Positions 1 through 64,000 of a stretch of 64,000 nucleotides of DNA are shown here, one piece after another. Where the stretch lies: the NCBI GenBank assembly GCA_947561395.2, contig OX387190.1, forward strand, positions 19,772,858-19,836,857. The letters run 5' to 3'. The position numbers and the translations under genes were made by a program. The notes beneath the pieces are model-generated. The model made no database searches. It had not been told where the DNA came from and was given only the letters and a program-made list of their open reading frames with translations. This stretch comes from Buxus sempervirens. Lineage: Eukaryota; Streptophyta; Magnoliopsida; Buxales; Buxaceae. Position 1 is the first letter of the stretch. Every line of letters begins with the position of its first letter.

Positions 1-1609
1 CACTCAGGAAGGAAATGACCTCATCTGAAAGGGCCTGCTGGACCCGCATACTCCTAAGGCCAGCCAAAGTATCCTGGTACTTCTGCCGGATCATACGGAC
101 CTCGAAGCGACGGGCCTGCCTCTGCTCCTCCAGCTTCTCTTCTGCGGCAATACGGCGTGAGGTCTGCTCCTCAAGCTGCCTCTCCAGATAAGCACCCTGT
201 ATCCTGAGCTCCTGGGCCTCCCGTACCCATATCTGCTGAAGCCGCTTATGAGAAGCCCGCTCAGACTCTAGAATGTCCTCATAGGTGGGAGCCAAGACTA
301 CAGGAGGATCGTCGGGTACTGGGGCCTGAGTCTGTATCTGCTCCTTGATCCAGAAGAGATAATCCTTCACATGGGTTTCCGAGAAGACTGGACCATGCAT
401 AAAGCGGACATAAGACCACTCCTTCATCAACCAAGCATTCAGCTTCATAGAAAGAGGCCCAAGACGATCCTCATATCCACATGGGATGATAATCCCCTGG
501 GTCGCTCGGAACTGACGAAGGACCCGCAGAGGAAGATACAACACTGCATGCTTTAGGCCCGCTAGGATCAGAAAGTTGCGGTCACGGAAGCTAATTACTG
601 TCTCTGCATTAGGTTGATAAGTGCCAGGCCATCTCACCTGGTCATCCTGAAGCGAACCCAAGAAAGTGAACCAGCCCTGTTTGCCCCCTGGAATATCGGG
701 GCACCCCCTGTTGCTCATCAAGAGAGGGACTTTCAGACTCGGGAAGAAGTGTCGATTGATCTCTTCAATCTGGCTCAAATGATCAAGTAGCCAAAGCTGC
801 AAAGAAGGAAAGAGGTGTCAACACATTGTATAAAAAAAAAAAAAAAAAAAAACAAGAAAGGCAAAAAAAGAAAGCCAAAAAGCAAGAAAAAAACTTTTTA
901 CCTGCAGGATCTGAGCACATGCTAAGAAGCGTTTCGACTTCCTATTGTAGCAGTCGGTTAAGGCCTGATACATCTCAGCTAAAATCATAGGGGCCAACCT
1001 CTCCCTCTCCCTAACCTGGCATATCACGGAAATCAAGGCCAAGTCCACCTCGTCATCCTCCCGTGGGAAAAGCAACTGGTTGACCACTATCAGGGTCAAC
1101 GCATTGAATCGGGCCTCCTTATCTTCCCCCCTCAAAAGCTTCTCAGTCAAAAAAGCCTTAGATAGGGTCAAAAGGGTGTCAGAATCCCCCAAGTCCTTCT
1201 TCCCTATGCCCAAGAAAGTAGAAGCTTCCTTCTTGTAACTAGGCCTAAGAGGTGGATTCACCACCTTCTCATCAAACCTCAGGCCCAGGATGGTTTCCAC
1301 CTCTTCAATGGTTGGGGTCATCTCATGGGTCCCAAAGCGGAACAAGTTGAGATCAGGAACCCAATGACCAATCATGGCCTCTATAATCTCCCACTTGAAG
1401 GGAACCTTGGGAATGAGCAGGGTATGACCTAGATTGGTAGTACCCCATCTCCTCTCCTCATCTAGAGTCATAGAGTTAACCCACCTTGTGTAAAAGGAAT
1501 CCACAGGGTTGTACCTAGTGAGATTTGGGGGTTTTGATCTAAAAGGCTGTTTTGCAGGGGAGGCAGTGTGGACAGACAATAATGGGGCAGAAGATGATCC
1601 GGATTCCAT
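1..1609 (-). CDS. Antisense gene 2 of Tat copy B (DUF7745-like protein, partial)
   Basis: Two-exon gene on the strand opposite to gag-pol. Exon 1 is 1609-902 (708 nt, starts MESGSS), intron 901-797 (GT...AG), and exon 2 runs from 796 off the left edge, at most about 30 codons short of the end by comparison with copy A. The N-terminal half resembles the uncharacterised plant family often labelled DUF7745, related in style to plant mobile domain proteins (motifs WVPDLNLFRFGTHEMTPT and ETILGLRFDEK). The C-terminal part is a long charged coiled coil rich in E, R, Q and K. An upstream TTG keeps the frame open to 1702 but the ATG at 1609 is the likely start. Unlike copy A, codon 4 is GGA (Gly), so this reading frame is intact. 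The family call is from memory; the function is unknown. Confidence 0.7.
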
Positions 1610-1737
1610 TGGATTTGACGGGAGCAAGCTAGAACTCAAGAGGAGGAAGAAAAAGGCGAAAAAGGGGGTTTCTAAACTCAAAAACTCGTAAAAAATGCTC
1701 AAATCACGAGGCAGGTTGCATTTATAGCATCTTTTAA

Positions 1738-1885
1738 CATATCCGGTAACTCAGACCGGATACAAAGACTTTGGTAATATCCGGATAAGTATACCGGATA
1801 CAAAGGATCCCATGAATATCCGGTATGACATACCGGATACAAAGACCAATCCATGTATCCGGTATGTCAGACCGGATACCGAGAA
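1738..1885. repeat. TATCCGG/CCGGATA palindromic motif cluster (copy B, between the antisense genes)
   Basis: Eight or so half-sites of the form TATCCGGT or ACCGGATA, arranged as inverted pairs a few bases apart, fill the spacer between antisense gene 2 (start 1609) and antisense gene 1 (stop 2086). The same spacer in copy A (46784-46926) has the same motifs. Confidence 0.85.
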
Positions 1886-2085
1886 AAAATGCAAAAAAAG
1901 AGCTAAGGATGAAAAAATCCGAATTTTTTACCTGTTTTACCTGCTTACAAGTCATAATTGCATAGAATGGAGAGCAAAAGATGTGCAAGACATGATAAAA
2001 TGAATAAAAAGTTTTTTCATATATATCTGAAAGTTTTTGTACAGGGATGATAAAAATACATGAAAATGAAAAATATAATCCTAAT

Positions 2086-4766
2086 CTACTCCTGTGCAGG
2101 ATCATCCCCGCGTCCTCGGCTGCGTCCACCTCTACGGCGTCTCCCCCAAAGGGCTCGGCCTCTAGAGTATGCAAGAATCCGCTCGGCCGCATGGCGAGGA
2201 TGCCGGCCTACCACCTGCTGAAGATGATACTCCAAGCAATAATCCTCGAGATCTGGGGGAGGAGCAGGAGTAGAATCTGGGGAGGAAGCCTCGGGCTCAG
2301 CAGCAACCGGCCCAACTGGGCCCTCATCCAAAGCATCCTCTGCTCCCGCAGCTCCAGAAGGCCCAGCATCAGCAGCAGAGGGGCCAGGATCAGAAGTAGC
2401 TGAGTCCACAGAAAAGAGGAAATCAGAAGATTCAGATATAAGGAAGAATAAAAGAAGAGAATAAAAAGAAGATCATACCAGGAAGATCTGCAGAAGGAGC
2501 AGGAGGATCCGGCTCACCAGGATCAGCAGCTGGGACATCCACAGGATCAGAGGCCCGAGCAGGAAATGGGTCAGGAATCAGGAAATCATGCTCAAAGAAG
2601 GCATCCTGATCATGGGCCGGGCCCTGCACAAGTCAAACAAGCATATTAGAATATCAGAAACAGGAAAATGAAAAAAAATATAAGAAGGCCAGATACCTGT
2701 CTAGACTGGAGCTCAGCAACTAAGGCCTCCAGCTCCCTGATCCGGGCATCCCGCTGGGCCACGACCGCATCGTGCTCCGCGATCATATCATCGATCGCAG
2801 CCCGCTGGCTCTCGAACCGGTCCCGAATGGAGTTCAGCTCGTGTACCTGCCAGCAAGAACGGAAGCATGGTCAGAAAGGCATAAGGAAGGAAAAGAGGAT
2901 AAAAATGGGAAGAGTACAAGGCTTACCGTGTCCTCATGGATCCGGATACGGATCCCGCCAATCTCAGTCACCCCAGCACGAGTGGGTCGATCCATCAAGC
3001 ATCCAATAGACACCCGCTGGAACCACTCGTCATAATCTCCAGCTACTGTAAGCCCCTCCGCATCCAAGAAGTGATCGAACTGATCAACATCAAAGCCCGG
3101 GAGGAGTGTGTCGGGACCCACAGCAGGAGGAGGGACGGGGATGCGAAGTGCGCCAGTGTGCTGGTAGTACAGGCGCTCTCCCAAGTACATCACCCTACCA
3201 AGCCTCCCAAGGAAGCACTGGTAAGACTGACGTCGGAGATCTCGCTCAAAAGCATCCTGTACTGCCATCTCACGGGCGACTCCGACATCCACGTCATCTG
3301 GACGGGATAGAATGAGCTGCAAAGAAGCAAAGTGGTCAGATACAGTCAAGGTACAGGAAAGGAAACAAAAGAAAAAAGATAGAGGACTTACATCAGATCG
3401 GCGGGCACGGTCTAAGTGCACCCGGGCAGTACGAGGCTGGCTCCTATCGGCATCTCGAACCTGGGCCGACCATCGTAGGGCCACAGGGAAATCCGCAACC
3501 TCAGGAACCGGAGAGGGGCGGAAGAAGGTCATATAGGTGTACATGAACACCTGGCAAAAGAAAAATCAGTCAAGAAAAGATAAAGCCTAATGAATTAAAC
3601 CAGACAGATGAATGCAATACCTGTAGAATCTGCCAGAAGAACCGGCTGCTAACTCCATCGCCTCTCGGGGAGGCCAGACCTCGAACTGCACGGCACAACC
3701 CGGCCAAGATGGTCCCATAAATGAGCCGACCCCATGCTAGCTGGCGGGTCTGATAGAGATCTCTCAAAGCGTCCAGGAAAAGTGGGCTGACGCCGGTCGT
3801 ATCCTCCGGGAAAAAGCAGCTCCCAAGCATCAGCAGGAATACGTGGCGGAAGATAGGAACAAAAGCAGCATCATCCACAGCCACAGTCCTGTGTCTCCCC
3901 TCGAAATGTCGAGCCAGACTCTCCCGCAGCCAGCTAATGGAGAGCCGGCCGCTCCGCCCATCCCAAGCAGTAGGTGGCAGGGCCTGATACCCCAGAAGGA
4001 GGCCAATATCCTCCGCAGAAGGCCGCTCCAAGATGATGGTCCGCCCAGTCAATGGAATACCGGTGATCATCACAAAATCCGAGGGGCGGATCCCCAGCTC
4101 CACGTCCGGCAAATGAAATGACTGCGTCTCGGGGAAATATCTCTCCATCATGGCAAAAATAAGCGGACGGTCGGCTCTGAACGATGGAATACTGAGGAAG
4201 TGATCCAGGTGGCACCTCCCAAACTCCCGCCTGAGTGCCGGAGAAAGTGACCGTGCCAACTCGCTGAATCTCCCCCAGCTGCCGCGCAAGTGAGAAGAGT
4301 AGTAGGGAAGCGGCACATCCGCCCTGATGCACATGGAAGGATGGCTATCCAAGCCATGGAGAAGCTCTGTATCCTGAACAGAGGCCCTCAACTCCTCAGA
4401 GACCCCGGCCAGAGCCACAGCAACCCCCTCCGGAGCCGTATCTCTGGCTCTGCCTCGGCCTCTGCCACGGCCTCTCTCGCCCTCAGGGGCCTGATCCTGA
4501 ACTCTGCCTCTGCCTCGGCCTCGACCCCGAGCCGGTGCAACCACGGGCTAAAATTCAAGAGAAAGGTGTGAAGGTTGTGGGGGAAAGAAGAGTAGAATGA
4601 AGAAAAAGAAAAACTTTTGAAAGCCTACCTCAGCAGAGCTCTCTCTGGAGTCACCTAATGGCTCAGACAAGGTGGCGCTGGAGCTCGCCTCTGTCCGAGC
4701 TCGATAACTGGAGGGCTGATCAGCTGGGTCAACCTCCTCTCTAACTCGAGAACGACTCCTAGCCAT
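2086..4766 (-). CDS. Antisense gene 1 of Tat copy B (plant mobile domain protein, 7 exons)
   Basis: Seven exons on the minus strand: 4766-4629, 4547-3621, 3550-3392, 3316-2927, 2846-2697, 2623-2479 and 2399-2086. All introns are GT...AG and short (about 70-90 bp), and the joined frame is open for 740 codons plus stop. Exon 2 has an Arg/Gly-rich start (RGRGRGR repeats), then a plant mobile domain-like region (motifs RFSELARSLSP, FHLPDVELGIRPSDFVMITG). Exon 5 encodes a short coiled coil, exon 6 is Asp/Pro-rich, and exon 7 ends in an RRRRGGRSRGRG basic tail. Exon sizes equal those of copy A exactly, so the gene is under some constraint or very recently copied. PMD proteins of plants (MAIN/MAIL1 family) act in silencing and genome maintenance, and PMD genes are often carried by transposons. 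A role in the element is inferred only. Confidence 0.8.
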
Positions 4767-6546
4767 CTACACAGGGAAGTGTTTTATGAATTTCAGTTTA
4801 AATTTATGAAATTTTGCTTTGCTTATAGTTCACGTTCAGTTTTACATGATTTTTCCAGGTCATCGTGAATCGTGTCCCGAGGTTATTTGATATTTCTGTC
4901 CAATTAACAAGATATTCTATTGCTAAGGCACCTCCAAGTGTTGTCCTAAGATATTTCTATAAAGTTTAATATTTTCTTAATTTGCTTTCAGGATTACCAG
5001 ACGTAATCAGAAAAACAATGTGCAGAGCAAAGTCCATTCAAGAACAAGTCATGGAGGCACCGCCTCTATTGGAAAAGTGTTAAAGTGAAAAGTCCAAGCA
5101 GGTGGAAAAAAAAAAAAGAACAGCATGGCATTTGCGATCCAAGGGTAGTCAGAGGCATTCATTATCAGCAGTGCAAAACCAATCAATGGACAGAACCAAT
5201 TGAAGAGACAGGGCAAAATTCAAATACAAATTCCTACCATGAACAATTCAATTGGGAATTGGTATGAGAACAAAAATATAGCAAGACTTACAGCAAATGA
5301 GGAATTAAAGTTTGTTCCAACAAGCAATCAGGAAACAAGCAGTATGCAATCAGAAAATTGTCAAACATGGTCAATCTCAATTCATATAGCAATTCAGTTC
5401 AAACAGGAATCATTCATGAAATTGCCAATTGATGGGTAATCCAAAGTTCTCCACTGCTAAGACAGAAATATGCAAAATTCGTCCAAGCCACAACCAAGTT
5501 GCTACCAATGTGCAATCGGTCCACCATAAAAAAATTTTTTTCTGCTTACCAATAGTGCCGAACAGGGGATTGCAATGTTGGAGGAAGGATCGGCCGGAAG
5601 AAGGAAGGATGCTTGGGATGCCGAAAATCGAAGAGGACCCCCGAAGCCTGGGCAATGGCGACTGACAGTCGTTTGGAAGCAAAAAAAAAAAAAAACCAGA
5701 AAAATACCGAACTAGGGCTCGGTCGCGGCAATGTGTGAAGGTCGCCGGAGTTGCAGACAGTCGCCGGCAACAATGAAAGGCACCGGAGCTACCGGAAATG
5801 GCCGGAGAGGAAGGAGCAATCGTCGGGTGAAGGAGAAGAGGAAGATAACCGGTCTGAATAATCGGAGCAAGAAGAAAAGGAATGAAAGGTCGCGGTCGCG
5901 CGCGACTTAAGTAAACATGCGGGATCCGGATACTCAGGCCGGATACCCGCAGACCCTGTATTATCCGGATACACTTACCGGATACTAAAAAAAAAAAAAG
6001 AAAAAAAATAGAAAAAAAGCAGAAAAAAATAGAAAAAATAGAGGAAAAAACAGGGAAAAATAGAAAAAAGAAGAAAAGGAAAAAAAGGAAAGAAAAAAAA
6101 AAGAAAAAAACAGGAAAAAAAAGAAAAAGAAAAAAAGAAAAGAAAAGAAAAGGCAAACTTGTGCTACAACTTCTATTTTCTCAAAATCCTATTTTTGTCT
6201 TGAAATCCACCTCACAGCCACAAGAGCTCTGTGGAATTCGGGACAACTTTGGGAAATGTGCCTGGTCAAAAGGATGATATCTACTCAATTTTCAACTTGG
6301 TTTGATAAAAAATCAGTTTTTCAAAAAAATCCTATTTTTGGGCTTAAACTCCACTTCACAGCCACAAAGGGCTCGTTGGAATTTAAGAACTCTTGGAGAG
6401 ATGCCCCCTTAAAGTGAGGGCTTTTGGCAAATCTCCACTCAAAGATGGTTTTCTACAGAAATTGAATTAAACCGAGCAAATCATGCTCAAGGGAATGCAA
6501 TTTGGGCTTGTCTACTCTTTGCAGCTCACTGCTTCGCAGCTCCCGC
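4767..6546. other. Untranslated leader/intron of antisense gene 1 and A-rich tract (copy B)
   Basis: No credible coding sequence. 4767-5650 is the presumed 5' untranslated leader and intron of antisense gene 1, and much of it does not match the equivalent stretch of copy A (about 42850-43880). 5650-5930 is GC-richer and resembles a 5'UTR (CCGGCGA-type repeats on the minus strand). TATCCGGATA motifs lie at 5926-5985. 5986-6150 is almost pure A/G on the plus strand. 6180-6400 holds two diverged copies of a sequence containing 'cacagccacaa'. Confidence 0.6.
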
Positions 6547-6559
6547 AAAGAGGGGCAGT
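6547..6559 (+). other. Polypurine tract of Tat copy B
   Basis: AAAGAGGGGCAGT lies immediately 5' of the LTR start (TGTAGACACC). This is the expected position for the plus-strand primer of an LTR retrotransposon, and it matches the tract of copy A (41912-41900, minus strand). Confidence 0.85.
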
Positions 6560-6648
6560 TGTAGACACCCCAAATTGCACAAACAATCATCAAAAATCAT
6601 TATCTCCTGGAAAGCCAGCACAGAATTTGAAGAAAATAAATTTTTGCC

Positions 6649-6795
6649 AGTATCCGGATACTCAATCCGGATACAGTGCTCCTCCCCGTATCCGGATAGT
6701 CATACCGGATACGTGTGGGCCTTAGCGTATCCGGTACCATGTACCGGATACCTTAAGGCCCTTTGTTATCCGGTCTGATATACCGGATATCTTAA
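6649..6795. promoter_or_regulatory. TATCCGGATA motif cluster in U3 of LTR (copy B)
   Basis: Repeated TATCCGGATA, TACCGGATA and TATCCGGT half-sites within 150 bp, 150-300 bp upstream of the LTR TATA box. Position and palindromic form suggest a protein-binding site cluster in the promoter; this is inference. Confidence 0.6.
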
Positions 6796-6946
6796 GTTTG
6801 CTCAAAATTAGGGTTTTCCGAGAGCTTTTCACTTTTACCATCATGTCCCTCATTAAATGAGGGAAAATCTCGGAAATGACCTTAGGGTTTAGGTTGGAGG
6901 GGTTCTAGACACTAAGTTGTGTCTACCAATGACCTTAGCCCTTGCC

Positions 6947-6955
6947 TATAAATAG
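6947..6955 (+). promoter_or_regulatory. TATA box of LTR promoter (copy B)
   Basis: TATAAATAG in the context CCTATAAATAGGAGCC. It is conserved in both copy A LTRs and, as TTATAAATAG, in the old diverged LTR (minus strand, 36720-36711). Transcription would start about 30 bp downstream. Confidence 0.8.
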
Positions 6956-8830
6956 GAGCCTCCTCCTTGAGCAAATGGCACACAACTCTTGTTTTGAATT
7001 CTCGCAAAGAAGAACTCCAAGAGAAGAAGAAAACCACTGTGGAATCGCCTCCAGAACTCAGGTAAGCCTCAACTTTTCTTTTTATTTTCTGTCTTTACAT
7101 TCCTAGATCTAGATATCTTCTTCTACCTTTCTGTAGTGTAAAGCCTTGTTTGTATGTGTGGAAATCCTTCCCCGGCTCAAAGTATCTCAAGACTCCCCTA
7201 GCCGTAAAACGTGAAGGCGGATCTAGGAGAAACGAGACTGGGGATTGACCCTAGTGCTAGAACCTATGTAGCATAAGGCCTTTTTGATTGATTGTAAACC
7301 GTTCCATATTCAAAGTACCCTTGATTATCTTAAAGAGAACAGAGAGAAACGATAATGGAACGGAACCCTAGGCTATGCTAGAACCTATTTTGTTGAATAT
7401 ATGCATGTTGTATTGATCTTGCTTGGTTTTACACTCTTGCACATACATATCACTATTTTGGCGGGGTAGGCTCATATTTGGGGTTTATTGCATTTATTGT
7501 GATAAATCTCAAATAAATGACCTCAATCAATTCTGAAATGCCTTTCGGATGATTTTAAAGTATTTGTGTTCATCTTGCACGAATTTCATTTTTATCAATT
7601 TTCGGACTTGGTTTTACTCAAAAGTGGCTTAGCTTGACAGCACCTGTACCCCTACTTCGGACGTCCGTAACTTCATCATCCGGATGAATTTTGGGGCGAT
7701 TCCAGAACCATGGGAAAGGTGAGGCTGTCTAGTTTATGTCCACCAAATTTCATGAATTTCTATCTAGCCGATTTTTGACACCTCTCTGTCGAAGTTGAGT
7801 GGACAGTTCAGGTCCAAGTACAGAACTTGTCAGTTCGACGGATCGCCATGTGTTCGTTTTAAGTCCGATTCGAGTGATTTTTGTTTCTGAGTACTCCTTT
7901 ATGAGTCTATTTTTAAATCCAGTTGGTTTCATAATTTTTGGAGTCCATTTGAATTATTGGTAGCCGATTTACTCAGAACTGCTCATTTGCATTTTTCTGG
8001 GTAAATCTGTGATCTTCGGGGCCTGTTCGGGAGACCACCCAAGGCACACCCGAAGGGATTTTTGTATGAGGCTAGTTTCTGTTGAAAGATGGCCATACAG
8101 ACTTCAATCACACCAAATTTCACGGATTTCTATGTAGTGGATTTTTCTAGACAATTTTCCAAAGTTGCCCATTTACTACTTTTAAAAATCCCCAACAGCA
8201 ACTTCAAAGGAGCATAACTCCTAGATTTTTCATCGGAATGAAGTGAAATTTTGCATGAGACTCTTGTTTACCCTAATATTTCAAATGAATTTGGTTTGGG
8301 TCAATTTATAATCGGATTTGAATGATTTCAAGGCAAATGGTATACTTTTTACCAAATTTTCCGAATTTGATTTAACTTGGTTTTGAGCAATTTGTGCTTT
8401 GATTTCCATCTTTTGAGATATTCCAGAAATGATATCGACATAAGAGAGGATCTAAAATCCATTTAGATCTTCATGTGAAAATATCATACATTAATCCTTT
8501 TTCAAGGTTTTCTATGATTTTTAGCAAGCTTTCTTACTTTATTTTTTGCATGAACATACACTTGGCAACCACTTCGTGTGGATGAATGGGGGTGCCTAAC
8601 ACCTTCCCCCGTTCATAATCTAATCCCCTTACCCATCTCTGGATTTGATTTTCAAGTAGGATTATTTTTATCCTGGAATGTTTCTTTTGGCTATTTTTGC
8701 CTATTTTGAACTCTTTGGTGTCCATTCTCACCCCAAAATCATGAATGGTGGCGACTCTCCCAATTTTTGCGTTGAGCCCGTGTGCTGACGGAGGGACGAT
8801 CACTCCGGTGATTTTTTCCCATGTCTCACA

Positions 8831-9081
8831 GTACTGAAAATCAAGCCAAACCAAAATAGAAATAAAATTGTTAAATTAAACCTAAAAGTGGCTTGCTTAA
8901 AAAATACTTAAATAAGTCATGTAAAAGTGGCTTGCTTAAAAATAATTAAAACTTTTTTATTTTATTTGGTTGGTTTCTATTTAGGTTGCACACGCACACG
9001 CATAATATTATATTATCTTCATAATCGATTTATTATTAGTAATATTTATTGCTTACAAAATTTTGTTTATATATGTTGCAG
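8831..9081 (+). other. GDSL gene intron remnant between Tat copy B and exon
   Basis: AT-rich intron sequence. It contains a 20-base direct repeat (AAAAGTGGCTTGCTTAAAAA) at about 8884 and 8925. It ends in TATATATGTTGCAG, a good splice acceptor. Confidence 0.6.
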
Positions 9082-10242
9082 AGATTGTATTCCCTGGGAG
9101 GTAGAAAATTTGTACTAGTATCACTATATCCCATTGGGTGCTCTCCGGCAGTTAAGCCAAATGAAGGGTGTAATGAGGATCGTAACGGAGCTGCACTTCT
9201 ATTTAATGCTCAGTTAAAGTCCCTGGTGGATGAAATCAAGCCACAAATGGCTGGTTCTAATTTAGTTTACGTGGATATATATAAAACTATCATCGACATC
9301 ATTCATGATCCTATCCATTCAGGTAACCATTTCGTGCAATCATCATCATCATTGTTCTTATTTTGTTTAACTTTTCTAAGCATATTTATTATTATTATTA
9401 TTATTATTATTTGAAATATTAACGTTCAATAACAAATTTGAATGGTTTGTGTTGTGCCTATGTCAAAGAAAAGTTACATTAGTAGGATTACAACTTATAT
9501 CTTATACCTAAGACCCCTGTTACAACTCTAACCACTGTATATATATTAGAGAAATTTTCTAACAAGTAAACTAATCCAAATTCGACCCAGATGTCAGTAT
9601 GAGCTACACTCCAAAATTTTTCCTTTCATAGCCTAGTTTACATAGGTTTGTTCCATGTATTTTTTTTTTCTCAAATAATTTGAAAATGTGCACTAAAAGC
9701 CTCCTCAAAACTAATTCTATATCCAAAATAAGCTCAAGTATATAATCTTTTATGAAATTATATAGAAGTTTTTTTGAACAAATAATCATTTATTCTGAAA
9801 GCTAATAATGCATAAATTAAAAAACAATAATTTAAATAACTTCAATTTTTATGGAATTGAAAATTAATTTTTATCTCTAAAACTATGAATTTATTTAATA
9901 TTCCCCTAGTTTTGAAAGATAGTTTAGAAAAACAAAATTTATAAATGGATCCAAAAGAAATTTAAATTTGCATGTATATTGGTCATCTTTGAATGCTTAT
10001 TATTGTAATTATGAGTTTCATCAGGTTTCAATAACACAAGCAATGCTTGTTGTGAAGTCGCATCTAATGGTCTACTATGCAAAAGAAGCGGAAGAACTTG
10101 TGGAAATAGGCGTGACCATGTGTTCTTTGATGGGCTGCACAACACTGAAGCTGTAAACATTATATTAGCGACAAAGGCATATTCTTCCAACCTTGCAACT
10201 GAGGCTTATCCCATTAATGTTCAACAATTATCTAAACTCTAG
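9082..10242 (+). CDS. GDSL esterase/lipase, last two exons (5' exons off window)
   Basis: Exon 9082-9322 (241 nt) follows a TTGCAG acceptor and ends CAG|GTAACC. Exon 10025-10242 follows an ATCAG acceptor and ends TAG. The split Gly codon joins in frame. Residues match the C-terminal half of plant GDSL lipases: RLYSLGGRKFVLV, PIGC, NGAALLFNAQLKSLVDEI and VYVDIYKTIIDII in the first exon. The last exon has a Cys-rich stretch, FFDGLHNTEAVN with the DxxH catalytic pair of block V, and the family's usual ending AYPINVQQLSKL. The catalytic Ser block I lies upstream, beyond Tat copy B. Members hydrolyse acyl esters and many are secreted. Insertion of more than 8.8 kb of retrotransposon in the upstream intron may have inactivated the gene or lengthened its intron. 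Confidence 0.88.
9323..10024 (+). other. Last intron of GDSL gene
   Basis: Very AT-rich, with an ATT-type microsatellite (about 9387-9410, TATTATTATTATT). Donor GTAACC and acceptor TTTCATCAG. No gene seen. Confidence 0.8.
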
Positions 10243-10808
10243 TCAACCCTTTCACGCATGCACGTAAGATATCTATTACTATTATAAAGCAAACCGGCGG
10301 TTTTCTGGCTGATATTTTGTACCAAAAATGCCTTCTAAGTAATCCCGATAATATAATTTTGTTATACCACGTCATTATGGATGAAATGGTAGGCAATTTG
10401 ATCCTAAATTAGCTCTTGCTTTTAAAGCGATATGCTTTTGCATGGAACATCCCATGGTTAGTGTTCTTCTAAGTGGGCTACACATAAAAAATACTAACAC
10501 TGGGATGTTTCGCTTGGAAGCAGTGCACAAGTTCTTCTTTGTTTCTAATTTGCTACGCGCATAGCGTTATCGTTAATAAATTGTATTATTGATAAGTTCA
10601 TTATAATTACTGTTCAATCTTATTTCATCTAAGGGTTTCTTAGGATTAAAACTAATTAAGCATTCCATCCTAAGGCATAATGTTTATTGATGATCAATGT
10701 AGACACCCCAATTTGGGCTGAACCACAAGAGAACCAATGCTAGACCCAACCTGGCTAAACCCCCAACTTAACTTGGTTTAATAAAAAAAGAGATTTCCTT
10801 AGCTAGTT
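10243..10808 (+). other. Downstream region of GDSL gene
   Basis: AT-rich 3' flank with no coding potential. At 10700 the sequence TGTAGACACCCCAATTTGGG matches the first bases of the Tat LTR, but similarity stops after about 20 bases. It may be the tip of an old related LTR truncated by the copia insertion. Confidence 0.45.
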
Positions 10809-11170
10809 TGTTGGAGATAAGGATGGAGCCACGGTTTTCATCTTATTAGAGATAAGAAAACATTCAAGTATTGAAGATTGTTGAGGATTCTGCTCAATCC
10901 TCTCCTGATATTCAGCAACAAGTGTAGATATTTTGTAGATCCTTTTTAAATTGTTTTGACCTGTTCTTTCCTGTTTTAAAAGAGCTGTATATTGTTGTAA
11001 TTCAATTATAAATATAATACAAATCTCCACCCCAAAGGGCAAGGTGGATTTACAATCATTCTCAAAGATAGACTCTACTTCCTCACTTACCAGGAAGTTT
11101 CCTTCCTAATAAGTGAGAAAGGCATTCTCCCTTCTATAAATAGGGCAAGGTGGATTTACAATCATTCTCA
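10809..11170 (+). repeat. 5' LTR of decayed Ty1/copia element
   Basis: Begins TGTTGGAGATAAG and ends ATTCTCA directly before TGGTATCAGAGCC, the classic copia primer-binding site complementary to initiator Met tRNA. A TATAAATAGGG box lies at about 11136. The segment GGGCAAGGTGGATTTACAATC... occurs twice (about 11038 and 11143), showing an internal duplication of the LTR end. Confidence 0.75.
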
Positions 11171-12174
11171 TGGTATCAGAGCCTATCACGGATTAACCTC
11201 CACCATCAAAAAAAAATTTTCTACCTATCTCATGGCCAACACCACCTTCTCTTTCAATACAATGGTCCACATGATGACCATTAAACTCTCTTCTTCTAAC
11301 TATCTCCCGTGGAAAAGCCAAGTCGTTCGATCCTCTTCTTGAATGTCAGGATTGCCTTGGCTTTGTTAATGGATCTATTCCCTAGCCTCATGCGACTGAT
11401 GCAAAATTTCCTGAATGGAAACTCAAAGATAAGCGTATTCTTAGTCTTTTTCTATCTTCTCTCACTGAAGAAGCAATGTCTGAAGCTGTTGGTTTGAGCA
11501 CATCTCGTGATGTCTAGGTTGCGCTGGAACGTGCTTTCAGCCATGGTTCCAAAACCTGTGAAATATGAGTCAAAGATCAACTTTAACTCATGATAAAGGC
11601 TCCAGATCTGTCGCTGATTATTCCCAGGCCTTCAAATCTCTTTGTGATCAACTAATGGCCATTGGACGACCAGTTTATGAGGTTAACAAATCTCACTGGT
11701 TCTTACGTGGTCTTGGTGCTGAGTTTTCTAGTTTTTCTTTTGCTCAAATGGCCCTTACGCCCCTGTCCTCATTTAATGATCTTGTCCCCGAAGCAGAGAG
11801 TTATGATTAACCCCCTTCTCTTCCCTCTGTAGCATTTACAGTAACTCGGGGTTTTTCCATATATGGTTGTGGTGGTTTCTCGTCCAGATCCAATTGCGAT
11901 CACCACTCCCGCGGCAACTCTAATGGCAACAGCAGCTGCAACTTTTCCGGAAACTGGCGTGGTCATCGCAACTACACTCCACGATGCCAGATCTGCAAAA
12001 ATGTGGGTAATATAGCAGATAAATGTCATCATCGATATGCACGTAGTGAGCCCTCAGCTCAGTTTGCAGAAGCTTTTCAAAGCACCTGTTCTATTTCTGA
12101 TGGATCCACGTCTAATTGGTACCTTGATACTGCCACCTCTGCACATATGACGCCAGACTTGACAACACTTTGAC
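11171..12174 (+). pseudogene. Ty1/copia gag and protease start (left half, frameshifted)
   Basis: Starts at ATG 11232 (MANTTFSFNTMVHMM...). Frameshifts and stops break it, for example after WKSQVVRSSS. Recognisable copia gag segments follow in changing frames: SLTEEAMSEAVG, VADYSQAFKSLCDQLMAIG (11565 onward) and HWFLRGLGAEF. A degenerate zinc knuckle (CQICKNVGNIADKC) and the protease start WYLDTATSAHMT come next. The sequence stops in the protease linker at the target duplication CACTTTGAC (12166-12174), where the MULE is inserted. Reading resumes at 33195. The catalytic DTGA-type motif reads DTAT, a further sign of decay. Confidence 0.85.
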
Positions 12175-12330
12175 GCGCGCGGATCCTCTGTGAAGCGCAT
12201 CGCCTGTGAAGCAAAGGCATCCTCTGTGAAGCGCAATCCAACGGACCAGAATAAGCGAAGGTTATAATAGTAATTTTGAACGAAACGCTTAAAAAACTAT
12301 TAAAACTCTCCTCGGCTCTCTCCTCGGCAA
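12175..12330 (+). repeat. Left terminal inverted repeat of MULE
   Basis: Starts GCGCGCGGATCCTCTG and matches the reverse complement of 33039-33194 base for base as read. It contains three CTGTGAAGC sub-repeats near the tip, candidate transposase-binding sites. Confidence 0.93.
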
Positions 12331-12770
12331 GACGAAAACGCGCGAAACATTTATATTATTTAACTTATAATCTTGTCCACGTCCGAACTTTCTCTGTTCT
12401 TACTCAGACATTTCTATGTTTACTCCGACATTGGCGGGAAAGGTGCTGTCTTTACTCTCACTTCGAAGAAAAGGAAGGCAGCTACCACAGTTCCACTTCC
12501 AAGTGTTAAAGAAGAAGGGACCACCACTCACTCCACCATTATGGGTTTCTATTTAAGACTCCAACAACCAATGTAAACCAGGTACATAAACAGATTTTTG
12601 GCCTTTTCCATTAATGTCAACCCCCGAAGATGGTGGAACCTTAAATAAATTGAAATGATGGTCGGGCGAACAATGCCGCGCCGCCACACATCGACAGGGT
12701 ACGCCCAGAAATAAACAGCTGTCAAATAAGCCATTACCACCCCCGAACAAGCCTTAGGTACCCACCGAAA
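12331..12770 (+). other. Left subterminal region of MULE
   Basis: No gene supported; open frames here are short and unconserved. It contains CACGTCCGAAC and other CG-containing words, like the right subterminal region. Confidence 0.5.
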
Positions 12771-13290
12771 AAATGTGAGGTTCACCACAATTAAGCCTTA
12801 GGTACACACCATAAGAACCTGTAGGTACCCACCAAAAAACTGCCAATAATGCCCTAGGTACCCCCAATTAAGCCAAAATAAGGCATAGGTACCCAAGAAA
12901 TTTTCGTAGGTATCCCAAATCGTCTGGCACCGATTAATCCTGGGATTTAATCGTGATGAAACAGAGACTTCATGTTCTCTGGAAAGTTAATCGGGACAGT
13001 CGCGATTAATCTTGAGATTAATCGCGAGACCTAATCTTGACTGGACGATTAGTCGTGGATGCTAATCGCGGATCTCACGATTAATCTCTGGGCTAATCGC
13101 GCGGACATGTTTTGTCTTTTTTTTGACTTTATTTGTTGCCAGTATATTCTATCTTATTTTAACCAAACCTATGGGAATGAAGAAGGTCCAAAACTTATGT
13201 ACCACCTTCGTACCCTTGGCGCACCGTAAAAATAATTCGTAGGTACCATGTGTGTAGGTACTAAGAAATTATTCCGACGTACTCAAGTTT
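12770..13290. repeat. GGTACC / GATTAATCG motif block 1 (MULE left end)
   Basis: About 12760-12910 has repeated TAGGTACCCACC-type words. 12930-13110 has many GATTAATC, TTAATCGCG and GATTAGTCG words in both orientations. 13180-13280 returns to GTACC words. The transposase gene's 5'UTR intron ends at 13419, so the block sits in or next to its promoter. A matching block lies at the other end (31800-32660). Confidence 0.8.
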
Positions 13291-13425
13291 TGTAATAAGC
13301 CGTCAAAATACACCAACTTGGCACATGGTTGAAGAGAATGGTTACCCTGTGATGTTCATGGGTACTATATATTGTTATTAGTATGATATTCTAAGTGGAA
13401 TATCTGTTTTATGTTGTAGGGACAA

Positions 13426-16161
13426 ATGGAGCAAGTCATTTGTACAAGTGGAAGTGAGCAATTAAGTGGAGATGAGGTTAGTGATGATATATCGGATATA
13501 AATACAGTGCCTAGAGTTGTAAGAGCACTAAGGTTCGATGACGGCGAAGGGCATACTCAAAATTTTAGGCCATCCGTGGGAATGGAGTTCCCATCTACCG
13601 ATGAAGTGTATAGATTTTACAATGCTTATGCAGCACAGAAGGGCTTCAGTATTCGAAAGAGTACGAGATGGAAAAGTCGGAAAGATGGTAAGGAGTTGTG
13701 TAGGAAGTTTTGTTGCTATAAAGAAGGGAAGAAGGGAATAGACAAACGGGATAAAGATGTGAAGAACCCTAGAAAGGAAACACGTACGGGTTGTTTGGCA
13801 CACATGAGTGTGAAAGCTCAAGACAATGGCATGTATTTTGTAGCGAGCTTTGAGGACGAGCATAATCATGAGGTTGTTACCCCAAGTAAGGTCCACATGC
13901 TACCTTCACAGAGGAAAGTTACAGAGGCGCAATTAGCAGAAATTGTATTAGCAGAAAGCAGTGGCATACGACCAAAGCATGCTTTTGAGTTCATGGGTAG
14001 AGAAGCCGGCGGAAGAGAGAATTTGGGCTTCCTACCTATTGACCATAAGAACCAGATTCGTGACAGACGGAGAGCAATGAATGTAGGAGACGGATCAAGG
14101 TTATTAATTTATTTTGAAGGACAACTGATTGACGATCCGTCTTTCTTTTATGCTGTACAAGTTGATGAGAACAATGAAATAACAAACTTTTTCTGGGCTG
14201 ATCGGAAGATGCAAGAAGACTACAATAATTTTGGAGATGTTGTTTGTTTTGATACAACTTATAGGACAAACGAAGCTCAAAGGCCATTTGCACCATTGGT
14301 TGGAGTCAACCATCACAGACGAATGGTAGTGTTCGGAGCCGCAATGCTTTATGATGACACGAAGGCATCCTTTGTTTGGTTGTTTGAAACATTTATAAAG
14401 GCAATGAATGGGAAAGGGCCAGTTACCATCTTGACAGACCAAGATGCAGCTATGTCAGCTGCAATTGCTTTTGTTTTGCTGAACACCTATCATCGGTTAT
14501 GTGTATGGCATTTGCACCAAAATTCATTGAAGCATCTCGGTCACATATTCCAAACGAGAACCTCCTTTTCATCTGATTTCAATCGGTGTATATATGATTA
14601 CGAGGAAGAGGCTGAGTTCTTGGAAGCGTGGGATGCAATGATTCAAAAATACGATCTCGAAGACAATGAGTGGCTGAAGGGCATATTTAAGATAAAGGAG
14701 AAATGGGCCCTTGTATATGGAAGAACTACATTTTGTGCTGACATAAGGAGCACCCAACTGAGTGAAAGCTTCAACAGCCGGTTAAAGAAATACACGAAGT
14801 ACAACATGGACGTCTCGTGTTTTTTCCAGCATTTTTCAAGGCTTTTGGATGATATCCGTTACAAGGAACAGGAAGACAATTATAATATGAGCCAGCGTAT
14901 TCCAAGAATGATGGCGGAAATCATCATATTAAAGCATGCAAGGGAGGTATACACACCGAAGCTGTTTGAGATTTTTCAATCGGAATATGCAAAAGCTCAG
15001 AATCTTGTTGTTAATGAGACTTCACATACTGAGACATCCAAAATCTATAAAGTTAGCTTATTTGATAATCCTCGAGGGCATGTTGTTACAGTTAACACTG
15101 AGGATGATATGTTGAAATGCAGTTGCCGTAAGTTTGAATTTGTTGGGATTTTGTGTAGCCATGCACTCAAAGTACTTGACATGCGAAATATTAAGAGGAT
15201 CCCAAGTCAATACATATTAAAGCGGTGGACAAAGGATGCAAAGGGTTGCAGCCCAAGTTATAGTCGTATGTCAGATGAGGAAGTGGCAAAGCTGTCCTTG
15301 GTTAAACGGTACAGAGAACTTTGCCATAATGCCGTTAAATTATCAGCAATTGCTGCCGAAACTTTCGAGGCATATGAATGTGCTGCGAATGGGCTGGCCA
15401 TTTTAATGACTGAAGTTGGAAATGTGCTGAAGAACAAGCCTCCGAGCACAGTGGATGTGAATGAAGGAGAGAATTTATCTGAAAATATCCAAATCACCGT
15501 TGCTGGACTGAAGAGGAAGCCAGGTTGAGGTCGTAGTGGACGTCGACCAAAACATTTTTCAGAAAGGGCTCCAAAGAGCAAGAGGAACCATGACAGACCA
15601 ACTCAAACGGCAAATACAATTCAGACTCAAACTCCACCACAAACACAATATGCAAGTCAAAGCTCTGGATGGAGTGAGACAATGGTATAATACTTACCTC
15701 ATACTAATGTATTTGTTTTATCATATCATGATTATGGTTTTATGGGGGATTTCTTATTTTTTATGAATTTTATGTATTCCATAGGCCTCTCATCAGTTTC
15801 GAACAGATGGAGTGGTGACGGGAATGCAATCGAGAACATATCCTATGGCTGAATATTCAATTTTGTCTCCATTCCAACAACCTGGTACTTACACACAGCT
15901 ACTACGGGTATATTTTCTAGAAGATCCTACTCTTCAATACTTTTTGAAGACTTTCAATGCTTTGCAATGACATTCCATTAATGACAGGAATCAATGAGTC
16001 CAAACATATTCCAAGAATCCAACTCAAGCAATACTGTTGGCCAGAATCAATTTGGCTCCTGTTCAAGCTCTACTGTAGGGAGATCTCCAGGAGTTTATAG
16101 TCGAGATGGGAGCGTATATCGTCAAGAAGGAGATTTAGATCATTTCCCTGGAGATTTGTGA
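13426..16161 (+). CDS. MULE transposase, FAR1/FHY3-like, with in-frame TGA near the C-terminus
   Basis: The ATG at 13426 follows a splice acceptor (TTGTAG, 13419). The first 700 codons are open. An N-terminal FAR1-type zinc-binding DNA-binding domain spans about 50-150 (FCC, GC, EHNH). The MULE transposase core has D276 (CFDTTY), D338/D340 (LTDQD), CVWH and E447 (SESFNS). A SWIM zinc finger lies at 565-579 (CSC...CSH). These are all the catalytic and metal-binding residues expected, so cut-and-paste activity is plausible. A TGA (15526-15528) then interrupts, but the frame stays open beyond it (GRSGRRPKHFSE...) to a donor at 15684. Two further exons, 15785-15907 and 15988-16161, join in phase and end in TGA, giving about 851 codons in all. 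The tail beyond the TGA is low-complexity, so the truncated 700-aa form may still work. It faces accessory gene 2 tail to tail. Confidence 0.9.
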
Positions 16162-16429
16162 TTCTTTTGTATATTGGTACGACAAGAAAGGGGGAGTGAA
16201 TTGTGTGTATTGAATGTGTACACAGTGTTAGTCCTGTAATTATATTGTTCTTGTAGTGCAATGTAAGTGTTCATTTTTTCTAATTGTACAAGGATGTGTA
16301 TGTACCAAATGTATACTTCCAGTGGAATGAGAATCGCAATTTTGAGTTAATTATTTAGTTCTGTTAATTGGTTAATATTTTCAGAGCTTCTTGCTGTTCC
16401 TCTTGCAAGTACATCCCAAATCAAAATAA

Positions 16430-16900
16430 AGTTCCCCCATTAATAACACAGGTACATCCAAAATCAACCCTTAGGCGCCACCCATAATGGCTCCCAAAAC
16501 CCCCCAATATATATATTTTGTACACCCCAACTGAAGAGTTAAGGTATCCCCTCAAACAACAATAAGAACCCACCCATTTGGACCTTAGGTACCGTAGATT
16601 ACGCGTTAGGTACCCACAATCATGCTTTAGGTACCCCACAAATAAGCGCAAGGTACCCTCTGCACAAATAGCATGACCCGCGTACATGGGATATCAACGC
16701 CCGAACGTTGCAGTACGAATTGGTGATTGAGATTTCAACGCGTAAACGTTGGTTCGTAACGTCCGCGCGTTATAAGGAAATTCTTCCTACTTCCTAACGT
16801 ACCACTTTGTTCCCTGTAATTATGCCCTTGTCCTCAAGGAATCCCCCCAATGATGCCTTAGGTAGCCCCCAAATGAGGCCCACTGTGCACCGCCAATCAT
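16430..16900. repeat. GGTACC / CG-palindrome motif block 2 (between transposase and gene 2)
   Basis: TTAGGTACC words at about 16583-16660, then AACGCGTAAACGTT and AACGTCCGCGCGTT words at about 16690-16775, then further TAGGTA-type words at 16855. It lies between the 3' ends of two convergent genes. Confidence 0.75.
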
Positions 16901-17091
16901 CTTTTCAAAGAAGGATCTGATTCGGAGTAGATTGATGGACAAAGTTATATCAAATGGAAACAACAGAGGATTATGATGCTGTAATTACGAATACTTTTAC
17001 TATGGGAAATGAGTACATTCTACACATCTGAGTTGCGTTGAGATAAAGACATTTATATCCAAAACATAGAAGTACGTCTAAAATCAGCACA

Positions 17092-18387
17092 CTATGGTGC
17101 AATGTCATCGTCATCAGACCCGGGAAGTGGTGGGAGGGATGGAGTCTGCTGAGTGGAGCAAGTGAAGAGATGAGTCACTATCTTCACGGCTTTCTTGACC
17201 AGCTTCTTTAGTCCACCAACTTCATGAGTGATAGATTCCTGAAACATTCCAAAATCACGTCGTAGACTGCCAAAATCCTCTCGAATTTCTCCAACGTCTT
17301 GGCTAAGCCTACGAAAGGCTTCTGACGACGGTCCACGTCGTGAATATGTCTTGAAAGAGCTGGGTTGAGAAGTGGGTGGACGAGGATGTGATGACGAAGG
17401 TTGTGCTGGCTCTGCTTCCTCTCTTTGTTGTGGCTGCTGTTGGTGCGCCATTGATTCTTCGGATCTCTGAGCCGCGTGACAGTGGTGGTGCAAAGGTGCA
17501 AGTTGCATTTGATTTAGATTCATCTGTGAAAATTGCCTTGAAATAACCATGGAATCAGAAGGTCCACGTAAACCAAACCTCATCCCAATCCTGGTCATAA
17601 GATAGGCAAACGGAAGGGCTCTGGGACGAGATGAATGGACAACTTGACATATATGTCTGCAAATGAATGTGGGCAGACAAAGGCGCGTCCGAGTAATGAG
17701 ACGGTAGAGAAGGAAGACCATGGGCTTGGTCAGCTCGAACTTATTACCGCACCTAGGATAGACATTGAATGTGAAGATGAGATGGAGTATTCTATACGCA
17801 GGGAAGAGCTGATTAGCTTGAAGCATAGTCTTTTTCCATGGTGCATCAATCCCACACAGACATTGAGTGGCCTCAGCAAGTTCCTCTTGCGTTTGTGGGT
17901 TCAGGAAACGGATCTCTGATCTAGGTATACCCATTAGATCACTTATCAAGTCAGGTGTGACAGTATATGTAGAGTCTGCCACTTTGATCTCAAATGCAGG
18001 CTCACGAAAAGGAGGGGTGGACAAGTTACGGGATCCGGCATAAAGTTGAGCAACAGTCGAGGAGTTGGCAGCATCCCCCCAATCTAGAATGCCGGACCAA
18101 CCAACAGCTTCCAGAATCTGTACAATACCATATGGTTCTAAACATGATCTAAGAACCGGTTTCTCAACAATCAAGGGTCGCTGCCGAATCTGCTCGGCTT
18201 CAGAAGGTGCAGACGATGAATTATCAGGAGAATAAGGCTCCCTGTGGATGGTAGACTGAGAGGGATTGAGTTCCTCTGTCTCAGAAGGGCTGTAATGAGA
18301 GCCGGAAGATAATGAGGGACTTGCAGGTGCAGGAGTCCTATCCCTTCTCCTCTTATGGCGCATGCTAGAATTCTTTGTTCGAGGCAT
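17092..18387 (-). CDS. MULE accessory gene 2 (putative plant transposon protein domain)
   Basis: Single-exon 431-aa protein. I chose the ATG at 18387 (MPRTKNSS, followed by a basic RHKRRRDR stretch that could be a nuclear signal) over the in-frame ATG at 18600, whose extra 71 residues look like untranslated sequence. Residues about 85-275 resemble the widespread 'putative plant transposon protein' domain: WSGILDW, VTPDLISDLMGIPRS, LFPAYRILHLIFTFNVYPR and LPFAYLMTRIGMRF. The C-terminal third is Gln/Pro/Ser-rich, then a heptad-like stretch (EIREDFGSLRRDF), then an acidic end (DDDD). Biochemical function is unknown. It shares the domain with accessory gene 3 of the same element, so the two are probably an old duplication. 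Confidence 0.75.
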   Translation of the reverse strand: MPRTKNSSMRHKRRRDRTPAPASPSLSSGSHYSPSETEELNPSQSTIHREPYSPDNSSSAPSEAEQIRQRPLIVEKPVLRSCLEPYGIVQILEAVGWSGILDWGDAANSSTVAQLYAGSRNLSTPPFREPAFEIKVADSTYTVTPDLISDLMGIPRSEIRFLNPQTQEELAEATQCLCGIDAPWKKTMLQANQLFPAYRILHLIFTFNVYPRCGNKFELTKPMVFLLYRLITRTRLCLPTFICRHICQVVHSSRPRALPFAYLMTRIGMRFGLRGPSDSMVISRQFSQMNLNQMQLAPLHHHCHAAQRSEESMAHQQQPQQREEAEPAQPSSSHPRPPTSQPSSFKTYSRRGPSSEAFRRLSQDVGEIREDFGSLRRDFGMFQESITHEVGGLKKLVKKAVKIVTHLFTCSTQQTPSLPPLPGSDDDDIAP

Positions 18388-18649
18388 GATTTGAGAAAAT
18401 GACAGAGAACAAAACAATGTTCGACACAACTCACAGTGGAAACTTGGTGGAGCCAAACCGTAAACCCCGTATATTTGGCCTTGAGTTGGAGAGTATACAG
18501 ACTTGGAGAACCCTGGAAGAAACAGGAAGTGCGTATACCGTAGATTAATCGTGATTTGGAGGCGAGAGGCAGCAGAAAACAGTGGAATAAGGGGACCCAT
18601 GCGTAGGAAACCCTAGATTACTCGTGAGTACGAAGTGGAGCGAAACCCT

Positions 18650-18960
18650 CTATTTATACACCCAAACATAAACCCTCGCTTGTGCGCATACAAATAATAC
18701 ATACGGCCGCACGATTAGTCGTACAAATCAATAGATTAATCGCATGCTTAATCGCCATGTTCCGATTACGCATGGGACCTAACCCTGATGAAACAGCGAC
18801 TTGCTGTATGAAAATATTATATTTTTATGATATAATAATGTGTCTAGAAATCATGGGAAAGGTATTGAATGATGTGAGAGTTTATAACATTCATGTCACG
18901 TTATGAATGTGACTCATGTAAGATATGTGCACGTATTTTTGAACCTTCAATACATACAAA
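18650..18960. other. Upstream region of accessory gene 2
   Basis: Presumed promoter. It holds a small cluster of GATTAGTCG, GATTAATCG and TTAATCGCC words (about 18700-18760), like the element's end blocks, and the phrase CCTGATGAAACAG also found near 12953. No gene seen. Confidence 0.5.
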
Positions 18961-19959
18961 TCTGAGTACCCTCTAAAGAAGGCCATGCTACCCCAGACTT
19001 AAGCCCAAGGTACTGTGAAAAGTTTTCCAAAACGTGACCCCATGAAAAGAGAACCAATAGCACAGAGTTGTAGCGAGGTAACCCAAGAAATACAACCACG
19101 GCACCCCTCAAAAAATTCTAAGGTACATCAGGAAAAAAACCAAAGGTGCCCCCCAATAATGCCTTACGGTTGCCACAATGAAGAAGCCAGGTACTGTATG
19201 GGTACCCCACATAACACGCAGGTACCCAAAAAAACATATGAAGGTACCCCATACAATAGCGCGCGAAAGGTCCTTCAGAAAGCGCGCGCTTCAGTTGTCC
19301 TCTTAATCCGGAACGTGCGGGCGTTAAAGACAAACGTCCGCGCGTTGACGTCTGTGCCCCTTTCCTTCTACGGGGTACCTTACCTATAACACAGGGGTAC
19401 CTTCTTATTATATCATTGGGTACCTTAGTTTTAACTGGGGTACCTGTGGCCTACCCTAATATGCGCGTCTGTGCTTGTACATACATGTGTACAAATACAT
19501 ACAAGCAGCCGATACACAACAAAAAATGTACTTACAACTGTGCAAACAGGAACACACACACATATAAACGCAGGTATATATGTGTGTGCGTGGGTACACG
19601 TACAGACATGTGTACACATGCCAAGTACGTCATAGGTACCCCAACTAATACGTGGATACCCACGCATAGGGAATGAAGGTACCCCATACGTAAGGCGAAG
19701 GTACCCAATATGAGGAATTACTAAGAAAAGTTAATGCGCGGACGTTAAAGTCAAACGTGCGAGCGTTAAAGCTAATAAAGCGGCAACGATCTTCTTCGGC
19801 CAGAACGTTCGCGCGTTAAAGACCAACGTCCGCGCGTTGACTTCTGTTCACCTCTCCCTCTACCGGGTACCTTCGTTTTGAAACCGGGGTACCTTCGTAT
19901 TATATAGTGCAGTACCTTAGTTTTAATTGGGGTACCAGGGGCCAACCATAATATACGCG

Positions 19960-21560
19960 TCTATGGTCGTACATACATGTGTACACATACATACAAGCAA
20001 GCTGGTACACACCAAACAATGTACTTACATGTGTGCAAACAAGAACACACATGTACCCAGGTCTGTACATGTGTACACATGTACATGATATATGTGTACA
20101 CAAGTACATGTTCTTTAACGTGTACATGTACGGACATGTGTGCACATGTACACACATGTCTACATCTGTTCAAATGCATGTAAATGTACATGTATGTGTA
20201 CAAATGTACACACATGTACATGTGTGCTCATATTGACATGTGTAAGCATGTACACATGCACACACATGGGCACATGAGTTTACACACACGCACATGTGTA
20301 CACATATACACATGTGTAAATGTGTACACAGATGACAATGTCCATGTGTACATTTGTAAGGTACATCAGCAAACAAGCCAGAGGTGCCCCCAAATGATAA
20401 CTTACGGTAGGCACAATTACGAAAACAAATACGTCATAGGTACCCCACATAAAACGTGGGTACCCAAACAATAACATTACGGTACCCCATACTGATGGCG
20501 AAGGTACCATATATAAGGAATTACTAGGAAACATTAACGCGCGGACGTTAAGGTCCAACGCGCGAGCGTTAAAGCTACTAATGCGCGTCCGACAGCTGTC
20601 TTCTTCGGCATGAACGTTCGCGCGTTCATGACCAACGTCCGCGCGTTGACGTCTCTTCCACTTTCCTTCTACAGGGTACCTTCGCTTTTAAAACAGGGGT
20701 ACCTTCGTATTATATCCTTGGGTACCTTATTATTATTTGGGGTACCTGTGTCCTACGCTAATTTACGCACCTGTGCTTGTACATACATGTGTACAAATAC
20801 ATGAAAGCAGCCGATACACATCAAAAAATGTACTAACATGTGTGCACAGATGACAATGTCATAGGAACCCCAACTAATACGTGGGTACCCAAGGATAGGG
20901 AATGAAGCTACCCCATACGTAAGGCGAAGGTACCCAATATGAGGAATTACTAGGAAACGTTAACGCGCGGACGTTAATGTTGCACGCGCGAGCGTGAAAG
21001 TTATTATTGCGCGTGCGACAGCTCTCTTCTTCGCCGGAACGTTCGCGCGTTAGAGACCAACGTCCGCGCGTTAACGTCTGTAGCCCTTTCCTTCTACTCG
21101 GGTACCTTCGTTTTAACACCGGGGTACCTTCGTATTATATCTTGTGCTACCTTAGGTTTAAGTGGGGTACCGGTGGGCTACCCTAATATATGCTTCGGTA
21201 CATGTGTTTACATGTGTACAAATACATACAAGCAAGCCTATACACATCAAAGAATGTTCTTACATTTGTGCACAGAAGTACACATTTTCCTGTGTGCGTG
21301 GGTACACATACATGTACACAAGTACATGTTCTTGTACGTGTTTACATGTACAGAAATGTTAGACATGTACACACATGTCTGTACATATGTAAACATGTAT
21401 GTACATGTACATGTGTACACACATTTACCTGTACCTGTGCACACACATGTAGATGTTTACAAATGTACACACATGGGCACATGTTTATACACATATACAT
21501 GTGTAAACATTGGTACATGTCTACTCATATATAAATGCACATGTTTACACGTATACACAG
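19960..21560 (+). repeat. Left arm of 4.5-kb imperfect inverted repeat
   Basis: Pairs with 22870-24470 in reverse complement: corresponding positions sum to about 44,430 throughout (for example 20362 with 24070, 20605 with 23825, 21180 with 23250). Similarity is high, and the stretch around the CG-palindromes is nearly identical. The spacer is 21561-22869. Confidence 0.8.
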
Positions 21561-22119
21561 AGAATAAGCCAAAGGTCACCACCACCACCACCCCCCCCCC
21601 CATTGATGCCTTACAGTAGCCACAATTAAGACGCCAGGAATTGTATGGGTACCCCAAATATAACGTAGGTACCCAACAAATAATATGAAGGTACGCCATA
21701 GGAAAGGCGAAGGTACCCGAAAGAGGAATAACAAAGAAACATTAACGCGCGGACGTTATTGTTCAACGCGCGCGAACGTTTAAGCTATAAGGGAAGTTAA
21801 CGCGCGAGCGTTTAGAAGAACGTCCGCGCGTTAATGTTCTTTACGCAGAGCACATCCTGAGGTACCTTCGGTGTAATGCGGTGTACACCAATATTTCTTG
21901 GGGAGTACCTGAATTTTACAGGGGTACCCATATCGGATTTTTTAACTTTTACCCTTTGGAACAACTAAAGGCATGTATGAGGGGTACCCATACAATTCCT
22001 GGCTTCTTAATTGTTGCCACCGTAAGGCAATATTGGGGCGCACCTTTGGCTTATTCTCTGATGTACCTTAGAGTTTTTCAAGGCGGCGCGCCTTGGTCGT
22101 AATTCTTGGGTCCCTGAGC

Positions 22120-22430
22120 CATGTACACGTGTTCATGTACGTTTGTTTACATATGTACAAAGTGTATATGTGTACACATGTACATGTATATATGCGTGCA
22201 CACACATGTACACATGTGTATATGTGTAAACATGTAGATGTATATATGAGTAGACATGTTCACATGTGTATATGTGCACACATGTATATGTGTGTAAACA
22301 TGTTCCCATGTGTGTACAGGTATAAACATGTACATGTATGTACAAAGGTAAAGGTACATGTGTGTACACATGTACATGTACATACATGTTTACACATGTA
22401 CACATGTATGGACATGCACAGAAGCGATAT
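22120..22430. repeat. TGTACA/ACATGT minisatellite near the centre of the array
   Basis: Dense repetition of TGTACAC, ACATGTG and TATATGTG words with an irregular 6-12 bp period. Other blocks of the same type lie at about 19470-19630, 19970-20365, 21190-21560, 22780-23240 and 24075-24470. Confidence 0.85.
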
Positions 22431-22869
22431 TAGGGTTGGCCACAGGTACCCCAATTAAAACAAAGGTACCTCAATATATAATACGAAGGTATCCCGGCTT
22501 AAAAACGAAGGTACCCAGTAGAGGGAAAGGGGAACCGACGTCAAGGCGCGGACGTTGGTCTCTAACGCGCGAACGTTCCGGCCGAAGAAGACCGTTGTCG
22601 CTTTATTAGCTTTAACGCTCGCGCGTTTGACTTTAACGTCCGCTCGTTAACTTTTATTAGTATTTCCTCATATTGGGTACCTTCGCCTTACGCATGGGGT
22701 ACCTTCATTCCCTATGCTTGGGTACCAACGTAGTAGTTGGGGTTCCTATGACGTACTTTTCTTCGTAACTGTGCCTAACCATACATTTGTACACATACAT
22801 TTACATTTATATGCATTTGAACAGATGTAGACATGTGTGTACATGTGTACATGTGTACTCATATATGTG

Positions 22870-24470
22870 TAAACATGTACATTTATATATGAGTAGACAT
22901 GTACCAATGTGCACACATGTAGATGTGTGTAAACATGTGCCCATGTGTGTACATTTGTAAACATGTACATGTGTGTACACAGGTACAGGTACATGTGTGT
23001 ACACATGTACATATACATACATGTTTACACATGTACACATGTGTACATGTACACACATGTCTGTACATGTCTACAAATTTCTGTACCTATAAACACGTAC
23101 AAGAACATGTACTTGTGTACATGTACGTATACCCACGCACACACATTTGTGTAATTGTGTACACACATGTAAGTACATTCTTTGATGTGTATAGGCTTGC
23201 TTGTATGTATGTGTACACAAGTAGACACATGTACCGAAGCGTATATTAGGGTAGGCCACAGGTACCCCACTTAAACCTAAGGTAGCACAAGATATAATAC
23301 GAAGGTACCCCGGTGTTAAAACGAAGGTACCCTGTAGAAGGAAAGTGGAAGAGACGTCAACGCACGGACGTTGGTCATGAACGCGCGAACGTTCCTGCCG
23401 AAGAAGACAACTGTTGCACGCGCAATAATAACTTTCACGCTCGCGCGTTCGACTTTAACGTCCGCGCGTTAACGTTTCCTAGTAATTCCTCATATTGGGT
23501 ACCTTCGCCTTACGTGTGGGGTAGCTTCATTCCCTATCCTTGGGTACCCACGTATTAGTTGGGGTTCCTATGACATTGTCATCTGTGCACACATGTTAGT
23601 ACATTTTTTGATGTGTATCGGCTGCTTTCATGTATTTGTACACATGTATGTACAAGCACAGGTGCGTAAATTAGCGTAGGATACAGGTACCCCAAATAAT
23701 AATAAGGTACCCAAGGATATAATACGAAGGTACCCCTGTTTTAAAAGCGAAGGTACCCTGTAGAAGGAAAGTGGAAGAGACGTCAACGCGCGGACGTTGG
23801 TCATGAACGCGCGAACGTTCCTGCCGAAGAAGACAGCTGTCGGACGCGCATTAATAGCTTTAACGCTCGCGCGTTGGACTTTAACGTCCGCGCGTTAATG
23901 TTTCCTAGTAATTCCTTATATATGGTACTTTCGCCATCAATATGGGGTACCGTCATGTTATTGTTTGGGTACCCACGTTTTATGTGGGGTACCTATGACG
24001 TACTTGTTTTCGTAATTGTGCCTACCGTAAGTTATCATTTGGGGGCACCTCTGGCTTGTTTGCTGATGTACCTTACAAATGTACACATGGACATTGTCAT
24101 CTGTGTACACATTTACACATGTGTATATGTGTACACATGTGCGTGTGTGTAAACTCATGTGCCCATGTGTGTGCATGTGTACACGCTTACACATGTCAAT
24201 ATGAGCACACATGTACATGTGTGTACATTTGTACACATACATGTACATTTACATGCATTTGAACAGATGTAGACATGTGTGTACATGTGCACACATGTCC
24301 GTACATGTACACGTTAAAGAACATGTACTTGTGTACACATATATTATGTACATGTGTACACATGTACAGACCTGGGTACATGTGTACACATATATACATG
24401 TACATGTGTACACATGTACACACATGTGTACAATCATGTGTACACACATATACAAATGTACATACATGAA
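22870..24470 (-). repeat. Right arm of 4.5-kb imperfect inverted repeat
   Basis: Reverse-complement partner of 19960-21560. It contains the same order of TGTACA minisatellite, GGTACC words and CG-palindrome pairs, mirrored. A transcript across it could fold into a long hairpin. Confidence 0.8.
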
Positions 24471-25187
24471 CGCTCGGACGTTTTCGTGAACAAAACCCGT
24501 TGGGACACTTTAAAAAAGTTAAAAGGCTCTGGGGACGACACATATTTAATATCAACGCGCGCACGTTCTCGTGAACGCTCGGACGTTCGCTTCGGGTTTG
24601 TGTACCGCCGCGTTTTTGCATGAGGTATCCCCACATTTTGCCTGGGGTACCCCAATCATAAACCGAAGGTACCCTTTGAAGAATTCCTTATGTTTTGGCA
24701 AATATTTAATATCAACGCGCGCACGTGCTGGGCGCGTGTGTTCGGGCGTTTGCCTATATTTACAAAGAAACAGGTCTGGGGCGTTATTTCGTCCATGCGA
24801 ATCAAAGCCATCCGAAGCGCTTCATCTTCATTGCGATAAAGTCTTCTCAGGGTGGGTACCACTTCTCTTCTGGAAGAGTTCCAAAGCCTATATTTCTGGT
24901 TCGTAGGACTTACGAGATGCTTTACGAACTTTACTGCTTTGATTTTATATGTTACGATTAGGGTATTAATTTGTTCATTTAGGGTTTCCGATCTATGTGT
25001 TTATTCTAATGTCTTGAAGAGGTACATTTTGGTTTATCTTCGTCGGAATGGTTTATATTATCGGTTGCAATCAAGTTACTATTCACTTTTCCTATAAGCC
25101 TTTGACAAGTACACATCCCTATTGTTATCTCCCTGACACGTGAATAACGCCTGCACTTTTTCCTCAAGTGTTGGGGTTTTTTTTTTT

Positions 25188-25199
25188 ATGTATATAGGG
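25188..25199 (+). promoter_or_regulatory. Putative TATA box of accessory gene 3
   Basis: ATGTATATAGGG follows a T-run and lies about 150 bp before the start codon at 25352. This is the only TATA-like word in a suitable place; assignment is inference. Confidence 0.5.
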
Positions 25200-25351
25200 A
25201 GTGGGTTTTTTCCACACAATTATTCATATTATTCACATTCTATATTATTTGCATTCGGTAGCACTCATCTTTTCTGTGTCTAACATTATCGTTTGCTATG
25301 TGTTGTTTTGTGCATATTTATTTTTCTTCCTCTCTTCTTCTGAAATCTTAG

Positions 25352-27190
25352 ATGGCCCCTAAGACCAGAGCCTCATCTTCTAAACCTAAGAAATCCTCCA
25401 GGACAGCCAATAAGAAACGCAGGATTGATTCATTTGATAATTCAATCTTCATCGATCGGCAGGCCAAGAAGCTGTACGAGAATGATTTCAGCCACAGACA
25501 AATCTTGCTTGAAAGAGGGGTTATTCTAGAAGACTTCCCCGAGTCTATTAGTGCAGCATTTACCGGGAGGGGATGGGATAACCTCTTCACCAACTTCCTG
25601 CTCCCATCCCAACACCTAGTATATGAATTCTATTCAAACATCCACAACATCGCAGACGGTCCATCCTTCGATACCTCTCTCAGAAGGCAGCCCATCCATG
25701 TAGATTCTGATACCATCGCTGGGGCCCTAGGTATTCCGAGAGTTGAGAATCCTGAATTCCCGTATGTTGATGCTCCCTTACCACAATTGCTCAATGAAGT
25801 GGCTGCTTTTTTACTGACCACTGAGAGGGAGGGGGACTATGAGGGCAAAGCTCTGGATTCCTCCAAGTTTACATTTGACACCTCATTCATATACAAAATC
25901 CAATGCTTTAACGTTGCGCCGGTGAGTCACAGATCAACTGTGCCTCCTATGAGGGCACTCTTGCTTTATGCATTGGTCAACAGGCATTCAATTGATGTTC
26001 CCACCATCATGATTTCGACTATGCTTGACTGTTTGCTCGATACCAAACGTAGGTGTGGACTTCCTCTCGGGTGTGCCATTGCAAAGATAGTCAAGATGCA
26101 TCAAATTGACTTCCCCGAGTATGAGTTACTTGCTCCCCTTCCTCCTATCAATATTGCAACATATAATAAGTCCAAGGGGCAATACAACAAGTCTCATCCT
26201 CCACCCCCTCCCCCTGTTCCAGGGGTCCATGCGCCTTCTCCTCCATCTCCTCCCCCTGCTGGTGAAGATGCTCCTACTCCTCCACCCCCTCCCCCTGTTT
26301 CAGGGGTCCATGCGCCTTCTCCTCCATCTCCTCCCCCTGCTGGTGAGGATGCTGCTGCTCCTCCATCTCCTCCCCCTACTGGTGAAGATGCTCCTGCTCC
26401 TCCATCTCCTCCCACTGCTGTTGAAGATGCTCCTGCTCCTCCATCTCCTCCCCCCAATGTTTCTATAGGACATGAGCATGATCTTCCTCTCCTGGAGTCT
26501 GCTACACATGATCAACCTGTGGAACATGATATTCCATCCTCATCGACGCCTGCTCCTGCTACTGCTCCTATAGACCAAACAACTTCTTCCCAATTTCCTC
26601 GTGGACTCGCATCAATCCTTTCACAGGTTATGGGCATGCAATGTGAGTTGATGAATCAAACCAAGCTACTTCTTGAGAACCAGGAGACGATGAAGCAGCA
26701 GATAAAACAATTGTACGATGGTCAGCTTGCATACAAGCATGAAACTGATCGCCACGTTGCTAAGATGGAACATCTTCTTCAGAACGTAGAAAGTGACACC
26801 TACTCTGTGAGAAAGGATGTACGAGAAGTGATTAAGCCGAAGTTTGCACAAATTGACAGCAAGTTGAGTTGGGTGAGGTCAACAGTATGGAATTCTGATG
26901 ACACACTAAAAGCAGTGCATCAGAAGCAGATCAGGCTGAACGAGATATATTTGGAGATGCAACAAGACTACAGCCGGGCCATGAAGCACTTTGAATTGGA
27001 AAATCAGGAGCTTCACAGGCTGAATAGGGACAAGGGAGAACGGAGGACAGTTGTCGATGCAGCTTCTCAAGGTGTCGTTGGAGAGCATATTCCTCCAAGT
27101 GATGAGGAGTACATTCGAGATGAACATTTGTTGCTTGAACCCCTTGAGCCTGCACACAAAGTTCCTGATCCAGCAGGGCCTGCCCCATAG
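25352..27190 (+). CDS. MULE accessory gene 3 (putative plant transposon protein domain, proline-rich)
   Basis: Single open frame of 612 aa, starting MAPKTRASSSKPKK with a basic, nuclear-signal-like N-terminus (KKRR). Residues about 75-265 match the same 'putative plant transposon protein' style domain as gene 2 (GRGWDNLF, VDSDTIAGALGIPR, VPPMRALLLYALVNRHSID). Residues about 285-375 are tandem Pro-rich repeats (PPSPPPAGEDAP type) encoded by a 60-odd-bp DNA repeat at about 26200-26455. Residues about 420-575 look coiled-coil (QTKLLLENQETMKQQIKQL...). The C-terminus is acidic/Pro-rich. No catalytic motif is recognised. It is transcribed away from gene 2 and towards the ULP gene. Confidence 0.78.
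   Translation: MAPKTRASSSKPKKSSRTANKKRRIDSFDNSIFIDRQAKKLYENDFSHRQILLERGVILEDFPESISAAFTGRGWDNLFTNFLLPSQHLVYEFYSNIHNIADGPSFDTSLRRQPIHVDSDTIAGALGIPRVENPEFPYVDAPLPQLLNEVAAFLLTTEREGDYEGKALDSSKFTFDTSFIYKIQCFNVAPVSHRSTVPPMRALLLYALVNRHSIDVPTIMISTMLDCLLDTKRRCGLPLGCAIAKIVKMHQIDFPEYELLAPLPPINIATYNKSKGQYNKSHPPPPPPVPGVHAPSPPSPPPAGEDAPTPPPPPPVSGVHAPSPPSPPPAGEDAAAPPSPPPTGEDAPAPPSPPTAVEDAPAPPSPPPNVSIGHEHDLPLLESATHDQPVEHDIPSSSTPAPATAPIDQTTSSQFPRGLASILSQVMGMQCELMNQTKLLLENQETMKQQIKQLYDGQLAYKHETDRHVAKMEHLLQNVESDTYSVRKDVREVIKPKFAQIDSKLSWVRSTVWNSDDTLKAVHQKQIRLNEIYLEMQQDYSRAMKHFELENQELHRLNRDKGERRTVVDAASQGVVGEHIPPSDEEYIRDEHLLLEPLEPAHKVPDPAGPAP
26200..26458 (+). repeat. In-frame minisatellite coding Pro-rich repeats
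   Basis: Units such as CCTCCATCTCCTCCCCCTGCTGGTG recur about six times within accessory gene 3, all multiples of three in length, giving PPSPPP...GEDAP peptides. Confidence 0.85.
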
Positions 27191-27539
27191 TCTTGAACCT
27201 CTTTTCATGTCATCTGAGTATCGAATGCATCTTATTTGACCATCTTTTTTTACTTATGTGCCTGTAAAACGTTGCGATAAGTGCATGCAAAGCAAATATT
27301 GTTTGGTCTTAGCTTTCATTTGTCATATTCCTCTATCTCCCCAATACACACACATTGGGTCTAGCACGTCGTAATGCGTGTACATGCAAAACAACCAGTC
27401 GAAGTTGCTGGTTATATTAGCCTATGGTAATGAACTTCCACCTACAAGACTAAGGTATTATACGAAATGATTAAAATCTGCAACGAAGGCCGTGGGAAGA
27501 CGGGGAATGCAAAAAAAGTCAGCTTATATTAATCTTAAT

Positions 27540-28145
27540 CTTGAGATACCCTTCCAAACGTGCCTACGTATCCCCCAAATCAACACAGGGTACCCCCCAC
27601 ACGAGCCTTAATTTATCCACAAAAAATACTCCAAATTAAGGGGAGAGTACCTCCAAGTAACACTTAGGTACCCCAAAGGTAAATTTGAGGTACCCCACTA
27701 GAAACCCGAAGGTACCCACACGTACAAAATAGTGGGAGCACATTCAACGCGCGAATCTTTCCTGGTAACGATCGCGCGTACTGTGCACTTTAAAGCTGCA
27801 ACGTGCGGGCGTTAATGATTAACGTCCGCGCGTTAATGATTAACGTCCGCGCGTTTTGTTCATTATCAGTTCCTACTTGGGGGTACCTCCGGCTTACTTT
27901 TGGGTTACCTTAATATTAATTTTGGGGGTACCTGGGTATTACTTAGGGGTACTTTGGCTTATTTGCTGATGTAACTTAGGCTTATTTCGTGGGCGCCTTG
28001 GCCTTATTTCGGCGTGTACGCAACTCTTATTAGGTGACACCTAAGCTTATATGGGGTGCGGATGGTACATTGTGCCGGTTACGGGGTTACCTTAAACTTC
28101 ACACGAACCGTACCTTCATTTTGTTTTGGGGGGGAGTACCTAATG
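27540..28145. repeat. GGTACC / CG-palindrome motif block 4 (between gene 3 and ULP gene)
   Basis: GGTACCCC words at 27588-27720, then AACGCGCGAATC, AACGTGCGGGCGTT and two AACGTCCGCGCGTT words at 27745-27855, then GGGTACCT words to about 28140. It lies between the 3' ends of convergent genes. 28146-28481 is AT-rich 3' flank with nothing recognised. Confidence 0.8.
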
Positions 28146-28481
28146 TATAGTAACTTATTTTAAAATTTGGCATAATTTACGATCAACGAGTTTGACGAAT
28201 CTGTGGCAGAACTTAAGCAATCAAAATAACCAAGCTTTTATTCAATGGATACAATATCCTATGTACACAATACTTTACAAAAATATGATCGTGAAACATC
28301 ATAAAAAACTAAACATGCCATAAAAGTAAAATCCAAGTGAATGCTTGATTCAGCTACAGCATTCATTACAGGAACATCCTTGTCCTCAAATAAATTCATA
28401 CAGATTCCCCAAAAATTAAAATTTTAGTTTGTAGTGTGACGCATGTATAATATAAAAATGTTAATACATCGAACTCTCCCC

Positions 28482-31400
28482 CTAGGTAGAACTCTTCTTC
28501 ACAATATCATCCTTCACCGTGTTTTCTTCGTGGAGGATCATCTCACTCACAATGCTTCTTCTGAATCCCGGAATATCATTCTATTCAAAATTAACAAAAC
28601 TATATTAATAATGTGATCATTTGGAGCTTTTGAAAACACAACTGGATAGGTTAGGAGTTGTAGCGTACCTGCGTGAATGGAGGAGAAAGTTCTCCTCTCC
28701 AGAAAGCGGCGAACTTCATGGCGAAGATTCCACAGTCATGGCTACAAAAGATGCGAGTACAAGTTAATGCTATTAATATCATATCGTAGTAAGTATAGAA
28801 AAGAAAGAATAGGTGGAAAACGTACGGGTTGCCTTGCCGAGGAAGCTTAAGAGCCTCTGCTTTCGTCCTTGGAAATTTGCTTACTAAAACTTGCTTTTCC
28901 CATTGCCAGGTGCATATAATATCTACTGCTTTTAGCTGAAATATAAAAATTGATACTTAATAACAACATTAGTGACACAAGAAATTATTACGCTGATCAC
29001 TTACCACTCCAGTGAGAACTTCACGGGTTCTCCACACCTTCATCGAGTTCAAAAAAAAGACTTTCTTTTTATTCATGTCAACAACACACATGTACCAATG
29101 TTCTTGCTCCAATATAGGGAAAAACAACTGCATACAAACATATTTATTAGCCCTACCCTATTAAAAGATCCCAGCAACAATGGTGAGTTAAGCTTACCAT
29201 TTTGTAGTTCACTATATTCAGTAGGTACGATGGATCAAATTGATCATTAAGTCTGGTAAGTTCTCGGTTTTCTTCTGCCGCGCAAAAAGTCTGAAAAGTT
29301 ATAATATAGGTTCAACAGGAGTATTACAGACAGTGTCAAATTCTTTTGAAGAATGTCGTAATAATTACCCCAATATCTGACAGGAAGAAGTAACATGGGC
29401 CTCCAACCTGCTGTTCCTGGAAATTCAGCATCCGCATGTAGCAATCCAAGATCTACATAGAAAAAAATAAAATCTAAGAATCCAAATATTTATGCGATCT
29501 GACAAGATACTTAGGTTGTTAGACTCCTACCCAGTTGGTAACCCATTTCTCAGGCTTCAAACATTCGAACTCACTGCGGGCAATGAAGACATCAAAGAAT
29601 CTCACCAAAACCTCGCTACATATATATCCCACAAAAGAAACAGTCAAACCATACTCAACAATTTACAAAGCAACAACGCGTCAAACATAAATATGCGAAA
29701 GTACGTACTCTGGATCGAGGTCCTCACGGAATGCATAGTTGCAGACCGCGCTTCCAGCATCCACATGCGTCCTACTAGAAGATGCATCCACTGGTTCGCT
29801 TGCCTACAAGTTTATTAAAAATTCCAAAAAATGAATATATGGCTGTCAACCTAATTCTAACCGAAAAACAAAAACAATTCCTTTAGAAAAACTGAGAACA
29901 AACATACCAATGGCTGTATGGACAGATCTGCAGTGTTCAGATCCGGCAACAACCTAGCCTCCGCACGATCATCATCGTAAGATGGTACCTGAAATATATT
30001 TCATGTAGGTCACACGATCATTACATCGACAATATTGCTCTTCAATCTACTATGGTAAAGTTTTACATGAATGGTTGACATGCAATTAGACATCCAATTA
30101 TATACTACTTACCGTTTGCGTTGGCCTCTCGGCATCGAGCGGTTGCTTACTCTTTCTGGCCCTCTTCTTTTTCTCCCCGGTGATGGTTGTAAAAGGACTC
30201 CTTTTTGCCTTGCCGGGAATCTTCATTCGTTTCAATCTCGGAGCCTCAATGGGTTGAAATGGAACGATTGAACCTTCATATTCTCCCGCTGTTGGATCCG
30301 GGATACATTCCGCCCTAGGTTCAATATCTTCCATCGGCGACACCGGGCAAGGGCCCTCCGGTGCAGAAGCAACGTTCACTGGAATCTCAAATGGTTCACG
30401 TGGACATTCAGGGGTAGGGTAGCTTCGGTAGTCACGAGCATATCCAACAAGCTCGAGAACCATCTCTCTTAGTTCAGCTTGCCCTACTCCAAGATTGCTT
30501 ATCATCAACTTCAATCTCTCCACCTAAACAAATCAAGCCACAAACATTTGCATTTCTATAAGATCTGGAACTTATAATGAATAATGACAAAAACCGATTT
30601 CCATTACCTCCTTCTCCAAAGCCTTCAATCTCGGGGATTTGGCTACCTCACGCTGAAGGGCAGCAACTACCTTTGTTAGCTTCTTTATCGCTGCCCTCAG
30701 TTTATCCTCCTAAAACACATAATCAAGTAAAATTTATGTCCATGTACGTATAATGAATATTGATATTGAGTACCCCCTATTCGAAAATATAAATACAATA
30801 CAATATAATATACCTTCTTCCTCCCCTTTGATTTATCGGACTCCGGAACATTTTCATATTCAATATGTTCCGGAATATTCATGTCCTTTTCCTTTCCTTC
30901 TTTCTCCCTTTCCAACACATCCTCATCATTCCACACGGTGATGAGAGGAGCTGTTGCATCCAACTCTATCGCGCTCCCATCCATGCGCAAGCATTCATAA
31001 TAGAACATCTGCGATTGATTAAACATTTCTTCTATTACAATTTAAGCATACCAAATATATGAAATGTGTGTATAACAATAATTTACCTTTAGAAAAACCA
31101 AACAACCACCGACATATATTTGGTGCTTCTCCTTGTATCGGCGGATTGCAGCAATGAGCCAATCAAGAACCAACTTCGACCAGTTGAGGGTACGGAGTCC
31201 CTCCATATCCATTATGAGATTTAAGAACTTTGTGCTGGCCTCCGGCTTAGCTTGAGGGCATAAAAATGAGCCCAATGCAAGCAATACAAAAAGCCTCAAA
31301 AAATCTTCATCCGCCGTCTCCTTCTCTTGTAGTCTTCTCTCCAGCTCTCCTAAAGGTATCTTACCTTTATCATCACAATACATTTTCTTTAATTCTGTGA

Positions 31401-31707
31401 GGTCATTTTCCACCTCATCGATTTCTATACTCTCCCCGGCAGAGGTCACCCCCAATATCCGCTGAACATCAGGAGGTGATATCTCAAATGTCCTTCCACT
31501 TACTTCAAGGCAACATTTTTCGGGATCAAATGAAGCCAATAAGGACACAATGTTGCCCTTATAACAGTGTTTAATCGTCATATCCAGAAGGCTTCCCAGC
31601 CCAATTTCTCTAACAGCTAGCTTCTGGGACTCGTTCAACCTTTTGATAATTTTTAGAAGTCGTTGAGGACTACATCTATTGCGAACTCCTTCCCCACTTG
31701 GTGCCAT
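28482..31707 (-). CDS. Ulp1-like (C48) cysteine protease of MULE, 13 exons
   Basis: Thirteen exons with GT...AG junctions that join in phase to 723 codons: 31707-31087, 31008-30814, 30709-30608, 30523-30113, 29988-29908, 29803-29709, 29615-29531, 29452-29369, 29290-29198, 29127-29005, 28935-28826, 28741-28669 and 28580-28482. Exon 1 carries a helical domain (SLLDMTIKHCYKGN, FEISPPDVQRILGVTS) like those preceding Ulp1 domains in plant transposons. Exon 4 has a basic, nuclear-signal-like stretch (KRMKIPGKAKR, KKKRARKSK). The protease core occupies exons 7-12: FFDVFIARSEF, catalytic His in EHWYMCVV, FLNS where Asp-Ser is usual, and catalytic Cys in HDCGIF. Ulp1 proteases cleave SUMO-type isopeptide bonds; the substrate of the transposon-borne versions is unknown. 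Confidence 0.88.
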
Positions 31708-31799
31708 TTATCTACAAATAAATACATAAATTGATAAAAAAAACTTTGCAATGTGACTATTTACATGTGCCATCTATAAAATCAAAATGTAAATTGAAA
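31708..31799 (-). promoter_or_regulatory. Upstream flank of ULP gene
   Basis: AT-rich 5' flank directly before the ATG at 31707. No clear TATA box; motif block 5 follows at once. Confidence 0.3.
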
Positions 31800-32660
31800 T
31801 ACGCCTTACGTACCCCACAAATATGCATTTTGTACCCCACAAATAAGAATTGGGTACCCACAAATAGGCCCCCTAAATTGGTTTACGTACACCTACAAAT
31901 TGGCTTACCAAAACCCAATTAAGCCTTCGGTACCCCCAACAAAATAAGGCTTTCGTACCTCACAAATAAGCCTTGGGTATCCCCAAATATCCTCCCCCCC
32001 CCCCCCCCACCCCCACCCAAAATGTTCTAGGTACACCCCAAAAATGCCTTGGTACAAACAAGTGAGCCTTAAGTACTAGCCCCCTAAGCCTTGAGTAACC
32101 CACCAATTATGAATTAATTGGGGAGGGGAGAGGAATCTAAGCCTTACTTCCCAAGATTTTCATCACGATTAAGTACAGGATTAATAGTGACCTGGCGATT
32201 AGGTACGGCGATTAATCAGACGACGAATCGCAGATTTGCGATTAACTGTAAGCAGTGAAACATTGTCTCTGTTTCGTAGCGATTAGGTCTCAGGACAAAT
32301 CGCCGAATCACGATTTCAGGAAGTACCTTAGACCTATATTGGGGATACCTTGGGCTTATATTGTGGGTACTGTAGGTTTAGGGGGTACCTTAGGCTAATT
32401 TTCGTGAGTGGGTTTGGCTTACCATGGGGTACCTTAGGTTTATATGGGAGCTACCTTAGGCTTATATGTGGTACCTTGGGCTAAGAGTGGGGTACCTTAA
32501 TCTGATTTGTGGGGTACCTTAGGTTTATTTGTTGACTACGAAAATGTTTTTTGGGGAGCTCTTCGGGCGTACCTAAAGCTTAACTCGGCAGGTACCCATC
32601 GTTATTTGGAGCAGTACCTTTGGCTTATTTCGCCTGGTACCCATGGCTCCTTATGATACA
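31800..32660. repeat. GGTACC / GATTAATCG motif block 5 (MULE right end)
   Basis: GTACCCCACAAATA-type words (31805-31990), a C-run (about 31990-32010), then GATTAATCG, GCGATTAGG and AATCGC words (32160-32320), then GGGGTACCTTAGG words (32330-32645). The same three-part order, mirrored, makes block 1 at the other end. Confidence 0.82.
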
Positions 32661-33038
32661 TTTGGTCATTGACTCATTATATTATAAAATTAAATAATGA
32701 CTTACAGTCGTCTTTCAATGAGGCTGGTGGCTGTCGTGGTGGTCCCTCAATTACGAAGTTCTTGTGATGGTGGTGGTCCCTTTCTTTCGTCAAGTGGGCG
32801 CGCGCGTTTGTAAGAAAGGGAAACCTCTGTGAAGCAAATGGAGTATGATCCTGTCCCTTTCGTATGCGATGAGGATGACGAAGACGAAGACGAAGAAGGT
32901 CCAGAAATGGCGCAATGTCGGGTAAAGTGCGGACGTGGAGAGGATCCAAAAATAAATAATATGTTTCGCACGTTGCGGACCTGGAGAGGATCCAAAATTA
33001 AATACTATGTTTCGCACGTTTTCATCGAGACGAGGAGA
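32661..33038. other. Right subterminal region of MULE
   Basis: It contains a tandem pair of a roughly 55-bp unit (GCGGAC.TGGAGAGGATCC... ATGTTTCGCACGTT, about 32930-33020) and an extra CCTCTGTGAAGC word (about 32823) shared with the TIR tip. No gene supported. Confidence 0.6.
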
Positions 33039-33194
33039 TTGCCGAGGAGAGAGCCGAGGAGAGTTTTAATAGTTTTTTAAGCGTTTCGTTCAAAATTACT
33101 ATTATAACCTTCGCTTATTCTGGTCCGTTGGATTGCGCTTCACAGAGGATGCCTTTGCTTCACAGGCGATGCGCTTCACAGAGGATCCGCGCGC
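33039..33194 (-). repeat. Right terminal inverted repeat of MULE
   Basis: Reverse complement of 12175-12330, ending CCGCGCGC, then the target duplication CACTTTGAC (33195-33203). Confidence 0.93.
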
Positions 33195-33700
33195 CACTTT
33201 GACACCTCAGACAAATACGTTGGTAAGGACAGTGTCACGGTGGGAAACGGGCCTTCTCTCCCTATCACTCATTTGGGTATCCTTTGCCCTTCACCCAATC
33301 TTGCATTGCTTGATGTCCTTGTAGTTCATTGGCTCACTAAAAATTTGTTATCCATCAGTAAGTTGACTTCTGATTTTCCCCTTCTTATCAGTTTTACTAA
33401 TTCTTCCTTTGTTATCCAGAACAAAGCAACAAGAAAGGAGGTGGCAACTGGGAGACGCAAAGGTGGTCTTTATGTCATGGAGCGTGGCAACGCAGCCCTT
33501 GTTTTTGTTCTTAATAAATCAGCTCTACGAGCTTCGTATGATTATGGCATTCTCGCTTTGGCCATGTAAATCACTCCACTATTTCTTTATTGAGTAAAAA
33601 AGGACTACTTTCACTTACCTCTTTATTGCCCAATCCTTCTGTTTGTTCGACTTGTCAGCTTGCATAAAGTCATAAATTGCCTTTTTCCACAAATGAAAAT
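33195..33700 (+). pseudogene. Ty1/copia protease-integrase linker (right half, interrupted by MULE)
   Basis: Reading resumes after the MULE with the protease tail and gag-pre-integrase region typical of copia pol: KDSVTVGNGPSLPITHLG, WLTKNLLSISKLTSDFP, GRRKGGLYVMERGN. After a frameshift near 33550 come GHVNHSTISLLSKKG and CSTCQLA. Similarity ends at about 33700. The catalytic integrase core, reverse transcriptase and 3' LTR are missing, so the element was truncated independently of the MULE. Confidence 0.85.
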
Positions 33701-34349
33701 TGGGTTTCTTCAATTTTAGGGCTTGTTCATTGATGCAGGGGGATTCGAGACAGATGAGGCTAAGCTGTTAGATTGCACATTGATGGCGTTGGAATACCAT
33801 GAGTTGTCAGATCATCGCAAAGGCAGGAAATGATGGTGATATCATTCTAATTGAGGCAGCCTTGAGTGTGTTTTAGTATTTTGACCATAAATTTGGCTAC
33901 GGTTATCGAAATCGCACATATAACCCCAATTCGGAAAGCTATTTCCTGCGTGCATGTCGTGGGACACGAACAGAAGTCAGTGTGCATCTTTTTCGACCTC
34001 AAATTCTGCTGTTTTCCCCTCCGAATCATTATTCTTAGTTATTTTTTGCTATTTCTAGTAACATCTCGTTTGTCAATTAGGAAGTGATTTTAAACTCGAT
34101 TTGGACAAGATTTTTCACAGGTTGCTTATTTTATTCTATATTTCATTTAAGCAAGCTTTAAGGGATTTTGCCGTTTTTAGTAACTTTCCAATATAGACGA
34201 TTTTTGGCCATAAAGTCCAGCTTGTGGACTGATTTTAGGAGGACTTGATTAAATAAGAATTAGTTGAATCTAAGAGACGATTTCTTTGTATTTTTGGGCA
34301 AACTGCTTGTGTTCTTCCCTGTTAATTATCAAATCAAATGAAAAAGCAA
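33700..34349. other. Unassigned spacer
   Basis: AT-rich, no coding similarity recognised. It lies between the copia truncation point and the first sequence resembling a Tat LTR. Confidence 0.4.
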
Positions 34350-35479
34350 AATTAGAGTAAAAATAACCCTGTTTTAAAATAAACCAGAGATGGGTAAGGG
34401 GATTAGATTATGGATAAGGGAAGGTGTTAGGCACCCATATTCATCCACACAAGATGGTTGCCAAGTATTATTCATGTTTAAATAAATACTTGCTAATTAA
34501 CACAATCAAGAGGACTTGAAAAGAAAACATATGTATGATTCCTCCACATGAGTAGTCCAATGAATTCTGGACCCTCTCTATGGATGTATCACTTCTAGGA
34601 CATCACCATTTAATGAAAATCAAAGTAAAACTTAAATACAAGCAAGTTGAGGCAAATCCGGAAAATTCGGTAGAAGATGGAGCCATTTGAGCTTGAAAAT
34701 CTCATTCGACCATAAATCATTCAAATCAAATTCAAATTGAATCAAACCAAAGCCACTTGAAAAATTATGTTAAATAGAAGACTCAGGAAAATTTCCAATT
34801 GAATCAAATTAAAATCATAAGAGATATGCTTATTTGAAATCCACTGTTATAAATTGGTAAAAGTGACAAGTAGGCAACTTTGAAAACTTATTTGTGGAGA
34901 TTGGCTCCATATAAATCTTTGAAAACTTGCATAAATGAAGTATAAAGTGCCATCTTTTAAATGAAATAGGCCCCATACAAAACTTCATTCAAATGTGACT
35001 TGTGTGACCTCTCGAACAAGCCTAAAGGATCACCAATTAACCCAGAATTCTGCTAATGAGCAGCTCTGAGTTAATCAGACACACAAGACACAAATGAAAG
35101 TGAAAAGTCTTGAAATCAGTTGGATTTGAAAGTAGACTCACAAAGGATAATACAGAGATCAAAACCACTTAAATTGGATTAAAAATGAGCAAATGGTACT
35201 TAGTCAAAGTGACAAGTTCAGTAATCTGACCTGTCGAATTTGATTAGATGGTATCAAAAATCCACTCCATAGAAATTGCTGAAATTTTACAGACAAAAAC
35301 TAGACAATCTTACCTATCACATGTCTTTGGAATCACTCAAAAATTCATCCGGATGATGAAGTTGTGAGCATTCTAAAACAGGGTACAGGTGCTGTCATGA
35401 TTTGAAAAATCTGATTAAAACCAAGCCCAAACATTGATGATGTGTGCACGATCTATATGATCTGAACTAAAATCACTTG

Positions 35480-36165
35480 AACAAAGGTTGGAAAACTCCG
35501 AGAAGAATCTAGGGCACGAATTTGGTTCAAAACTCTCATTGATTGGAGAGAAAATACCAAAACCCCCAAAATAGAGCAAAAGTTCCCAAAACAGAGAAAT
35601 TAGACCATGAGGTCTTCTCTACTCAAAGATGAACTTGCTTGTAATCCTTTCAAAATCATTAGAAAGTGCCCAAGAAAGATTTAGGGCAAGGATTCGGTTC
35701 ATAAATCTCATTGATTGAAGAGAATGAACCGAATATACCCGTATTGAAACAAAAATTCCAACTTGAGAGATTAGACAATGAAAGTCTTCTCTTGAATGTG
35801 AGATTACTTGAAAATCCTCTAAAACAGTTAGAAAATACTCAAGAAATATGTAGGGTAAGGATCCGATTCATGAATCTTATGAATTGAAGAAAATGAATCG
35901 AATGTACCCGTATTGAGACAAAAATCCCAACTTGAGAGATTAGACAATGAAAGTCTTCTCTCAAAAGTGGGATTACTTGAAAATCCTCTAAAACAGTTAG
36001 AAAATACTCAAAAAATATGTAGGGTAAGGATCCAATTCATGAATCTTATGGATTAAAGAAAATGAATAGAATGTACCTATATTGAGACAAAAATCCTAAC
36101 TTGAGAGATTAGACTATGAAAGCCTCCTCTCAAAAGTGGGATTACTTGAAATCCATTCAAGGAAC
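35480..36165. repeat. About 169-bp tandem repeat inside the diverged LTR
   Basis: Roughly four diverged copies. The marker phrase GAGATTAGAC.ATGAAAG recurs at about 35766, 35934 and 36103, with a poorer copy near 35597. The young LTRs lack this expansion. Confidence 0.75.
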
Positions 36166-36894
36166 ATAAAAAGATTGATCTAAGGCCGTTTATCTCAGAT
36201 CTATCATAATAAACACGATAGATCTAAAATACAAGCCTATATTTCATCAAAACAAGTGAAATGTGTGCATGTGTAAAAAATCATAGTTTTAGGAGGGAAT
36301 GGAGATCCAATGCTATAAAGAGCACGGATCTTGTTATTCTCTCCAGAAAATGTAATTAAACTCATAAGATTAATCAACACATATGCATTATCTCAATGTA
36401 CATCACTCAAAAAGGAGGGTTTTATAACTAGGGTTCCATTCCCATTCTCGTTTCCCCTAACTCTCTCTTCATGTTTTACGGCTAGAGAGGGTCTTGAGGT
36501 ACTTTGAAATAGGAATGGGGTTCCAATCACATCCAGGCCATTACTCTAAAGAAAGGAAGAAGAAGAAACTAACCCTAGAATTTAAGAATAGAAAAGAAAA
36601 AGGGTTTAAGGCTTACCTGGGTTAATAGAAGCAATGAGGCAAAGGTTCCCTTCTTCACTTGGAGTTCTTCAATCTCCAATCTTCTGGAAATTTTCTTGAG
36701 GAGAAGCCTCCTATTTATAAGCAAAGGTTTGGGCAAGGGGTGCCGTAATGGTAGACACAAACATATGTCTAGAATCCTCCAACTTAGCCCTAAGGCTAAA
36801 TTCGGGAATTCCCACTTCTTAGACAGAGGTAAAACAATAAAAACAAGTGGAAACTCTCGGAATTTTCAAATTTGGAGCAAAACATTAGTATTCG

Positions 36895-37070
36895 ACAACT
36901 CAGGTCAGATACAAACAAAAATCTTTGTATTCGAAATAATATTTCGGATACAAAGAGAAAGGCTTGTATCTGAAATAGAATTTCGAATACGAAGAAAAAT
37001 GCTTTTATCCGAACTATAATTTCGGATACAAAGAAAAATGCTTTTATCCGAACTTTAATTTCGGTTCAAG
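36895..37070. repeat. Degenerate TTCGGATAC/TATCCGAA motif cluster in diverged LTR
   Basis: Half-sites such as TATCCGAAC and TTTCGGATACAAAG recur in the same U3 position as the TATCCGGATA cluster of the young LTRs, but with a consistent one-base change (CCGG to CCGA/TCGG). Confidence 0.7.
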
Positions 37071-37662
37071 GCAAAAATGACTTTCTGCATGGCGCTGACC
37101 CTTACTTGCACAGGTAATACTTCTTTACATGTAATATCATTTAAGTAAATGTCTTTGTATTTTTAATCTCCATTTACTTAAAATATTATATGTAAATAAG
37201 CAAACACCCGCGCCCCCCCCCCCCCCCAAATTTGAATCCATTAAAAATAGTTCTAGACCCAAATTCCAAATGAATAAAAAATCAACTTTCCAGTTCAAGG
37301 CTAAATTCCGGTTTTTCAGGTTTGGTAAAAAGGTTCAATATGTTAATACCAAGGTATTCGTCAAGATTTAAAATCTCAAAAAATTCATTTATGCAATAAC
37401 ATTGCTTAAAACCTGATTCCCGGAAAAAATAATCTTGAAATCCTGCTTTAAAAAATATTTCATTTTCTGGGGTCAAAAGTCAACAAAATTCAACCGGAAA
37501 AAGTTTGACTTTGCACAAAAGATTGAATTCGGGCCTTTTCCTTTGTGGTTTTGGATTCAAATGGGTTAAGGATCTCAAACCCCATGCTAAGAATTGCAAA
37601 TTCCGATAAAATCTCTCTCCTTCAAGATTTATCAAAAATCGTGCAATTTTGGGGTGTCTACA

Positions 37663-37971
37663 CTACCCCCACCCTTGCACCCCGGAAAATATAGAAGAGT
37701 CGCTGGTGCTCCGGCTGAGGAAATATTCAAAGAAGATCCAGGTGAGTGTATCGAGGAGAAGAAATCAAGTGTTCACAGGACGAAAAGACTCAGAAGGTCT
37801 AGCAGTCCAATCAATTAACAAAAGTCAGGAGGCAAACCCAATGTCTCTGAACGAACAAACTCCCATGGATATTTTCGGAATAAAGAGAAAGATGTTATCA
37901 TTGGGCCTAGTTTCCATGGATTGGGCCAAGAAGGAGAAAGTGAATGCTCTACTCTTAGTAGGGCCATGATG
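37663..37971 (+). other. Flank of the diverged LTR, possibly LINE ORF1 remnant
   Basis: Contains one open stretch (SINKSQEANPMSLNEQTPMDIFG...) interrupted by the solo LTR at 37977. It may belong to the LINE whose endonuclease lies at 62922 onward, or to internal sequence of the diverged LTR element. The family is not recognised with confidence. Confidence 0.3.
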
Positions 37972-37976
37972 ACTAG

Positions 37977-39349
37977 TGTTGTGAATTATAAAGCACTCAA
38001 ATTGCAAGTGTACAATATCGCAAACAAGTAATATAATGATGAGAAAAGTATCGTCCCACAGAGATTGAAAATTAAAACTATCAATTATAGAAATTAATCT
38101 AACACTAAATTTATCTAACAAACCCACCAATTAATTAAAAAGAAACTAAAATAACAATTAAAAGTAAAAGATGAAACTATTTAAAGAGAAAATTTTTACT
38201 CAAGTTAACAAAGTCTAGATGACAAAACCTAGGGTTTCTACAAATTTCACCTTCCCAATCCTCTTTAAAACTCTCATTCTCATTCAATCCAGTGTATTTA
38301 ATTCTGTTGATAGTCAAGAACCCAAAATTAGTTACTAGCCTCTCCCAAGGTCCTAATAAACCGACCTTAATTAATTCCACCACTATATTCCTATGTGAAG
38401 AAAATTAATCAAGATTTATTTAAAATCTATGGCTCTTATGTAAGGAGTGCATAAATTCTACAGGTATATTCCTATCCCATATAATTTATGATATTCTATT
38501 CGTAGGCATTATTCAAACCTCCTCTCCCGATTCAGTAATGAATTCCTAAGCAACTAATTTATTGATCACACAAATTAGAAGTATTAAGCATGGAATAGAA
38601 TAACCAACAAGAAAATAACATACACCTGGATTATAATCAAAACAGAGAACTTAAAGATTCATGTTCGGGATCCTTTTAGAACCCTAGCAAATAAAATTAG
38701 TTCATAATAATGAAAGAAAGATTAAACATAATGTATTGAATCATGATTAAAACTAAAGAATTCACAATGAAGACAATGATAGAATCAAGCTTGGATGTTC
38801 TTTTCTTTGCTCCTTCCTTCCCTAACACACGTACAAAGAAAAACGAAATTTCAAGATCAAAAACTGTTCCTCCCGTTTTTCTGCAATCCTCCTTCTTTTG
38901 TATCCAGATTTTGACCTCATAAAACTCGGAATTTGGCTTTCTTGCTGAAATACGATTTTCTCCCTCTCTCAATTAGCTTTCCAACGCCACCTTACTTGCA
39001 TCAATCCGAGGTCAGAATAGGAAGTTACGCCCAAAATACTGACGGTCGTTCTAATCTGGCAGTTTCCTTTTTATGTGGGATTCCACAAAGATGATTATGA
39101 TAAATCCTTCTTTCTCCAATAAAAAAGGATCCTTATAACATTTAAACTCTAGGACCGCCCTGCTCTTTAAAAACTCTCTCAAGCACCTCCGCAATTCATT
39201 AGAATCTCCCAATTTTGCCCTTTTCTCTTATCTGCAACAGTAAACAAGAATTGTATAAATTAAGGAATAACTAGCATTAATTTTTACAGAAAAATCCAAA
39301 AATATTAAGAAAGAGGATATAACAATATTTATATAATTTAGGCTTATCA
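37977..39349. mobile_element. Solo LTR, 1373 bp
   Basis: Starts TGTTGTGAATTATAAAG and ends GGCTTATCA (TG...CA). It is flanked by the perfect 5-bp duplication ACTAG (37972-37976 and 39350-39354). No primer-binding site or coding region is present, so it is the product of LTR-LTR recombination. The phrase GTATCGTCCCACAGAGATT is typical of some plant LTRs. The superfamily is not certain. Confidence 0.85.
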
Positions 39350-39354
39350 ACTAG

Positions 39355-39618
39355 CCCAGTGACAAGCTGGGCTAACCCATTCCAGGCCTTGGGTAGTAAT
39401 ACTGTATTTGCATTCTTAGCCCAACAGGCATCATCTTCTGCTCCCCACTTGACCATATCAAGTTCTCCAAAGAAAAATAAGGTAAAAGCAAAGATTGGAG
39501 GTGCCAGAAGGCAATCAATTATGGAAGAAGCAATCAAAATGGGGTTCAGCTAAAGGAAGAGGAAGTGAACAATAGGGACCTTACACCACCATCAAAGAAG
39601 AGGAAAGCGAGGATATCT
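39355..39618 (+). pseudogene. Probable LINE ORF1-end fragment
   Basis: Low-complexity, Ser/Lys-rich reading (PVTSWANPFQALG..., PSKKRKARISD) with a stop, directly left of the Tat copy A duplication GATAT (39619-39623). On the right of copy A the L1 endonuclease start follows, so this is likely the sequence just upstream of ORF2 in the same LINE. Confidence 0.45.
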
Positions 39619-39623
39619 GATAT

Positions 39624-41899
39624 TGTGAGACATGGGAAAAAATCACCGGAGTGATCGTCCCTCCGTCAACACACGGGCTCAACGCAAAAATTGGGAGAGT
39701 CGCCACCATTCATGATTTTGGGGTGAGAATGGACACCAAAGATTCAAAAGTAGGCAAAAATAGCCAAAAGACAAATTCTAGGATAAAAATAATCCTACTT
39801 GAAAATCAAATCCAGAGATGGGTAAGGGGATTAGATTATGAACGGGGGAAGGTATTAGGCACCCCCATTCATCCACACGAAGTGGTTGCCAAGTGTATAT
39901 TCATGCAAAAAACAAAGTAAGAAAGCTTGCTAAAAATCATGAGAAACCTTGAAAAAGGAACAATGTATGATATTTTCACATGAAGATCCAAATGGATTTT
40001 AGATCTTCTCTTATGTCAATATCACTTCTGGAGTATTTCAAAAGATGGAAATCAAATTAGAGGTTGCATAAAACCAAGTTAAATCAAATCCGGAAAATTC
40101 GGTAAAAAGTATGCCATTTGCCTTCAAATCATTCAAATCCAATTCTGAATTCAACCAAACCAAATCCATTTGAAAGATTAGGGTAAATAAGAGTCTCATG
40201 CAAAATTTCACTTCATTCCGATGAAAAATCTAGGAGTTATGCTCCTTTGAAGTTGCTGTTGGGGATTTTTAAAAATGGTAAGTGGGCAACTTTGGAAAAT
40301 TGTCTAGAAAAATCCACTACATAGAAATCCGTGAAATTTGGTGTGATTGAAGTCTATATGGCCATCTTTCAACAGAAACTAGCCTCATACAAAAATCCCT
40401 TCGGACGTGCCTTGGGTGGTCTCCCGAACAGGCCCCGAAGATCACAGATTTACCCAGAAAAATGCAAATGAGCAGTTCTGAGTAAATCGGCTACCAATAA
40501 TTCAAATAGAATCCAAAAAATATGAAACCAACTGGATTTGAAAATAGACTCATAAAGGAGTACTCAGAAATAAAAATCACTCGAATCGGACTTAAAACGA
40601 ACACATGGCGGTCCGTCGAAGTGACAAGTTCTGTACTTGGACCTGAACTGTTCACTTAACTTCGACAGAGAGGTGTCGAAAATCGGCTAGAGAGAAATTC
40701 ATGAAATTTGGTGGACATAAACTAGACAGCCTCACCTTTCCCATGGTTCTGGAATCGCCTCAAAATTCATCCGGATGATGAAGTTACGGACGTCCGAAGT
40801 AGGGGTACAGGTGCTGTCAAGTTAAGCCACTTTTGAAGAAAATCAAATCCGAAAATTGACAAAGTGTGTGAGATTCGTGTGATATGAATCCAAAACCTTT
40901 AAAAAACATTTAAAAACACTCCAGAATTGATTGAGGCCATTTATTTGAGTTTTATCACAATAAATGCAATAAACCCCAAATATGAGCCTATCCCGCCAAA
41001 ATAGTGATATGTGTGCAAAAGTGAAGAAAACCTAGCAAGATCCATACACATGCATATAGATTCAATAAAATAGGTTCTAGCATAGCCTAGGGTTCCGTTC
41101 CATTATCGTTTCCCTCTGTTCTCTTTAAGATAATCAAGGGTACTTTGAATATGGAACGGTTTACAATCAATCAAAAAGGCCTTATGCTACATAGGTTCTA
41201 GCACTAGGGTCAATCCCCAGTCTCGTTTCTCCTAGATCCGCCTTCACGTTTTACGGCTAGGGGAGTCTTGAGATACTTTGAGCCGGGGAAGGATCTCCAC
41301 ACATACAAACAAGGCTTTACACTACAGAAAGGTAGAAGAAGAGATCTAGATCTAGGAATGTAAAGACAGAAAATAAAAAGAAAAGTTGAGGCTTACCTGA
41401 GTGCTGGAGGCGATTCCACAGCGGTTTTCTTCTTCTCTTGGAGTTCTTCTTTGCGAGAATTCAAAACAAGAGTTGTGTGTCATTTGCTCAAGGAGGAGGC
41501 TCCTATTTATAGGCAAGGGCTAAGGTCATTGGTAGACACAAATTAATGTCTAGAACCCCTCCAACCTAAACCCTAAGGTTATTTCCGCGATTTCCCCTCA
41601 TTTAATGAGGGACATGATGGTAAAAGTGAAAAGCTCTCGGAAAACCCTAATTTTGAGCAAACTTAAGGTATCCGGTATATCAGACCGGATAACAAAGGGC
41701 CTTAAGGTATCCGGGACATGGTACCGGATACGCTAAGGCTCACACGTATCCGGATAGTCATACCGGATACGGGAAATGGTACTTGTATCCGGATACTCAA
41801 TCCGGATACAGGTAAAAGTCTATTTTCTTCAAATTCTGTGCTGGCTTTCCAGGAGATAATGATTTTTGATGATTGTTTGTGCAATTTGGGGTGTCTACA
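39624..41899 (-). repeat. 3' LTR of Tat copy A
   Basis: 2276 bp; differs from the 5' LTR by about ten single-base changes found by eye (for example the word TCCGCGATTT against TCCACGATTT) and no length change. Minus-strand TATA box 41513-41504; U3 motif cluster 41668-41815. Confidence 0.95.
41668..41815. promoter_or_regulatory. TATCCGGATA motif cluster in U3 of 3' LTR (copy A)
   Basis: TATCCGGTATATCAGACCGG, TATCCGGATAGTCATACCGG and similar inverted pairs within 150 bp. The identical cluster in the other LTR is at 62685-62830. Confidence 0.75.
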
Positions 41900-41912
41900 A
41901 CTGCCCCTCTTT
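41900..41912 (-). other. Polypurine tract of Tat copy A
   Basis: On the minus strand AAAGAGGGGCAGT immediately precedes the 3' LTR start TGTAGACACC. Confidence 0.85.
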
Positions 41913-43898
41913 GCGGGAGCTGCGAAGCAGTGAGCTGCAAAGAGTAGACAAGCCCAAATTGCATTCCCTTGAGCATGATTTGCTCGGTTCAATTCAATTT
42001 CTGTAGAAAACCATTTTTGAGTGGAGATTAGCCAAAAGGCCCTCACTTTAAGGGGGCATCTCTCCAAGAGTTCTTAAATTCCACTGAGCCCTTTGTGGCT
42101 GTGAAGTGGATTTTAAGCCCAAAAATAGGATTTTTTTGAAAAACTGATTTTTTATCAAACCAAGTTGAAAATTGAGTGGATATCATCCTTTTGACCAGCA
42201 CATTTCCCAAAGTTGTCCCGAATTCCACAGAGCTCTCGTGGCTGTGAGGTGGATTTCAAAACAAAAATAGGATTTTGTGAGAAAATAGAAAGAATTATAG
42301 CACAAGTTTGCTTTTTTTCTTTTTTTCCTTTTCTTTCTTTTCTTCATTTTTTTTCTATTTTTTCTTTTCTTTTTTTTTCTATTTTTTCTTTTCTTCTTTT
42401 CTTCATTTTTTTTTCTATTTTTTCTTTTCTTTTTTTTTCTATTTTTTTCTTTTCTTCTTTTTTCTATTTTTCCCTGTTTTTTTTTCTATTTTTTTCTATT
42501 TTTTCTGCTTTTTTCTATTTTTTTTCTTTTTTTCTTTGGTATCCGGTAAATGTATCCGGATAATCAAGGGTCTGCGGGTATCCGGCCTGAGTATCCGGAT
42601 CCCGCAGGTTTACTTAAGTCACGCGCGACCGCGACTTTTCCTCTTCTTTATTCTTGCTCCGATTACTCAGACCGGCTCTCTCCTTCTTCTTCTTCACCCG
42701 ACGGCTCTTCATCATTCTCCGGCGACCTCCGGCAACTCCGGCGACTCCTATTGCTGCCGGCGACCCAACCTGGTTGCGCGACCAAGCCCTAGCTCGCCAT
42801 TTTCGGGATTTGCTCGATTCTGCTTGACAGTTTGAGCTCCGGCGATTCCTCGGCAAGGATCGAATACATCTTGCTCATATCCTGTGGTGGCCGAGCCCTA
42901 GCTTCCTGGTGATTCGACTGTTCCACCTGAATTCCAGTCAAGCAATCCGACTCCTCTACCTGCAGACAGGTTTTTTTTCTTTCTTGTTTAATCAAACTGT
43001 AACTATTGCATGGCATCCTCCCACGAAAAATTTACTGTTTATCTTGATTGCCGAATTTTACTTTGACTGTTGGTGGAATTTAGTCCACTGGTAAACCATT
43101 GCCAATCACCCCACTGGTCTTGCCGAAAATGGCAAATTTGTTTCCATTCATTGCTGATTTCGAGCCTGAATTTGTAATTGCTGTTCCATGCTATTGCCAT
43201 GCTCTAATTTTGGATAGGCTGTTTTTTTTTTTTTTATCCTGCAATTTGCTGCATTGTTTATTGGATGGTTTCAAGACCTTGGGTCGACTGCTGATAGAGC
43301 TGCTGCTTGCATGCTTTTTGGATGTTGAATTGCTGATTTCCTGTTGGGATTTTTCTGTTTTTGATTGGTGATGAATTCTGACTTGCCATGCCTCAGACTA
43401 CTTTTGAAATGCAAATGCCATACTGTTTTTTTTTTCAATTTAGCCTGTCAACTTCTTGATTGGCTGCCCATTTGCTATTCTGAGTTTCTGCATTTCTTTG
43501 AGATGCTTGCAAATGATGATACCATGCTTACAAAAATTTGGCTTGAATCCTGATTTCCGGGATTAAAAGCTTCTGCTCCCTTTCCATTTTGCTGTGAATT
43601 TTCCTTAATTGACTGTCCAATATGGATTTCTGTAATTCGGCTTGCCTTTGATACCTGGGCCTTCCTTCTTCTCATATCCTGGAAACATAATATATAGGAA
43701 ATGTTAAGTAATGTAGGAATCTTTTAGGAAATGTTTCAGGATTAGAAACAGAAGTATTCCTCATTTCCCAACTTTGTAGATATCCCAGGTGAAGCAAAAT
43801 TCATAATTCACGATAATTTTGAAGAATAATCATGTAAAATTGGATATGAACTGTAATTAAAGCCAACTTCACAATTCATAAAGTACTTCCCTGTGTAG
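41913..43898 (+). other. Pyrimidine tract, promoter and untranslated leader of antisense gene 1 (copy A)
   Basis: Two diverged copies of a 'gtggctgtgaggtggattt' sequence lie at 42060-42260. 42305-42535 is an almost pure T/C tract on the plus strand. TATCCGGATA motifs follow at 42539-42600. 42610-42800 is a CCGGCGA-rich stretch resembling a 5'UTR, then an AT-rich stretch that is probably an intron before the ATG at 43899. No TATA box is obvious. Confidence 0.55.
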
Positions 43899-46578
43899 AT
43901 GGCTAGGAGTCGTTCCCGAGTTAGAGAGGAGGCTGACCCTGCTGATCAGCCCTCCAGTTCGCGGGCTCGGACAGAGGCGAGCTCCAGCGCCACCTTGTCT
44001 GAGCCATTAGGTGACTCCAGAGAGAGCTCTGCTGAGGTAGGCTTTCAAAAATTTTTCTTTCTTTCTTCTGTCCTCTTTCTACACAAATCTTCACCTTGTT
44101 CCTTTGCAATTCAGCCCATGGTTGCACCCGCTCGTGGTCGAGGCCGAGGCAGAGGCCGGGTTCAGGATCAGGCCCCTGAGGGCGAGAGGGGCCGTGGTAG
44201 AGGCCGAGGCAGAGCCAGAGATATGGCTCCGGAGGGAGTTGCTGTAGCTCTGGCAGGGGTCTCTGAGGAGTTGAGGGCTTCTGTGCATGATACAGAGCTC
44301 CTCCATGGCTTAGATAGCCACCCCTCCATGTGCATCAGGGCCGATGTGCCGCTTCCCTACTACTCTTCTCACTTGCGCGGCAGCTGGGGGAGATTCAGCG
44401 AGTTGGCACGGTCACTTTCTCCGGCACTCAGGCGGGAGTTTGGGAGGTGCCACCTGGATCACTTCCTCAGTATTCCATCGTTCAGAGCCGACCGTCCGCT
44501 TATTTTTGCCATGATGGAGAGATATTTCCCCGAGACGCAGTCATTTCATTTGCCGGACGTGGAGCTGGGGATCCGCCCCTCGGATTTTGTGATGATCACC
44601 GGTATTCCATTGACTGGGCGGACCATCATCTTGGAGCGGCCTTCTGCGGAGGATATTGGCCTCCTTCTGGGGTATCAGGCCCTGCCACCTACTGCCTGGG
44701 ATGGGAGGAGTGGCCGGCTCTCCATTAGCTGGCTGCGGGAGAGTCTGGCTCGCCATTTTGAGAGGAGGCACGAGACCGTTTCTGTGGAGGATGCAGCCTT
44801 TGCGCCGATCTTCCGACATGTATTTCTGCTGATGTTGGGGAGCTGCTTCTTCCCGGAGGATACGACTGGTGTCAGTCCGCTCTTTTTGGACGCCTTGAGA
44901 GATTTCCATCAGACCCGCCAGCTAGCATGGGGTCGGCTGATCTATGGGACCATCTTGGCCGGGCTGTGCCGAGCGGTTCGAGGCTTAGCATCTCCGAGAG
45001 GTGATGGAGTCAGTAGCCGGTTCTTCTGGCAGATTCTACAGGTATTGCATTCATCTGTCTGGTTTAATTCCTTAGGCTTTATCTTTTCTTGACTGATTTT
45101 CTTTTGCTAGGTGTTCATGTACACCTATATGACCTTCTTCCGCCCCTCTCCGGTTCCTGAGGTTGCGGATTTCCCTGTGGCCCTACGATGGTCGGCCCAG
45201 GTTCGAGATGCCGATAGGAGCCAGCCTCGTACTGCCCGGGTGCACTTAGACCGTGCCCGCCGATCTGATGTAAGTCCTCTATCTTTTTTCTTTTGTTTCC
45301 TTTCCTGTACCTTGACTGTACCTGACCACTTTGCTTCTTTGCAGCTCATTCTATCCCGTCCAGATGACGTGGATGTCGGAGTCGCCCGTGAGATGGCAGT
45401 ACAGGATGCTTTTGAGCGAGATCTCCGACGTCAGTCTTACCAGTGCTTCCTTGGGAGGCTTGGTAGGGTGATGTACTTGGGAGAGCGCCTGTACTACCAG
45501 CACACTGGCGCACTTCGCATCCCCGTCCCTCCTCCTGCTGTGGGTCCCGACACACTCCTCCCGGGCTTTGATGTTGATCAGTTCGATCACTTCTTGGATG
45601 CGGAGGGGCTTACAGTAGCTGGAGATTATGACGAGTGGTTCCAGCGGGTGTCTATTGGATGCTTGATGGATCGACCCACTCGTGCTGGGGTGACTGAGAT
45701 TGGCGGGATCCGTATCCGGATCCATGAGGACACGGTAAGCCTTGTACTCTTCCCATTTTTATCCTCTTTTCCTTCCTTATGCCTTTCTGACCATGCTTCC
45801 GTTCTTGCTGGCAGGTACACGAGCTGAACTCCATTCGGGACCGGTTCGAGAGCCAGCGGGCTGCGATCGATGATATGATCGCGGAGCACGATGCGGTCGT
45901 GGCCCAGCGGGATGCCCGGATCAGGGAGCTGGAGGCCTTAGTTGCTGAGCTCCAGTCTAGACAGGTATCTGGCCTTCTTATATTTTTTTTTTTCATTTTC
46001 CTGTTTCTGATATTCTAATATGCTTGTTTGACTTGTGCAGGGCCCGGCCCATGATCAGGATGCCTTCTTTGAGCATGATTTCCTGATTCCTGACCCATTT
46101 CCTGCTCGGGCCTCTGATCCTGTGGATGTCCCAGCTGCTGATCCTGGTGAGCCGGATCCTCCTGCTCCTTCTGCAGATCTTCCTGGTATGATCTTCTTTT
46201 TATTCTCTTCTTTTATTCTTCCTTATATCTGAATCTTCTGATTTCCTCTTTTCTGTGGACTCAGCTACTTCTGATCCTGGCCCCTCTTCTGCTGATGCTG
46301 GGCCTTCTGGAGCTGCGGGAGCAGAGGATGCTTTGGATGAGGGCCCAGTTGGGCCGGTTGCTGCTGAGCCCGAGGCTTCCTCCCCAGATTCTACTCCTGC
46401 TCCTCCCCCAGATCTCGAGGATTATTGCTTGGAGTATCATCTTCAGCAGGTGGTAGGCCGGCATCCTCGCCATGCGGCCGAGCGGATTCTTGCATACTCT
46501 AGAGGCCGAGCCCTTTGGGGGAGACGCCGTAGAGGTGGACGCAGCCGAGGACGCGGGGATGATCCTGCACAGGAGTAG
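43899..46578 (+). CDS. Antisense gene 1 of Tat copy A (plant mobile domain protein, 7 exons)
   Basis: Exons 43899-44036, 44115-45041, 45111-45269, 45345-45734, 45815-45964, 46041-46185 and 46265-46578, all with GT...AG introns, joining in phase to 740 codons plus TAG. An Ala/Ser/Arg-rich start is followed by an RGRGRGR basic region, then the plant mobile domain-like core in exon 2 (PLPYYSSHLRGSWGRF, HLPDVELGIRPSDFVMITGIPLTG). Exon 4 continues the globular part; exon 5 is a coiled coil (VHELNSIRDRFESQRAA...). Exon 6 is an Asp/Pro linker, and exon 7 ends with an RGRRRRGG basic tail. It lies opposite gag-pol and is therefore expressed from its own promoter. Extra, sometimes antisense, genes are documented in Tat-clade elements; their role is unknown. 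Confidence 0.83.
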
Positions 46579-46783
46579 ATTAGGATTATATTTTTCATTT
46601 TCATGTATTTTTATCATCCCTGTACAAAAACTTTCAGATATATATGAAAAAACTTTTTATTCATTCTATCATGTCTTGCACACCTTTTGCTCTCCATTCT
46701 ATGCAATTATGACTTGTAAGCAGGTAAAACAGGTAAAAAATTCGGATTTTTTCATCCTTAGCTCTTTTTTTGCATTTTTTCTC

Positions 46784-46926
46784 GGTATCCGGTCTGACAT
46801 ACCGGATACATGGATTGGTCTTTGTATCCGGTATGTCATACCGGATATTCATGGGATCCTTTGTATCCGGTATACTTATCCGGATATTACCAAAGTCTTT
46901 GTATCCGGTCTGAGTTACCGGATATG
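46784..46926. repeat. TATCCGG/CCGGATA motif cluster between antisense genes (copy A)
   Basis: Inverted half-site pairs (TATCCGGTCTGACATACCGG, TATCCGGTATGTCATACCGG and others) fill the 1-kb gap between the stop of gene 1 and start of gene 2, where a gene 2 promoter would lie. Confidence 0.85.
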
Positions 46927-47054
46927 TTAAAAGATGCTATAAATGCAACCTGCCTCGGGATTTGAGCATTTTTTACGAGTTTTTGAGTTTAGAAACCCCC
47001 TTTTTCGCCTTTTTCTTCCTCCTCTTGAGTTCTAGCTTGCTCCCGTCAAATCCA

Positions 47055-48744
47055 ATGGAATCCTGATCATCTTCTGCCCCATTATTGTCTGTCCACACTG
47101 CCTCCCCTGCAAAACAGCCTTTTAGATCAAAACCCCCAAATCTCACTAGGTACAACCCTGTGGATTCCTTTTACACAAGGTGGGTTAACTCTATGACTCT
47201 AGATGAGGAGAGGAGATGGGGTACTACCAATCTAGGTCATACCCTGCTCATTCCCAAGGTTCCCTTCAAGTGGGAGATTATAGAGGCCATGATTGGTCAT
47301 TGGGTTCCTGATCTCAACTTGTTCCGCTTTGGGACCCATGAGATGACCCCAACCATTGAAGAGGTGGAAACCATCCTGGGCCTGAGGTTTGATGAGAAGG
47401 TGGTGAATCCACCTCTTAGGCCCAGTTACAAGAAGGAAGCTTCTACTTTCTTGGGCATAGGGAAGAAGGACTTGGGGGATTCTGACACCCTTTTGACCCT
47501 ATCTAAGGCTTTTTTGACTGAGAAGCTTTTGAGGGGGGAAGATAAGGAGGCCCGATTCAATGCGTTGACCCTGATAGTGGTCAACCAGTTGCTTTTCCCA
47601 CGGGAGGATGACGAGGTGGACTTGGCCTTGATTTCCGTGATATGCCAGGTTAGGGAGAGGGAGAGGTTGGCCCCTATAATTTTAGCTGAGATGTATCAGG
47701 CCTTAACCGACTGCTACAATAGGAAGTCGAAACGCTTCTTAGCATGTGCTCAGATCCTGCAGGTAAAAAGTTTTTTTCTTGCTTTTTGGCTTTCTTTTTT
47801 TTGCCTTTCTTGCTTTTTTTTTTTTTTTTTATACAATGTGTTGACACCTCTTTCCTTCTTTGCAGCTTTGGCTACTTGATCATTTGAGCCAGATTGAAGA
47901 GATCAATCGACACTTCTTCCCGAGTCTGAAAGTCCCTCTCTTGATGAGCAACAGGGGGTGTCCCGATATTCCAGGGGGCAAACAGGGCTGGTTCACTTTC
48001 TTGGGCTCGCTTCAGGATGACCAGGTGAGATGGCCTGGCACTTATCAACCTAATGCAGAGACAGTAATTAGCTTCCGTGACCGCAACTTTCTGATCCTAG
48101 CGGGCCTGAAGCATGTAGTGTTGTATCTTCCTCTGCGGGTCCTTCGTCAGTTCCGAGCGACCCAGGGGATTATCATCCCATGTGGATATGAGGATCGTCT
48201 TGGGCCTCTTTCTATGAAGCTGAATGCTTGGTTGATGAAGGAGTGGTCTTATGTCCGCTTTATGCATGGTCCAGTCTTCTCGGAAACCAATGTGAAGGAT
48301 TATCTCTTCTGGATCAAGGAGCAGATACAGACTCAGGCCCCAGTACCCGACGATCCTCCTGTAGTCTTGGCTCCCACCTATGAGGACATTCTAGAGTCTG
48401 AGCGGGCTTCTCATAAGCGGCTTCAGCAGATATGGGTACGGGAGGCCCAGGAGCTCAGGATACAGGGTGCTTATCTGGAGAGGCAGCTTGAGGAGCAGAC
48501 CTCACGCCGTATTGCCGCAGAAGAGAAGCTGGAGGAGCAGAGGCAGGCCCGTCGCTTCGAGGTCCGTATGATCCGGCAGAAGTACCAGGATACTTTGGCT
48601 GGCCTTAGGAGTATGCGGGTCCAGCAGGCCCTTTCAGATGAGGTCATTTCCTTCCTGAGTGATCCCGCTGCAGAGGGGGCTTCAGGAGTCATTGCAGCTC
48701 AGGCAGCTCGGATTCGGGAGCTTGAGGAGCGGCTAGGAGATTAG
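47055..48744 (+). pseudogene. Antisense gene 2 of Tat copy A (DUF7745-like, early stop)
   Basis: Exons 47055-47762 and 47866-48744 (GT...AG intron) would give 528 aa, but codon 4 is TGA (47064-47066) where copy B has GGA. The rest of the frame is open, so translation from a later start (for example a non-ATG at 47085 or an internal Met) is possible. The N-terminal half matches the DUF7745-like family (FYTRWVNSMTLDEERRWG, ETILGLRFDEKVVNPP). Exon 2 has FRDRNFLILAGLKHVVLYLP, then a 110-residue coiled coil (SERASHKRLQQIWVREAQEL...). The C-terminus is Ala/Glu-rich (ELEERLGD). Confidence 0.75.
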
Positions 48745-49682
48745 CTTTATTTCCTGCACATTTTTCATACCTTTGTACAAAATTGAACTCCAATAGTGGA
48801 AATACAAAGGATTTAATTCAAAATAAAGTTTTTATATTATTGGCCTCAGAATGCTCAGATGCTTGTAAAAACAAAGGTTTTATGAAAAGTATTTGATTTC
48901 TCATCACTGGCCAAAGTATAATTTTTCCTTTTTATATTTTTTTGTATTTTTTGAAATTTGGTCCATGCACTTAATCACCTATAATTAAGGGAATTAAAAC
49001 CAGGTTAAATAATGAAAAGGGTAGTCCACAAAATACTGAGGGATCAGAACCGTCCATCTTAGGACCTTTAGAGTCATCCCCAACTGCCAAAACTGCCCCA
49101 TTCTGCTCATGTCGATTTTGCTTAAGGCTCAGATCCCCATGATCAACTCAACCTCTGATTTTCTTTCATTTTTCTTATTTTTTTTCTTTTTTGCCTTTTT
49201 GCCAATATTGCCCCTAGCGCCAGTTACGGTTTTCACTAGGGCCGGCTTCTGAATTCCGTCATCACCCATCTTACTCTGATATTTAAATGAACAAGCTAAG
49301 ATCACCGAGGGCTTAAAAATAGGACGAAATAAAGGCTAGGCTCAGTTTATGAAAGAAAGGGTATTAAAGGCCCAAAAAATTTTCAAGTGTGGAAATAGGT
49401 CAACCGGACTTACAGTCATGATGAATTTAACCCTTTGCCCCCAAATTGCATTTCTTGCATTTTTTCTCACACTTGGCTTTCATTTGCCATTTCCGTTGCT
49501 TTTCCTCTCTTTTTCTTTTTCTTTCCTCACTTTTGCCCCAATTGATTTTGCCCCAATTTGACTGTAAATCCGGTTTGGGTTGATCAAAGAAACGAACCGG
49601 CTCAACTTGGCTAGACTAGGGATTAAAATTTTTGAAGGAAATAAAGAAAAATGGCCTCGGATCATTTCCTAAAAATATTCAC
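48745..49682. other. Spacer between antisense gene 2 and the end of pol (copy A)
   Basis: The two genes converge here. The sequence is AT-rich with no coding signal. It should hold the polyadenylation region of antisense gene 2 and the 3' untranslated part of gag-pol. Confidence 0.5.
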
Positions 49683-52600
49683 TCAAGGGAAATACCTTTT
49701 TACCGCATCAGAGTTAATGGGCTCAGGAAAATCCGACCCGTCCATTTCTGCTAAGATGAGTGCACCCCCTGACAGGACCTTCTTGACGACATAAGGCCCT
49801 TCCCAATTGGGCTTGAACTTACCACGAGGGTCCTCCAAAAATGGTAGAATTTTCTTTAGCACTAAGTTTCCTTCTTGGAAAGTTCTGGGCCTCACTTTCT
49901 TATTGTAAGCCCGGGCCATTCTCTTCTGGTACAACTGTCCATGGCAAAGCGCTTTCAACCGCTTTTCTTCTATCAGGTTGAGTTGATCATGTCTCGACTG
50001 GACCCATTCGGCTTCTTCTAGTTCTGCTTCCATGAGCACTCGGAGTGAGGGGATCTCTACTTCCACGGGCAAGACTGCTTCCATCCCATAGACTAGGGAG
50101 TACGGGGTTGCCCCAGTTGAAGTTCGGATCGAGGTTCTGTAGGCATGTAGAGCAAGTGGCAGCATTTCATGCCAATCCTTGTAGCTCACTACCATCTTCT
50201 GAATGATTTTCTTTATGTTTTTGTTTGCTGCTTCCACTGCCCCATTCATCTTTGGCCTGTACGGAGCTGACTTATGGTGGGTGATCTGAAACTGCTCACA
50301 CATTTTCTTCATGTCCTTGTTCTTAATATTTGAAGCATTGTCTGATACTATGGCACCTGGCAGCCCATAGCGACAAATAATGTTGTGCTTCAAAAATTTG
50401 ATCACATGGTTGCTTGTGATGTTCGCATATGATACTGCTTCCACCCATTTAGTGAAGTAGTCAATCGCCACCAGGATGAATCTGTGTCCGTTCGATGCCT
50501 TAGGTGAGATCATGCCAATAACATCTATGCCCCACATAGAGAAGGGCCAGGGTGATGTCATGTTGTGCAGCTCACCTGGGGGTGCATGCTTGTTATCTGC
50601 ATAGATTTGGCATTGATGGCACCTCCTGACATGTATACAGCAATCATGCTCCATGGTCGTCCAGTAGTATCCCAGCCTCAGGATCTTCTTAGCCAGCATG
50701 TGCCCACTCATATGGGGCCCACAGACTCCTCCATGTACAGTCTCAATCAATCTTTCTGATTCAGCCTTGGCAACACATCTGAGCAGAATGTCATTATGTG
50801 ACCTCTTGTACACATGTCCACCACTTAGCAGAAATTGACCAGCCAATCTCTGTATTGTTCTCTTCTCAGTAGCAGTGGCATTTTCTGGCAAACTCCGATT
50901 ATTCAAGAAATTTTTGATATCCTGAAACCATGGTGCTTCTTCTTCTGGTGCTCCCTCTAGAACGAGACAGTAAGCCGGTTCATCTCGGACCTCAATTTCC
51001 AGTGGTCTGATGTCTACTCCTTCTGATATGCTGACCATTGAAGCCAAGGTTGCTAGAGCATCCGCAAACTGATTCTTGGCCCTTGGCATATAGTTGAAGG
51101 AAATTCGAGTGAAATTTGTGCTTATTTCTTCCAAATACTGGTGATAGGGGATCAATTTGTGATCCTTGGTTTTCCACTCACCAGTTGTTTGGAAGATGAT
51201 AAGACTCGAATCCCCGTATACGTCAAGTTCCTCTACTCCATGATCCATGGCTGCTTGCAATCCAATTATGCATGCCTCATATTCTGCTATGTTATTGGTG
51301 CACTGGAATCTCAGCTTTACTGCAATTGGGATGTGTGAACCATCTGGTTTAACCAAGACTGCCCCTATTCCGTTCCCATTCATATTGGCGGCCCCATCAA
51401 AGAACATCTGCCAAGAACTCTCACTGTCTTCCTCTTCAGTGTACAGAATTGCCTCATCTGGGAAGTTGGTCTTCAAGGGTTGATATTCTGGCAAAGGATG
51501 TGCAGCCAGGTGATCAGCTATGGCTTGACCCTTGATCACCTTCTGGGTGATGTATGTGAGGTCAAACTCGGACAATAGTAGTTGCCACTTAGCCGTTCTG
51601 CCAGTCAGTGCCGGTTTCTCAAATAAATACTTCAGCGGGTCCATCCGGGATATCAATAGTGTGGAGTGACTAAGGAAATAATGCCTTAGCCTCTGAGTGG
51701 CCCACACTAGAGCACAGCAAGTCTTCTCCAATGGTGAGTATTTGGCTTCATATTCTGTGAATTGTTTACTCAGATAGTAAATTGCCCTTTCCTTTCTACC
51801 AGTCTCATCATGCTGCCCCAAGACACATCCCATTGACGTTTCCAACACTGACAAGTATAGGATCAGAGGTCTTCCTGGAGTTGGTGGCACTAGTACCGGC
51901 GGGTTCAGTAAATACCTCTTTATTGTGTCAAATGCCTGCTGGCAGTCCTCATTCCAGACCGTAGGGTTATCTTTCCTCAAAAGTTTGAAAATTGGTTCAC
52001 AGATAGCAGTGAGCTGTGCTATGAACCGGCTTATGTATTGAATCCTCCCGAGAAAACCCCTGACCTCTTTCTCAGTTCTGGGTGCTGGCATTTCAATTAT
52101 GGCCTTGGCTTTTGCCGGGTCAATTTCAATTCCTCTTCGGCTCACTATAAACCCAAGCAACTTCCCTGATGTAGCCCCAAAGACGCATTTAGCCGGGTTA
52201 AGCCGTAGACTGTACTTCCTAAGCCGATCAAACACTTTCTTCAGATTGATCAAGTGGTCCTCCTCTCTGCAGGATTTGGCAATCATATCGTCCACATAGA
52301 CCTCCATCTCCTTGTGGATCATGTCATGGAATAGTGCAGTCATTGCCCGCTGATATGTTGCCCCGGCATTCTTGAGTCCGAATGGCATGACTGTATAGTG
52401 GAATGTGCCCCAAGGTGTGATAAATGCTGTTTTCTCTTGATCCTCCTTAGCCATCTTGATCTGATTATATCCTGAGAAACCATCCATGAAGGAAAACAGG
52501 CTATGTACCGCAGTATTATCGACCAGAATGTCGATGTGTGGAAGCGGAAAATCGTCCTTTGGGCTTGCCCTGTTTAAGTCTCTATAATCCACGCACATTC

Positions 52601-53270
52601 GGACCTTCCCGTCCTTCTTTGGTACTGGCACTATGTTTGCGAGCCACTCTGGGTACGTAGAGACTGCCAAGAATCCGGCCTGAAATTGTTTGACCACTTC
52701 GTCCTTGACCTTTAAGGTCCATTCCGGTTTCAATCTTCTCAACTTCTGCTTAATCGGCTTAACCCCTAGCAAAATTGGCAACTTGTGCACCACCATGTCC
52801 GTGTCCAACCCCGGCATATCCCGATATGACCAAGCAAACACATCCTTGTAATCTGCCAAGAATTGTGACATTTCATTTTTCTGCATATCAGACAAGCATG
52901 ACCCGATTTTTACAATTTTTGGGTCATCTTTGGTCCCAAGATTTATGGATATGGTCTCCTCAATGTTAGGTTGGACCCCCTTTTCATGACGTTCCAATTG
53001 GTATTCAATTTCTTTTGGAACGTCTTCTTCTTCGACCTCGGTCTCTTCTTCGACCCCCATGAGATCAAAGTCGAGCTCAAGGTCGAAGTCATATTCAACC
53101 TGGTCCAATTCGGTCTGATTATATGGTTCATAAGTGGTCTGGACCTTTTTGAAAAAATTAAATTTTCTAGAAAAAATAGAAAAATCTTTTTGGGTTTTTT
53201 GTTGGCCTTCTAAACATAATTCCCCTGAAGACGAAGGCCCATTAGAACCTTCAGGGAAATGGCATTCCAC
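49683..53270 (-). CDS. Pol polyprotein of Tat copy A (RT, RNase H, second RNase H, integrase)
   Basis: 1195-codon open frame; its first codon here is GTG and it is entered from the upstream gag-protease frame, not by its own start. An acidic linker (about 50-95) is followed by reverse transcriptase at about 190-385, with YVDDM at 325-329. The RT-linked RNase H spans about 430-560. A second RNase H at about 618-745 has D625, E663, D687 and D737 in the usual setting (FFDGAAN, AEYEA, GDSS, ADALA), a Tat-clade trait. An integrase zinc motif (HH-CC) lies at about 846-889. The integrase core has D916, D977 and E1013 and a C-terminal chromatin-binding-like part (GPYVVKKVLSGGA). All catalytic residues are present. 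It replicates the element by reverse transcription and inserts it. Confidence 0.93.
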   Translation of the reverse strand: MECHFPEGSNGPSSSGELCLEGQQKTQKDFSIFSRKFNFFKKVQTTYEPYNQTELDQVEYDFDLELDFDLMGVEEETEVEEEDVPKEIEYQLERHEKGVQPNIEETISINLGTKDDPKIVKIGSCLSDMQKNEMSQFLADYKDVFAWSYRDMPGLDTDMVVHKLPILLGVKPIKQKLRRLKPEWTLKVKDEVVKQFQAGFLAVSTYPEWLANIVPVPKKDGKVRMCVDYRDLNRASPKDDFPLPHIDILVDNTAVHSLFSFMDGFSGYNQIKMAKEDQEKTAFITPWGTFHYTVMPFGLKNAGATYQRAMTALFHDMIHKEMEVYVDDMIAKSCREEDHLINLKKVFDRLRKYSLRLNPAKCVFGATSGKLLGFIVSRRGIEIDPAKAKAIIEMPAPRTEKEVRGFLGRIQYISRFIAQLTAICEPIFKLLRKDNPTVWNEDCQQAFDTIKRYLLNPPVLVPPTPGRPLILYLSVLETSMGCVLGQHDETGRKERAIYYLSKQFTEYEAKYSPLEKTCCALVWATQRLRHYFLSHSTLLISRMDPLKYLFEKPALTGRTAKWQLLLSEFDLTYITQKVIKGQAIADHLAAHPLPEYQPLKTNFPDEAILYTEEEDSESSWQMFFDGAANMNGNGIGAVLVKPDGSHIPIAVKLRFQCTNNIAEYEACIIGLQAAMDHGVEELDVYGDSSLIIFQTTGEWKTKDHKLIPYHQYLEEISTNFTRISFNYMPRAKNQFADALATLASMVSISEGVDIRPLEIEVRDEPAYCLVLEGAPEEEAPWFQDIKNFLNNRSLPENATATEKRTIQRLAGQFLLSGGHVYKRSHNDILLRCVAKAESERLIETVHGGVCGPHMSGHMLAKKILRLGYYWTTMEHDCCIHVRRCHQCQIYADNKHAPPGELHNMTSPWPFSMWGIDVIGMISPKASNGHRFILVAIDYFTKWVEAVSYANITSNHVIKFLKHNIICRYGLPGAIVSDNASNIKNKDMKKMCEQFQITHHKSAPYRPKMNGAVEAANKNIKKIIQKMVVSYKDWHEMLPLALHAYRTSIRTSTGATPYSLVYGMEAVLPVEVEIPSLRVLMEAELEEAEWVQSRHDQLNLIEEKRLKALCHGQLYQKRMARAYNKKVRPRTFQEGNLVLKKILPFLEDPRGKFKPNWEGPYVVKKVLSGGALILAEMDGSDFPEPINSDAVKRYFP

Positions 53271-53540
53271 TATTGGAGTTTTTTTTTGGAAGCCACGTCA
53301 GTTTGCCGAACTAACATTGCTTCAAAAGTAAGGGGAGTTTCCTCCCAATTGTTCAGTACAAAATTTTGGGGAGCAGGGGAAATAGGGAAAGCCTGCTCCT
53401 CAAGCCCAGCATCCGATGCCATCATCACCGGGTGGGTACTGCCCTTTTCTGCTGCGGGGCCCAATCCAGAAATGACCTCCTCTGGAATCTTGACTGCGGC
53501 CCAGTCAATGAACGGCAGGTCCATGTCTGCCCCTGTCTTT
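53270..53540 (-). CDS. Gag-protease/pol joining frame (between two A-runs)
   Basis: A third frame (MDLPFIDWAAVKIPEEV...FEAMLVRQTDVASKKK) bridges gag-protease and pol. It meets gag-protease at an AAAA run (about 53545) and pol at an A9 run (about 53288). In both places a -1 shift, or one missing A, joins the frames. The stretch is probably part of one polyprotein that is either decoded by frameshifting, spliced, or broken by two one-base deletions. Confidence 0.6.
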
Positions 53541-56500
53541 TCGCCTCAGTCATGGCGAAGAATGCACCAACATCCTCAGAAAAGTCCACCTGCTGTTCGG
53601 GCTGTGGCCCAGGCCCATCAGCTGCTCCCAGTATTGGAGAGGGGTTATAGGGTTGTAGGGCCGAAACAACAGGCTTCTGAAATGGGTTGACATTTCGGTA
53701 TGGGGGTTTGGACTGGTCCATAGGAGGAGAAATTTGGATTATATAGGAGGGTTTTGGAAAGTTCACCCTCAGATGCGGGAGTTTTCCTTTGCTTCTGCTC
53801 TCCCCTTCTTCATGCTTCATTCTTCTCCAGCCTCTGGGCTTGAAGCCCAACCCTATCTTGGGGATCAGTTTCTTAGCCGTGATTGGCTCCACCATCCCCT
53901 GCAGATTGATCCCCAGGCCTTTCCCTGGGTGAAAGTGGTATTTCTCCATCACTTTCTTGACCATCTTTTCTGCAGTGGTCCCCTTTTCCTTCCTTTTCTC
54001 ACACCCCCCAGGTATGTAATTTACCGCCTCAAATTGGAATGAGTGGAATGCAATCTTGTCGACAGTTAGGTCAACATTAATCAAGGGTACATCAGGTGAC
54101 ACAATGGGCGGCACCAAGTTTTCAGCTAGGACTGTTATCACCCTTTGCTCTCTTATATATTTCACCCTTTGGTGGAGCGTGGATGGTATTGCCCTAGCCG
54201 AATGTATCCACGGCCTTCCTAGGAGCAGATTGAAGGCTGCGGGTATATCCATCACTTCAAATGTGATGTTAAAGATATTCGGCCCAATTGTGACCGGCAG
54301 TTCAATCTCTCCTAGGGAGTGGGTCTTGGAGCTATCAAAAGCCCTTACTATCCGCCCATTTCGTTTTATCCTTGACTGGTCCAGCCCCAGCTTGGTAAAA
54401 GTGATTAACGGGCAAACGTTTAACGCTGACCCGTTGTCAATTAAAACCCGTGCAACCATGCAGCCCTTACAAAGCACAGTGATGTGCAAAGGGTCCACAT
54501 GATAACACCCACCTGGGCTGATCTCACCCTCTGAGAAACTTATCACATTATGTGACAAGATTTGACCAACCATTTTACCAAGCTGGTCTGGATCAATTGT
54601 CTGAGATACGTGTGCACTCTGCAGCACCCTCAACAATGCATCCCTGTGCTTTTCGGAATTCAGCAAAAGGCCCAGTATTGAAATCTGGGCCGGGACCTTG
54701 TTTAGCTGATCCACAAGATTGAATTCACTTTTCTTGATTATTTTTATGAGGTCCGATGCCTCATTTTCTGCACCCTGGGGGGTGTCTTCTCCTATTTTAT
54801 TTTTTCCCTTCTGTTTTCTTTTTTCTTCATTTTCTTTTTTTTCTTTTTCCACTTCTGTCTCTTTTTCTTTCTCTTCACCCCCTGCACATCTCCCTGACCT
54901 CGTCATGAGGTTCACTTCCTCCTGGTTCTGGTTCCTGACCATTGGAACCGTAGCCGTGATTCCCTCGCTGTAGTTCCATGGTACAGCGGCCTCTGAATAG
55001 GCTAATTTAGGGATGTCAACCACTAGTGGCTGGAGTTTGGACCGGGATGTATGGGCCGGTTTAGGGATAGTATGGGCTGGCTGCACATTTACAACCAGGG
55101 GTTGAAGTTTGGATTTGGTGGGGACAGAAGAAGTGATGGAAGCAGTGGTGGGGTCAAGATTGATGACCAGTGGAGCCTTAGACGGCTTGGATGGGGAATA
55201 AGTGGGTGGACTGCAATTGAAGACCAATGGGGGTCTTGCAGTATTCATCTGGGCCATGAGTGAAGAGACCCGGTTTAGAGAGGAACTTATGTCCTCAGCA
55301 GCAAGATTATTATTTTTTTGGGAGACCATGTTGATCTCCTCCTCTTCCTCCTCTGGGAAAAATCGGACCTGGACTGTGGTCCCCACAGGGGCTATGAGCT
55401 GTGATGGGTCAAAGGCCCTTCTGGTGGTGGATATGGCAGTGATGGAGTTGGATGGGCCTGCCCCATTGTGGTAAGGCAGAGGATTCTGCCCAATATCATT
55501 CCCGAACGGGGCCGGTGCAGCAGTGTTGAACACCAAGGCCTTTTGGTCCAACAGGTCCTGGACTGCATGCTTCAATACCCAGCAGGTATCAGTAGAGTGC
55601 CCTGGTGCACCCATGTGGAAGTCACAGGTGACCGATGTGTCAAAATTTCTCCCCCTGGTGGCATTCGGGTTAGGCTCCTTCAGAGTCAAGTATTCCCCTT
55701 TCAGCAGGGTTGGCAGTAGTTGGGACAGAGATATGGGTAGAGGGGTGAAAACCCGGTTCTTTCTTGCTGCGAACCAGGCATCCCGCTCCTCCTTAGAAAA
55801 AGTCCTCCTTGTGTTAGCTGGCACAGAGGGAGGGAAGTTGACATTCAGCGGGGTCTGGTACGACTGCTGGGCCTGTTGGGGTGCAGAGATGTTGACGTAC
55901 AGTGGCTTCTTGGCTGGAGGAGCCTGGACCAGGTTCACCTCCCTTTCTTTTCGGGCCCCCGTCTTTTTAAACCCGGCCCCTTTCTTCTGGGCCATGGAGG
56001 CAGAGGAATCAGACTGCCCAGTAAGAGTAGAGTAGTCTATCAGCCGTCCTGACCTGACCCCTTCCTCGATCCGGTCCGCTACCTGTACCAGGGCTGCAAA
56101 GTTGGTGGTGATCTGGCCCACCAGATGGTTGTAAAAGGGCTGCCCCAGTGTGCCCATAAATGTGGAGATCATCTCCGGCTCTTGCATAGGTGGCCTGACC
56201 TGGGAGGCGGCCTCTCTCCATCTCTTGGCGTACTGCCGTACCGGTTCATCCTTCCCCTTGGTCATCCTCATCATGTCGTACCGGTCCGGCACGATCTCAG
56301 AGTTGAACTTGTATTGGTCTAGGAAAGCATCGGCCAAGTCCTTCCACCTTCTAATCCTTCCATGGTCCACTGTAGCGAACCACCGAAGGGCTGACCCGGT
56401 CAGACTCCTCTGAAAGAGCTGGATCAGTATGCCATCATCCCGGCCAAACTGGCACAGGGCCCCGCAGTATAGTTTCAGATGGCTTAATGGGCAGCCCGTG

Positions 56501-56967
56501 CCATCAAACTTGTCAAAATCCGGGCACCTGAACTTAGCCGGTAGACAGACGTCCGGGTACATGCACAGGTCCTCGAAGGTGGTGCCTGCATGGCTGCCTC
56601 CCCCCTTCACCTCTTTCAGCTCTGCCTGGATTCTTTCTATCCTCAGCAGCATTTTCTTTTCCATTTCATCTCTGGCCTTTTCTTTTTCCAGCTCTTTCTC
56701 AGACTCCGCCATATTTTCCCTGATCAGAATGGGTTCAGGGACTGGTTCAGAAATGGGCTCAGGCATGGGCTGAACCGGAAGCGGAATGTAAGCCTGAGGT
56801 GGCGGTGCCGGATGAGAAGTAGATGCCTGGTTCTGGGCTTGGGCCTGTTGGGCTTGAGCCGCCAGTAAGTCCCCCAGCATTTTGGCCAGACCGGCCACCT
56901 GTTCCTGCAGTTGAGTAAAGTCCTGAGCAGGGACAGTAGCTTGGGCTTGGTTCTCTTCAGTATTCAT
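53425..56967 (-). CDS. Gag and aspartic protease of Tat copy A
   Basis: I take ATG 56967 (MNTEENQAQ...) as start; the frame is open to 57213, but the extra part is Lys-run and repeat-derived, and a splice acceptor (CCCTCAG) lies near 57034. An Ala/Gln-rich coiled start is followed by a Pro-rich linker. The retrotransposon Gag domain is at about 145-315 (FDGTGCPLSHLKLYCG, WKDLADAFLDQYKFN). A Cys/His pair (CDFHMGAPGHSTDTCWVL) resembles a zinc knuckle. A long Ser/Pro linker and a Glu/Lys-rich segment follow. The aspartic protease has D844 in LIDNGSALNV, the DNGS form used by Tat elements, then LLGRPWIH. A G-patch-like stretch lies at about 1010-1055 (GKGLGINLQGM...GLGFKPRGW). The product forms the particle and processes the polyprotein. 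Confidence 0.88.
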   Translation of the reverse strand: MNTEENQAQATVPAQDFTQLQEQVAGLAKMLGDLLAAQAQQAQAQNQASTSHPAPPPQAYIPLPVQPMPEPISEPVPEPILIRENMAESEKELEKEKARDEMEKKMLLRIERIQAELKEVKGGGSHAGTTFEDLCMYPDVCLPAKFRCPDFDKFDGTGCPLSHLKLYCGALCQFGRDDGILIQLFQRSLTGSALRWFATVDHGRIRRWKDLADAFLDQYKFNSEIVPDRYDMMRMTKGKDEPVRQYAKRWREAASQVRPPMQEPEMISTFMGTLGQPFYNHLVGQITTNFAALVQVADRIEEGVRSGRLIDYSTLTGQSDSSASMAQKKGAGFKKTGARKEREVNLVQAPPAKKPLYVNISAPQQAQQSYQTPLNVNFPPSVPANTRRTFSKEERDAWFAARKNRVFTPLPISLSQLLPTLLKGEYLTLKEPNPNATRGRNFDTSVTCDFHMGAPGHSTDTCWVLKHAVQDLLDQKALVFNTAAPAPFGNDIGQNPLPYHNGAGPSNSITAISTTRRAFDPSQLIAPVGTTVQVRFFPEEEEEEINMVSQKNNNLAAEDISSSLNRVSSLMAQMNTARPPLVFNCSPPTYSPSKPSKAPLVINLDPTTASITSSVPTKSKLQPLVVNVQPAHTIPKPAHTSRSKLQPLVVDIPKLAYSEAAVPWNYSEGITATVPMVRNQNQEEVNLMTRSGRCAGGEEKEKETEVEKEKKENEEKRKQKGKNKIGEDTPQGAENEASDLIKIIKKSEFNLVDQLNKVPAQISILGLLLNSEKHRDALLRVLQSAHVSQTIDPDQLGKMVGQILSHNVISFSEGEISPGGCYHVDPLHITVLCKGCMVARVLIDNGSALNVCPLITFTKLGLDQSRIKRNGRIVRAFDSSKTHSLGEIELPVTIGPNIFNITFEVMDIPAAFNLLLGRPWIHSARAIPSTLHQRVKYIREQRVITVLAENLVPPIVSPDVPLINVDLTVDKIAFHSFQFEAVNYIPGGCEKRKEKGTTAEKMVKKVMEKYHFHPGKGLGINLQGMVEPITAKKLIPKIGLGFKPRGWRRMKHEEGESRSKGKLPHLRVNFPKPSYIIQISPPMDQSKPPYRNVNPFQKPVVSALQPYNPSPILGAADGPGPQPEQQVDFSEDVGAFFAMTEAKRQGQTWTCRSLTGPQSRFQRRSFLDWAPQQKRAVPTR

Positions 56968-57224
56968 TGTTCTGGCTTTGGATCTGGTCACGGGAGCAAT
57001 GACTGCAAATAAGTGCACCTGGGTTGAATGTACCTGAGGGAAAAAATGAATAGAACATGTTAGCTTCCACTTAACTTGAGTCACACGCCTATATATGTAA
57101 ACCAGTAGGTTAGGTGAACACCAGCCAGAAAAAAATTTTTTTTTTTTTTTGTTTTTGTTTTTTTTTTTTTTTTTTTTTGAGTTGGAATATTCTAGGGCTT
57201 CCAAGGGTCCCAAAATTTTTTATT

Positions 57225-58700
57225 TGATTGATAAAAATAACCAACCAAGGTTTTCATTTTTTTTTTTTTGATTTGATTGATAAAAATAACCAACCAAAGG
57301 TATCTTGGAATATTCTATCCAAGTATCCCACAAATGTTTTGATTTGATTGATAAAAATAATCAACCAAAGGTGTCTTGGACTACTCTATCCAAGTATCCC
57401 ACAAATGTTTTGATTTGATTGATAAAAATAATCAACCAAAGGTGTCTTGGACTACTCTATCCAAGTATCCCACAAATGTTTTGATTTGATTGATAAAAAT
57501 AATCAACCAAAGGTGTCTTGGACTACTCTATCCAAGTATCCCACAAATGTTTTGATTTGATTGATAAAAATAACCAATCAAAGGTGTCTTGGAATATTCT
57601 AGGGCCTCCAAGTATCCCACAAATGTTTTGATTTGATTGATAAAAATAACCAACCAAAGGTGTCTTGGACTACTCTATCCAAGTATCCCACAAATGTTTT
57701 GATTTGATTGATAAAAATAATCAACCAAAGGTGTCTTGGACTACTCTATCCAAGTATCCCACAAATGTTTTGATTTGATTGATAAAAATAATCAACCAAA
57801 GGTGTCTTGGACTACTCTAGGGCTTCCAAGTATCCCACAAATGTTTTGATTTAATTGATAAAAATAACCAACCAAAGGTGTCTTGGACTACTCTATCCAA
57901 GTATCCCACAAATGTTTTGATTTGATTGATAAAAATAACCAATCAAAGGTTTTCATTTTTTTTTTTGATTTGATTGATAAAAATAACCAACCAAAGGTGT
58001 CTTGGACTACTCTATCCAAGTATCCCACAAATGTTTTGATTTGATTGATAAAAATAACCAATCAAAGGTGTCTTGGAATATTCTAAGGCTTCCAAGTATC
58101 CCACAAATGTTTTGATTTGATTGATAAAAATAACCAACCAAAGGTGTCTTGGACTACTCTATCCAAGTATCCCACAAATGTTTTGATTTGATTGATAAAA
58201 ATAACCAATCAAAGGTTTTCATTTTTTTTTTTTGATTTGATTGATAAAAATAACCAACCAAAGGTTTTCATTTTTTTTTTTGATTTGATTGATAAAAATA
58301 ACCAACCAAAGGTTTTCATGGAATATTCTAGGGCTTCCAAGTGTCCCACTTTTTGGATTTGATTGATAAAAATAACCAACCAAGGTTTTCATCATTTTTT
58401 TGATTTGATTGATAAAAATAACCAACCAAAGGTTTCTTGGAATATTCTAGGGCTTCCAAGGGTCCCAATTTTTTGATTTTTTTTGATTTGATTTGATTGA
58501 TAAAAATAACCAACCAAGGTTTCATGGAATATTCTAGGGCTTCCAAGGGTCCCAATTTTTTGATTTTTTTTGATTTGATTTGATTAATAAAAATAACCAA
58601 CCAAGGTTTCATGGAATATTCTAGGGCTTCCAAGGGTCCCAATTTTTTGATTTTTTTTTTTTGATTTGATTGATAAAAATAACCAATCAAGGTTTTCATT
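57225..58700 (-). repeat. 71-bp tandem array in the leader of Tat copy A
   Basis: Around twenty copies of a unit containing GATTTGATTGATAAAAATAA, then CCAACCAAAGG, then TCTTGGA.TA.TCTA...CAAGTATCCCACAAATG. Exact 71-bp spacing is seen at 57341, 57412 and 57483; shorter and longer variants with T-runs occur at both ends. It lies between primer-binding site and gag. Chance open frames from it are not genes. Confidence 0.9.
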
Positions 58701-60620
58701 TTTTTTTATTTGAAATCTGATGCATTTTAGAAGATTTTCAAGTTCTAAAGCTCGATTGACACATGATTGAGTTGAGTTGGTGTCAAAAAATATGACACCT
58801 TGGTTTCCTCTTTGATTTTCAAACTTAGGTTAAATCCTGAAAGAATATTTTATTTTATTCTTTTTTTTTGTTTTTCTTTCTTTTGTATTTTTTTTTTTTT
58901 TGATTTTGTATTTTTGGGAACATTTCTTATGTTCTTTTCGGGGTGCCTAAGGATTATCCACAATGTTTTAGGCATTTTATTTTGAAAATTTGGGCTGAAA
59001 AGCCAATTTGTGCATTTTTTGACTGTATCCGGTACACTATTCCGGATAAGAATATGCCTTATTGTATCCGGTCAACCTAACCGGATATCCGCATATGTCT
59101 TTGCATCCGAAAATATGTACCGGATACGATTAGAGCTGTTATTAACCGGCCTGAGTTGCCGGTTATTGCCGAAATGGCCTTTTTTGACTCATTTTTTCAC
59201 CAGATTAGTTTTTTTTTCATTCCCAATTGATGTTCACCTTAATTTGACCTTCAAAACTTGCCCCAAATTGGGCTTGGACATCATACTTGCAAAATTCCCT
59301 AAACTTAGGAAAAGAACATGGCTTTACCTTGCCACCTTGTATTACCTTCATTCCATATGGTATTCACATTATACCTTGGCCTGTAAAACATGCAAACGGC
59401 CTTCCCACATTTACACCCAATTCCCCAAACGCAATTGTGTGCTTTTAGCCGAAAACGTGTTTCTCCACCTTCAAGCGTATGGTTTTTGGGTTTTGGCTTA
59501 ATTGGCAACTTAGAACTCAAGTCTAGTGATGCCCGGAATCGAATCACAGATCCCATTGTCATCACATCATTGACCCAAATTCTAAGGTAAATGTTTTCAC
59601 TTTCGCTTTCCGAAGTCACGACCTCGGTGCGCCAAGCTACACACATTCATGGTTCAACTTCTTAATAGGTAAAGGGTAGGCTATGCAAATTGTTTCAAGT
59701 GCTCAAGTGCAATTTTAAATTGTGGTAACATTCACAACGTCCCAGCCCCTTGCCACTCTTTTTCGCAGCCATGCATTCAATTTCAAGCCAAGGCATATAT
59801 GACAAAATAATGAAGCTAAATACAAGCAAGCAAGCACCAAATATGCACAAAAAATATTACATGCCCAAAAAGTGTTATACAAAACATGTTATTTGTGCAA
59901 ACAACAATCAACTCATGTAAGCATGCTTGAAACCCAAAAGCATTCCTAGAATTCCAGATTTCATGCTCTTTTTCATGCTCAAAGTGTACCATTTCTACCC
60001 ATCTTGAAGCCTAAAATTTTTGCACTACTTGACATGGTTCAAAAGTGTTTCAATGAGGTAAAACATGCTTGAAATCCCCCAAATATACCCTGAAATTTCC
60101 AGATTTTTTTTTCTTCAATTGGATGCTCAAGTGACATGGTTTTATGCCCAAATCCAAGCCTAAAACCCAGAAGCTAACAATATGACATAAAAAGCTTTTA
60201 GCTTGGGAAACATATGCTTGAAAATCCCCAAAATTCCCACTAAGCATTTCAGATTTTTTTTCATTGTTCTCATGCTCAACTTATGTCATTCCATACCCCC
60301 AAGTTCAAATCATGGCATAAAACAACCATTAAGCACAAAAAGCATTATTCATGGGAAACATGCTTGAATACTCAAAATTTACACCAAATTTCCAGATTTT
60401 GAAATTTTCTTTTTCATGGCATAACAACTTAAATCAAAGCATGTCATCACAAAACACATCCAAATCATGTTTCAAAATAGGCTTTGGATCCATACAAATT
60501 TCTAAGCATCCTAATCTGATTTGGAATACCACATTATGCACAAATAAAACAAACAGAATAGCAAGCATTCAAAAGTGATGAAAAAGCATGAATATACACA
60601 AAATGGCTTAAATCCACAAG
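58701..60620 (-). other. Leader region between primer-binding site and 71-bp array (copy A)
   Basis: No coding sequence. TATCCGGATA-type motifs lie at about 59025-59130 and a CCGG pair near 59145. About 59915-60420 holds roughly four diverged copies of a 125-150-bp unit with ACATGCTTGAAA...CCAGATTTT...CATGCTCAA. A leader intron probably spans most of this region. Confidence 0.6.
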
Positions 60621-60638
60621 TCCCCAGCAGAGTCGCCA
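60621..60638 (-). other. Primer-binding site of Tat copy A
   Basis: TGGCGACTCTGCTGGGGA lies two bases after the 5' LTR end on the minus strand. It starts TGG as expected for pairing with a tRNA 3' CCA. The sequence agrees with the tRNA-Arg-type site I recall for Ogre/Tat elements. Confidence 0.82.
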
Positions 60639-60640
60639 GT

Positions 60641-62916
60641 TGTGAGACATGGGAAAAAATCACCGGAGTGATCGTCCCTCCGTCAACACACGGGTTCAAC
60701 GCAAAAATTGGGAGAGTCGCCACCATTCATGATTTTGGGGTGAGAATGGACACCAAAGATTCAAAAGTAGGCAAAAATAGCCAAAAGACAAATTCTAGGA
60801 TAAAAATAATCCTACTTGAAAATCAAATCCAGAGATGGGTAAGGGGATTAGATTATGAACGGGGGAAGGTATTAGGCACCCCCATTCATCCACACGAAGT
60901 GGTTGCCAAGTGTATATTCATGCAAAAAACAAAGTAAGAAAGCTTGCTAAAAATCATGAGAAACCTTGAAAAAGGAACAATGTATGATATTTTCATATGA
61001 AGATCCAAATGGATTTTAGATCTTCTCTTATGTCAATATCACTTCTGGAGTATTTCAAAAGATGGAAATCAAAGTAGAGGTTGCATAAAACCAAGTTAAA
61101 TCAAATCCGGAAAATTCGGTAAAAAGTATGCCATTTGCCTTCAAATCATTCAAATCCAATTCTGAATTCAACCAAACCAAATCCATTTGAAAGATTAGGG
61201 TAAATAAGAGTCTCATGCAAAATTTCACTTCATTCCGATGAAAAATCTAGGAGTTATGCTCCTTTGAAGTTGCTGTTGGGGATTTTTAAAAATGGTAAGT
61301 GGGCAACTTTGGAAAATTGTCTAGAAAAATCCACTACATAGAAATCCGTGAAATTTGGTGTGATTGAAGTCTGTATGGCCATCTTTCAACAGAAACTAGC
61401 CTCATACAAAAATCCCTTCGGACGTGCCTTGGGTGGTCTCCCGAAAAGGCCCCAAAGATCACAGATTTACCCAGAAAAATGCAAATGAGCAGTTCTGAGT
61501 AAATCGGCTACCAATAATTCAAATGGAATCCAAAAAATATGAAACCAACTGGATTTGAAAATAGACTCATAAAGGAGTACTCAGAAATAAAAATCACTCG
61601 AATCGGACTTAAAACGAACACATGGCGGTCCGTCGAAGTGACAAGTTCTGTACTTGGACCTGAACTGTCCACTTAACTTCGACAGAGAGGTGTCAAAAAT
61701 CGGCTAGAGAGAAATTCATGAAATTTGGTGGACATAAACTAGACAGCCTCACCTTTCCCATGGTTCTGGAATCGCCTCAAAATTCATCCGGATGATGAAG
61801 TTACGGACGTCCGAAGTAGGGGTACAGGTGCTGTCAAGTTAAGCCACTTTTGAAGAAAATCAAATCCGAAAATTGACAAAGTGTGTGAGATTCGTGTGAT
61901 ATGAATCCAAAACCTTTAAAAAACATTTAAAAACACTCCAGAATTGATTGAGGCCATTTATTTGAGTTTTATCACAATAAATGCAATAAACCCCAAATAT
62001 GAGCCTATCCCGCCAAAATAGTGATATGTGTGCAAAAGTGAAGAAAACCTAGCAAGATCCATACACATGCATATAGATTCAATAAAATAGGTTCTAGCAT
62101 AGCCTAGGGTTCCGTTCCATTATCGTTTCCCTCTGTTCTCTTTAAGATAATCAAGGGTACTTTGAATATGGAACGGTTTACAATCAATCAAAAAGGCCTT
62201 ATGCTACATAGGTTCTAGCACTAGGGTCAATCCCCAGTCTCGTTTCTCCTAGATCCGCCTTCACGTTTTACGGCTAGGGGAGTCTTGAGATACTTTGAGC
62301 CGGGGAAGGATCTCCACACATACAAACAAGGCTTTACACTACAGAAAGGTAGAAGAAGAGATCTAGATCTAGGAATGTAAAGACAGAAAATAAAAAGAAA
62401 AGTTGAGGCTTACCTGAGTGCTGGAGGCGATTCCACAGCGGTTTTCTTCTTCTCTTGGAGTTCTTCTTTGCGAGAATTCAAAACAAGAGTTGTGTGTCAT
62501 TTGCTCAAGGAGGAGGCTCCTATTTATAGGCAAGGGCTAAGGTCATTGGTAGACACAAATTAATGTCTAGAACCCCTCCAACCTAAACCCTAAGGTTATT
62601 TCCACGATTTCCCCTCATTTAATGAGGGACATGATGGTAAAAGTGAAAAGCTCTCGGAAAACCCTAATTTTGAGCAAACTTAAGGTATCCGGTATATCAG
62701 ACCGGATAACAAAGGGCCTTAAGGTATCCGGGACATGGTACCGGATACGCTAAGGCTCACACGTATCCGGATAGTCATACCGGATACGGGAAATGGTACT
62801 TGTATCCGGATACTCAATCCGGATACAGGTAAAAGTCTATTTTCTTCAAATTCTGTGCTGGCTTTCCAGGAGATAATGATTTTTGATGATTGTTTGTGCA
62901 ATTTGGGGTGTCTACA
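60641..62916 (-). repeat. 5' LTR of Tat copy A
   Basis: 2276 bp, TG...CA on the minus strand. TATA box on the minus strand near 62530-62522. A consensus splice donor CAG|GTAAGCC at 62414/62413 would allow a leader intron ending at the acceptor just before gag (about 57034). Confidence 0.95.
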
Positions 62917-62921
62917 GATAT

Positions 62922-64000
62922 CAGTTCGGGGGATGGATCAAAATCAACAAAAGGGGCTGTGTGGCAACCAAGCTCAAAACAATGAAGTTTCTTGTGTAGA
63001 ATTGTCACGGGCTTGGTCAACCCATGACTCAGCAACATCTGAAAGAACAATTGACTATCTCTAAACCCCATTTTGTCTTTCTTTCTAAAACTTTTGCATC
63101 TAGGAAATGTACAAATAGAATAGTTCGAAAGTCTGGGTTTTCAAATTCATATGTTTCTGAGTCTACTAATTACAGTGAGGATTTTTACTAACGTGGAGTA
63201 ATTTACAGGTGGAAATTATGATACAAGAGGAATGGATGATCATGATTGAAGTGATGCAAAGTAATGGGGAATGTTTGATAGCAACATTTGTTCATGCATT
63301 GTCAAGCATCTTAAGGCAAAGAACCCAATGGGCACAAATCATACAAATTGCAAAGGAGATTAATGCACCGTGGATTGTAATGGGAGATTTCAACACAGTT
63401 CTCAAGCAATTGGAGAAAAGAGGGGGGGGGGGGGGTGGGGTGGGGTGGGGAGGAGGGCGCAATACAATGTGAGTCAAGCATCTCATCTATTTAACATGAT
63501 TAATGAATGTCATCTTGCGAAGGTTCAAACTAAAGTTCCTACCTTTACTCGGTCTAATGGTCAAATGGGATATGGTCGTATCTCTGAAAAAATAGATCAT
63601 ATTTTTGGAAATGGAGATTTTTTGGAGAAATTCCCTAGGTCTATTGTCTACACTCAAGCTATTATTGCCTCTGATCATTGCCCTCTCCAATTTGATCTTA
63701 GTCCTAGTAGACACAAGCTGGAAAGACCATATAGATTTGAATCCATGTGGATTCAAGAAGCTTCGTGTTACCATTTGATTAGGAACTCTTGGGACCTTCA
63801 GTCTAGAAGAAGTAGCTATTAATTAATAACAAGCTTTCTGAGCTTGCTGTTAGTCTTTGAAAATGGAATCGTGAAACAGTCAGTAATATCCATAAGAAAA
63901 AATTATCTTTAAGGGGAAAAATTCTGGAAATTCAAGGAATTTTGAATCGAAATCCTAGGCAAGACCTATTTGAAAAAGAAAAAAGCCTTCAAATTGAATA
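62922..64000 (+). pseudogene. L1-type LINE ORF2, endonuclease region (decayed, runs off window)
   Basis: Begins near 62980 with the L1 ORF2 start signature TMKFLV*NCHGLGQP (the Trp of the usual WNCRGLG is a TAG stop). Then come ISKPHFVFLSKTF, a broken middle part (several stops at 63190-63250), APWIVMGDFNTVL (63367 onward), KIDHIFGNGDFLEKFP, ASDHCPLQF and PYRFESMWIQEASC. A G-run (about 63421-63455) shifts the frame. From 63830 the linker (KWNRETVSNIHKKKL...) continues off the right edge toward the reverse transcriptase. The endonuclease would nick target DNA; this copy is inactive. It was split by Tat copy A. Confidence 0.82.

Follow-up and report, generated by a model that had tools for sequence, protein, structure and literature searches.

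Results

Structure of the element and its genes

The window, by which we mean the whole 64-kb stretch of Buxus sempervirens DNA that was analysed, contains a complete Mutator-like element (MULE) of 21,020 bp with four genes at positions 12175–33194. It is bounded by two terminal inverted repeats (TIRs) of 156 bp (12175–12330 on the plus strand and 33039–33194 on the minus strand), the right one 100% complementary to the left, and by a 9 bp target-site duplication that reads CACTTTGAC in direct orientation on both sides (12166–12174 and 33195–33203). These ends and the MURA-type transposase domains place the element among the MULEs; once it is taken out, its flanks, read by eye, form a single copia-type Pol frame. 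The left TIR carries the word CTGTGAAGC three times (12188, 12204 and 12224), with one more copy at 32827; neither of the words GGTACC and AACG-N6-CGTT, which are described below, occurs inside the TIRs.

Gene 1 (13426–15528, plus strand) encodes a MULE transposase with FAR1 DNA-binding, MULE and SWIM domains (PF10551, E 2.1e-24; FAR1, E 5.6e-26; SWIM, E 1.8e-7). The gene does not end at 15528: the same frame stays open beyond the in-frame TGA at 15526. Gene 2 (17092–18600, minus strand, 502 aa) and gene 3 (25352–27190, plus strand, 612 aa) both match PF20167 (Transposase_32; E 2.6e-13 and 3.1e-20, respectively) and are related to each other (E 3e-6); in gene 3, a proline-rich peptide is repeated in tandem at 26197–26454. 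On viral contigs no relatives of gene 1 were found, and none of gene 3 were confirmed.

Gene 4 (28482–31707, minus strand) was read as 13 exons with GT-AG introns, giving 723 aa without a stop. Its C-terminus has a strong match to Peptidase_C48, the Ulp1 protease domain (E 9.5e-15), in which His and Gln...Cys align with the catalytic residues of SENP2 while the Asp position is occupied by Asn. The N-terminal matches are weak and lie below the Pfam cut-offs: plant mobile domain (PMD) with E 7.8e-6, and DUF1985 with E 1.7e-4 (22.0 bits) for the full length and E 3.7e-5 (24.2 bits versus a cut-off of 35.1) for the frame of the first exon. DUF287 gave no match in any of the four genes (E up to 1). 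Common ancestry of genes 4 and 2 was not supported (BLASTP E 0.16). Among solved structures, the C-terminus of gene 4 matched SUMO proteases, the only other matches of the gene being three chitin synthase chains (E 1.7), and genes 2 and 3 had no useful match; thus no VANC structure appeared among the solved structures compared with genes 2, 3 and 4.

A second full copy of the element aligns in HSPs of 86–97% identity; all comparisons of codons and motif cores with this copy refer to the aligned parts only and leave out the parts of the MULE that do not align. Gene 3 showed no constraint (pN/pS 1.33, 317 of 612 codons compared). Gene 4 had no stop and an overall pN/pS of 0.52, which drops to 0.19 in its N-terminal part; both values come from few changes.

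Distribution of the repeated words

Three words recur in the non-coding DNA of the MULE: A (GGTACC), B (AACG-N6-CGTT) and C (GATTAATC-type). The window contains 82 copies of GGTACC, 78 of them within the MULE, and 77 of these 78 lie outside the genes, in five non-coding stretches of together 11,396 bp. The sequence-only reading had proposed to count this word against shuffled sequence, and the count bears it out: 200 dinucleotide shuffles of the non-coding stretches gave a mean of 4.6 and a maximum of 9. Within the genes, introns included (9312 bp), there is a single copy (shuffle mean 0.8, maximum 5), which spans a splice acceptor of gene 4 in our gene model, and the flanks (42,962 bp) hold four (shuffle mean 4.3, maximum 10). 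Each stretch taken by itself exceeded its 100 shuffles, with 5 copies at the left end (mean 0.4, maximum 2), 4 between genes 1 and 2 (mean 0.3, maximum 3), 53 in the central stretch (mean 2.9, maximum 8), 6 between genes 3 and 4 (mean 0.4, maximum 3) and 9 at the right end (mean 0.4, maximum 4). Word B was found 34 times outside the genes, never inside them, and twice in the flanks (shuffle means 0.21, 0.05 and 0.14). The earlier view that the motif thins out or vanishes in coding DNA is confirmed. All window copies of AACGCGCG (14 of 14) and CGCGCGTT (17 of 17) also lie inside the MULE; AACG-N6-CGTT is a better defined second word than either of these.

Organisation of the blocks

The left-end block (12757–13270) consists of a GGTACC array, a GATTAATC-type array (about 12930–13105) and again GGTACC. 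The block between genes 1 and 2 (16430–16900) has four GGTACC sites at 21–22 bp followed by three AACG-N6-CGTT units, without a reverse GGTACC array. A further GATTAATC-type array (18705–18770) lies directly upstream of gene 2. The central block (18955–24880) comprises eight modules (about 19190–19460, 19620–19955, 20425–20765, 20855–21190, 21630–22010, 22430–22740, 23245–23565 and 23670–24010) and a partial ninth (about 24460–24870). In each module, AACG-N6-CGTT units are flanked by convergent GGTACC arrays, and ACATGT/TGTACA arrays lie between the modules. The block between genes 3 and 4 (27540–28145) is a single module with the same grammar and diverged linkers. In the right-end block (31800–32660) a plus-strand GGTACC array is followed by a GATTAATC-type array (about 32160–32310) and a GGTACC array mostly on the minus strand. 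Word B is missing from both end blocks, where the third word is present instead. The block coordinates of the sequence-only reading were correct to within tens of bases, but its claim that the blocks occupy the five gaps entirely was too strong, with no exact GGTACC in 12331–12750, 15529–16430, 18600–18950, 24880–25350 and 27190–27540.

The spacing of the words is regular. Within the MULE, 32 of 77 steps between neighbouring GGTACC sites measure 20–23 bp and 12 measure 42–45 bp, and 28 of the 34 AACG-N6-CGTT units stand between convergent GGTACC sites. When A sites were relaxed to GGTAC or GTACC in nine blocks, 31 of 54 steps of up to 70 bp fell at 20–23 bp, and the phase concentration at 21.5 bp was 0.61, a value that 1000 random placements did not approach beyond 0.43; the broad phase optimum near one turn was at 11–12 bp, not at 10.5 bp. 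A period of 20–23 bp corresponds to about two helical turns.

CpG retention was considered as a sign of hypomethylation and rejected. The observed/expected ratio of the blocks, up to 1.05, fell to 0.48–0.82 after masking of word B, compared to 0.37–0.75 in the genes, and the retention is mostly due to the CpG-rich B word itself.

GGTACC arrays elsewhere in the genome

Genome-wide, pairs of GGTACC at 20–23 bp numbered 10,264 versus 995 for the reversed pattern, while pairs at 24–33 bp showed no excess (1278 versus 1640 in the control). The genome yielded roughly 150 matches to gene 4, among them relatives at 37–77% identity, and the best 30 gene 4 loci, including that of the window, have 9–10 GGTACC sites within 1.5 kb upstream. 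We also inspected eight further array loci, a non-random sample consisting of the first ones listed for contig 1. Two of them are elements of 0.5–0.6 kb with related TIRs and 9 and 11 GGTACC sites, and without a match to genes 1–4. The other six had no detectable TIR, and the five of these that were searched for relatives of genes 1–4 had none within about 20 kb (E 1e-5), so GGTACC arrays are not limited to this MULE family.

Motif cores change more slowly than linkers

An alignment of six related modules, which leaves out modules 1, 5 and 9 and the gene 3–gene 4 module (module 9 being left out of every module alignment), had 10 variable columns among 77 in motifs versus 80 among 213 in linkers (p 4.6e-5). 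When the gene 3–gene 4 module was compared to the eight central modules, identity was 517/612 in motifs and 875/1809 in linkers, a difference that none of 473 shifts of the motif mask equalled. Relative to the second copy, A cores were changed at 16 of 468 positions versus 144 of 2051 nearby (p 0.003), and B cores at 6 of 256 versus 83 of 985 (p 3e-4; symmetric test in both cases). In this comparison the rate was no higher for three of the 17 control 6-mers, and the slowdown of the A cores is modest. Among 30 nearly identical right ends the contrast between cores and linkers was not significant (3/60 versus 52/761, p 0.79), because these ends have diverged too little.

Discussion

The placement of the blocks outside the genes, their phasing, the slower change of the cores, the retention of the arrays in two small relatives that have none of the genes, and the absence of the words from the TIRs make sites for a sequence-specific DNA-binding protein encoded by the MULE the best reading, and we consider it probable. 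To this extent the data support the sequence-only reading, the function itself being putative. That the arrays serve anti-silencing has about an even chance in our view. The first candidate for the reader is gene 4, because its weak DUF1985/PMD and strong C48 matches are the domains of VANC and KIU proteins, which its predicted product resembles; that it is the main reader seems to us possible, at slightly less than even odds. The earlier suggestion of a VANC analogue among the accessory genes is plausible, but gene 4, with this domain combination, takes the place of gene 2 or 3, which carry PF20167.

According to this model, a protein encoded by the MULE would recognise the DNA of its own family through the blocks. 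The reader would most likely be the PMD/DUF1985-like and Ulp1-containing product of gene 4, perhaps acting with the PF20167 products of genes 2 and 3, and its molecules would line up next to each other on the same helix face along the non-coding DNA of the MULE. Bound reader would then remove or block silencing marks, and autonomous as well as non-autonomous copies could stay active. For this explanation as a whole, with composite cis-acting sites read by the family's own protein for VANC-like anti-silencing, we see the arguments for and against as balanced.

In En/Spm elements, which belong to a different transposase superfamily than this MULE, TnpA binds subterminal repeats and is not known to have sites elsewhere. 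The arrays could likewise be transposition enhancers bound by the gene 1 transposase through its FAR1 domain, and the retention of both TIRs and arrays in the two small relatives would be expected if movement requires both. We regard this as unlikely: the TIRs lack words A and B and have their own threefold word, and most sites are kilobases away from the ends, with the largest block in the centre. A comparably low probability is assigned to recruitment of a host transcription factor, with the arrays acting as promoters or enhancers. The core site of SBP-box (SPL) proteins is GTAC, which is contained in both GGTACC and the spacer word TGTACA and occurs 186 times in the central stretch (shuffle mean 67); moreover, GGTACC arrays end shortly before TATAAAAG at two other loci. 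Against this reading, the outer G and C are enriched as part of the palindrome, word B has no GTAC, and blocks are also present in both tail-to-tail gene gaps.

The centre of the MULE contains a 987 bp inverted repeat with 98% complementarity, and two modules fold far better than shuffled sequences (z −13.3 as RNA, −8.4 as DNA), as would be expected if the blocks were hairpin or satellite by-products of tandem and inverted duplication and, if active at all, a source of dsRNA or siRNA. The gene 1–gene 2 block (z −1.3) and the right-end part 32300–32660 (z +0.3) do not fold in this way, compensatory changes affect only 3 of 105 consensus pairs with an unfavourable covariation term, and linkers change faster than cores. 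A hairpin, seen in two of four folded pieces and lacking covariation, was rejected as a common feature, and we hold the by-product origin to be quite improbable.

Binding by an element-encoded protein invites comparison with known systems. VANC specificity is reportedly determined by motif density and helical periodicity (Sasaki 2022). According to PMC5735166, VANC21 and VANC6 target short, tandemly repeated motifs of non-coding DNA; the MULE likewise has short tandem motifs that are rare in coding DNA, and an accessory gene with a DUF1985 match, weak in this case. The same paper reports VANC21 motif repeats in introns of VANB21 and VANC21, whereas the introns of gene 4 contain no A array. VANDAL TIRs are degenerate (PMC10398659), and the perfect TIRs and the lack of DUF287 keep the MULE out of the VANDALs. 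Further differences are its palindromic words, the two-word grammar and the two additional PF20167 genes, and its anti-silencing function is putative. DUF1985/PMD and Ulp1 domains are reported for VANC and KIU genes in PMC5735166 and the review PMC13317346. KIU of the KAONASHI-type MULEs, a VANC-related gene, shares with gene 4 the fusion of Ulp1 (C48) to a DUF1985/PMD-like N-terminus, but KIU elements are non-TIR MULEs according to PMC13317346, unlike the present element with its long TIRs and PF20167 genes. En/Spm with TnpA (mentioned in PMC10398659) resembles the proposed system: short sites recur there for a protein of the element, with a link to demethylation.

An Ogre-type retrotransposon flanking the MULE contains PMD frames and its own palindrome array, TATCCGG-N9-CCGGATA with a 39 bp period, a word with 28,399 sites genome-wide; the 39 bp unit, with a changed core, is also present in a related LTR of about 72% similarity. 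This pairing was unexpected. To our knowledge, no function is established for the PMD genes of Ogre retrotransposons. Such genes are present in 57% of Ogre elements (PMC6317226). The parallel to the MULE lies in a PMD-superfamily gene within a mobile element and a private palindromic array; the differences are the LTR retrotransposon context, the word and the spacing. Two unrelated elements of the window have such a pairing: the MULE, whose GGTACC/AACG-N6-CGTT array follows a period of roughly two helical turns, and the Ogre-type element, with its 39 bp period. As a tentative and rather doubtful generalisation, PMD-superfamily proteins (PMD, DUF1985, DUF7745 and perhaps PF20167) might be general self-recognition factors of mobile elements. 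Each lineage of DNA transposons or LTR retrotransposons would then combine a PMD-type gene of its own with a palindromic array that is private to the lineage and regularly spaced across non-coding DNA. In the MULE, each of the three words might on this view have its counterpart in one of the three accessory proteins.

Sequence-specific anti-silencing by transposons is already known from the Arabidopsis VANDALs with their degenerate ends. If our interpretation is true, a very large TIR-bearing MULE with VANDAL logic and a richer two-word grammar would widen this system, and thousands of sites in one genome would make the code testable. The Ogre parallel, if true, would point to a function of PMD-type genes in a major lineage of plant retrotransposons, and it would supply a motif for testing that function.

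Structure and genes of the MULE

The complete MULE occupies positions 12175-33194 (21,020 bp). Its two TIRs, of 156 bp each, are 100% complementary, and the 9-bp duplication CACTTTGAC is found on both sides. The insertion site is a copia-type Pol frame, which, read by eye, is continuous across the empty site; the Pol_BBD match in this frame is weak (E 0.0097). Gene 1 (13426-15528, + strand) encodes a FAR1/MULE/SWIM transposase. It has an in-frame TGA at 15526-15528, beyond which the frame stays open, and no stop is present there in copy 2, a second full MULE copy on contig 1 (within 10083200-10104600; all four genes, 73 GGTACC and 27 AACG-N6-CGTT units). Gene 2 (17092-18600, - strand) and gene 3 (25352-27190, + strand) encode PF20167 proteins, and the two are related (E 3e-6). 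At 26197-26454 gene 3 has a tandem peptide repeat rich in proline; tandem peptide repeats in variable regions are also reported for VANC proteins (PMC5735166). For gene 4 (28482-31707, - strand), modelled from sequence alone, 13 GT-AG exons with 723 codons and no stop are predicted. The C-terminus is an Ulp1 protease (C48, E 9.5e-15), in which His and Gln-Cys align with SENP2 and Asn stands at the Asp position. The N-terminus gave weak matches to PMD (7.8e-6) and DUF1985 (1.7e-4), both under Pfam's cut-offs.

Motif arrays in the non-coding stretches

The sequence-only reading had placed GGTACC-centred blocks in every space between the genes and noted that the motif thins out or vanishes in coding regions, and the counts bore this out: 77 of the 78 sites of the MULE are outside genes, whereas 200 dinucleotide-shuffled versions of these stretches averaged 4.6 sites and never exceeded 9. 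The count also exceeded the maximum of 100 shuffles in each of the five non-coding stretches (left end, gene1-gene2 gap, centre, gene3-gene4 gap, right end). An unbiased scan returned AGGTAC, GGTACC and GGGTAC as top three 6-mers in the four small gaps, and CGCGCG, ACATGT and GGTACC in the centre. The CGCGCG signal stems from the 14-bp word AACG-N6-CGTT, with 34 copies outside genes, none inside and 2 in the flanks. A third word, GATTAATC, occurs 6 times outside genes (shuffle mean 0.17), once in genes and once in the flanks. Together with related words it forms arrays upstream of gene 1 (~12930-13105), gene 2 (~18705-18770) and gene 4 (~32160-32310), while no array of this type was seen in the region upstream of gene 3. 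The centre has 93 ACATGT words, against a shuffle mean of 7.8, and its modules are separated by ACATGT/TGTACA arrays of alternating purines and pyrimidines at 20030-20350, 21190-21550, 22100-22410, 22770-23230 and 24010-24460.

Of the 77 steps between neighbouring GGTACC sites (A), 32 measure 20-23 bp and 12 measure 42-45 bp. In the end blocks and the gaps the fuller A unit reads approximately AAATAAGCCTTAGGTACCCCC; its form in the centre is about TAANACGAAGGTACCCCA. Site orientation, called with our own script from the flanks of the fuller unit, changes in runs. Among the 34 AACG-N6-CGTT units (B), 28 have a forward A site to the left and a reverse one to the right; the six others (3 forward-forward, 3 reverse-forward) are located in the gene1-gene2 block (three) and at 24469-24574 (three). 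B units follow each other at 21 bp (12 pairs) or 20 bp (2 pairs) and, with relaxed A sites, lie 36-37 bp from the left A site in 5 cases and 36-38 bp from the right one in 10. Eight copies of this convergent module and a partial ninth are found in the centre; a further copy, whose linkers have diverged, lies in the gene3-gene4 gap. Phasing at 21.5 bp reached 0.61 in nine blocks, while 1000 random placements gave at most 0.43; the same blocks have a broad optimum near one turn, at 11-12 bp. A helical periodicity of VANC motifs was reportedly described by Sasaki in 2022.

Variation in motifs and genes

Across six related modules of the centre, variation affected 10 of the 77 columns in motifs, compared with 80 of the 213 in linkers (p 4.6e-5). 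The module in the gene3-gene4 gap shared 517/612 motif and 875/1809 linker positions with the eight central modules, which are mutually non-independent. We also compared the aligned parts of the window's MULE and copy 2, counting sites intact in either copy: 16/468 positions differed in A cores versus 144/2051 nearby bases (p 0.003), and 6/256 in B cores versus 83/985 (p 3e-4). Counting sites intact in the window alone, a version biased toward cores, gave 8/437 (A), 5/248 (B) and 210/2769 (linker) changed positions. For 3 of 17 control words the rate of change was no higher than for A, and 30 nearly identical right ends showed no significant contrast between cores and linkers.

The genes of copy 2 are ~89-97% identical in the longest matches, with lower values for intron-crossing fragments of gene 4. 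In gene 4, 11 changes are synonymous and 21 non-synonymous (pN/pS 0.52), and there is no stop; for its N-terminal part the respective counts are 7 and 5 (pN/pS 0.19). Values for genes 1, 2 and 3 were 0.53, 0.50 and 1.33, all of these ratios resting on small numbers; stops in the copy 2 versions of the three genes number 2, 2 and 1.

Arrays and gene 4 across the genome

In the 677-Mb assembly, with the reversed pattern as control, we counted 4,310 triple GGTACC arrays versus 21. Pairs at 20-23 bp numbered 10,264 (control 995) and pairs at 24-33 bp 1,278 (control 1,640), which indicates that spacings near two helical turns are favoured over slightly longer ones throughout the genome. Among the matches listed, this spacing was found in arrays with differing linkers. 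Gene 4 exon 1 had at least 151 matches of 100% to 37% identity (150 of 2,254 candidates scored). At least 14, the window's own included, tied at 100%, suggesting that an expansion took place recently. Within 1.5 kb upstream, the best 30 of the 151 loci, again including the window's, each carry 9-10 GGTACC.

Eight further array loci, all on contig 1 and first among the matches listed for triple arrays, were examined. Two are elements of 0.5-0.6 kb with related TIRs and 11 and 9 GGTACC, in which a search for genes 1-4 gave no match; a 9-bp duplication is likely at one and uncertain at the other. No TIR was seen at the other six, and five of these six, searched for relatives of genes 1-4, had none. 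At the array loci L008/L009 and L012/L013, 22-bp GGTACC arrays stop shortly before TATAAAAG. These loci, with no detectable TIR and no relatives of genes 1-4, may represent the promoter region of a different element family.

A palindrome in the flanking Ogre-type element

With LTRs 99.6% alike, the flanking Ty3 element (39623-62916; inverted copy at 1-8833) has reverse transcriptase, two RNase H types and gag with a G-patch, a domain make-up from which we infer the Ogre/Tat type. Antisense PMD/DUF7745 frames lie at 43899-45092 and 47085-47879, and a 71-bp tandem array precedes gag (57266-58700). Of 25 TATCCG-N11-CGGATA sites in the window, 24 are in the two Ogre-type copies, all in the form TATCCGG-N9-CCGGATA, and one is at 37006 in a related LTR. 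The clusters, mostly of 39-bp period, occupy the LTR, the stretches preceding and separating the PMD frames, and the region ahead of gag; gag-pol, the copia pieces and the MULE of the window have none. The cluster at 46786-46925 overlaps a 152-codon open frame, and its non-coding status is an assumption. The pattern occurred 11 times in 39623-60639 versus 0 in 100 shuffles, and TATCCGG-N9-CCGGATA 28,399 times genome-wide versus 5 for the reversed pattern. The related LTR (34342-37084) is ~72% alike where aligned (34342-36670). Further along, at a roughly equivalent position, it contains a degenerate array whose 39-bp units have an altered core (unit consensus ...TATCCGAAATAAAATTTCG), a pattern that resembles evolution of the motif from one related family to another. 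PMD frames are reported in 57% of Ogre elements (PMC6317226), and Retand elements are described as having family-specific tandem repeats as well as antisense genes with predicted DNA-binding products (PMC11963269). In the literature searched, with subscription literature thinly covered, we found no report tying such PMD/antisense genes to private motif arrays.

Likely role of the arrays

Ordinary promoters alone are disfavoured as an explanation, because every one of the five non-coding stretches, even those between tail-to-tail genes, contains sites. Plain transposase sites are disfavoured as well, since the TIRs contain neither A nor B and have their own repeated word, CTGTGAAGC. Retention of the arrays in the two gene-less relatives favours a cis-acting role that depends on a factor supplied in trans.

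Among known systems, VANC offers the closest parallel for these putative sites: VANC21 and VANC6 target short motifs that are tandemly repeated in non-coding DNA, and they cause methylation to be lost (PMC5735166, PMC10398659). DUF1985 and DUF287 both occur in VANC proteins (PMC5735166, Fig. 5 legend), some VANC genes contain Ulp1 (PMC13317346), and meeting reports mention unpublished VANC structures (PMC8756742, PMC12859917). The proposal of a VANC-like accessory protein is plausible, but gene 4, with its weak DUF1985 match and Ulp1, fits the pattern best among the MULE's genes and is a better candidate than gene 2 or 3. We did not file the MULE as VANDAL, since its TIRs are perfect and a search of its genes for DUF287 found none. 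The GGTACC arrays are not private to the window's MULE family, because loci at which neither a TIR nor relatives of genes 1-4 were detected also carry them. A printed precedent for motifs outside their own family is AT9TSD1, which is unrelated to VANDAL and contains VANC6 motifs (PMC5735166).
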